DNA of 64,000 bases from assembly GCF_003417535.1 (NCBI RefSeq), contig NZ_QVLS01000002.1:248001-312000 (forward strand), written 5' to 3'. A program made the translations under genes and the position numbers. Below, piece by piece: positions 1 to 64,000 of this stretch (within the stretch, counting starts at the first letter, position 1; the number at the start of each line of letters is the position of its first letter). A model generated the notes under the pieces. It did not search any database. It saw only the letters and a list, made by a program, of their open reading frames with translations, and was not told where the DNA came from. This DNA is from Hydrogenophaga borbori. Lineage in GTDB: Bacteria > Pseudomonadota > Gammaproteobacteria > Burkholderiales > Burkholderiaceae_C.

Positions 1-3000
1 TTCCTGGAAATGGCGCTGGCCGCCAGCCGCCAGGTCTGGGGCGAGGCGCGTGCGCTGCACGAGGTGGCGATCGTCGAGCCGCTGGCCTTCGAGGGCGAGG
101 AGGCCCGCACGGTGCAGGTCGTCGTGCGCCGGCCCGAGGGCGAGGCCGCCAGCGTCGAGGTGCTGTCGCAGGCCGATGGCGCCGATGAGGACGCGTGGCA
201 ACGGCACGTGCTGGGCCGCTACGCCGACCCGGCCGAGCGCGCCGACGCGCCGCTGCCCGAGCCGCGCGAGGCCGTGCGGGAACGCTGCACCCGCACGCTG
301 GACGGCGCCGCGCACCGCGAGGGCCTGCGCGCGCGCCGGCTGGACTTCGGTCCCAGCCTGCACGGCGTGCAACGCCTGCACCGCCAGGACGGCGAAGCCC
401 TGGGCGAGATCGAACTGCCCGCCGCCGCCGGCGCGGGCGACTACCTGCTGCACCCGGCCCTGCTCGACGCCTGCCTGCAGGTGATGGCGGCGGCGCTGCC
501 CGAGCGCACGGCCGCCGGCCAGGCCTACCTGCCGATGGCGATCGAGCGCCTGCAATGGCACCGCACGCCGGGGCCGCGGGTGACCAGCCACGCGCGCATC
601 GCCGTGGGCGAGGGCGGGGCGGGGCTGCTCAAGGCCAGCGTCACCGTCGCCGACGAGCACGGGCCGGTGGCCACGCTGGAGGGCATCGCGCTGCGCCCGC
701 TGGGCGCGGGCGAGGCCCCGGTCTACGCGATCGAATGGCCGCGCGCGAGCGACGCCGCCTGGCTGCCCGCGCCCGCCGAGCTGGCCGCGTGCGCCGGCCC
801 GCTGCTCGACGGCCTGGCGCGCGAGCATGGCCTGGACGACTACCACCAGGCCTTCCTGGCGCTGGAGTCCCTGAGCGCCGACTGGATCGTGCGCGCGCTG
901 GCCGAGCTGGGCTGGCGCCCCGCGGCCGGCGAGCGGGTGGAAGCCGCCGCGCTGGCGCGCACGCTCGGCGTGGCGCCGCGCTACCACCGCCTGCTGCCGC
1001 GCCTGCTGGCCATCCTGGCCGAGGACGGCGTGCTGCGCGCCGAGGGCGGGGCCTGGCGCGTGCTGCACTGGCCCACGCCGGCCGACCCCCTGCAGCGCCT
1101 GCCCGCGCTGCTGCAGCGCCACCCGGCCGCGCGCCCGCGCTTCACGCTCACCGCGAACTGCGGCGCGGCGCTGGGCGGCATCCTGCGCGGCGCGGTGGAC
1201 CCGCTGCACCGGCTGTTCCCCGACGGCTCGGCCGCGCTGGCCGAGGCCCTGTACCGCGACGCCCCCGAGGCCAAGGCCTACAACCAACTGGTGCGCGAAA
1301 CCGTTCGCGTCGCGCTGCGCCAACTGCCCCCGGGCCAGCGCCTGCGCGTGCTGGAGGTGGGCGGCGGCACCGGCGGCACCACCGCCTGGCTGGCGCCCGC
1401 GCTGCCCGCCGGGCGCTGCGACTACCTGTTCACCGACGTCGGCCCCTCCATGGTGGCGCGCGCGAAGGAGGCCTTCGCGGCGCACCGCTTCATGGCCTTC
1501 CAGGCCCTGGACCTGGAGCAGGACCTGGCCGCGCAGGGCCTGGACGGGCGCCGCTTCGACCTCGTGATCGCCTCCAACGTGGTCCACGCCACCGCCGACC
1601 TGCGCCGCACCCTGGGCCGCCTGCGCGGGGCGCTGGCGCCCGGCGGCACCCTGCTGATGCTGGAGGTGGCCGGCGACGAGCGCTGGATCGACATCACCTT
1701 CGGCCTCACCGAGGGCTGGTGGCGCTTCACCGACACCGACCTGCGGCCCCGCCAGCCGCTGCTGTCGCGCGAGCGCTGGCTGTCGCTGCTGGCCGAGACC
1801 GGCTTCGAGGCCGCGGCCATCGATTCGCCCGACCCGCGATCGCGCGAGGTGCTGCTGGCCGCGCGAAAACCGGTGGAAGCGCAGGAGCCGATGCCCACGG
1901 GCGGGCGCTGGCTGCTGCTGACCGATCAACAGGGCGTGGGCGACGCCCTGGCCGCCGGCCTGCGTGGGGCCGGCCAGGTGGTGGACCTGCGGCCCGCGAA
2001 CGCCGCCACCGGGGCCGACGCCGCCGCGCTGCGCCAGGCCCTGGCCGGTGCCGATTGGCGGGGCGTGGTCCACCTCGGCAGCCTCGACACGTCCCCGGCC
2101 CCTGCCGGCGCCGTGGTGCCTTCGCTGCGCGCCGGCCTCGGCTCGCTGCTGGATCTGGTGCAGGCCATGGGCGCCACCGCGTTCGCCACCGCGCCGCGCC
2201 TGTGGATCGCCACGCGCGGCGCGGTGGCCGTCGATGGCGCCGACGCGGTCGACGCCGCGCAGGCGCCGACCTGGGGCCTGGGCAAGGTCATTGCGCTGGA
2301 GCACCCCGAGTGGCGCGCCAGCTGCGTCGATCTCGATCCGCGGGCCGATGCGTCCGCGATGGCCGGCGGCCTGCTGCGCGCGCTGGCCGCGGCCGATGCC
2401 GAGGACCAGGTCGCGCTGCGCGGCGGTCGGCGCCACGTGGCGCGCCTGGCGCCCTTCCCGCTGGTGGCCGCCGACGACGCGCCGGTGCGACTGGAAAAAG
2501 CCGCCAGCGGCGTGTTCGACGACATGGCCCTGCGCCCGATGGCGCGGCGCGCGCCCGGCCCGGGCGAGGTCGAGATCGCGGTGCGCGCGGCCGGCCTGAA
2601 CTTTCGCGACATCATGAACGCCGTCGCCCTGCGCGACGACCCCGAGCCCCTGGGCGGCGAATGCGCCGGGCGCATCGTGCGCGTGGGCGAAGGCGTCACC
2701 CGCTTCGCCGTGGGCGACGCCGTGGTGGCCACGGGCGAAGCCTGTTTTGCCAGCCACGTGACCACGCAGGAACGCCACGTGGCGCCGCTGCCGCGCGGCC
2801 TGGGCTACGCCCAGGCGGCCACGCTGCCCTTTGCCTTCATGACCGCCTGCCACGCGCTGCACACGCTCGGCGGGCTGCGCCCGGGCCAGCGCGTGCTCAT
2901 CCACGCCGGTGCCGGCGGCGTGGGCATGGCGGCCCTCCAGCTGGCGCGGCGCGCGGGGGCGCAGGTGTTCGCCACCGCCGGCAGCGAGCCCAAGCGCGCC

Positions 3001-4678
3001 ACGCTGCGCGCGCTCGGCGTCGACCACGTCATGGACTCGCGCACGCTGGACTTCGCCGACGAGGTGCTGCGCCTCACGCAGGGCCGCGGCGTGGACCTGG
3101 TGCTCAATTCGCTCGCCGGCGACTTCATCGCGGCCAGCGTGCGCTGCCTGGCGGCCGATGGCGTTTTCCTGGAGATCGGCAAGCGCGACATCTGGACGCC
3201 CGAGCGCTTCGCGCAGGAGCGCCCCCAGGCGCGCTACCACGCCATCGACCTCAACGCCCAGCGCTACCAGGACCCGGCCGCCGCCCAGGCCCTGTTCGAG
3301 CGGGTGATGGGCCTGGTGAACGCGGGTGAGCTGCAGCCGCTGCCGTACCACGCCTTTGCGCTGGCGCGCGGCGCCGAGGCCTTCCGCTTCATGGCCCAGG
3401 CGCGCCACACCGGCAAGGTGGTGCTCACGCGCCACGATCCGGCGCAGGCCTGCATGGAATCGCTCTCGCCCGAGGCCAGCTACCTGGTCACGGGTGGCCT
3501 CTCGGGCCTGGGCCTGATCAGCGCCATGCGGCTGGCCGAGCAGGGCGCGCGCCACCTGGTGCTGGTGGGCCGCCGCGCACCCGGCGAGGCCGCCCTGGCC
3601 ACGCTGGACGCCATGCGCGCGCTCGGCGCGCAGCTCAAGCTGGTGCAGGCCGACATGTCGCGCGCCGACGAAGTGGCGCGCGTGCTGGACCTGATCGGCG
3701 AGGACCACCCGCTGCGCGGCGTCATTCACAGCGCCGGCGTGCTGGAAGACGGCGCCCTGCAGCAGCAGACCTGGGAGCGCTTCGCGCGCCCGCTGGGCCC
3801 CAAGGTGGAGGGCGCCTGGGCCCTGCACGCGCTCACGCGCGAGCTGCCGTTGGACTTCTTCGTTCTGTATTCCTCGGTGGCCGGCCTGCTGGGTTCGTCC
3901 GGCCAGGGCAACCACGCGGCCGCCAACGCCTTCCTCGACGCGCTCGCGCTGCACCGCCGCGCGCAAGGCCTGCCGGGACTGAGCATCGCCTGGGGCGCCT
4001 GGAGCGAGGTCGGCGCCGCCGCCGACCGCGCGATCGACCAGCGCGTGGGCGCGCGCGGCATCGAAGCGATCGCGCCGCGCATGGGCCTGGACCTGCTGCA
4101 GTCGCTGATGCGCAGCGAGGCCACCAGCGTGGGCGTGTTCCCGGTGCGCTGGGAGCGCTTCCTGGAAGCGGGCGCGCCGCCGCTGCTGGAGCGCTTCCGC
4201 GCCGCGGCGCGCAGCGAGGCGCCCCGCGCGGCGAGCGCGCCGGCGCCCGAGCGCGGCGCCTCGCTGGCCGATCAACTCAAGGGGCTGTCGAGCGCGCAGC
4301 GCGCCGAGCGCCTGCTCGCCTTCGTCGGCGAGCACGTGGCGCGCGTGGTCGACGTGGCCGACGCCCGCCGCATCGACCCGCGCCAGCCGCTCAACGAGCT
4401 GGGCCTGGACTCGCTGATGGCCGTGGACCTGCGCAACCGCCTGGGCAAGGACCTGGGCCTGGCGCGCGGCCTGCCCGCCACCCTGGTGTTCGACTACCCC
4501 ACGCTGGACGCGCTGGCCGCGTACATCGGGCAGCTGCTGGCGCCGCAGGCCGAGACCGAAGCCGCCGCCGCGCCCGCGCCCGTGCCCACGGCCAGTGGCG
4601 CGGTCGAGGCCATCGATGACCTGAGCGACGAGGAGATCGAGGCCTTGTTTGCGAAGAAGCTGCAGAGAAAGCCATCGG

Positions 4679-4686
<8 letters not shown>
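1..4686 (+). CDS. Type I polyketide synthase, 5'-truncated by window edge (DH-cMT-ER-KR-ACP)
   Basis: The frame is open from base 1 (Phe-Leu-Glu-Met...), so the start lies outside the window; the ATG at 10 is internal to a dehydratase domain. Residues 1-235 are DH lacking its N-terminal His half; the second half keeps HPALLDACLQ (Asp156). Near residue 451 is the SAM motif of a C-methyltransferase (LEVGGGTGGTT). The enoylreductase follows (GLNFRDIMN; NADPH loop HAGAGGVGMAALQ near 968), then the ketoreductase (YLVTGGLSGLG near 1161) and an ACP (LGLDSLMAVDL, Ser1471). KS and AT must be encoded upstream. If all domains work, the module adds an alpha-methyl, fully reduced unit. Oddity: the KR active-site YxxxN reads HxxxN (GQGNHAAAN). 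The acidic tail (LSDEEIEALFAKKL) looks like a C-terminal docking element. The next gene overlaps it by 8 bases. Confidence 0.95.
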
Positions 4687-11431
<6,745 letters not shown>

Positions 11432-11458
11432 AGCGATTCACACCCTTTAGGAAACACC

Positions 11459-17976
<6,518 letters not shown>

Positions 17977-17980
<4 letters not shown>

Positions 17981-18963
17981 ACCGTGTGCCGTTCGTGCGC
18001 CCCGCGCGCCGCTGGCTGGCCCAGCGCTCCAGCCGCCAGTGGGCGGTGCTGTTCGCGCTGGCCTTCGCGCTGGTGTGGTCGCTGGTCGAGGTGCTGGTCA
18101 CGCAGCTGCACCAGGCCTACAGCCTGGTGCAGGTCGAGGGCGTGCGCTTCGGCGTGCAGCTGCTGCTGATGGTGCTGCTGTGGACCTGGCGCGGCGACGC
18201 CGGCCAGGGCTGGTGGCGCAGCCGGCGCGCGCCCTGGCACGTGTTGCGCGGCCTGTCCATGCTGGCCTTGCCCTTCGCCTTCGCCGCCGCGGTCTACTCG
18301 GGCGTGTCCATCCCGCTCGCGCTCTCGGGCCTGTGGTTCGCGCCCCTGTTCGCGCTGGCGCTGGCGGCGCTGTGGCTGCGCGAGCGGCCGCCCGCCGTGC
18401 TGTGGCTGGGCGCGCTGGCGGGGCTGGGGGCCGTGTTGCTGCTGTTCCAGCCGGCGCTGCCGGGCTCGCCAGCGGCGCTGCTGATGCCGCTGCTGTCGGG
18501 CGCGGCCCTCGCGGTCTACCTGTTGCTGACGCGCCTGCTGCGCGACGAACCCGTGCAGACGGGGCTGTTCTTCGTCGCCGCCGTGGGCCTGCTGGTGTTG
18601 CTGCCCTTCCTGCCCGGCGTGTGGGTGCGGCCCAGCGCGCGCGACCTGGCGCTGCTGGCGGGCGTCGGCGCCTTCGGTTACCTGGCGCTGTGGCTGCTCG
18701 ACCAGGCGCTGCGCCGCTGGTCGCTGTCGCACCTGGCGCCCCTGCTGTACGCGCACGTGCTGGTGCTGCAGTGGCTGCCGGCGCTGTGGCGGGGCCAGTG
18801 GCCGTCGTGGCGATTGGTGCTGGCCTCGGCGCTGATCGGCGGGGTGGTGGCCATCGTGTGGTGGCGCGCCTCGGCGCGCCGCGTGGCGAGGGCCGGAACC
18901 GGCGATTCCTTGATCGGCGATTCGGGGCTCGGTGCACCGGTGTCGGTGCGGGGAGGGCTGTGA
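17977..18963 (+). CDS. EamA/DMT-family transporter, first of a tandem pair
   Basis: 328 residues with about ten hydrophobic segments, the usual drug/metabolite transporter size and layout (two five-helix halves). I chose the GTG at 17977, which overlaps the previous stop as GTGA and has GGAGG at 17962-17966; the ATG at 17959 would put the ribosome site inside the coding region. It is clearly paralogous to the next gene: both share the WFAPL/WVAPL segment, a WLRE-type turn, and the pattern TR-x-LR-(D/E)E-x-VQ in the second half. DMT proteins export small molecules or metabolites across the inner membrane. Lying inside the synthase operon, this pair plausibly exports the product or a precursor, or supplies substrate; direction and cargo cannot be read from the sequence. 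Confidence 0.9.
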
Positions 18964-19007
18964 TGAGCGCCGCCGCGCCGCGCGCCGCACGGAGCATGGT
19001 CCCATGA
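18963..19007 (+). other. Bridging mini-ORF between the two transporter genes (14 codons)
   Basis: An ATG at 18963 shares its first base with the upstream stop (TGATG). The frame runs 14 codons and its TGA (19005-19007) overlaps the next gene's ATG as ATGA. It would carry terminating ribosomes across the 40-base gap, so a translational-coupling role is possible. It may equally be chance; no conserved peptide is evident. Confidence 0.2.
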
Positions 19008-19917
19008 CCACCGGTCTGGCCACGCCGGCCTGGGCCGCGCCGCTGGGCGACGGCCGCCGCGCGCTGCTGCTGCTCGCGCTGTTCGTGCTCTCCTGGACCC
19101 TGCTCGAAGGCGTGGTCGGCGCGCAGTTCCAGCAGCCCTACCACCTGATGCAGATCGTGTGGTGCCGCTACGCCGTGCACCTGGCCTGCCTGCTGCTGGT
19201 CTGCGGCTGGCGCGAGCCCTCGCGGCTGTGGCGCACGCGCCGCCCGGTGTTCCAGCTGCTGCGCTCGCTGTGCATGCTGGTCATGCCCCTGAGCTTCGCG
19301 CTGGCCCTGGTCGGCGGTGTGGGCGGGCACACCGTGTGGGCGCTGTTCTGGGTGGCTCCGCTGCTGATCCTGGCGCTTTCGCGCGGCTGGCTGCGCGAAG
19401 CCGTGCCGCCGCTGGCCTGGGCGGCGGCCGCGCTCGGCGCGCTGGCCGCGGTGCTGCTGCTGCAACCCCATTGGCCCGCCGCGCCGGGCCGGCTGGCCTG
19501 GCCGCTGGCCATGGCGGCCTCGTTCGCCCTGTACGTGGCCATGACGCGCCAGCTGCGCGAGGAGACCGTGCAGGCCAACCTGTTCTACACCGCCGCCGGC
19601 GTGTTCGCGCTGCTGACGCCGCTCATGCCCTGGGTGTGGGTGACGCCCAGCGCGCACGACGCGCTGGTGCTGGCCGGTATCGGCGTGGTGGGCCTGCTGG
19701 GCCTGTGGGCGCTGGACCGCGCCTGCGAGGCCGCGCCGGTGTCGCTGGCCGCGCCGGTCCTGGTGCTGCACCTGGCTGGTATGTTCGGCATCGAATCCCT
19801 GGCCCGAGGCAGCGGGCCGTCGCGCGGGCAGTGGCTGGCGCTGTTGTTGATCGGCGTGGCCGTGCTGCTCGCCTGGCGGGTGTCCGCCGGCCCGCGCGGC
19901 GCGCCAGGGACTTCCCC

Positions 19918-19921
<4 letters not shown>
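19004..19921 (+). CDS. EamA/DMT-family transporter, second of a tandem pair
   Basis: 305 residues, about ten membrane segments, paralogous to the preceding gene. The ATG at 19004 has GGAG (18991-18994) at nine bases; an extension back to 18932 lies out of frame within the upstream gene's coding region and reads as Arg/Cys-rich, non-membrane sequence. Its stop overlaps the ATG of the following NRPS as ATGA, so it is translationally coupled to the synthase. Two neighbouring DMT genes suggest either a heterodimeric exporter or recent duplication. The pair sits exactly between a PKS with an acidic C-terminal tail and an NRPS with N-terminal docking domains, so the gene order is interrupted where the proteins are predicted to touch. 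Confidence 0.9.
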
Positions 19922-23541
<3,620 letters not shown>

Positions 23542-23544
23542 CGG

Positions 23545-31429
<7,885 letters not shown>

Positions 31430-31433
<4 letters not shown>

Positions 31434-32197
31434 CGCCCCTGTACTTCGGCGAGCGATCGCGCCGCCTGTTCGGCCTCTACACCCCCGCGCGCGCTGGCGG
31501 CGGCCGCGCGCGCGGCGCCGTGCTGTGCGCGCCCTGGGGCCCCGAGTACCTGCGCGCGCACCGCAGCATGGCCCAGCTGGGCAAATGGCTCAGCGAGGCC
31601 GGCGTGCACGTGCTGCGCTTCGACTGCCACGGCACCGGCGACTCGGCCGGTGACATGGGCGATGCGCGCATCGACGGCTGGACAGGCGACGTGATGACCG
31701 CCATCGACGAATTGAAGGACACGGCGGGCCTGCAGCGTGTGACCCTGGTAGGCCTGCGCCTGGGCGCCACGCTCGCGGCGCGCGCGGCCACCAAGCGCCG
31801 CCGCGACGTGGACGGCCTGGTGCTGTGGGACCCGGTGCTCAGCGGGCGCGAGCACCTGGCCGAACTGCGCGCGCTGCACGAACAGACCCTGCGCACGCGC
31901 GGCCTGAGCGCGGGACCCTCGGAGCTGCTGGGCTTTGCGCTGAGCGAGGCGCTGGTGCAGGACATCGAGGCCATCGACTTGTTGAACCCCATGCCCACCT
32001 GGCCCGCGCGCAGCCTGGCCGTGGTGAGCGAACACCGCGAGGCCTGGGGCGCGCTGGGCGCGGCGCTGCCGCCGGGCGACGGCTCGGCGCTGGAGCGCAT
32101 CGAGGTGCAGCCCGCCTGGCTGGAGGACCGGCACTCGGGCGCGGGGGCCGTGCCGGTGAAGCTGCTGCGCCGCGTGGTGGAGTGGACGGTGTCATGA
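31430..32197 (+). CDS. Alpha/beta hydrolase, exosortase-A-associated hydrolase 2-like, nucleophile replaced
   Basis: 255 residues, ATGA overlap with the NRPS upstream and the next hydrolase downstream. The fold is recognisable from LRFDCHGTGDSAGD and the strand-turn-helix VTLVGLRLGATLA, but the nucleophile elbow G-x-S-x-G reads G108-L-R110-L-G112: Arg replaces Ser. From memory, the hydrolase-2 family next to exosortase/EPS loci shows the same GLRLG, so this is probably a family trait, not recent decay. Such proteins occur invariably with a second, distantly related hydrolase, as here. It may be a non-catalytic partner, perhaps presenting carrier-bound acyl groups to the Cys hydrolase. Location is cytoplasmic (no signal peptide). 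A paralogue sits in arm 2 at the equivalent place. Confidence 0.85.
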
Positions 32198-33099
32198 CGA
32201 GCCCCCACGCCGCCGAACAAACGCTCCTGCTCGGCCCGGCCAATGGCCTGGTCGGTGTCATCACGCCGCCGCTGCCGCCAGCGAATGGCCAGGCGCCGCG
32301 CGAAGACCCGCCCTTCGTCATCATCCTCAACGCCGGCATCATCCACCGCGTGGGCCCCAACCGCCTGCACGTGTCCCTGGCCCGTGCGCTCTCGGCCGAT
32401 GGCTTCCCCGTGCTGCGCGTGGACCTCTCGGGCCTGGGCGACAGCCAGGGCCGAGAGGACGGATCGGCCCCGCTGGACGCGGCCCTGGCCGACATCCGCG
32501 ACACCATCGACACCCTGCAGGCCACGCGGCAGGTGAAGCGCGTGGTGCTGATGGGCCTGTGCTCCGGCGCGGACCACTCGGTCATCTACGCGGCCAGCGA
32601 CCCGCGCGTGGTCGGTGTGGTGCTGCTGGACCCATCGATCCCGCGCACCAAGGGCTACTACCTCAAGCACTACTCGGGCCGCCTGCTGAGCCTGCGCACC
32701 TGGAAGAACGTGGCCCTGGGGCGGCACCCCGTGTGGCAGCTGCTCAAGCGCCGCGCGCATGGGGCGCCGGTGGGCGAGGGCGACGCGGCGGGCGGCGACA
32801 TGGCGGCGGCCCGCCCGGCCGTGACCCTGGAGCACCCCGAGGTGCGGGCCTTTCTCGAGAACGCCTATGGCCGCGCGCTGGGCAACGGCGCGTTGTTCCT
32901 CACCGTGCTCACCTCCGACCGCGAGCGCCAGCACAACTACCGCCGGCAACTGCAGGACGCGTTCCCCGCGCTGGACTTCAACGGCCGCCTGCTGATCGAG
33001 TACTTCGAGCGCTGCGACCACACGTTCACGACACTGGCGAGCCAGCAAAGGTTGGTGGGCTTGGTGAGAAGGTGGATGGGGGCGGCGGGGTTTCGGTGA
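32194..33099 (+). CDS. Alpha/beta hydrolase, exosortase-A-associated hydrolase 1-like, Cys nucleophile
   Basis: 301 residues, ATGA overlap with the previous gene. The core shows FPVLRVDLSGLGDSQG and the elbow VVLMGLCSGAD, where Cys123 occupies the Ser position of GxSxG; a candidate catalytic His is in CDHTF near the C-terminus. No signal peptide. Known families nearest in appearance are the hydrolase-1 proteins of exosortase/EPS loci. Stand-alone or fused thioesterases with Cys nucleophiles are known in a few NRPS systems (for example those making obafluorin and sulfazecin), so a transferase, cyclising or releasing role on the PCP-bound chain is a reasonable inference here because the arm lacks a thioesterase. 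It is the last gene of arm 1. Confidence 0.85.
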   Translation: MTSPHAAEQTLLLGPANGLVGVITPPLPPANGQAPREDPPFVIILNAGIIHRVGPNRLHVSLARALSADGFPVLRVDLSGLGDSQGREDGSAPLDAALADIRDTIDTLQATRQVKRVVLMGLCSGADHSVIYAASDPRVVGVVLLDPSIPRTKGYYLKHYSGRLLSLRTWKNVALGRHPVWQLLKRRAHGAPVGEGDAAGGDMAAARPAVTLEHPEVRAFLENAYGRALGNGALFLTVLTSDRERQHNYRRQLQDAFPALDFNGRLLIEYFERCDHTFTTLASQQRLVGLVRRWMGAAGFR

Positions 33100-33145
33100 G
33101 GGAGGACGTCAAGTCCCGCACAGGCCTTCGGGCGCGGCCGGGATG

Positions 33146-33162
33146 GCCGGGTAATGACCGGC
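33146..33162 (+). terminator. Short GC hairpin after arm 1, possible terminator
   Basis: GCCGG (33146-33150) and CCGGC (33158-33162) flank a seven-base loop about 50 bases after the last gene of arm 1. There is no U-tract, so intrinsic termination is doubtful; in this GC-rich setting such stems also arise by chance. Confidence 0.2.
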
Positions 33163-33241
33163 GGGCGGCGCAAGACGTGATCACTTCATAAGGCGCTTTT
33201 CGCGGGCCTGCGAGGCAGCCGCGGCATGATGCGCGCCCGTG

Positions 33242-34243
33242 ATGCTCTCGGCTTTCTATACACGGCAAGGCGACGCCCGCGACGTGCTTCGGGTGGACGA
33301 ACTGAATCTGCCCACGCCCGCAAGGGGTGAAGTGCGCGTCAAGGTGTTTGCGTCCGGCATCAACCCGGCCGACGTCAAGCGGCGTGCCGGTGCCATCGCG
33401 AGGCCCATGGTGTTTCCGATCGTTATTCCGCACAGCGATGGCGCGGGCGTGATTGATGCGGTCGGCGCTGGCGTGTCACCGGCCCGCGAGGGTGAGCGCG
33501 TATGGTTGTGGAACGCGCAATGGTGTCGGGCGTTCGGCACCGCCGCCGAATTCATCGCGCTTCCCAGCGCACACGCGGTCCCGCTCCCGCCGTCGGCGTC
33601 GTTCGAAGTGGGTGCCGCCTTGGGCGTTCCCGGCATGACCGCGCACCGATGCATCTCCGTGTTGAACGATTTGCGGAACCGATCGGTCTTGGTCTTCGGG
33701 GCAAGCGGCGCCGTCGGGCGCCTCTGCGTCCAGTTCGCCAAGTCACGCGGCGCCATGGTTGCGGGCGTCGTCCGCACGCCATCGGGCAAGGCGTCCCTGA
33801 GCGACGTCGGCGCCGATGGCTGCTTCATTGCCAGCGACCCCGGGTTCGTGCAAGCCGTGACGTGCTTCGCCGGGTCTCGCGGCGTGGACCACATCGTGGA
33901 CGTCGACTTCGCGGCAAACGTTGGGCTCTACTTGGGTTTGCTCGCAAGACACGGGTCGGTGGTGGTCTTCGGTTCGGCGTCCGGCATGCGGCCCGCCGTC
34001 GACGTTCTGCCGCTTCAGAAACACGGCGTCACGCTGCATTTCGTCTCTGGCGCGGAGCAGCCCCGTCATTGCCGCGACCAGGCCATTCAACACATCAACC
34101 AGATGCTGGCGGCGCGTCGTCTGTCCGTTCGTTTGCCTGTTGCCTACCGCCTTCAGGACATCGCCGGCGCGCACGAGCGTGTCGAGGCCGGCGCCGCCGG
34201 CAAGGTCATTCTCGACATCGCCCTGCCGGGCGCTGCCGGTTGA
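33242..34243 (+). CDS. Zinc-independent NADPH:quinone reductase-like oxidoreductase (MDR family)
   Basis: 333 residues, the usual size for quinone-reductase-like medium-chain dehydrogenases. Seen: an N-terminal GroES-like half (ASGINPADVKRRAG, GAGVIDAVGAGV) and a Rossmann half with VFGASGAVGRLCVQFAK. The structural zinc cysteines of alcohol dehydrogenases are absent. GTG at 33239 and ATG at 33242 are both possible; neither has a clear ribosome site. The substrate is unknown; such enzymes reduce quinones or activated enones with NADPH. Base composition is visibly less GC-rich than in the synthase genes, and codons such as GTT, CTT and AAA are commoner, which marks this gene and the next few as a separate segment. 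It could also act on the polyketide, but position between the arms is the only support. Confidence 0.85.
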   Translation: MLSAFYTRQGDARDVLRVDELNLPTPARGEVRVKVFASGINPADVKRRAGAIARPMVFPIVIPHSDGAGVIDAVGAGVSPAREGERVWLWNAQWCRAFGTAAEFIALPSAHAVPLPPSASFEVGAALGVPGMTAHRCISVLNDLRNRSVLVFGASGAVGRLCVQFAKSRGAMVAGVVRTPSGKASLSDVGADGCFIASDPGFVQAVTCFAGSRGVDHIVDVDFAANVGLYLGLLARHGSVVVFGSASGMRPAVDVLPLQKHGVTLHFVSGAEQPRHCRDQAIQHINQMLAARRLSVRLPVAYRLQDIAGAHERVEAGAAGKVILDIALPGAAG

Positions 34244-34247
34244 CGCC

Positions 34248-35132
34248 GTGCACGCTGGTCTTCTTGCCCTCGCTGCGGCGCTTCTCTTCTCGAGCAAGAG
34301 CGTGCTGATCAAGCTCGCTTATGCCGCCGGCGGCAACGCGGAGGCGCTGCTGGCCTTGCGAATGCTGATCGCGCTGCCCATCTACCTGTCGGTCTGGCTC
34401 GTGGCCCGTCTCCGCGGGTCGGTCAGGCCGGTTTCTCGGTCGGCCCTGGTGACAAGTGGGGGAATAGGCGTGCTGGGCTATGCGGTATCGAGCTACCTCG
34501 ACATGAAAGGTCTCGAGTACGTCTCGGCGCCTGTCGAGCGCTTGATCCTGTTCACGTACCCCTTCTTTGTGGCGGTGATGGGAGCCGGTTGGTTCGGCCA
34601 TCGACTGCAGCGCCGTGCGTTGGCCGGCCTTTTCGTCAGCTATGCGGGCCTGGCTTTGGTTCTGTTTGAAGGTTTGGCAGGCACCACCGCCACGGTGGGC
34701 GCCATCGGTGTCGTCCTGGTTTTTGGCTCCGCCTGGACCTATGCCTTGTTCCAACTGCTGGCGAGCACCGCCGTGCGCGGCGTGGGCGCCGTCGCCTTCA
34801 CGTGCATCTCGATGTCGGCTGCCGCTCTTTGCACGATCGCCGCCTGTGGCATTGCACAACCGACGGACGGGTGGTTCGCGCACACCGACGTTCTGGTCTA
34901 CGCGGGCCTCCTGGCCGTGCTCGGCACGGTGCTCCCGTCCTTTCTTCTCAGCGCCGCGCTGAAAACCTTGTCGCCTCAGGCCCACTCGGCCATTGGCGCG
35001 GTCGGCCCCGTCTTCACGATCCTGCTGTCCATGGCCATCCTCGGTGATTCGATGGGGCCTCTGGCCATGCTGGGGAGCGTGTTCGTCGTTGCCGGCGCGA
35101 CATGGTTCGTCAGCAAGGACAGCGGCGCGTGA
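34248..35132 (+). CDS. EamA/DMT-family transporter
   Basis: 294 residues with about ten hydrophobic segments and two EamA-like halves (ends AILGDSMGPLAMLGSVFVVAGATWF). The start is taken as GTG at 34248, four bases after the previous stop; no ATG lies nearby in frame, and upstream residues are non-hydrophobic. It resembles general amino-acid/metabolite exporters and is not an obvious paralogue of the tandem pair at 18-20 kb: the TR-x-LR-(D/E)E-x-VQ pattern is missing. Probably co-transcribed with the oxidoreductase. The cargo is not predictable. Confidence 0.85.
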   Translation: MHAGLLALAAALLFSSKSVLIKLAYAAGGNAEALLALRMLIALPIYLSVWLVARLRGSVRPVSRSALVTSGGIGVLGYAVSSYLDMKGLEYVSAPVERLILFTYPFFVAVMGAGWFGHRLQRRALAGLFVSYAGLALVLFEGLAGTTATVGAIGVVLVFGSAWTYALFQLLASTAVRGVGAVAFTCISMSAAALCTIAACGIAQPTDGWFAHTDVLVYAGLLAVLGTVLPSFLLSAALKTLSPQAHSAIGAVGPVFTILLSMAILGDSMGPLAMLGSVFVVAGATWFVSKDSGA

Positions 35133-35146
35133 GGCCTGCCCCCACC

Positions 35147-35473
35147 TCAGTCGCTCGCTGCTGCCTGGCGGGCGTCGCAGCCGGCGCGCAGCCGAAACAG
35201 GGCACCGGTTTCGGTGAGGGCGGCGTCGGCAGCGCGCAAACCGCGGACGGCGGCCTGGGCGGCGTCGTCGAAGCGAACCAGGAAGCTGGCCGACTCGCCG
35301 TCCGGTGGCGAGAGCATGTAGGCGCAGAAGTCGGGGTTCGACAGAAACGCCCGGACCGGCTCGGCGGCGAACACCGGCGCGGGATGGTGAGGCGGTTCGG
35401 CGCGACCCGTCCCCAACGCGCCGGCCAACAAGGCGATGACCACACAACTTCTCGACCCATGCTGCTGCTTCAT
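35147..35473 (-). CDS. Small secreted protein of unknown function
   Basis: 108 residues. I chose the ATG at 35473 because AAGGAAG lies just upstream on this strand (35477-35483) and the protein then starts with a convincing signal peptide: basic MKQQHGSRS, hydrophobic CVVIALLAGALG, cleavage after GRA (about residue 24). The mature part is about 85 residues with two Cys (FCAYML, AGCDARQ), which could form a disulfide. I do not recognise a family. It is convergent with the transporter (14-base gap) and divergent from the toxin-antitoxin pair. Confidence 0.6.
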   Translation of the reverse strand: MKQQHGSRSCVVIALLAGALGTGRAEPPHHPAPVFAAEPVRAFLSNPDFCAYMLSPPDGESASFLVRFDDAAQAAVRGLRAADAALTETGALFRLRAGCDARQAAASD

Positions 35474-35591
35474 GTTCTTCCTTTCGCCCCTTGGCGGAGG
35501 CTGGAAAAAAAGGAGCGATTGCACCGCAGCAGCCCTGGGCGGGGGGGCGTGGCGGGGACAGGCTGATGATTTGCAAAAAAATGCAGCGCTA

Positions 35592-35622
35592 TTGACGAGG
35601 CGTGCGAAAAAGCGTACGCTTT
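35592..35622 (+). promoter_or_regulatory. Promoter and palindromic operator of the toxin-antitoxin pair
   Basis: TTGACG (35592-35597) and TACGCT (35615-35620) are separated by 17 bases. A perfect 14-base palindrome AAAGCGTACGCTTT (35609-35622) covers the -10 element. YefM-type antitoxins autorepress through palindromes over their own promoter, so this is the likely operator. The gene start at 35643 has GGAG at 35633-35636. Confidence 0.6.
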
Positions 35623-35642
35623 GACCCTTTCCGGAGTACCCC

Positions 35643-35885
35643 ATGAACGTCTTGACCGCATCCGCCGCGCGCGCCAATCTCTATCGCCTGATCGACCAGA
35701 CGACTGAATCCCATCAGCCCGTCATGATTGCCGGCAAGAACGCGTCTGCCGTGCTGGTGTCGGCCGAAGACTGGGCCGCCATTCAGGAAACGATGCACCT
35801 GCTGTCCGTGCCGGGCATGCGTGAGTCCATCCGCGAAGGCATGGCCGAGCCCTTGTCCAAGAGCGCGCGCGAGCTGAAATGGTGA
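35643..35885 (+). CDS. yefM: YefM/Phd-family antitoxin
   Basis: 80 residues, typical for the family. The N-terminus (MNVLTASAARANLYRLID) and the middle (VMIAGKNASAVLVSAEDWAAI) match the Phd/YefM DNA-binding fold, followed by a C-terminal toxin-binding tail. It neutralises the YoeB-type toxin encoded next and represses its own promoter through the palindrome upstream. The ATG has GGAG at six bases. Its stop overlaps the toxin start by seven bases (ATGGTGA), standard coupling for this pair. Confidence 0.92.
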   Translation: MNVLTASAARANLYRLIDQTTESHQPVMIAGKNASAVLVSAEDWAAIQETMHLLSVPGMRESIREGMAEPLSKSARELKW

Positions 35886-36145
35886 AGTGGGAGCTGGCCT
35901 ACGCGAAGCAGGCGCTCAAGGACGCGAGGAAGGTCAAGGCAGCAGGGCTCAAGCCAAAAGTCGACGAGCTGTTGGCGATCCTCGAGAAGGATCCTTTTCA
36001 GAATCCGCCGGCCTTTGAGAAGCTGGTGGGCGATCTCGCCGGCGCGTACTCGCGGCGGATCAACATCCACAATCGGCTGGTCTACGAAGTTTTCGCCAAG
36101 GAGCGCGTCGTCCGCGTCCTTCGCCTGTGGACGCACTACGAGTGA
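35879..36145 (+). CDS. yoeB: YoeB/Txe-family mRNA-interferase toxin
   Basis: 88 residues, right for YoeB. The family core is visible: KDPFQNPPAFEKLVGDLAGAYSRRINIHNRLVY, quoted here only in its parts DPFQNPP, SRRIN and HNRLVY, and the C-terminal THYE with the catalytic His-Tyr. YoeB cleaves mRNA in the ribosomal A site when freed from YefM. The stop lies 10 bases inside the convergent hydrolase gene's 3' end (36136), so the two coding regions overlap tail to tail, marking the right junction of the lower-GC segment. Confidence 0.93.
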   Translation: MVKWELAYAKQALKDARKVKAAGLKPKVDELLAILEKDPFQNPPAFEKLVGDLAGAYSRRINIHNRLVYEVFAKERVVRVLRLWTHYE

Positions 36146-36996
36146 CGGTCAGCCGCTGGCACCACCCGCTCCCGCACCCATCCCGTCGTCATGTCGATGA
36201 ACGCCCGCTTCGCCGGCCCGCTCGTGATCAGGTGGTCCGTTGTCTCCAGCAGCTCGAACGAGACCTTGGCCAGCCAGGGCTGGCCCGCGAACATGGCGGC
36301 GAACTGTCCCCGGTGGTTGAACCATTCGGGTTGGCCGCCGCAGTAGGCGAACAGCAGTTCCACGCCCTGGTTCGTGAGCCGGTCCACGCGGCCCATGAAT
36401 TCGTCCTTGGGCGGCGACACCGACATCTCGCCCTTGGGCTTGGCCGGCGTGTCGTCGGGCGGCATCAGGCGCAGTTGCCGCAGCAGCATCACGCCGGCCT
36501 TCTGCGCCGAGCCGATGAGCCCGGCGCGGCCGATCTTGAAGGCGAGCTTGCGCAGGCGCGACTGCAGCGTGGGGTAGGCGTACATGTCCCACAGCAGCAC
36601 GGCGCGCATGCGCGGGTCTTCCAGGGCCACCAGGTGGCCGATGATGGCGCCCGAGCACAGGCCCACCATCACGAAGCGCGCGCAGCCGAACTGGGCCTGG
36701 GCGGCGTCCATCACCTCGCGCGTGTCGGCCACCCATTGCTCGGTGACGGAGCGGGTGCTGTCGCTGCGCTGGCTGTCGCCCAGGCCGCTCATGTCGAAGC
36801 GCACCGAGGGGATGCCCATGGCGGCGAACTCGCGCGCCAGCAGCACGTTGATGCGGTGCGGCCCGCCGCGCGGGATGACGCCGGAGTTGCTGAGCACGGC
36901 CACCACGGGCGGTGTCGCGCCCGGCGCGCCCTGGGCGGGGGTGAAGGTGGCGACGAGGTGGCCTTCGGCGCCGACGGTACGGGTCTGCTCCTGCAT
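36136..36996 (-). CDS. Alpha/beta hydrolase, hydrolase 1-like, Cys nucleophile (arm 2 copy)
   Basis: 286 residues from the ATG at 36996. A TTG at 37005 overlapping the upstream stop (TTGA) is an alternative start giving 289; neither has a clear ribosome site. Core motifs: SVRFDMSGLGDSQ and FVMVGLCSGAI, with Cys114 at the nucleophile elbow, as in its arm 1 counterpart at 32194-33099. A C-terminal TDHLI supplies a candidate His. No signal peptide. It is the last gene of arm 2; its partner lies immediately upstream. Context suggests action on the chain carried by the arm 2 synthase, which has no thioesterase. Its last codons overlap the yoeB end, so the C-terminus may have been altered by that insertion. 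Confidence 0.84.
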   Translation of the reverse strand: MQEQTRTVGAEGHLVATFTPAQGAPGATPPVVAVLSNSGVIPRGGPHRINVLLAREFAAMGIPSVRFDMSGLGDSQRSDSTRSVTEQWVADTREVMDAAQAQFGCARFVMVGLCSGAIIGHLVALEDPRMRAVLLWDMYAYPTLQSRLRKLAFKIGRAGLIGSAQKAGVMLLRQLRLMPPDDTPAKPKGEMSVSPPKDEFMGRVDRLTNQGVELLFAYCGGQPEWFNHRGQFAAMFAGQPWLAKVSFELLETTDHLITSGPAKRAFIDMTTGWVRERVVPAADRHS

Positions 36997-37001
36997 GCGG
37001 G

Positions 37002-37808
37002 TCAATCGAGGGTGGCGAGCAGCACGCGCGGGATGTCGGGTGGGGCGATGGCGGTGCCCATGGCCTGACTGGACATCCAGTCGGTGGGGTGTTCCACGGT
37101 GTGCAGCTTCAGGGCCGCCAGGCCGGCGTGGGCGGCCAGCGGGTGGGGCTGGTCGCCGCGCACGGCGCAGGTGATGCGCAGGCCGCGGCGCAGCGCGGGC
37201 AGCACGTTCAGGTCGGGCAGGGCGCGCAGGTCGGCGACCAGGCGCTCGCCGAAGTCAAAGCCCAGCACGTCGCCGGGCAGCGCGGGTTCGGCCACTTTGC
37301 CGCTGGCCGCGATCTGCTCCCAGGGCTGGGCGAACATCATGGCCAGCTCGGCCTTGTGGCCGGCGACCAGGGCCTGCAGGTAGCCCGGGCCGTTGAACAC
37401 CGGCTCCCACAGCACCAGGTGGCGCGGCGGGTGTTTGGCCAGCAGCGCGGCGCGCAGGGCGATGACCGCGCCCAGGCCCATGCCGAACCAGTGCACGGGC
37501 AGGCCGCCGTCGCCGACGATGAGCTCGTGCGCGGCCAGGGTGTCGCGCACCCAGTCGTCCAGCGACTGCGCGCCCTCGTCGCCGGGCGAGTCGCCGGTGC
37601 CGTGGTAGTCGAAGCGCAGGGACTCCACGCCCTCGCGCGAGAGCCGTTCGCCGGCCACGCGGAAGACAGCCGAGCTGCGCACGGCTTCCTGGCCCAGGGG
37701 GCGGCAGAGCAGGAAGCGCGCGCGCGGCCTGGCGCCGCCGTCGGCCGCCATGTGAATGCCCACCATCGGCCGGTCCCAGTGGCCGAAGTGCCGGATCGAG
37801 ATCGTCAT
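37002..37808 (-). CDS. Alpha/beta hydrolase, hydrolase 2-like, nucleophile replaced (arm 2 copy)
   Basis: 268 residues; ATG 36 bases after the synthase stop, with no strong ribosome site. Motifs: SLRFDYHGTGDSPGD (the same block as LRFDCHGTGDSAGD in the arm 1 copy) and VHWFGMGLGAVIAL, where the GxSxG nucleophile is Gly111. Loss of the nucleophile in both copies, with different replacements (Arg and Gly), suggests that catalysis is not the conserved role. It is coupled to the Cys hydrolase downstream. Probably a cytoplasmic partner in a two-protein release or editing unit (inference). Confidence 0.82.
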   Translation of the reverse strand: MTISIRHFGHWDRPMVGIHMAADGGARPRARFLLCRPLGQEAVRSSAVFRVAGERLSREGVESLRFDYHGTGDSPGDEGAQSLDDWVRDTLAAHELIVGDGGLPVHWFGMGLGAVIALRAALLAKHPPRHLVLWEPVFNGPGYLQALVAGHKAELAMMFAQPWEQIAASGKVAEPALPGDVLGFDFGERLVADLRALPDLNVLPALRRGLRITCAVRGDQPHPLAAHAGLAALKLHTVEHPTDWMSSQAMGTAIAPPDIPRVLLATLD

Positions 37809-37844
37809 GGGAGGCGACGGTAACAGGCTTGGCCGTTCACCGCT

Positions 37845-40800
37845 TCAGGCGCCTTGCACCAGGCGACGCAGGCGCGACATCAGGCCGCCACCGTTCTTCG
37901 GTGGGAGGGACGGGGCGTCGGTTTCGGTGGTGGTGGCGCCGGCGGCCTGGCCGTCGTAGGCGGCGGCAAGCTGGGCCAGGGTTTCCGAGACGTAGCGGCG
38001 CGGACTCACCTGTTTGCCCACGCGTTTCTCCAGCTTCTGCACCGCCTGCATGGCGCTCAGCGAGGTGCCGCCGAGGTCGAAGAAGTTGTCGTTGCGGCGG
38101 ATGGCGGTGGTGCCCAGCAGCTCGCTCCAGACGAGGAAGATCTCGCGCTCGGTGGCCGTGCCCTGGAAGTGGTCGGCGGCCGAGGCGGCGCTGTCGCGGC
38201 GGCGCAGGCGCGAGGCGGTGGGCGCGAAGCGGCCCTCGGCGGTGGTGGCCAGGCGCTCGCAGCACAGCACCTGCAGGTGGGCGCGCGCGGCGGCGGGCAG
38301 GTGCTGGGCCAGGCGCTGGTCCACGCGCTGCAGCAGGGCGTCCAGGCCGGCGTCCTGCAGGCCGGTGTCGGGCTCCAGGCCCAGCAGCAGGCGGCGCTCG
38401 CCTTGCGGGCCGATCTGCAGCGCGGCGGCGGCGCGGGCCACCAGGGGCAGCTGGGCAATGCCCTGTTCGATGGCGTCGAGCGCCAGGCGCTGGCCGGCGA
38501 TCACGGCGTGCGCACCGTCTTCGCCGATGGCCTGCAGCACGCCGTCGGAGCGCCAGCGCGCGAGCGTGCCAGTGGCGCGCCAGCTGCCGTCGGCCCCGCG
38601 CGCCCACAGCGGCGCGGCCACGCCGATGGCGGCGGGCCGCTCGGCCGCCTCGCCGATGCGCAGGCTGTCGGGCAGCAGGGGCTTGCCGAAGGTGTTGTGG
38701 TCGGCCGGGCCGTGCGCCCAGCCCATGGCCAGGGGCAGGCCGGTGGCGGGGTCTGGGGCCAGGTTGAGGGCGCTGGCCTGGGTGTCGGCCAGGGCTTGCA
38801 TCCCTTCGGGGCTGGCCTCGCGCACGTCCAGCGCGGCGATGAGCGAGAGCGCGCGCCCGGCGTTGGCCTGCAGCAGCGTGGCCCAGCCGTTGGCGTCGGC
38901 GAAGACCAGGGCGGTGTTGTCGGCGTGCAGGGCCTCCAGGGCCTCGGGCGCGCCAGGGTCGTCGGCCAGCACCAGCTCCACGCCGTGGCGCAGCGCCAGG
39001 CCCAGCAGGGCCAGCCGCAGGCCGGGGTGGCCGCCGTGGGCGATGAGGCGGTCGCCGGGCAGCAGTTGCACTTGGGCGGCCAGGGCTTCCACGGTGTCGC
39101 TCCAGCGGCGGGCGTCGGTGTCGGCGCCGCCGGGCCAGCGCAGCGCCCGGTTCGCGCCGAAGGCGGCGAGGGCGCGGGCCAGGGCCTCGATGGGGTCCTG
39201 GGTGGCGATCTCCACGGCGGAGCGGCCACTGCCCTGCTGCGCGCGCGCGGCGGCCACGCGGGCCTGCAGGGCGGCGCCGTCCAGGGCGTTGGCGCCGTGG
39301 CGCAGCAGTGGGGTGCCGTCGGCGCGGGCCAGGGCCTTGAGCAGGTCGTGGCCGACCACCGGTGCGGCGTCGAGCGTGCGCAGGCGCTCCAGCTCGGCGG
39401 CGCCGGGCAGCAGGACGTCGGCCACGCGGCGGTTCGGGTTGTCGGCCAGGCCCATCAGCGTGGCCAGGAAGCGCTCGCGCAGCAGCTGCGCGGTGCTGGG
39501 CAGGAAGAGCTGGGTGTCGTACTGGATGCCGCCTTCGATGCCGCCGGGGATTTCCACCAGCCAGAAGTTCAGGTCCTCGGTGGCGCCGCGGTGTTTGAAG
39601 CGCGTGCGCTCATGCGTGAGCGGGCCCCAGTTGGCGGGACGCGCGCGCGCGTCCTGGAAGGTGAACAGGGCCTGGTAGAGGCGGCCGTGCTGGCCGGGCT
39701 GGGCGGTCTCCAGCGCGGCGGACAGGCGCTCGAAGGGCACGTCCTGGTTGGCGAAGGCGTCCACCATGGTGGCGCGCACGTGCTTGATCCACTCCAGCCA
39801 GCTCATCTCGGGCCGCACGGCCAGGCGCACCGGCAGCATGTTGTTGAAGAAGCCCATGATGGGCTCCAGGTCCGGGTGCGGGCGGCCGCGCACCGGCACC
39901 CCGATGGTGGGCTCGGGGTCGTGCAGCAGCTGCGAGGCCAGCACCGCGTACACGGCGAGGGCGACGATGCTCAGCGTGGAGCCGGTCTGCTTGGCGACTT
40001 CGCGCACGCGCTCCGCATGGGCGGATTCGATGCGCATGTACTCGGTGCTGCCCACGCGCTGCGCGCCGGGCAGGCGCGGCAGGTCGGTCAGCGCGGCCGG
40101 CACGGGGCGTTTGAGGAACTGGCGCTGCCAGTGGTCGAGCTGGCTGGCGATTTCTTCGCCCTGCATCCATTCGTTGTGCCAGGCGGCGAAGTCCACGTAC
40201 TGCAGCGGCATGGCGGGCAGCACGGGTTCGCGCTGCTCCAGCAGGGCCGAATAGAACGCGCTCATGTTCTCGTACAGCAGGTCGAAGGACCAGCCGTCCC
40301 ACACCACGTGGTGGGTCATGAAGAAAAAGATGTGGTGGCGCTCGTCCATGCGGATGAGCCGGGCGCGGAACAGCGGGGCCTGGTCCAGGGCGAAGGGCTG
40401 GGCCACCCAGGTGGTGACGAGGTCGGCCATGGCCTCCTCGCGCCGGGCCTCGGGCACGTGGCTCAGGTCTTCGACGGGCAGCAGCGAGCAGGGCACGCTG
40501 TCGAGCGTGCGCTGCACCCAGGTGTCGCCGTCGCGCACGACGATGGTCCGCAGCGAGGCCTGGCGCCGCACCATGGCCTGGAAGGCCTGGTCGAACAGGG
40601 CTTCGTCCATGGGGCCGCGCAGGCGGTGGGCCGAGGGCACGTTGTAGACCACGCGGCCGGGGTGCATTTCCTCGATGAAGCGGATGCGCTCCTGCATGAG
40701 CGTGAGCGGGGCCTGGCGCCGCTCGGGCTGGTGCACCAGCGGCGGGCGCTGCGGGGCGTTGCCGCCGCGCTGCTCGTCGATGGCGCGCGCCAGCTTTTGC

Positions 40801-43800
40801 ACCGTGGGCGATTCGAACAGCACGCGCAGGTTCAGCTGCAGGCCGAGGCCCTTGTTGAGCTGGCCCATGAGCTTGGCGGCGAGCAGCGAGTGGCCGCCGA
40901 GCGCGAAGAAGTCTTCGTCGGCGCCGATCGCGGGCAGCTTGAGCACGGCCTGCATGGCCTCCAGCACGGCGCGTTCGGTGTCGGTGGCCGCAGCGGTGAG
41001 CGGGCCGCTGGCGGCCGGGGCCATGGCCACGGGTTGCGGCAGGGCCTTGCGGTCGATCTTGCCGTTGGGCAGCAGGGGCAGGGCGTCCAGCAGCACCACC
41101 TGCTGGGGCAGCATGTAGTCGGGCAGGCCGCCGCGCAGGGCCTCGCGCAGCGCGGCGGGCTCGGGCGTGGCGCCGGCGGCCGGCACGGCGTAGGCGATCA
41201 GGCGCACATCGCCGGGCGTGTCCTCGCGCGCCATGACCACGGTGCGCGCGACACCGGGCAGCGCGGCCAGGCGGGCCTCGATTTCGCCGAGTTCGATGCG
41301 GTAGCCGCGGATCTTGACCTGGAAGTCCAGGCGGCCCAGGTGTTCCAGGGTGCCGTTGTCGAGCCAGCGGGCGAGGTCGCCGGTGCGGTACAGGCGCGCG
41401 CCCGGCGCGGCGCTGAAGGGATCGGCCACGAAGCGCTCGGCCGTGAGTTCGGGGCGGTTGAAGTAGCCGTTGGCCACGCCGGTGCCGCCGATGCACAGCT
41501 CGCCTTCCTGGCCGATGCCGCAAGGCCTGCCCTGCTCGTCGAGCACCCAGACCTGGGTGTTGGCGATGGGGTGGCCGATGCTGATCTTCTGCGTGGCATC
41601 GGTGATGCGCTGCACCGTGGACCAGACCGTGGTCTCGGTGGGGCCGTACATGTTCCAGAGCTCGATCTTCTGGTCCAGCAGCTGGGCGGCGAGCGAGGGC
41701 GGCAGCGGCTCGCCGCCGCACAGGGCGCGGAAGTTCGCGGGCGCGCGCCAGCCCGCGTCCAGCAGCATGTGCCAGGTGGTGGGCGTGGCCTGCATCACGT
41801 TGATGCGCTGCTCGGCGATGAGGCGGCCCAGCACCTCGCCGTCCATGATTTCCTCGCGCTGCGCGAGCACGGTGCAGGCGCCGATGGCCAAGGGCAGGTA
41901 GAGCTCCAGCACCGCGATGTCGAAGGACAGGGTGGTGACGGCGAGCAGGCGGTCGCTGGCCGTCAGGCCCGGCTCGCGCCGCATGGCCATGAGGAAGTTG
42001 CTCACCGCGCGCTGCGGCACCACCACGCCCTTGGGCTTGCCGGTGGAGCCGGAGGTGTAGATCACGTACATCGGCGCGTCGCCGCTGGGGTTCTGCGGCG
42101 TGGGCAGCTCGGTGTCGGGCGCGGCGTCGATCAGGGCGCGGTCGTCGTCGACGCGGACCTGCTGCTCGCGCGACAGGCCGCTGAGCGCGGCGTGCGCCGA
42201 TTCGGTGATGACCAGGCGCAGGCCCGCGTCCTCGGCCATGTAGCTCAGGCGGTCCTTGGGGAAGTTCGGGTCCAGCGGCACGTAGGCGGCGCCGGTCTTG
42301 AGGATGCCCAGCAGCGCGGGCACCAGCTCGGGGCCGCGCGCCATGCAAACGCCCACCAGGTGGCCGGGGCCGACGCCGCGCTGCGCCAGCAGCTGGGCGA
42401 AACGCCGGGCGCGCTGTTCGAGCTGGGCGTAGGTGAGCGGAGCGCCGTGCGCGATCACCGCGATGGCGTCGGGCGTGGCCAGGGCCTGCTGGCGGATGGA
42501 GGCCTCGACGCGCGTGGTGACGTCGAAGGGCATGTCGGTGGCGCGGTTCCAGGCGCCCAGGCGCGGGTCGACGGTGGGCGTGGCGGCGCTGGCCGGCGCT
42601 GGCGCCGCGGATGCCTTCGGCGTGGCGGGCGCGGCCACCGCGGGCGAGCCATTGAGCCGGTCGATCTGCGCCAGCAGGCCGTCCACCAGGGATTGCGCGC
42701 GCTCCAGGCTGAAGAACTCGGCGCTGTGGTGCAGGTCCAGCGTGAGCGCGGCGTCCTGCTCGTAGAAGTTGAAGAACAGCTCGGCCAGCAGGCCCTGCTT
42801 GCGGCCTTCGTGCAGGGCGGCGCGCAGCGGCAGGTAGCCCGAGAGGTCGACCTTGGGGTTGAGGTTGAAGTAGATGCCGGTGAGCGGCGGGCGGTCGCCG
42901 CGGCTGGGCAGGCCCAGGGCGCGGGCCAGCGTGCCCTGCGTCATGACCGGGTACTCCAAGGCATCCATGAGGTGCGAGCGCACGCGCGTGAGCAGCGCCT
43001 CATCGGTGTCCTGTGGCGAGCACGACAGTCGCAGCGGCAGGTCGAGCACGCCGTCGGCCATGAGCGGGCCATGGCGCTGCAGCGCCTGGCTGGCGTAGGG
43101 GATGCTGACGACGAATTCGTCCTGGCCGCCGCGTTCCTGGATCAGGCGCGTGACGGCGGTGAGCAGCCACTGGAACAGGGTGGCGCCGCGCGCCTTGGCG
43201 CGCTGGCGCAGCTGCTCCAGCCGCGGGCCCTCGATGCGCACGCGCACGGTGTCGGCCGTGAACTGGCGGCGCCCGGCCGGGCTGCGGTCGCCCAGGTTCA
43301 CCGGAGGGGGCGGCTGCTGCATCACGTTGGTCCAGAACGCCAGCGCCTCCCGGGCCTGCGCGCTGTCCTGGCGCGCCTGCTCGGCGGCGGCGAAGGCCAG
43401 CGGCGACTCGGCGGGTTTGGCGAAGGCCGGCGCCATGCCCTGGCGGCGCGCCTGGTAGGCCTCGGCGAGCTCGGCGTTGAAGACGCTGGAGGCCCAGCCG
43501 TCGAAGATCAGGTGGCTGGCGACCACGTGCACCACCACGCGGCCATCGGACAGCTCGAGCAGGCTGAAGGCGGCGAGCGGGGCCTGGTCGAAGGGGAAGT
43601 CGCGCCGGCTGGCCTGTGTGCAGAAAGCGTCGAGCGCGGCGTCGGCGTCGGCCTCGTGGCGCAGGTCCACCTCGGCGATGGCCACGGGCTTGAGCGGCTG
43701 CAGGCTCTGGCGCGGCTCGCCGGTGTCGAAGGCCAGGTGGAAGGCGGCGTGGCGCTGCGCCACGTCCTGCAGGGCCTGGCGCAGCGCGGCCTTGTCGGCG

Positions 43801-46800
43801 CCGCCCTGCAGGCTCACGCAGAAGGACTCGTTGAGCGCGCGGCGCGCGTTGTCGTCGAAGGCGCCGACCAGCCAGCGCTCGGTCTGGCCGGGCGAAAGGG
43901 CGGCTTCGGTGGGCGCCGCGGTGGCGGTGGTGTTCGTGGGCGTGGGCTCCACGGGCTGGCCGCCGCCGGGCGAGCCGCCATCGCGGCGCGTGATGAAGCC
44001 CTGGGCCATCAGCTCGTCCAGGGCCTTGAGGATGGTGTCGGCGATGCGGGTGGTGATCTCTTCCGTCATGGCCTCGGTCACGAAGTGGCCGAACTGCTCG
44101 TAGACGTGCAGGCCCAGGTGGCGGATCAGGTAGTAGAAGAGGCTGACGTTCTTCTGCCCTTCGTCCCAGTGCAGGCGCCAGATGGAGGCGCAGTGCACCG
44201 CGCTGCAGGGCGCGCCGCGCTGCGCGAAGCCGGCGTTGAGGCGGTCGATCATGCGCTGGGTGCGCGCGTTGATCTCGGTATAGAAGGCCGGGCCCGCGCG
44301 GTCGATGTGCTCCAGCGAGGCCTTGGCCGCGGCCAGGGCCAGCGGGTGGCGCACGAAGGTGCCGGCGAAGTAGGTGACGCCCGCCTCGGGATAGGAGTGG
44401 TCGCCGTACTGCCAGTGGCCGCCGTCCAGGGCGTCCAGCCAGTTGGCGTTGCCGGCGATGGCCGCGAAGGGCAGGCCGCCGCCGATGACCTTGCCGAAGG
44501 TGGCGATGTCGGCGCGCACGCCGTAGAACTCCTGGGCGCCGCCGCGCGCCACGCGAAAGCCGGTGACGACCTCGTCGAAGATCAGCGCGCAGCCGTGCTG
44601 GTCGGCGATCTCGCGCAGCGAGCGCACGAACTCGCGCGGGCGGATGTTGGGGTACTTGTTCTGGATCGGCTCGGTCATGATGGCCGCGAGCTGCGGCCCC
44701 TGCTCGCGCAGGACCTTGAGCGATTCCTCGCTGTTCCAGTCGAGCACGAGGATGTTCTCGACCGCGTTGGCCAGGATGCCCGGCGCGGCCGACAGCGAAC
44801 GCAGCTGCTTGGTGCCGCGCACGATGACCTCGTCGAAGATGCCGTGGTACGAGTTGCTGAAGATGGCGATCTTCTTGCGGCCGGTGACGGTGCGCGCGAT
44901 GCGCATGGCGCCCATCACGGCCTCGGAGCCGGTGTTGCAGAAGCCCACGCGCTCCATGCCGGTGAACTGCGAGATGAGGCGCGCGACGTCGGCCGACAGC
45001 GGGTGCTGCGGGCCGACCTCCAGGCCCCGGTCGAGCTGCTGGTGCATGGCCTGCAGCAGGTAGTCGGGCTGGTAGCCCAGCATGTTGGCGCCGAAGCAGG
45101 AGAGCAGGTCGATGTACTCGTTGCCGTCCAGGTCCCACAGGCTCGCGCCCTTGGAGCGCTCGACGACGATGGGATAGACCAGGTCCTTCCACATCGGGTT
45201 GAAGCCGGTGACCACGCGCGGGTCGGCCATGACCTTGCGGTTGTCCTGGCTGAAGGACTTGGATTTGCCGGTGCGCGCGTTGTACTGGGCGATGAAGTCG
45301 TCGATCCAGCGGTGCTGGGCGGGCGTGAAGTCCTGCCCGGCCTGCAGCGTGAGGCGCGGCGAGGCGCCGAAGGGTTTGTCGACCAGGGCCTTGATGGAAG
45401 GCTCGGCGCCGTCGGCACCGGGGGTGTTGCCCCCGGCGGCGGGTGCGGGGGCGGTTGCGCTGGCGCGGGCCACGGGCGCGGCGGCGCTGACCGGGGCGGC
45501 CACCGGTGCGGCCATCGGTGCGGCCACGGCGGCCGGTGCCACCGGCGCGCCGGCGAGCAGCGCGAGCTGCTGCGACATGAGCTGCATCTGCTGTTGGATG
45601 AGCGTGTGCAGCGCGCCGCCCTGGCCGGCGGCCAGCGGGGCGGCATGGAAGGCGGGCAGGGCCACGGCTTGCGGCGCGGCCATCGGTGCGGACAGGGCGA
45701 CGGCATCGGCCACGACCGGTGCGGCCACCGCGGCCGGCGCGGGGGGCGCGAAGCGCTCGGGCGGCATCTCGGCGTCGAGCAGGGCCGCGAGCTTGTGCGT
45801 GTTGTCCAGGTCTTCCAGCAGGCGGCGGAAGCGCAGCTTGACGCCGAACACGCGCTCGATCTCCAGCGTGGCCTGGGTCAGCGAGAGCGAGTCCAGGCCC
45901 TGGTCCACGAAGCTGGCTTCGGGCGCGATCTCGTCGGCGGGCAGGCCCGAGACATCGCTGAGGATGCGTTGCAGTTCGGCTTCGACGGCGGGGATGCGAC
46001 TCATGGCAATAGGGGCCTGCTGGGGTGCCGGGGCACCGGTCGATGAAAGGGTGGGGGTGGCGGGGGCGCGGCGCGTGAACCAGTGGCGCTCGCCGCCGAA
46101 GGGGTAGGTGGGCAGGGCCGCGCGGCGCGCGCTCGCGGCCACGGGCCAGGCGATGTCCACGCCCGCGCACCACAGCGCGCCGATGGTGGCGAGCGCGTGC
46201 GCGGCGGGCTCGCCGGGCTGGTTGGCGGGACCGAGCAGGGCCAGGCAACGCGGCACCGCGTTCTGCGCGCTGCGGTGCTGGCGCACCAGCGCGGACAGCG
46301 CCTGGCCGGGGCCGACCTCCAGGAAGACGCACTCGCCCTGGGCGAGCTCGGCCTGCACGGCCTGGCTGAAGCGCACGGGCGCGCGCACCTGGCGCGCCCA
46401 GTAGCCGGGGTCGGTGGCCTCGGCGGCGGTCAGCGGCGCGCCGCTGACGCAGGAATAGACCGGCAGGCGCGGCGCGCCCAGGGGGGCCTTGGCGAGCGCG
46501 GCTTGCACGCGCGGCAGCGCACCGTCCATGCTGGCGCTGTGGAAGGCGTGCGAGACGCGCAGGCGGGTGCAGTGCACCTCGCTGGCTTCCAGGGTCTTGG
46601 CCAGCGAGTCGATGGCCTCGAAGGGGCCCGCGACGACGGTGAGCGTGGGCGCGTTGATGCCCGCGATGTCGATGCCTTCGGGCAGGCGCGCGCGCAGTTC
46701 GTCCGCGCCCAGGCGCACGGCCAGCATGGCGCCAGGGGGCTGTTCGGCCATGGCCTGGCCGCGCGCGACCACGGCGGCCAGTGCGTCGTCCAGCGGCATC

Positions 46801-49800
46801 ACGCCGGCGTGGCAGGCGGCCGCGTACTCGCCGATGCTGTGGCCGATGAGCGCCGCGGGCTTCAGGCCCAGGCTGTCGAGCCAGCTGGCCAGCGCGTAGG
46901 ACATGGCGAACAGCGCCGGCTGCGCGTGGCGCGTGTCGGCCAGCTCGGCCGCGATGGCCTCGTCGGCCGGATCGGCCTGCACCAGCCAGGGCAGCAGGTC
47001 GGTGCCGCCGAGCAGGGGTTGGAGCGCCTCGGTGCAGCGCCGCAGGGCCTCGCCGAAGGCGGGGGCCTCATCGAACAGCTGGCGCGCCATGCCCGGGTGC
47101 TGCGAGCCCTGGCCGGGGAACAGGAAGACCAGGCGAGGTGCGGCCAGGGCGGTGGTGGGGGATTTGAGCCCGCGCAGCGCCGCGATGGCCTGCGCGGTGG
47201 AGGCCGCGACCACGCTCAGGCGCTGCGCCATGGCCCGGCGCCCGCGCATCAGCGTGGCGGCCACGGCGGGCAGCGGCAGCTCGGGGTGGGCCTGCAGGTG
47301 GTCGGCCAGGGCGTGGGCGCGCGCCAGGGCCTCGTCGGCCGTGCGGGCGGACAGCGGCAGCACCCAGCGCTGGCCTTCGGCCTGCTCGCCGGTGGAAGAC
47401 GGCGCAGCAGGTGCAGCAGGCGCGGCCTCGATGACCACGTGGGCGTTGGTGCCGCCCACGCCGAAAGAACTGACGGCGGCGCGGCGCGGGGCGTCGCCAT
47501 GGCCTTCGGTCCAGGGCGTGTTGCGCGCCACCACCTGGAAGGGTGTGCGCCCGAAATCGATCTGCGGGTTGGGCTGGGTGTAGTGCAGCGTGGCCGGGAT
47601 GACGCCGCGCTGCAGCGCCAGCGCGGCCTTGGCCAGGCCCACCACGCCGGCGCCCGCCGCCAGGTGGCCGATGTTGCTCTTGACCGAGCCGATGGCGCAG
47701 AACTGCGTGTCCGCGGTGTCTTCGGCCCAGGCCTTGCTCAGCGCGCTGATCTCGATCGGATCGCCCAGCGCCGTGGCGGTGCCGTGCGCTTCCACGTAGC
47801 CGATGCTGCGCGGGTCGACGCCGGCGTGCTCCAGCGCCATGCGAATGGCTTCCATCTGGCCCGCGACGCTGGGCGCGGTGAAGCTGGCCTTGTCGCCGCC
47901 GTCGTTGTTGAGGCCCACGCCGCGCACCACCGCGTAGATGGTGTCGCCGGCCGCGACGGCGTCGTCCAGGCGCTTGAGCACCACCATGCCGCCACCGCTG
48001 GCGAACACGGTGCCGCTGGCCTGGGCATCGAAGGGGCGGCAGTGGCCGTCGGCCGACTCCATGCCGCCCTCAACGTGCAGGTAGCCCGTGGCCTGCGGCA
48101 CGTGCACGTTGGCGCCGCCGGCCAGCGCGATGTCGCACTGCCCGCTGGCCAGCGCGTGCCAGGCCTGCGCCACGGCCACCAGGCTGGTGGAGCAGGCGGT
48201 GTGGATGCTGAGCGCCGGGCCCTTGAGGTTGAGGCGGTTGGCGATGCGCGTGGCGACGTAGTCCTTTTCGCTCGCCAGCATGGTGGCGAACTCGCCCACC
48301 TGGCGGATGAGCTCGGGGTTCTCCTGGCGCAGCGCGAGCGCATAGGCGTTGTTGCCGGTGCCGGCGTACACGCCCACGCGTTCGCTGGTGCGCGTGTGGT
48401 CGATGCCGGCGTGCTCCAGCGCGCTGATGCTGAGTTCCAGCATCAGGCGCTGCTGCGGGTCCAGCAGCACGGCCTCGCGGGCGGAGACACCGAAATGCGC
48501 GGCGTCGAAGCGGTCGGCGTGTTCCAGCGCGCCGTGCGCGGGCACGAAGTTCGGGCGCGCGCGCTGTTCTTCCGGCACGGCGGGGTCGAGTTCGTCCGGG
48601 CGGAAATGGCGGATGCCCTCGCGCCCGTCCAGCAGGTTCTGCCAGAAGGATTCGAGGTCGGGCGAGCCCGGCACGCGCACGGCCATGCCCACGATGGCGA
48701 TGCCACCTGCGGCGTTGGCCGGGGCCGCGCGGCGCGGGCGGCGCGGCGCGCTGGCCGTGCCCGCCATGGCGGCGGCCATGCCGGCCAGGGTGGGGCGGTC
48801 GTACACATCGGCCACGCCAAGGGTGGTGATGCCCGCCTCGCGCACACGCGAGACGAAGCGCATCACCAGCAGCGACTTGGCGCCGATGTCGAAGATGTTC
48901 TGCTCGTCCGCGATGCGTTCGACCCCCAGCAGCTCGCACCACAGTCGGCGCGCCAGGGCCAGCGGGTCGCTGGCGTCCAGCGGGCTCGCGTCCATCGCGG
49001 GCAGGGGCAGGCTGCGGCGGTCGATCTTGCCGCTGGGCGTGACGGGCAGGCGGTCGAGCACCACGTAGCGCACCGGCACCATGTACTCGGGCATGCGCGC
49101 GCGCAGGTGCTGGCGCCACAGGGGCGACAGGCTGGCCGCTGCTGCGGCCACGCCGGGGTTCAGCACGACGTGCGCCACCAGCTGGCGGCCCGCGCCGGGC
49201 AGCTCGGGCGCCGTCACCACGGCTTCCTTCACGCTCTCGTGCGCCATCAGGGCGAGTTCGATTTCGCCGGGCTCGATGCGAAAGCCATCGACCTTGACCT
49301 GCTGGTCCGCGCGGCCCAGGTACGTGAGCACGCCGTGTTCGTCGCGGCGCACCAGGTCGCCGGTGAGGTACCAGGTCTGGCCACCGGGGCCGGGCTCGGG
49401 GCCGACGTCGGTGCGGAAGCGTTCGGCGCTCAGATCGGCGCGGCCCAGGTAGCCATTGGCCAGGGTTTCCCCGCCCAGCAACAGCTCGCCCACGGTGAAA
49501 CCTTCGCCGTCGTCGTGCGCCTCGCGCAGGGCCACCTGCACGTGCGGCAGGGCCTTGCCGATGGGGGGGATCTCGGGCCACTGCGCCGGGTCGCCGGTGA
49601 GGTCGTGCGCGGTGACGACGTGGCTTTCGGTGGGGCCGTAGTGGTTGTGCAACTCGGCGCCGGGCAGGCGCTGGAACAGGGCGCGGATGGCCGGGCTCAC
49701 CTGCAATTGCTCGCCGGCGCTGACCACTTCGCGCAGGTGGCGCGGCGCCTCGTCGCGCGAGGCGTCGGCGATCATCTGCAGCGCCACGTAAGGCACGAAG

Positions 49801-50540
49801 AGGCGCTCGACGCGCAGGTCGATCAGCGCGCGGTGCAGCAAGGCCGGGTCGCGGCGCTGGGCGTCGGGCACCAGCACCAGGGTGCCGCCCGTGGCCACGG
49901 TGGAGAAGATTTCCTGGAAGTGCACGTCGAAGGACAGCGGCGCGAACTGAAGGGTGCGCGCGGCCTGGCCCAGGCGCGGGTGCGCCACGTGCCAGTGAAT
50001 GAGGTGGCGCAGCGGACCCTCGCCCATGGCCACGCCCTTGGGCCGGCCGGTGGAGCCGGAGGTGAAGAGAACGTAGGCCAGGCGGGGTCCGGCGGCGTGC
50101 AGGTCCGACGTGGCGGGGGCGGGCCGCTCCAGCGTGGGCAGCTCGCCCACGCGTTCGCGCAGCAGGGCCAGTGCCGATGCCTCGCCCACCACGGCGCGCG
50201 GGCGCGCGTCATCGAGCATGGCGGCCAGTCGTTCGGCGGGGTACGCCAGATCGAGCGGCACGTAGCCCACGTCCAGGTGGGCGGCGGTGAGGATGTGGAC
50301 GATGGACTCGGGCGAGCGCGTGGCGGCGATGGCGATGCGCTCGCCACCGCGCACGCCCGCCTCCCGCCAGCGGCGCGCGCCGTCTTCGACGCGCGCGAGC
50401 AGTTCGCGGTACGTCAGCGTCTGACCGTCGGCGGTTTCCAGGGCGGGCCGCTCGGGCCAGGCCCGCGCCGCTTGGACGAGCCATTCACCCAAACGGGACA
50501 CACGCCGTGCCGATGGTTCCGTTTGAGCTGTCTTGTCCAT
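37845..50540 (-). CDS. Hybrid NRPS-PKS megasynthase with aminotransferase: A-PCP-KS-AT-ACP-AMT-C-A-PCP-C-A*-PCP
   Basis: 4231 residues from the ATG at 50540 (GAGG at 50546-50549 on this strand; a GTG two codons earlier is possible). Domains: A1 about 15-510 (TSGSTGRPKG near 160; signature D-V-Q-F-V-A-H-V-V-K, close to published proline codes such as DVQFIAHVVK), with no C domain before it, hence a loading module. PCP (IGAKSLLV). KS (HTACSTSL, Cys783). AT (GHSIGEY, Ser1235; HAFH, malonyl). ACP (GLDSLSL, Ser1551). Class III PLP aminotransferase about 1740-2170 (FGKVIGGGLPF, Lys2017). C (SHLIFDG, His2343). A2 (TSGSTGKPKG near 2827; D-I-L-Q-L-G-M-V-W-K, glycine-like). PCP (Ser3218). C (HHVVWDG near 3411). 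A degenerate A domain about 3720-4115 lacking its ATP-binding core. Last PCP (LGGTSLS, Ser4160). The KS-AT-ACP-AMT-C-A-PCP part mirrors mycosubtilin MycA, with an A-PCP loader in place of the acyl ligase. Confidence 0.96.
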   Translation of the reverse strand: MDKTAQTEPSARRVSRLGEWLVQAARAWPERPALETADGQTLTYRELLARVEDGARRWREAGVRGGERIAIAATRSPESIVHILTAAHLDVGYVPLDLAYPAERLAAMLDDARPRAVVGEASALALLRERVGELPTLERPAPATSDLHAAGPRLAYVLFTSGSTGRPKGVAMGEGPLRHLIHWHVAHPRLGQAARTLQFAPLSFDVHFQEIFSTVATGGTLVLVPDAQRRDPALLHRALIDLRVERLFVPYVALQMIADASRDEAPRHLREVVSAGEQLQVSPAIRALFQRLPGAELHNHYGPTESHVVTAHDLTGDPAQWPEIPPIGKALPHVQVALREAHDDGEGFTVGELLLGGETLANGYLGRADLSAERFRTDVGPEPGPGGQTWYLTGDLVRRDEHGVLTYLGRADQQVKVDGFRIEPGEIELALMAHESVKEAVVTAPELPGAGRQLVAHVVLNPGVAAAAASLSPLWRQHLRARMPEYMVPVRYVVLDRLPVTPSGKIDRRSLPLPAMDASPLDASDPLALARRLWCELLGVERIADEQNIFDIGAKSLLVMRFVSRVREAGITTLGVADVYDRPTLAGMAAAMAGTASAPRRPRRAAPANAAGGIAIVGMAVRVPGSPDLESFWQNLLDGREGIRHFRPDELDPAVPEEQRARPNFVPAHGALEHADRFDAAHFGVSAREAVLLDPQQRLMLELSISALEHAGIDHTRTSERVGVYAGTGNNAYALALRQENPELIRQVGEFATMLASEKDYVATRIANRLNLKGPALSIHTACSTSLVAVAQAWHALASGQCDIALAGGANVHVPQATGYLHVEGGMESADGHCRPFDAQASGTVFASGGGMVVLKRLDDAVAAGDTIYAVVRGVGLNNDGGDKASFTAPSVAGQMEAIRMALEHAGVDPRSIGYVEAHGTATALGDPIEISALSKAWAEDTADTQFCAIGSVKSNIGHLAAGAGVVGLAKAALALQRGVIPATLHYTQPNPQIDFGRTPFQVVARNTPWTEGHGDAPRRAAVSSFGVGGTNAHVVIEAAPAAPAAPSSTGEQAEGQRWVLPLSARTADEALARAHALADHLQAHPELPLPAVAATLMRGRRAMAQRLSVVAASTAQAIAALRGLKSPTTALAAPRLVFLFPGQGSQHPGMARQLFDEAPAFGEALRRCTEALQPLLGGTDLLPWLVQADPADEAIAAELADTRHAQPALFAMSYALASWLDSLGLKPAALIGHSIGEYAAACHAGVMPLDDALAAVVARGQAMAEQPPGAMLAVRLGADELRARLPEGIDIAGINAPTLTVVAGPFEAIDSLAKTLEASEVHCTRLRVSHAFHSASMDGALPRVQAALAKAPLGAPRLPVYSCVSGAPLTAAEATDPGYWARQVRAPVRFSQAVQAELAQGECVFLEVGPGQALSALVRQHRSAQNAVPRCLALLGPANQPGEPAAHALATIGALWCAGVDIAWPVAASARRAALPTYPFGGERHWFTRRAPATPTLSSTGAPAPQQAPIAMSRIPAVEAELQRILSDVSGLPADEIAPEASFVDQGLDSLSLTQATLEIERVFGVKLRFRRLLEDLDNTHKLAALLDAEMPPERFAPPAPAAVAAPVVADAVALSAPMAAPQAVALPAFHAAPLAAGQGGALHTLIQQQMQLMSQQLALLAGAPVAPAAVAAPMAAPVAAPVSAAAPVARASATAPAPAAGGNTPGADGAEPSIKALVDKPFGASPRLTLQAGQDFTPAQHRWIDDFIAQYNARTGKSKSFSQDNRKVMADPRVVTGFNPMWKDLVYPIVVERSKGASLWDLDGNEYIDLLSCFGANMLGYQPDYLLQAMHQQLDRGLEVGPQHPLSADVARLISQFTGMERVGFCNTGSEAVMGAMRIARTVTGRKKIAIFSNSYHGIFDEVIVRGTKQLRSLSAAPGILANAVENILVLDWNSEESLKVLREQGPQLAAIMTEPIQNKYPNIRPREFVRSLREIADQHGCALIFDEVVTGFRVARGGAQEFYGVRADIATFGKVIGGGLPFAAIAGNANWLDALDGGHWQYGDHSYPEAGVTYFAGTFVRHPLALAAAKASLEHIDRAGPAFYTEINARTQRMIDRLNAGFAQRGAPCSAVHCASIWRLHWDEGQKNVSLFYYLIRHLGLHVYEQFGHFVTEAMTEEITTRIADTILKALDELMAQGFITRRDGGSPGGGQPVEPTPTNTTATAAPTEAALSPGQTERWLVGAFDDNARRALNESFCVSLQGGADKAALRQALQDVAQRHAAFHLAFDTGEPRQSLQPLKPVAIAEVDLRHEADADAALDAFCTQASRRDFPFDQAPLAAFSLLELSDGRVVVHVVASHLIFDGWASSVFNAELAEAYQARRQGMAPAFAKPAESPLAFAAAEQARQDSAQAREALAFWTNVMQQPPPPVNLGDRSPAGRRQFTADTVRVRIEGPRLEQLRQRAKARGATLFQWLLTAVTRLIQERGGQDEFVVSIPYASQALQRHGPLMADGVLDLPLRLSCSPQDTDEALLTRVRSHLMDALEYPVMTQGTLARALGLPSRGDRPPLTGIYFNLNPKVDLSGYLPLRAALHEGRKQGLLAELFFNFYEQDAALTLDLHHSAEFFSLERAQSLVDGLLAQIDRLNGSPAVAAPATPKASAAPAPASAATPTVDPRLGAWNRATDMPFDVTTRVEASIRQQALATPDAIAVIAHGAPLTYAQLEQRARRFAQLLAQRGVGPGHLVGVCMARGPELVPALLGILKTGAAYVPLDPNFPKDRLSYMAEDAGLRLVITESAHAALSGLSREQQVRVDDDRALIDAAPDTELPTPQNPSGDAPMYVIYTSGSTGKPKGVVVPQRAVSNFLMAMRREPGLTASDRLLAVTTLSFDIAVLELYLPLAIGACTVLAQREEIMDGEVLGRLIAEQRINVMQATPTTWHMLLDAGWRAPANFRALCGGEPLPPSLAAQLLDQKIELWNMYGPTETTVWSTVQRITDATQKISIGHPIANTQVWVLDEQGRPCGIGQEGELCIGGTGVANGYFNRPELTAERFVADPFSAAPGARLYRTGDLARWLDNGTLEHLGRLDFQVKIRGYRIELGEIEARLAALPGVARTVVMAREDTPGDVRLIAYAVPAAGATPEPAALREALRGGLPDYMLPQQVVLLDALPLLPNGKIDRKALPQPVAMAPAASGPLTAAATDTERAVLEAMQAVLKLPAIGADEDFFALGGHSLLAAKLMGQLNKGLGLQLNLRVLFESPTVQKLARAIDEQRGGNAPQRPPLVHQPERRQAPLTLMQERIRFIEEMHPGRVVYNVPSAHRLRGPMDEALFDQAFQAMVRRQASLRTIVVRDGDTWVQRTLDSVPCSLLPVEDLSHVPEARREEAMADLVTTWVAQPFALDQAPLFRARLIRMDERHHIFFFMTHHVVWDGWSFDLLYENMSAFYSALLEQREPVLPAMPLQYVDFAAWHNEWMQGEEIASQLDHWQRQFLKRPVPAALTDLPRLPGAQRVGSTEYMRIESAHAERVREVAKQTGSTLSIVALAVYAVLASQLLHDPEPTIGVPVRGRPHPDLEPIMGFFNNMLPVRLAVRPEMSWLEWIKHVRATMVDAFANQDVPFERLSAALETAQPGQHGRLYQALFTFQDARARPANWGPLTHERTRFKHRGATEDLNFWLVEIPGGIEGGIQYDTQLFLPSTAQLLRERFLATLMGLADNPNRRVADVLLPGAAELERLRTLDAAPVVGHDLLKALARADGTPLLRHGANALDGAALQARVAAARAQQGSGRSAVEIATQDPIEALARALAAFGANRALRWPGGADTDARRWSDTVEALAAQVQLLPGDRLIAHGGHPGLRLALLGLALRHGVELVLADDPGAPEALEALHADNTALVFADANGWATLLQANAGRALSLIAALDVREASPEGMQALADTQASALNLAPDPATGLPLAMGWAHGPADHNTFGKPLLPDSLRIGEAAERPAAIGVAAPLWARGADGSWRATGTLARWRSDGVLQAIGEDGAHAVIAGQRLALDAIEQGIAQLPLVARAAAALQIGPQGERRLLLGLEPDTGLQDAGLDALLQRVDQRLAQHLPAAARAHLQVLCCERLATTAEGRFAPTASRLRRRDSAASAADHFQGTATEREIFLVWSELLGTTAIRRNDNFFDLGGTSLSAMQAVQKLEKRVGKQVSPRRYVSETLAQLAAAYDGQAAGATTTETDAPSLPPKNGGGLMSRLRRLVQGA
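38190..39375 (-). other. Degenerate adenylation domain within the megasynthase
   Basis: Between the last C domain and the last PCP lie about 390 residues that align with the two ends of an adenylation domain. The N-terminal part has the pattern LLPGDRLIAHGGHPGLRLALLG, here quoted by its parts PGDRLIAH and LRLALLGLAL. The C-terminal part has GTLARWRSDGVLQ and GQRLALDAIEQGI, matching GDLARW-x-DG and GFRIELGEIE of active domains. The TSGSTG loop, FDxxxxE block and YGPTE motif are missing, and the conserved Asp of GDL is Thr. It cannot bind ATP in the usual way. Confidence 0.8.
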
Positions 50541-50577
50541 CCTCACCTCGTAGAACCAGAGCCGGAGAATCTAATAC

Positions 50578-50607
50578 AAAATAACGCCACTCGAAACCGA
50601 CTGTAAC
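50578..50607 (-). promoter_or_regulatory. Candidate promoter of the arm 2 megasynthase
   Basis: Read on the - strand: GTTACA (50602-50607), an 18-base spacer and TATTTT (50578-50583), four of six matches in each element. A transcript would start near 50571 and carry a leader of about 30 bases before the ATG at 50540. No terminator or start of another gene intervenes. Confidence 0.35.
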
Positions 50608-50741
50608 AACGGCGTTCCCGAAGGCCAATCGCCGTGGCCGCGCGGTTGTGAACTTTTTGACGGTACCGGTGGCGGTATGGGGAATCAGGCGCCAAGCGGT
50701 GCGCTGAGGCCTGCTGGCGGCGGAATGCGAGTACCAGTAAG

Positions 50742-50754
50742 GCGATTGTGTTGA
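50742..50754 (+). repeat. 13-base word GCGATTGTGTTGA, copy 1
   Basis: The identical 13 bases recur at 57185-57197, in both cases in the leader region of a + strand envelope gene (here 150 bases before the methyltransferase). A shared regulatory element is possible; chance cannot be excluded by eye. Confidence 0.3.
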
Positions 50755-50798
50755 TGATTGACATCTCATGCATCGCCATTTCGTGGAGATATCGCACG

Positions 50799-50815
50799 TT
50801 CGGATGTGCATCGAA
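50799..50815. promoter_or_regulatory. Imperfect dyad upstream of the methyltransferase gene
   Basis: TTCGGATGTGCATCGAA has inverted arms TTCG(G)ATG and CATCGAA with one extra base in the left arm. It overlaps one of two ATGTGCATC direct repeats spaced by two helical turns, as for a regulator binding side by side. No regulator gene is in the window. Confidence 0.3.
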
Positions 50816-50904
50816 GGTATGTAAATGTGCATCCCTGTGCTAGCTTCGACGGATGGTGGCGGCCCTTGGGCGCCCATTCGCGCAAATCAACTGGAGGCCT
50901 TCGC

Positions 50905-51684
50905 ATGACGAGCCCGACTTCACACGATGCCCAACGCGTCAGCCGCGAGGCCGAGATCTACGACAACGACGAGCTGGAGCGCGACCGCCTGGAGGCGGTC
51001 ATGGCCTATACCCAGATGGGCCCCGCGCGGCGCCGCCGCGACGAGCTGATCCGCGCCGTGCACACGCGCCACACCGACACCCGCGTGCTGGAAGTCGGCA
51101 GCCAGGCCTGGGAGGCCCACTACCTCAAGTGGAACCTCAAGCCCACGCAGCTCACGTGCATCAACATCTCCGACCGTGAACTCGACAAAGGCCGCCAGGT
51201 GGCCCAGGCCAAGGGCCTGCCGGTGGAGTTCAAGCTGATGGACGCGCACGAGCTGCAATTCCCCGACGCCACCTTTGATCTGGTGTTCGGCACGGCCATC
51301 CTGCACCACCTGGAATTCGAGCGCGCGGTCAAGGAGATCGCGCGCGTGACCAAGCCGGGCGGCGAGATCCTGTTCGTCGAACCTTTGCTGCTCAACCCGG
51401 TGGCGCGCCTGGTGCGCGCCCTCACGCCCAAGGCGCGCACGCCCGACGAGAAGCCGCTGGCGCGCGAGGAACTCGACATCCTGGACCGCTACTTCGCGCC
51501 CAAGCACCTGTACACCGACCTGTTCGCCTTTCCCGCCGCGGTGCTGTCCAAGGCGGTGCGCGCGCAGCCCAGCAACTGGATGGTGAACGCGGCCGACCGC
51601 GTCGACGCCGCCATCGCCTCGTCCATGCCCTCGCTCGGCGCCTACTACCGCACGGTCACCGTGCACGGCACGCGCCGCGTGTGA
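50905..51684 (+). CDS. Class I SAM-dependent methyltransferase
   Basis: 259 residues. The ATG at 50905 has GGAGG (50893-50897) at seven bases. Motif I is RVLEVGSQAWEAHYLKW near 60-76; the post-I region is TCINISDREL, motif II region is FDLVFGTAILHHL, and EIARVTKPGGEILFVEP is the usual methyltransferase-11 block. The C-terminal 80 residues carry no known catalytic motif. Substrate unknown; it is coupled by GTGA overlap to a polysaccharide deacetylase, so a sugar or lipid-linked oligosaccharide is plausible, but it is also the nearest tailoring-type gene to the megasynthase and diverges from it. Confidence 0.88.
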   Translation: MTSPTSHDAQRVSREAEIYDNDELERDRLEAVMAYTQMGPARRRRDELIRAVHTRHTDTRVLEVGSQAWEAHYLKWNLKPTQLTCINISDRELDKGRQVAQAKGLPVEFKLMDAHELQFPDATFDLVFGTAILHHLEFERAVKEIARVTKPGGEILFVEPLLLNPVARLVRALTPKARTPDEKPLAREELDILDRYFAPKHLYTDLFAFPAAVLSKAVRAQPSNWMVNAADRVDAAIASSMPSLGAYYRTVTVHGTRRV

Positions 51685-52766
51685 GCCCGGCGCGTTCCAC
51701 CGCCCGCCCGATGGTCGCCGGCTACCGCCCGATCGATCACCCGGAACTGCGTCCGGTGCCGGCGCGGCGTTCGTCCGATCGGCCCCTGTTGCTCGTGGTG
51801 GTGGACACCGAGGAAGAGTTCGACTGGACCCAGCCCTTCAACCGCGACGCCGTGGCGACGGAGTCGATCCCCGCGCAGGACCATGCCCACGCGGTGTTCG
51901 ACAAGTACGGCATCGTGCCGACCTACGTGCTGGACTATGCGGTGGCCCGCTCGGCGCCGGCGGCGAGCTACCTGCGGCGGCTGGTCGACGCGGGCCGCGC
52001 CCACTTCGGCACGCACTGCCATCCCTGGGTGACGCCGCCGTACGACGACGAGGTCAACGCCTACAACTCCTTCCACGGCAACCTGCCGCCCGAGCTGGAA
52101 GCCGCCAAGCTGGAGGCCAGCACGGAGGCCGTGGCCCAGGCCTTCGGGCAGCGGCCGCTCATCTTCAAGGCCGGACGCTATGGCGTCGGCGCGGCCACCA
52201 TGGGCGTGATCCGGCGCCTGGGCTACCGCATCGATTGCAGCTTCGTGCCGGCCACCAGCTTCGAGCGCGTGCACGGGCCCAACTTCCTGGGCACGTCCAT
52301 GCACCCCTTCTTCGCCGACGAGTCGCGCGATCTGCTGGAGGTGCCGCTGACCGTGGGCTACGGCGGGCGCGCCTGGTGGGCCGGCCAGCGCTTCGCCGCG
52401 CTCTGGGACAACCCCATGCTGCAGCAGCTGCGCGTGCAGTCGGTGCTGAGCCGCCTGGACGTGCTGTGGCGCGCCCGCCTGAGCCCCGAGGGGTTCGACG
52501 CGGACACACAGATCCGATTGATGGAGGCGCTGTACGCGCAGGGCGTGCGGGTGTTCAGCCTGACCTACCATTCACCCTCGCTGGCACCGGGCAACACGCC
52601 TTATGTGCGCAACGAGCACGACCTGCAGGAGTTCCTGCGCCGCATCGACCGCGTCTGCGCGCACTTTCGCGACCGGCTTGGTGGCCAGTTTTCCACGCTG
52701 CTGGACCTGTGGCGCGATGTGGCCGCCACACCGGCGACCGCCCCGAGCGAGCGCGCGGCGGTTTGA
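51681..52766 (+). CDS. Polysaccharide deacetylase (NodB/CE4-like) family protein
   Basis: 361 residues. Start taken as GTG at 51681 because it overlaps the methyltransferase stop as GTGA; an ATG at 51711 is the alternative and neither has a strong ribosome site. The first motif is VVVDTEEEFDW, with the metal/catalytic Asp; a His-x-His motif is in FGTHCHPWVTPP, and a later YHSPSLAPG resembles the closing His motif. There is no signal peptide, so it probably acts on cytoplasmic or lipid-linked sugar, or the family's chemistry is used elsewhere. It resembles WalW-type deacetylases of surface-polysaccharide loci. Confidence 0.85.
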   Translation: MSPARSTARPMVAGYRPIDHPELRPVPARRSSDRPLLLVVVDTEEEFDWTQPFNRDAVATESIPAQDHAHAVFDKYGIVPTYVLDYAVARSAPAASYLRRLVDAGRAHFGTHCHPWVTPPYDDEVNAYNSFHGNLPPELEAAKLEASTEAVAQAFGQRPLIFKAGRYGVGAATMGVIRRLGYRIDCSFVPATSFERVHGPNFLGTSMHPFFADESRDLLEVPLTVGYGGRAWWAGQRFAALWDNPMLQQLRVQSVLSRLDVLWRARLSPEGFDADTQIRLMEALYAQGVRVFSLTYHSPSLAPGNTPYVRNEHDLQEFLRRIDRVCAHFRDRLGGQFSTLLDLWRDVAATPATAPSERAAV

Positions 52767-52773
52767 ACCGCCG
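52756..52773. terminator. Hairpin between convergent genes, possible bidirectional terminator
   Basis: CGGCGGTT and AACCGCCG form an eight-base stem with a two-base centre, overlapping the deacetylase stop and ending six bases before the convergent lipoprotein stop. No T-run follows on either side, so the terminator role is uncertain. Confidence 0.4.
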
Positions 52774-52778
52774 GCCGC

Positions 52779-54965
52779 TCAGCGCGGCACGATGGCGTAG
52801 GACGGGTCGCTGCTGAAGCCGCGCGCACCCGACTCCAGCTGGGGCGTGAACGCCCTCCAGCGCGCATAGGCGGTGGCGGCGTTGTTGGCTCCGGCGTTGC
52901 TGGCGGCGGCGAGCATGCCGCGCGCCACGGCCGCGTAGCCGCCGGCCCAGTCGGGATAGGCGGGATCGCCGACCGCGGCAGAGCCTTCGCAGGCGGCCGA
53001 ACCGTAGTTGGCGCGGTAGAAGTCGGCCCAGTTGTTGATGTAGCTGCCGCCGCTCATGGTTTGCAGCCAGTAGCCCGCGGCGCGGCTGGTGCAGAAACCG
53101 GCCGACTGGGTGCTGGCCAGGAAGCGGTCGATCTGCATGCGGCCCACGCTGTTGAGCACGGCGCTGGCGTTCGGCACGTTGTTCTCGGCCAGCCAGCTCA
53201 TCACGGTGGCGAAGAAGTCCGACTCGTACGACGGCGTCTGGTTGTTGTTGTACTGCGAGATCAGCGCGCCCATGGGCGAGAACAGCGGGCCCGATTTGCC
53301 CGGGCCGTAGGTGGCCAGCGCCCAAGCCATGTTGTTCGACAGCATGGTGTCGAAGTAGCCGTTCATGGCGTGCGAGTCCGGGGCGGCGAAAGCGGCCTCC
53401 GCGATCGAGCGGATGCCCCAGGCCTGGCCGCGCACCTGTTCGGGCATCAGCAGGCCCTTGTCGCGCTCGCGGTAGATGGGGTCGTTGGCGGCGATGTTCC
53501 AGGCGGCCCAGAACATCATTTCGTCGAGGTAGAAGGCGTCGCCGGTGATCAGGTAGGGGATGTACGAGTACGACCCCTGGTGCGCGATGTCCGGCGTCCA
53601 GGCGCTGGAGCCATTGCCCGCGGGCACCGAGGGGCTGGAGGCGCCGTAGCGCAGTGCGATGCCGGGGTACTTGACGACGCTGATGGGCTGGTCGGTGGAC
53701 TCGTCGCGGTAGTGCACGGGGGCGCTGGCGGCGGCGTCGGCGTTGGCCAGCATGGAGGCGCGGGCGCGGTCGTCCTGCGTGATGAGGTAGAGCGCCGTCC
53801 AGCGCGGCAGCGGCGCGATCTCGTCGCGGCCACCGGTACCGGGCATGTTGGTGGTCAGCATGGCCGTGCCCATGGGCCCGGTGTTGCTGCTCGACAGCGA
53901 GCGCGCCTCGTCCAGCAGCACGCTGTCGGGAATGTTTAGGCCCAGGTTGTAGTTCCAGGTGGCGCGGCTGGCCAGGAAGTAGGGCATGTGGTGGCGCAGG
54001 CGGACGTTCGGCGCGGCGCCGCCGCTCCACACCACCTTGTGCCAGCGCGCATGGTGCGTGTGTGTGAACGAGGGCTGCGACAGCAGCGTCTGGCCGTTGG
54101 CCGTGACGGTCAGCGAGTAGCTCAGGTTGGTGGGGTTGGCCTTGAGCGCCCAGTTGTTCTCCATCACCACGTCGGTGCGGATGCGGCTGCCACCGTTGTA
54201 CAGGCGGGTGTGCAGGCGCGCCACCAGGTGCGGGTGGGCCGCGCCGGTGGCCTGGTTGATCATGGGGGCCACGACGTTGAACTCGCTGGCCACCGGGCCG
54301 TGCAGGCGCCGGCCGGCGCCCGAGGCGATGAGTTGCCGCAGCTGCTGCTGCGGGTTGGCCACCAGGGTGGTGCCGTCGGACAGGCGCGCCGTGACCTGCA
54401 GGTTCCAGGCCGGATCGGCCGGTAGCGAGACGGCGGGATTGCTCTTGGCGGCGGGGTAGAGGTTGATCAGGCGCGGGGTATTGGCCGGCAGGCTGGGCAA
54501 GGTGGCGCTGAGCACGGCGAAACGCACGGAGCCGTTGGCGTGGGTGGACACCTCGTCCATCTGCACGGGCACGGTGTTGCCGGCGCTGTCCTGGGCGCTG
54601 AGGCCCTGGCTGGTGGAGAGGTCGCCGCTGCGGAAAGGCTGGCCGAAGGTGATGGGCAGGTTGGTCTGGGCGCTGCCGGACGTCACCTCCACGCAGGTGA
54701 TGGCGCCCGCGGCGCAGGCCAGACCCGCTGCGCCAGCCGAGGGAGCGGGTGGCGGCGGCGGGGGCGGCGGGAAGCCGGGCGGCGGCGCGGTGGGCGGCTG
54801 CGACGCGCCGGGAGGCGACACTGCGCCGGGTGTCTGGGCCGGTGCGTCGCTGACCAGCCCGCCGCTGCCACCGCCGCCACCACAGGCGGCCACCAGACAG
54901 GTGGCGGCAAAGAGCGTCGCGAGCATGGTTCCGCGCTGTTGAACCTCGAAAAAGTAGGTGTTCAT
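52779..54965 (-). CDS. Secreted lipoprotein resembling PcRGLX/YetA polysaccharide-active proteins
   Basis: 728 residues from the ATG at 54965; a GTG at 55007 would put 14 extra residues before the signal. The signal ends in a lipobox (CLVAAC, Cys28), followed by a Gly-rich and then a Pro-rich linker (about 29-85). From about 95 the pattern NLPITFGQPFRSGDL, then VPVQMDEVSTHANGSVRFAVL, matches the N-terminal barrel of the PcRGLX/YetA family, which includes an exo-acting rhamnogalacturonan lyase; the rest looks like an alpha-toroid (DDRARASMLANADAAA, YLITGDAFYLDEMMFWAAWN). Activity on polysaccharide is inferred; I cannot verify catalytic residues. It would sit on a membrane facing the periplasm or outside. 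It is convergent with the deacetylase and divergent from the polymerase-like gene, so it probably trims or processes the polysaccharide made here. Confidence 0.7.
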   Translation of the reverse strand: MNTYFFEVQQRGTMLATLFAATCLVAACGGGGGSGGLVSDAPAQTPGAVSPPGASQPPTAPPPGFPPPPPPPPAPSAGAAGLACAAGAITCVEVTSGSAQTNLPITFGQPFRSGDLSTSQGLSAQDSAGNTVPVQMDEVSTHANGSVRFAVLSATLPSLPANTPRLINLYPAAKSNPAVSLPADPAWNLQVTARLSDGTTLVANPQQQLRQLIASGAGRRLHGPVASEFNVVAPMINQATGAAHPHLVARLHTRLYNGGSRIRTDVVMENNWALKANPTNLSYSLTVTANGQTLLSQPSFTHTHHARWHKVVWSGGAAPNVRLRHHMPYFLASRATWNYNLGLNIPDSVLLDEARSLSSSNTGPMGTAMLTTNMPGTGGRDEIAPLPRWTALYLITQDDRARASMLANADAAASAPVHYRDESTDQPISVVKYPGIALRYGASSPSVPAGNGSSAWTPDIAHQGSYSYIPYLITGDAFYLDEMMFWAAWNIAANDPIYRERDKGLLMPEQVRGQAWGIRSIAEAAFAAPDSHAMNGYFDTMLSNNMAWALATYGPGKSGPLFSPMGALISQYNNNQTPSYESDFFATVMSWLAENNVPNASAVLNSVGRMQIDRFLASTQSAGFCTSRAAGYWLQTMSGGSYINNWADFYRANYGSAACEGSAAVGDPAYPDWAGGYAAVARGMLAAASNAGANNAATAYARWRAFTPQLESGARGFSSDPSYAIVPR

Positions 54966-55246
54966 GGATGACAGGTCAAACAATCTCTGCGCCGGGCCAC
55001 GCGGCACCGACAGAAGGTCACCGAGGTTCTTGGAAGCGGGAAGGACGGGCGCCGCGTGAACGCCTGGAGGGAATTTGGCGGCGCGTGGATTTTTTCACGA
55101 ATTCGTGACGCCAAGGATTCAGAATGTGAGTTCCGCCGAAATCGAAACCATCTGAAAAGGCCCGGGCTTTGTCTCGGTGGCCTGCAGGGTCTGCGGGCCC
55201 TGGCGGGGCAGATACCGTGGTTTCGGATTGATACATTTGGGTCTTC
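54966..55246. other. Divergent intergenic region of the lipoprotein and polymerase-like genes
   Basis: 281 bases, moderately AT-richer in the middle, with no credible gene. It must hold both promoters. Its most distinct element is the perfect palindrome at 55095-55108; I could not assign -35/-10 pairs with confidence. Confidence 0.6.
55095..55108. promoter_or_regulatory. Perfect 14-base palindrome, operator-like
   Basis: TCACGAATTCGTGA is fully self-complementary and lies near the middle of the divergent region, preceded by a run of five T. It has the form of a dimeric repressor or activator site that could control both genes. Confidence 0.45.
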
Positions 55247-57184
55247 ATGACCGTTCGAGCCCTGAAGACGCTGGCGGCCGCCGCCCTTGCCCTGAGCACC
55301 GCCGCCGCGGCCTTGATCGGGGCATCGGCCCACCCGGTCCTGCCGCTGGGCCTGGGCGCAGGGGTACTGCTGGCGATGGCGCTGACGGCCTGGCGCCCAT
55401 TGCTGGGCGCGTGGCTGCTGCCGGCGCTGCTGCCCTGGGCCAGCCAGGCCGTGCACACCGGCTGGCTCATGTTCGACGAGTTCGACCTGATGGTGCTGGC
55501 CGTGGCGGCCGGCGGCTGGGGCGCCTGGGCGCTGCAGGCCTGGCGGCACCGCGACGGCGGGCCGGCGCTGGACCGGCGCTCGCTCGCGCTGTCGGGCGCC
55601 TTGCTGGTGGTGGCGGCCTGGGGTGCGGGCCGCGCCCTGGGCGATGGCGGGGCCTGGCCGTCCTGGGCCTTGTTCCCCTTCGCCGACTATGCGTCGCCGG
55701 CCAACGCCTGGCGGTCGAGCAAGTCGCTGGTCTGGGCGGCGCTGCTGTTGCCGCTGTGGAGCAGCGGCAATGGCGAATCGCGGCAGCGCTGGCGCCTGGC
55801 CTGGTGGCGCGGCTGCCTCACGGGCCTGGCCACGGTCTGCGCTCTGGTGCTGCTGGAGCGCGTGCTGTACGCCGGCCTGTTCGACCTGTGGTCGGGCTAC
55901 CGCACCACCGCCTGGTTCTGGGAAATGCACGTGGGCGGCGGTGCCATCGACGCCTACCTCGCCCTCAGCCTGCCGCTGGCCGCCTGGTGGTGGTTGCGCG
56001 CGCGCGGCCCATGGGCCTGGTGGGCGGCGGCCGCGCTGTTCGTGCTGGGCTGCCATGTGGTGCTGACGACCCAGTCGCGCGGCCTGTACGGCGCGGCGCT
56101 GATCGGCACGCTGCTGGCCGCCGCCTTGCACCGGCTGATGCCACTGGGGGCATCAGCCGGCGACCGGGCGCCGCCGCGCCTGGGCAATGCCGTGGTGGTG
56201 TCGCTGGTGCTGGCCCAACTGGTCTGGGTGCTGCTCGGGACCACCGCCATCGCGCAGCGGCTGGCGCGCTCGGGCCAGGACTTCAGCGATCGCTTCGGCC
56301 ATTGGCGGGCCGTGGCCTCGGCGGCCGATGGCATGGCGGACGTGGCCCTGGGCATCGGCGCCGGCCGCCTGCCGGCGCGCTGGGCCGAGCGCCCCGACGG
56401 GGGGATGCCGGGCCGCGTGCAGTGGCCGACGGCCGACGGCGCGACGCGCCTGCGGCTGCACGGCCCCGATCGTGCGGGCCTGGACGGCGTGCGCTTCGCG
56501 GTGGTGCAGCGCCTGCGCGGCTTCGAGGCCGGCACCTACCGCGCGCGACTGGTCTACGAGGCGCGCCCCGGGCTGCGGCTGCTGGTCAGTGCCTGCGAAC
56601 GCCACCTGATCTACGACCGCCGCTGCCAGTGGCGCTTCATCCGCCACGCGGACGACGCCGCCGGCGAGACCGGCCGGGTGGTGCGCGAGGTGGATCTGTT
56701 CGGCGATTCGCTGGCCCCCGACGCGCCGCTGGCGGGCTGGCGTGAAGGCTTTTTCAGCCTGTCGGTGCTGAACCCCGGCGTGGCGGTGACGGTCGAGCGC
56801 CTCGAGCTGTTCGATCCCCAGGGCCGCCAGCGCTTGCTCAACACCGGCTTCGAGCAGGGGGCCGCCCGCTGGCTGCCCGCCGCCCAGGGGCATTTCGAAC
56901 CCTGGCACGCGGACAACCTGTACCTGGAGGTGCTGGTCGAGCGCGGCGCCGTCGTGCTGGTGGCGCTGCTGGCCTGGCTGGTCGGCACGGCGCAGGCTGC
57001 CTGGCGCGGGGTGCGGGAACGCGAGCCATTGGCCGGCGCCTGGCTGGCCGGCGTGGTCGCCATCGCGGCGCTCGGTCTGCTCATCAGCGTGACCGAAGTG
57101 CCCCGGGTGGCCTGGTGCTGGTGGGTCACCCTGGGCCTTGGCTTGGCATTCGGGCGAAATACTTCACACAAAAGCAGGATGTAA
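55247..57184 (+). CDS. O-antigen ligase/polymerase-like membrane protein with an inserted soluble domain
   Basis: 645 residues, longer than the usual 400-450. Residues 1-350 contain about nine hydrophobic segments. The characteristic RFGHWRAVASA block of Wzy/WaaL proteins is near 345-360 and the HADNLYLEVLVERG block near 560, followed by two or three more membrane segments. Between these blocks lies a polar insertion of about 200 residues with beta-rich, carbohydrate-binding-like appearance (VTVERLELFDPQGRQ, LLNTGFEQGAARW). The protein would polymerise or ligate lipid-linked glycans on the periplasmic face, with the insertion in the large periplasmic loop. The ribosome site is weak (GGG at 55239-55241). 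It lies just before an EpsB-type initiating transferase, which fits an exopolysaccharide locus. Confidence 0.75.
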   Translation: MTVRALKTLAAAALALSTAAAALIGASAHPVLPLGLGAGVLLAMALTAWRPLLGAWLLPALLPWASQAVHTGWLMFDEFDLMVLAVAAGGWGAWALQAWRHRDGGPALDRRSLALSGALLVVAAWGAGRALGDGGAWPSWALFPFADYASPANAWRSSKSLVWAALLLPLWSSGNGESRQRWRLAWWRGCLTGLATVCALVLLERVLYAGLFDLWSGYRTTAWFWEMHVGGGAIDAYLALSLPLAAWWWLRARGPWAWWAAAALFVLGCHVVLTTQSRGLYGAALIGTLLAAALHRLMPLGASAGDRAPPRLGNAVVVSLVLAQLVWVLLGTTAIAQRLARSGQDFSDRFGHWRAVASAADGMADVALGIGAGRLPARWAERPDGGMPGRVQWPTADGATRLRLHGPDRAGLDGVRFAVVQRLRGFEAGTYRARLVYEARPGLRLLVSACERHLIYDRRCQWRFIRHADDAAGETGRVVREVDLFGDSLAPDAPLAGWREGFFSLSVLNPGVAVTVERLELFDPQGRQRLLNTGFEQGAARWLPAAQGHFEPWHADNLYLEVLVERGAVVLVALLAWLVGTAQAAWRGVREREPLAGAWLAGVVAIAALGLLISVTEVPRVAWCWWVTLGLGLAFGRNTSHKSRM

Positions 57185-57197
57185 GCGATTGTGTTGA
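57185..57197 (+). repeat. 13-base word GCGATTGTGTTGA, copy 2
   Basis: Identical to 50742-50754; here it overlaps the candidate -35 region of the glycosylphosphotransferase gene. Confidence 0.3.
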
Positions 57198-57217
57198 CAT
57201 GGTGTGGCCACTATCCT
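57189..57217 (+). promoter_or_regulatory. Candidate promoter of the glycosylphosphotransferase gene
   Basis: TTGTGT (57189-57194), 17 bases, TATCCT (57212-57217). A better-looking TTGACA at 57194-57199 has no suitable -10 at normal spacing. A leader of about 65 bases would precede the GTG at 57288. Confidence 0.35.
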
Positions 57218-57287
57218 CGGACGAATGGGCAGGATGCGGTAGGGAGTACCCACATGACACCGATCTGCCGTGCCCGGAGAACCGCGC

Positions 57288-58682
57288 GTGATCAGGATCT
57301 TCAACCACTATTTCGACCGACACACCCTCATCCAGCTGTTGCTTGACGTCACGCTGGTCGCCGGCGTTTTCGTCGGCGCGCTGATCGCACTCTCCAAGCC
57401 CGAAGACCTCACCAGCGCCCAGATCGGCCGCGGCGCGGCGCGCGGCCTGCTGATGGGCATCGGCTTCCTGGCGATCAACGCCGCCCTGGGCTTCTACGAC
57501 CGCCGCACCATCCTGTCCACCCGGCAAGCGCTGGCGCGTTCGCTGGTGTCGTTCAGCCTGACCACGGCCCTGGTGGTGGCGGTGTTGCTGCTGCTGCCGC
57601 TGCAGGCCTTCTACGGCCGCACCTGGTCGGTGGTGCTGATCATGATGGTCACCGCCGTGCTGCTGCTGTACCAGGTGCTGGTGGGGGAATTCCTGCCGAA
57701 GGCCATTCCCAGGCGCCGGGTGCTGGTGTTCGGCACCGGCGCGCGCGCGCTGGCCGTGGGCCGTGCGCTGGAATTGCCCGGGGCCAACGCCGAACTCTGC
57801 GGCTACCTGGCCGGCCCCAATGAACAGGAGCAGCAGGTGCCCGCCGGCAAGGTGATCACCACCCAGCAGGCCTTGACGGATCTGGTGCAGAGCCGGCGCA
57901 TCGACGAGATCGTCGTGGCCATCACCGAGCGGCGCGGCGGCAGCATGCCCATGCGGGCATTGCTCGACTGCAAGCTGGGCGGCGTGCGCGTCACCGACAT
58001 CGCCGCCTTCTATGAGCAGAACCTCGGCCAGATCCGGCTGGAGGCCGTGTCGGCCGGCTGGCTCATCTTCGGCGACGGTTTCAACCAGGGGGTGGTGCGT
58101 ACCACCATCAAGCGCCTCTTCGACATCCTGGGCGCGTCGGTGCTGATCCTGATCTCGCTGCCGATCATGGCGATCGCGGCGCTGGCCATCAAGCTGGAGA
58201 GCCCTGGCCCCATCCTGTACCGCCAGGAACGCATCGGCCTGAACAACCGCCCCTTCAACGTGGTGAAGTTCCGCAGCATGCGCACCGACGCCGAGAAGGA
58301 CGGCGTGCCGCGCTGGGCCACCGCCGGCGACAGCCGCGTCACCCGCGTGGGCAAGGTCATCCGCAAACTGCGCGTGGACGAACTGCCTCAGCTCTTCTCG
58401 GTGCTCAACGGCGACATGAGCCTGGTGGGTCCGCGCCCGGAGCGGGGCTTCTTTGTTGACAAGCTGATCCAGGAAATCCCGTTCTACGCGGTGCGCCACA
58501 GCGTCAAGCCGGGGGTGACGGGCTGGGCCCAGGTGCGGTACCAGTACGGCTCGACCGTGGAAGACACCGCCGAGAAGCTCCAATACGACCTGTATTACGT
58601 GAAAAACCACTCACTTTTTCTTGATCTGGTGGTGCTGTTCGAGACGGTGGGGGTAGTGTTAACAGGTAAGGGCGCGCAATGA
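57288..58682 (+). CDS. Exopolysaccharide polyprenyl glycosylphosphotransferase (EpsB-type, exosortase-associated family)
   Basis: 464 residues. The GTG at 57288 has GGAGA (57275-57279) and gives VIRIFNHYFDRH, the N-terminus I recall for this family. It has four N-terminal membrane segments, then a Rossmann-like domain (RRVLVFGTGARA near 145), and the bacterial sugar-transferase domain from about 270: KRLFDILGASVL, SPGPILYRQERIG, VKFRSMRTDAEKDG, DELPQLFSVLNGDMSLVGPRPE, here cited as short blocks, and PGVTGWAQV. It transfers a sugar-1-phosphate to undecaprenyl phosphate at the inner membrane and so starts repeat-unit synthesis. The family typically accompanies exosortase/PEP-CTERM loci, which agrees with the hydrolase families in the two synthase arms. 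An out-of-frame ORF with a good ribosome site (57254-57346) overlaps the start. Confidence 0.93.
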   Translation: MIRIFNHYFDRHTLIQLLLDVTLVAGVFVGALIALSKPEDLTSAQIGRGAARGLLMGIGFLAINAALGFYDRRTILSTRQALARSLVSFSLTTALVVAVLLLLPLQAFYGRTWSVVLIMMVTAVLLLYQVLVGEFLPKAIPRRRVLVFGTGARALAVGRALELPGANAELCGYLAGPNEQEQQVPAGKVITTQQALTDLVQSRRIDEIVVAITERRGGSMPMRALLDCKLGGVRVTDIAAFYEQNLGQIRLEAVSAGWLIFGDGFNQGVVRTTIKRLFDILGASVLILISLPIMAIAALAIKLESPGPILYRQERIGLNNRPFNVVKFRSMRTDAEKDGVPRWATAGDSRVTRVGKVIRKLRVDELPQLFSVLNGDMSLVGPRPERGFFVDKLIQEIPFYAVRHSVKPGVTGWAQVRYQYGSTVEDTAEKLQYDLYYVKNHSLFLDLVVLFETVGVVLTGKGAQ

Positions 58683-58703
58683 GGCTGCCGGCCGTCCAGA
58701 CGA

Positions 58704-58732
58704 TTACTTTTTGCTACAGATCGATCTACAAT
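58704..58732 (+). promoter_or_regulatory. Candidate promoter of the SHGYWKN/HPr-rel-A operon
   Basis: TACAAT (58727-58732) is a good -10; the hexamer 17 bases upstream (TTACTT, 58704-58709) is weak. An inverted repeat GCCAAA (58749-58754)/TTTGGC (58765-58770) lies in the leader, before AAGGAG (58781-58786) and the ATG at 58794. Confidence 0.35.
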
Positions 58733-58793
58733 ACCCCGTATACGTGCGGCCAAACTCGCGGGGTTTTGGCTGTCAGGCCGAAGGAGTTTTTCC

Positions 58794-59408
58794 ATGTCCG
58801 ATGTGAACCAATCTGAAGACGGCGCCGTGCGGGAAGCCGGGGCCCAAAAGTCCGGGGTCTCGCGTCGCCATTTGGTTCGGGCCGGCCTCAGCGCCGCGCC
58901 CGTGCTGGCCGCGCTCAAGAGCAACACCGTGCTCGCTGGCGGCGACCACACCTGCATCAAGCCCTCTACCTTCTCCTCGCTGCGCGCGGCGCAGATGAAG
59001 GTGAGCGCTCGGCGCGAGATCAAGACCGACTACGAGTGCCAGTCGCACGGTTACTGGAAGAACCGCGACAACGGCCTGCCGCGCGACTACAAGACCACCA
59101 CCCGGTTCCTGTCCACGGAAACGGGCTTCACCCAGAACCCGGCCGGCGTCTTCACCGGCAAGAGCCTGCAGCAGGTGCTGGAGTCCGGCGGAAACCAGGG
59201 CAATACCGCGCTGGCCCGCCACGTTGTCGCCGCCTTCCTCACGGCCAAGGCCTACCAGAACGACCCGTCGCGCGTGATGCTCACCCAGGCGCAGTGCCGC
59301 GCCATCTGGAACGGCCAAGGTGTCTGGCAGCCCTTCGCGGGCACCACCTGGACGCTGAGCCAGACCATGGCCTATTTCGACCTGGTCTACGGTCCTTCGT
59401 TTCTGTGA
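58794..59408 (+). CDS. Tat-like exported protein with SHGYWKN motif, first gene of the HPr-rel-A-like operon
   Basis: 204 residues; strong AAGGAG at seven bases. The N-terminus has a twin-arginine-like signal (SRRHLVRAGLSAAPVLAAL, residues 23-41). The mature part opens with Cys54 and then ECQSHGYWKN at 81-90, a motif I associate with repeat or anchor domains of exported proteins (HGYWKN...P), followed by FLSTETGF, VFTGKSLQQVL and LARHVVAAFLTAKAY. I do not know a function. Its own promoter and RBS, and GTGA coupling to a PqqD-like gene, make it the candidate substrate of the downstream PqqD/kinase/nucleotidyltransferase set (inference). A lipid or peptidoglycan-facing structural protein is the alternative. 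Confidence 0.8.
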   Translation: MSDVNQSEDGAVREAGAQKSGVSRRHLVRAGLSAAPVLAALKSNTVLAGGDHTCIKPSTFSSLRAAQMKVSARREIKTDYECQSHGYWKNRDNGLPRDYKTTTRFLSTETGFTQNPAGVFTGKSLQQVLESGGNQGNTALARHVVAAFLTAKAYQNDPSRVMLTQAQCRAIWNGQGVWQPFAGTTWTLSQTMAYFDLVYGPSFL

Positions 59409-59701
59409 CCCTGGCACCAGGCGATCCGTTCGCCTGGGTCTGTCGGCGCACGCAGGCGCTGTACCTGCGGCGATGGCCCGATGGCGGCGTGGTCTACGAC
59501 GCCGCGGACGGCAGCCTCAGTGCCATTTCGCCCGTGGCGGCCGAGCTCATCGAGCGGCTGCTGGATGGGCGGCCCGCCGACGCCGAATCCCTGGCGCGGC
59601 ATCTGCTGCAAGCCCCCCCTGAAGCCGAGGACGTCGAGGGCGTGCGCCAGCACCTCGCGCAGTTCGAGCACATGGGTTTCATCGAACGGGTGTCTGCGTG
59701 A
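59405..59701 (+). CDS. PqqD-like peptide-chaperone family protein (HPr-rel-A system)
   Basis: 98 residues; the GTG overlaps the upstream stop (GTGA). PqqD-like features: an early W-x-C-x-R strand, YDAADGSLSAISPVAAELIERLL and the C-terminal winged-helix block VEGVRQHLAQFEHMGFIERV. PqqD proteins bind precursor peptides for modifying enzymes. In the HPr-rel-A system a PqqD-family protein is encoded next to an HprK-related kinase, exactly as here (GTGA overlap with the next gene). Partner protein unknown; the exported protein upstream is the nearest candidate. Confidence 0.8.
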   Translation: MTLAPGDPFAWVCRRTQALYLRRWPDGGVVYDAADGSLSAISPVAAELIERLLDGRPADAESLARHLLQAPPEAEDVEGVRQHLAQFEHMGFIERVSA

Positions 59702-60618
59702 GGGCGGTCCGCGGACGCGTCGCCGACCTGACGCCCACGGAGCTGTCGGCCCGGCTCAACAACGGCGGTCTGGTGCTGTCGGTGCCGCCGTTCACCGTGC
59801 GTGTGCGAAGCCCCATTCCCATCGTGCGCGAAGGCATCGAGCGGCTGTACGCGCTGCATGAGCACGCGGGCGACGAAGACGTGTTTTGCGACTTCCACGT
59901 GAGCATCCTGCCCAGTCTGGGCTGGACCAGCCTTCGCTGCGAACTCGACGTCGACGGCCAGCGGCCGTTCACGCCGTTGGCGCGCGGCGAGGCCTTCGCC
60001 TTCTTCGAGTGGGGCTTGAACTGGTGCGTGACCAGCCACTGCCACCACTGGCTCACGGTGCACGCCGCCGTGCTGGAGCGCGACGGCCGCGCGGTGCTGC
60101 TGCCGGCGCCACCTGGCTCGGGAAAAAGCACGCTGTGCGCCTGGCTCATGCACCGGGGCTGGCGCTTGATGTCCGATGAGCTCGCGCTGATCGATCCGGC
60201 GAGCGGGCAGCTCAGCGCCTCGCCGCGGCCCGTGAGCCTGAAGAACGAATCCATTCCCTTGATGCGCAAGCGCATGCCGGACGCGGTGATCGGCCCATTG
60301 GCGCACGACACGCTCAAGGGCGTGGTGGCGCACCTGCGGGTGAACGAGGCCAGCCTGCGCCAGGCGGCGCTGCCGGCCCTGCCGCGCTGGATCGTGTTTC
60401 CGCGTTTCGAGAAGGGCGCGCCCCTGAGCGCCGTGCCGCGCCCGAAGCCGCAGACGCTGGTGGAGCTGGCGTCGAACAGCTTTAACCACCACGTGCACGG
60501 CCCGCGCGGTTTCGAGCGCATGGCCGACATCGTTGACGGCTGCGACGCTTTCGATCTGCGCTACAGCGAGCTCGACGACGCGGCGGCGTGGTTCGATTCC
60601 CTGGCGAGGGCCGCATGA
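59698..60618 (+). CDS. HprK-related kinase A
   Basis: 306 residues; GTG start overlapping the previous stop. The P-loop is APPGSGKST (137-145) within a HprK-like core: HHWLTVHAAVLERDG before it, MSDELALIDPASG after it, and a later SFNHHV. HPr kinase proper phosphorylates Ser46 of HPr in the PTS; this relative lacks the N-terminal HPr-kinase domain and the size matches HprK-related kinase A. The phosphoacceptor in HPr-rel-A systems is not established as far as I know. Coupled to PqqD upstream and, through a 22-codon bridging ORF, to the nucleotidyltransferase. Confidence 0.88.
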   Translation: MRAVRGRVADLTPTELSARLNNGGLVLSVPPFTVRVRSPIPIVREGIERLYALHEHAGDEDVFCDFHVSILPSLGWTSLRCELDVDGQRPFTPLARGEAFAFFEWGLNWCVTSHCHHWLTVHAAVLERDGRAVLLPAPPGSGKSTLCAWLMHRGWRLMSDELALIDPASGQLSASPRPVSLKNESIPLMRKRMPDAVIGPLAHDTLKGVVAHLRVNEASLRQAALPALPRWIVFPRFEKGAPLSAVPRPKPQTLVELASNSFNHHVHGPRGFERMADIVDGCDAFDLRYSELDDAAAWFDSLARAA

Positions 60619-60683
60619 GCGCCGCCGACCTGTGCCCGCATCGCTCGGCACCGCGGTATGCGGCACGGAGGGTCGCCCCGTGA
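60615..60683 (+). other. Bridging mini-ORF between kinase and nucleotidyltransferase genes (22 codons)
   Basis: The ATG at 60615 overlaps the kinase stop as ATGA; the 22-codon frame ends in a TGA (60681-60683) that overlaps the next gene's GTG as GTGA. The same arrangement occurs at 18963-19007. Possibly a coupling peptide; possibly chance. Confidence 0.25.
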
Positions 60684-61789
60684 CATTGCCCGCGCTCGAC
60701 CTGCTGATGCTGCCGCTGCGCGAGCCCGAGCGCCTGGGCTCGCTCACGCCGGGCCAGTGGGACCTGCTGGTGCGCCAAGGCCGCCGCGCCGATCTGCTGG
60801 CCCGCATGGCCGAGCGCATCGACGCCGCCGGCCGCTGGGCGGACGTGCCGCCTGAGGTGGCGCGCCACCTGTGGTCCATGCAACTGCTGGCGCGGCGCCA
60901 GCACGAGGAACTGCGGCACGAGACGCAGCAACTGCTGCGCGTGTTCGGGCAGGCCGGTCTGCCGCTGGTGTTGCTCAAAGGCGCGGCCTACGTGCTGCAG
61001 GGCTTGCGCGTGGGCGAGGGGCGCATGGTGTCGGACATCGACATCCTGGTGCCGCGCGAGCGCCTGGCCGAAGTGGAGTCGGCGCTGATGCTCAGCGGCT
61101 GGGTCAGCACCAACACCAATGCCTACGACCAGCGCTACTACCGCACCTGGATGCACGAGCTGCCACCCATGCGCCACCTGCGCCGGGGCACGGTGCTGGA
61201 TGTGCACCACGCCTTGGTGCCGCTGTCGGGCCGGCTGCGGGCCGATCCTTCGGCCATGCTGGGCGACATCCGCCCCATCCCCGGCCACCCGGGCGTGCAC
61301 GCGCTGGCACCCGTGGACATGGTGTTGCACAGCGCCGCGCACCTCTATGCCGAAGGCGAACTGGAGCTGGGTTGCCGCGGCCTGCTGGACATCGAGCTGC
61401 TGGTGGGCGAGTTCGGGCAAGACCCCGCGTTCTGGCCCGCGCTCACCGCGCGCGCCACGGCGCTGCACTGGGAGCGTCCGCTGGCACAGGCCCTGGTTTA
61501 TCTGGACGAGCTGCTGCGCACCCCGCTGCCGCCCGAGGCGCGCGACTGGGCCGCGCGGGCGCACCGCCGCTGGGCACCGGGCTGGCGCGGCCGCCTGCTC
61601 GACGCCATGTACCGGCGCGCGCTGCGCCCCGACCACCACTCCCTGTCGGACCACTGGACCGCGCTGGCCCGCGCCGGCCTGTATGTGCGCGGCCATTGGC
61701 TGCGCATGCCGCCCTGGCTGCTGGCCGGACACCTGGCCCGCAAGTCGCTGATGGCGCTGCGGGCGCCGCGTGGCGCCACGGAGAACTGA
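60680..61789 (+). CDS. Nucleotidyltransferase family protein (HPr-rel-A neighbourhood)
   Basis: 369 residues. The GTG at 60680 has GGAGGG (60666-60671) at eight bases. The central block LPLVLLKGAAYVLQGL followed by RMVSDIDILVPRERL (near 115-125) gives the DxD pattern of the nucleotidyltransferase fold; a long helical C-terminal half follows (HSAAHLYAEGELELGCRGLLDIELL cited by its parts HSAAHLY and GLLDIELL). Such proteins commonly accompany PqqD/HprK-related kinases. The reaction is unknown; transfer of a nucleotide to a protein or small molecule is implied by the fold only. Confidence 0.82.
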   Translation: MTLPALDLLMLPLREPERLGSLTPGQWDLLVRQGRRADLLARMAERIDAAGRWADVPPEVARHLWSMQLLARRQHEELRHETQQLLRVFGQAGLPLVLLKGAAYVLQGLRVGEGRMVSDIDILVPRERLAEVESALMLSGWVSTNTNAYDQRYYRTWMHELPPMRHLRRGTVLDVHHALVPLSGRLRADPSAMLGDIRPIPGHPGVHALAPVDMVLHSAAHLYAEGELELGCRGLLDIELLVGEFGQDPAFWPALTARATALHWERPLAQALVYLDELLRTPLPPEARDWAARAHRRWAPGWRGRLLDAMYRRALRPDHHSLSDHWTALARAGLYVRGHWLRMPPWLLAGHLARKSLMALRAPRGATEN

Positions 61790-61790
61790 C

Positions 61791-62561
61791 ATGGACAGGC
61801 GCCACTGCCTGGGTTTGATTGGTGCCCTGCCGCTGTGGGGGATGCCCGGCGCTGCGCGGGCCGCGCTGGCCGATACCGTGGCGCGCATGAAGCCTTCGGT
61901 GGTGTTGGTGGGCACCTGGCGCGAGACCGACAGCCCGCGCTTCCAGCTGCGTGGCAGCGGCTTCCTGGCCGGCCGGCCCTCTCAGGTGGTGACCTGCGCA
62001 CACGTGCTGCCCACCCAGGAGGACGGCGCGCCGCCCGCGCAGCTGGTGGCGCAGGTGTGGCAGCGCGACGGCGGCTGGTCGCTGCGCCAGGCCCGCGTGC
62101 TGGACACCGAGCGCCACGGCGACATCGCCTTGCTGGGCATCGACGGTCCGCCCGGGCCGCTGGCGGCACTGGGCGATTCGGCGTCGGTGCGCGAGGGCGA
62201 CGACCTGGCCTTCATGGGCTTTCCCATCGGCAACGTGCTGGGCTACGCGCACGTGGTGCACCGGGCCATGGTGTCCAGCATCGCGACCTCGGTGCCGCCG
62301 AGCCCGGACGCCGATCGCCTGCGTGGTCCGGCGATCCGTGGCGCGCGCGAAGGCGCCTTCGATATCTTCCAGCTCGACGCCGTGGCCTACCCGGGCAACA
62401 GCGGGGGGCCGCTGTTCCGCCCGGACACGGGAGAGGTCGTGGGCATGATGAACATGGTGCTGATCAAGGGCACGCGCGAGTCGGCGCTGAGCCAACCCTC
62501 GGGTATCGCCTACGCCATCCCTTCGGCGCGTGTTCGCGAACTGATGAGGACCCAGCGATGA
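61791..62561 (+). CDS. Secreted trypsin-like serine protease (S1/DegP-like)
   Basis: 256 residues; ATG with GGAG at seven bases. Signal peptide about 1-24 ([18 protein letters not shown], cleavage after ARA). Catalytic triad: His71 in VTCAHVL, Asp111 in HGDIALL, Ser204 in PGNSGGPLF. No PDZ domain, so shorter than DegP. It probably cleaves a periplasmic or surface protein. Its place directly after the kinase/nucleotidyltransferase genes suggests that the exported SHGYWKN protein may be a substrate (inference). Confidence 0.93.
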
Positions 62562-63676
62562 CGGCCGAGCGCGTCGATGCGGTGGTGGTGGGAGCCGGCG
62601 TGGTTGGCCTGGCCGTGGCGCGCGCGCTGGCGCAGGCCGGCCGCGAGGTGCTGGTGCTGGAACGCGAGGCGGCCATCGGCACCGGCACCAGTTCGCGCAA
62701 CAGCGAGGTCATCCACGCGGGCATTTACTACCCCGCAGGCTCGCTCAAGGCCCGGCTGTGCGTGCAGGGCAAGCGGGCGCTGTACGCCTACGCGGCCGAG
62801 CGCGGCATCGCGCACCGGCGCTGCGGCAAGTTGATCGTGGCGAACACGCCCTCGCAGCTGGCGGGACTGCCGGGCATCGTGGCGGGCGCGGTGGCCAACG
62901 GCGTGGACGACCTGGAGATGCTCTCGCGCGACGCGGCGCGTGAACGGGAGCCTGCGCTGGAGTGCCTGGGCGCGGTGCTCTCGCCGTCCACCGGCATCGT
63001 CGACAGCCATGCGCTGATGCTTTCGCTGCAGGGCGACCTGGAGGCCGACGGCGGCATGGTGGTCTGCTACAGCGGCGTGCGCGAGATCGAACGCCAGGGC
63101 GACGCCTGGCTGATCGTGTCCGAGGACGGCACGCCGCTGCTGGCGCGCACCCTGGTCAACAGCGCCGGCCTGCACGCCTGCGAGCTGGCCGGCCGCATCG
63201 CCGCGCTGCCCGCCGGCAGCGTGCCGACGCCGCGCTACGCCAAGGGCAGCTACTTCACGCTTGCCGGCCGTTCGCCGTTCCAGCGGCTCATCTATCCCGC
63301 GCCCGAGCCCGACCAGCACTTGGCCGGCCTGGGCGTGCACCTCACGGTGGACCTGGGCGGGCAGGCCAAATTCGGGCCTGACGTGCAGTGGGTGGACCGC
63401 GCCGACGACCTGGTGGTCGACCCCGCCCGCGGCGAGGGCTTCTACGCCGCCGTGCGACGCTACTGGCCGGCGCTGCCCGACGGCGCACTGCAGCCGGGCT
63501 ACGCCGGCCTGCGGCCCAAGATCAGTGGCCCCGGCAAGCCCGCGGCCGACTTTCTGATCCAGGGCCCCGCGCAGCACGGGCTGCCGGGGCTGGTCAACCT
63601 CTTCGGCATCGAATCGCCGGGGCTGACCAGCTGCCTGGCCATCGGCGAGCGGGTGCGCGAGATGCTGGCCGGCTGA
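62558..63676 (+). CDS. FAD-dependent oxidoreductase, L-2-hydroxyglutarate oxidase (LhgO)-like
   Basis: 372 residues; ATGA overlap with the protease gene. FAD-binding N-terminus [20 protein letters not shown] near 8-27 and the DAO-family arrangement [15 protein letters not shown], plus the C-terminal [12 protein letters not shown], all typical of LhgO-like dehydrogenases that oxidise L-2-hydroxyglutarate. These blocks are family-level; other 2-hydroxy acids or amino acids could be substrates. Housekeeping metabolism is more likely than a role in the operon upstream, although the overlap implies co-translation. Confidence 0.9.
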
Positions 63677-63688
63677 GCGGGTGCAGCT

Positions 63689-64000
63689 TCAGCGCTTGAG
63701 CGCCGCGATCGCCTTGGCCGATTCGTAGACCAGCGCCGGGCCCTGGTAGATCAGGCCGGTGTAGATCTGCACCAGGTCCGCGCCCGCCTCGATCTTGCTC
63801 AGCGCGTCGCGCGCGCTCAGCACGCCGCCCACGCCGATGATTGGAAACGAGGCCCCCAGGGCCGTTCGCAGGGCGCGGATCACGCGGTTGCTGGCCTCCA
63901 GCACCGGCGCGCCCGACAGGCCGCCGGCTTCCTCGGCGTGGCGCAGGCCCTTCACGGCCTCGCGCGACAGCGTGGTGTTGGTGGCGATCACCCCCAGCTC
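63689..64000 (-). CDS. pyrD: Dihydroorotate dehydrogenase (quinone), C-terminal part, runs off the window edge
   Basis: The last 104 residues, frame open to base 64000. Diagnostic blocks: [61 protein letters not shown] cited by parts ([24 protein letters not shown]). These bind FMN in class 2 enzymes, which oxidise dihydroorotate with quinone at the inner membrane in pyrimidine synthesis. The 3' end is 13 bases from the convergent oxidoreductase stop. A standard chromosomal gene, so the right edge of the accessory region lies at or before here. Confidence 0.95.

Follow-up and report, generated by a model that had tools for sequence, protein, structure and literature searches.

A hybrid polyketide/nonribosomal peptide locus in Hydrogenophaga borbori raises the question of how an assembly line gives up its product when its last carrier protein is followed by neither a fused thioesterase nor a reductase, and whether the two arms of the locus work towards one molecule or two. 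The convergent PKS/NRPS locus fills the left 50 kb of the window, a 64,000-nucleotide stretch of contig NZ_QVLS01000002.1 (positions 248,001 to 312,000, forward strand; assembly GCF_003417535.1), and continues 21 kb further left in the 4.58-Mb source genome. A preliminary description had presented it as a single two-armed locus, each arm ending in the same kind of hydrolase pair. We find that the release pair, rather than the two-armed unit, is the object of interest, and that the unit is not obligate. Our main reading, to which we assign a probability of roughly 0.66, is that the pair is a trans-acting, Cys-based unloading enzyme.

Domain order was checked with Pfam and ORF calls, and the left flank beyond the window was included; genes in the flanks were called with a home-made GC-frame picker, which is poor at lower G+C. 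Arm 1, its hydrolase pair (h2 and h1) and the genes that separate it from arm 2 are as follows.

1..4686, +, arm 1 PKS4, C-terminal part: DH-MT-ER-KR-ACP in the window, KS-AT to the left (Pfam/ORF)
4649..11431, +, arm 1 PKS5, KS-AT-DH-MT-KR-ACP (Pfam, motifs)
11459..17980, +, arm 1 PKS6, KS-AT-DH-ER-KR-ACP (Pfam, motifs)
17959..18963, +, first EamA/DMT-type membrane protein
18932..19921, +, second EamA/DMT-type membrane protein
19918..23541, +, arm 1 NRPS, tandem TubC_N docking-C-A(Gly-like code)-PCP (Pfam, code)
23545..28098, +, arm 1 PKS7, KS-AT-KR-ACP (Pfam)
28095..31433, +, arm 1 NRPS, TubC_N-C-A(Gly-like code)-PCP, without a thioesterase (Pfam, code)
31430..32197, +, arm 1 h2, TIGR03101-like alpha/beta hydrolase, elbow GLRLG without Ser or Cys (below cut-off)
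32194..33099, +, arm 1 h1, TIGR03100-like alpha/beta hydrolase, elbow Cys in GLCSG (below cut-off)
33239..34243, +, quinone oxidoreductase-like protein between the arms (profile matches below cut-offs)
34230..35132, +, third EamA/DMT-like membrane protein, start uncertain (TIGR00950 below cut-off)

Every domain of the in-window order proposed earlier for arm 1 (three reducing PKS modules, NRPS, PKS, NRPS) was found, but the arm is longer than had been supposed. PKS4 begins 2942 bases left of the window and reads KS-AT-DH-MT-ER-KR-ACP as a whole protein, and the arm originates about 19 kb left of the window, where three additional PKS proteins are encoded (PKS1, KS-AT-DH-KR-ACP; PKS2, KS-AT-DH-ER-KR-ACP; PKS3, KS-AT-MT-ACP). 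Together with PKS4-6 these make six PKS modules before the first NRPS, and three of the six contain methyltransferase domains. The AT motif is HAFH in PKS4-7 and in arm 2, VASH in PKS1, YAFH in PKS2 and HAAH in PKS3. Both arms qualify as type I modular PKS/NRPS hybrids, with collinear KS/AT/KR/ACP and C/A/PCP domains and catalytic residues present, except that core motifs are missing from the last A domain of arm 2 and the DH motif of PKS6 deviates from HxxxGxxxxP, which makes the reductive outcome predicted for that module tentative. The absence of a thioesterase or reductase noted earlier for both arms is borne out for fused domains, as Pfam finds none in either arm and the tails after the last PCPs are short, but it does not extend to free-standing proteins. 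Two proteins recognised by eye head arm 1: a divergent PPTase and, at about -20.2 kb in window coordinates, a type II-like thioesterase that is free-standing. Such a thioesterase stands at the head of all seven arm 1 loci examined; it could release the arm 1 product instead of the pair.

Arm 2, its pair and its right-hand neighbours are arranged as follows.

36136..37005, -, arm 2 h1, TIGR03100-like, elbow Cys in GLCSG (below cut-off)
37002..37808, -, arm 2 h2, TIGR03101-like, elbow GMGLG without Ser or Cys (below cut-off)
37845..50546, -, arm 2 megasynthase, A(Pro-like code)-PCP-KS-AT(HAFH)-ACP-AMT-C-A(Gly-like code)-PCP-C-A*(degenerate)-PCP (Pfam, codes, motifs)
50758..51684, +, methyltransferase adjoining arm 2
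51681..52766, +, polysaccharide-deacetylase-like protein (by eye; library search without a match)
52779..55007, -, protein with a PcRGLX-type N-terminal barrel (PF19501)
55247..57184, +, multi-pass membrane protein, O-antigen-ligase-like (by eye; library search without a match)
57270..58682, +, TIGR03013 (XrtA/PEP-CTERM-system type) polyprenyl glycosylphosphotransferase (over cut-off)
59698..60618, +, HprK-related kinase A, TIGR04352 (over cut-off)
60533..61789, +, uncharacterised nucleotidyltransferase (PF14907)

Arm 2 is, as described before, one NRPS-PKS-aminotransferase protein of 4231 residues, to which a third elongation module, the one with the degenerate A domain, has to be added. Its in-line class III aminotransferase (AMT; PF00202, 1.1e-53) lies after the ACP and before the C domain. 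To read specificity codes, A domains were aligned to the GrsA sequence. The codes are DILQLGMIW and DILQFGLIW in arm 1, both Gly-like, and DVQFVAHVV (Pro-like, starter) and DILQLGMVW (Gly-like, second) in arm 2; we take DILQLGMIW, DILQFGLIW and DILQLGMVW to mean Gly and DVQFVAHVV to mean Pro. In relatives such as L105, L106 and L147 the A domain of the last module is intact and Gly-coded, so the third residue of arm 2 was probably Gly originally and may now be loaded in trans.

The building blocks suggested earlier (a Pro starter, Gly, and a 4-amino-3-hydroxybutanoyl unit from Gly and a KR-only PKS module) hold up by codes and domains, and the chemistry outlined there is plausible. Arm 1 would make a branched acyl chain on its six PKS modules and then add Gly, extend it with malonate to the 4-amino-3-hydroxybutanoyl unit, and add a further Gly. 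Arm 2 would start from Pro, extend it with malonate, convert the new keto group into a beta-amine by means of the in-line aminotransferase, and then add Gly, followed by a last residue at the module with the dead A domain. The predicted arm 2 chain is 3-amino-3-(pyrrolidin-2-yl)propanoyl-Gly-(Gly).

Each arm does end in the same kind of hydrolase pair, and the h2 and h1 genes are adjacent in both arms and in relatives. The pairs in the window score far under the NCBIfam cut-offs (168.45 bits for TIGR03100 and 202.75 for TIGR03101), at 95.7 and 48.5 bits for h1 and 113.8 and 74.5 bits for h2. Among 29 aligned h1 rows, the nucleophile-elbow residue Cys117 is invariant (29/29; elbow GLCSG or similar), as is Asp140, and His258 is conserved in at least 90%; these residues would form a catalytic triad, with Asp140 as the candidate acid. 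The elbow of h2 has no invariant nucleophile in 21 aligned rows (its variants include GLRLG, GMGLG and GARLG), and the nearly invariant Cys33 of these rows is located outside the elbow. A PDB sequence search with arm 2 h1 returned remote hydrolases and esterases only (best 2.7e-06). The PCP-h2-h1 ending is common to both arms, to the second NRPS arms of three same-genus genomes (G022, G038 and G066), and to AMT synthases of many Proteobacteria and Corallococcus. We therefore rejected the idea that h2 and h1 are accidental neighbours, since this position recurs in too many separate loci. We likewise rejected the idea that the two pairs arose from one by recent duplication, because the h1 clades are far apart in the tree: arm 1 (98/99) and arm 2 (100/99) form separate deep lineages, though the tool warned of long branches that meet next to arm 1.

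To ask whether the arms travel together, we used a sample of 197 relatives and a family-level sample of 399 genomes drawn from a larger group. Among the 197 relatives, arm 1-type h1 (at least 64% identity) occurs in five genomes (the source, G000, and G011, G028, G046 and G064), and arm 2-type h1 (at least 56%) in eight, namely these five plus G022, G038 and G066. Inside the genus sample, arm 1 is thus found only with arm 2 (5/5). Four of these five genomes have the arms next to each other and converging: the distance from one h1 gene to the other is 0.04-0.6 kb in G046, G011 and G028, and 3 kb, including further genes, in the window. G064 has the arms on two contig ends, in an orientation that fits convergence. 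Homologues of the deacetylase-like protein and of the PF19501 protein adjoin arm 2 in the same six of seven same-genus carriers examined (the exception is G046, and G064 is outside this sample).

However, the comparison of gene order that had been proposed as a check also finds the arms apart. Arm 2 occurs without arm 1 in three of the eight same-genus carriers (G022, G038 and G066), where it is followed by the co-directional second NRPS, and arm 2-type synthases without arm 1 are found in many other taxa. Conversely, two genomes of another genus (G313 and G474, both rated 100% complete) have arm 1 but no AMT synthase; their arm 1 has a six-module polyketide line and Thr-like and Gly-like A domains, lacks PKS7 and retains the pair. 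The picture of one two-armed locus therefore stands only for arm 1 and only inside the genus as sampled, and a strict two-armed unit was rejected. The arms are modules that met in one genus, neither of which depends on the other everywhere, and the locus is best regarded as two separate but neighbouring assembly lines, for which separate products are likelier than one joint molecule.

The main evidence on the role of the pair comes from the wider family of AMT synthases. A scan of named genomes with an alignment of 11 AMT domains yielded at least 587 relatives, of which the best 80 were kept. The family order is A-PCP-KS-AT-ACP-AMT-C-A-PCP, mostly with Pro and then Gly codes: judged by a strict pattern, the starter A code is Pro-like at 45 of the 69 loci where it was read, and the second A code is Gly-like at 61 of 76. 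By record label, six phyla are represented among these best 80 of at least 587, with carriers including Aquabacterium, Caldimonas, Variovorax, Lysobacter, Silanimonas, Luteimonas, Dokdonella, Corallococcus, Mucilaginibacter, Hymenobacter, Spirosoma, Nostoc, a Nitrospirales MAG (with no starter A within the DNA available) and a Planctomycetota MAG (with two KS-AT).

Among 66 usable AMT loci, 33 end in a fused thioesterase without the pair, 24 have the pair without a thioesterase, none has both and nine have neither. Pfam identified nine of ten tails as PF00975 thioesterases, the tenth (L137) having no Pfam match; since L150, which was counted under neither, has a PF00975 tail, the corrected figures are 34, 24, 0 and eight, the last within the DNA available. 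One locus counted with the pair (L151) has it upstream of the synthase. The remaining 14 of the 80 loci were outside this table, the last PCP not being found or lying too near the end of the DNA; they include four with PCP-h2-h1 (L108, L111, L112 and L116), one with the pair upstream (L145), one with a thioesterase-like tail (L162) and two that end without a thioesterase tail with only about 1.4 kb of DNA remaining (L122 and L123). Fisher's test gives p = 1e-10 for the uncorrected table, a value that ignores shared ancestry and is inflated because 29 of the 33 thioesterase loci form one all-thioesterase Bacteroidota clade. In the AMT tree, the thioesterase label nonetheless needs four changes, three of them forced by starred branches. 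Thioesterase and pair are exchanged between relatives inside Lysobacterales, where L166 stands beside L182, L137 and L138 (SH-aLRT 95) and, with a support of only 86-88, L117 stands beside L113, L114 and L120. In L137 and L138 the reading frame is continuous from the last carrier into h2, whose match is weak (55 and 53 bits). This mutual exclusion suggests that the pair is a release enzyme, and points to its acting when the synthase chain is released.

The surroundings of these synthases bear on where the chain might go. Of the best 80 named genomes, 50 were searched for PF02397 and AMT. The distance from the AMT to a priming sugar transferase is at most 30 kb in 24 of the 50, where chance would give 1.6, and at most 15 kb in 15, where chance would give 0.8; the transferase is on the synthase's contig in 35 genomes and not in the other 15. 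For the window this distance is 12-14 kb. None of 34 other NRPS clusters of the same genomes is within 30 kb of a transferase, but this control is weak and uneven, being drawn from the best C domains listed in 12 genomes, with nine of the 34 clusters in one genome and a transferase on the contig of only nine. The synthase of Lysobacter sp. CAU 1642 has a UDP-sugar dehydrogenase and an epimerase before it, and h2, h1, a cupin protein and a second epimerase after it. In a plasmid locus of Variovorax paradoxus VAI-C, two synthases, a PPTase, h2 and h1 are on one strand with the capsule-type genes that follow (polysaccharide export protein, tyrosine autokinase, sugar transferase, GDP-fucose synthase, hypothetical protein, glycosyltransferase and more); the h2 there was matched to the family, and the h1, annotated as hypothetical, has a GMCSG elbow and an h1-like sequence. 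In G126 and G115, h2 and h1 adjoin glycan genes with no NRPS within the 20-kb stretches examined. On the other hand, no transferase is within 30 kb of the AMT in 11 genomes of the Aquabacterium group (L104-L109, L111, L112, L115, L116 and L119): in nine it is off the contig or 675 kb away, and in L104 and L109 it is at 38-39 kb. The Spirosoma and Variovorax RA8 plasmid loci have no annotated polysaccharide gene within 18 kb, in an incomplete annotation, and G313 and G474, with arm 1 alone, have no match to the window's glycan-gene queries. This genomic context makes transfer of the chain to a glycan plausible, if unproven; the acceptor of the arm 2 product would then be a polysaccharide or a polysaccharide precursor, not water.

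Under our main reading, each line would have a dedicated enzyme of two proteins that unloads it in trans: the Cys of h1 would accept the chain carried by the last carrier protein, and h2, which has no elbow nucleophile, would be the partner subunit of a putative heterodimer, probably docking the carrier or shaping the pocket. What the sequences show directly is the domain order, the invariant Cys and nearly invariant His of h1, the lack of a nucleophile in the elbow of h2, the position of the pair directly after the last carrier and its mutual exclusion with fused thioesterases; the enzymatic step, the triad, the heterodimer and the building blocks are inferred. A different activity on the same carrier would be that of SyrC and CmaE, which are aminoacyltransferases of the alpha/beta-hydrolase fold with a Cys nucleophile that act on carrier-bound acyl groups; h1 and h2 would then act as shuttles, charging the last carrier where the module has no A domain. 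The dead last A domain of arm 2, the C-PCP modules without A in several relatives, and the Cys nucleophile that h1 has in common with SyrC and CmaE fit this idea. However, the pair also follows last modules with an intact A domain (in arm 1, L105, L106 and L147), and it is exchanged for a fused thioesterase, which loads nothing; we regard a loading role as very improbable. The pair also differs from SyrC and CmaE in having a partner without an elbow nucleophile and in standing where a thioesterase would be.

If the pair does unload the arms, its acceptor could be the other arm, water or a sugar. In the first case the arms would build one molecule, the h1 of arm 1 moving the acyl chain to the Pro amine of arm 2, whose nitrogen should be free, and the arm 2 pair releasing the joint product. 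This would account for the company that arm 1 keeps in the genus sample, for the convergent order and for the closeness of the h1 genes, but it is difficult to reconcile with the occurrence of each arm alone elsewhere, and we recognised no gene whose product might join the two chains; we consider it improbable. A considerably stronger contender, although we put it at somewhat less than an even chance, is that the products are ordinary free lipopeptides or small peptides, that the pair hydrolyses the chain, and that the proximity of glycan genes simply reflects location in variable genome islands. The fused thioesterases that substitute for the pair in relatives normally hydrolyse or cyclise, arm 1 includes EamA-type membrane proteins, and the glycan linkage is missing in most Aquabacterium-group genomes; against this stand the excess of synthases near priming transferases over the other NRPS clusters, and the Variovorax VAI-C locus, where capsule genes share strand and order with the synthases.

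Among known systems, the exosortase A (XrtA/PEP-CTERM) hydrolases TIGR03100 and TIGR03101, with the TIGR03098 ligase and an ACP, are alike in the h2-h1 order of adjacent alpha/beta hydrolases, in a preceding carrier protein charged by an AMP-forming enzyme and in a nearby TIGR03013 glycosyltransferase. They differ in that the window pairs are below the curated cut-offs and are supplied by a PKS/NRPS megasynthase, and in that the source genome (rated 100% complete) has no exosortase at E <= 0.001 with the one model used, TIGR02602. A genome of the same genus, G001, has a small XrtA-type set with TIGR03099, TIGR03098, TIGR03101, TIGR03100 and a TIGR03694 acyltransferase, all over cut-off, an 86-residue ACP-like protein (weak matches) and two PEP-CTERM-like proteins below cut-off, and the set adjoins a block of EpsB/transferase and membrane-protein genes resembling that of the window. 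A pair of this kind can thus follow the final carrier domain of a megasynthase or a free ACP encoded next to a ligase. In iturin/mycosubtilin- and microcystin-type PKS modules, an in-line aminotransferase acts on a fatty acyl or aromatic starter and the line ends in a thioesterase; arm 2 shares the PF00202 aminotransferase that makes a beta-amino acid, after KS-AT-ACP and before C, but has a Pro starter and the PCP-h2-h1 ending. The NRPS(Gly)-PKS(KS-AT-KR)-NRPS order of arm 1 resembles the Gly-plus-malonate (GABOB) modules of microsclerodermin-type systems, which differ in polyketide, release and phylum.

The boldest proposal is one that we hold only tentatively and think unlikely to be right: that in several phyla an exopolysaccharide or lipid-linked precursor is decorated with a beta-amino peptide made by a megasynthase (a Pro-derived vicinal diamine plus Gly), and that the peptide is attached by a Cys acyltransferase of two proteins which was originally the unloader of a ligase-charged ACP in exosortase/EPS loci and which, in this genus, also unloads a lipopeptide line. 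In a full-text literature search, we recognised no Pro-beta-amino-Gly pathway, and no combination of synthase and pair, in the titles and abstract openings returned. Two papers, on N-acyl tyrosines (PMC7293339) and N-acyl amino acids (PMC11511702), name PEP-CTERM and may bear on exosortase-linked acyl amino acids.

In the profile library, TIGR03100 and TIGR03101 are labelled only as 'hypothetical equivalog'. Because members of one synthase family naturally end in either a thioesterase or the pair, these hydrolases 1 and 2 can be assigned a testable function, the unloading of acyl carrier proteins. If the acceptor is a sugar, the release pair would provide a new way to build peptide-bearing exopolysaccharides. 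Independently of the question of the pair, arm 2 represents a widespread Pro-beta-amino-Gly pathway.

Arm 1 also stands alone in another genus, where in both genomes concerned (G313 and G474) its NRPS part consists of C-A(Thr-like)-PCP-C-A(Gly-like)-PCP, without PKS7. A type II-like thioesterase is present in all seven arm 1 loci examined, adjoined in five of them by a PPTase; in H. borbori, both genes were recognized by eye at the start of the arm, to the left of the window.

G313, contig C11, 38679-84900: stand-alone arm 1
G474, contig C29, 16249-63200: stand-alone arm 1
Window -21205 to -19355 (L002/L001): start of arm 1, with genes for a PPTase and a type II-like thioesterase

Small genes were noted at two places within the window itself. 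The family search found no match for the second of these, a small protein encoded between the EPS transferase and HprK-like kinase genes.

Window 35643-36145 (+): antitoxin/toxin-like gene pair (Phd- and RelE-like, by eye), between arms 1 and 2
Window 58794-59408: small protein (N-terminus twin-arginine-like; SHGYWKN motif), between the EPS transferase and HprK-like kinase genes

Further observations concern the hydrolase pair (h2, h1). Two genomes of the same genus as H. borbori, G028 and G064, carry an extra carrier-h2-h1 copy in addition to both arms. On a Variovorax paradoxus VAI-C plasmid, a single strand encodes the AMT megasynthase, PPTase, h2 and h1, followed at once by genes for polysaccharide export, an autokinase and a sugar transferase. 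Loci L151 and L145 of the AMT family have the two hydrolase genes apart from each other on the upstream side of the synthase, h2 immediately before it and h1 divergent.

L092, 13869-16392 (G028, contig C18): extra carrier with h2-h1
G064, contig C50, 125440-127286: extra carrier with h2-h1
CP063167.1, 2393525-2419308: VAI-C plasmid locus (L198)

Finally, two Luteimonas records, L137 (17737-18627) and L138, have no stop between the megasynthase's last carrier and a weak hydrolase 2 match, a reading frame consistent with a possible megasynthase-hydrolase 2 fusion in both.
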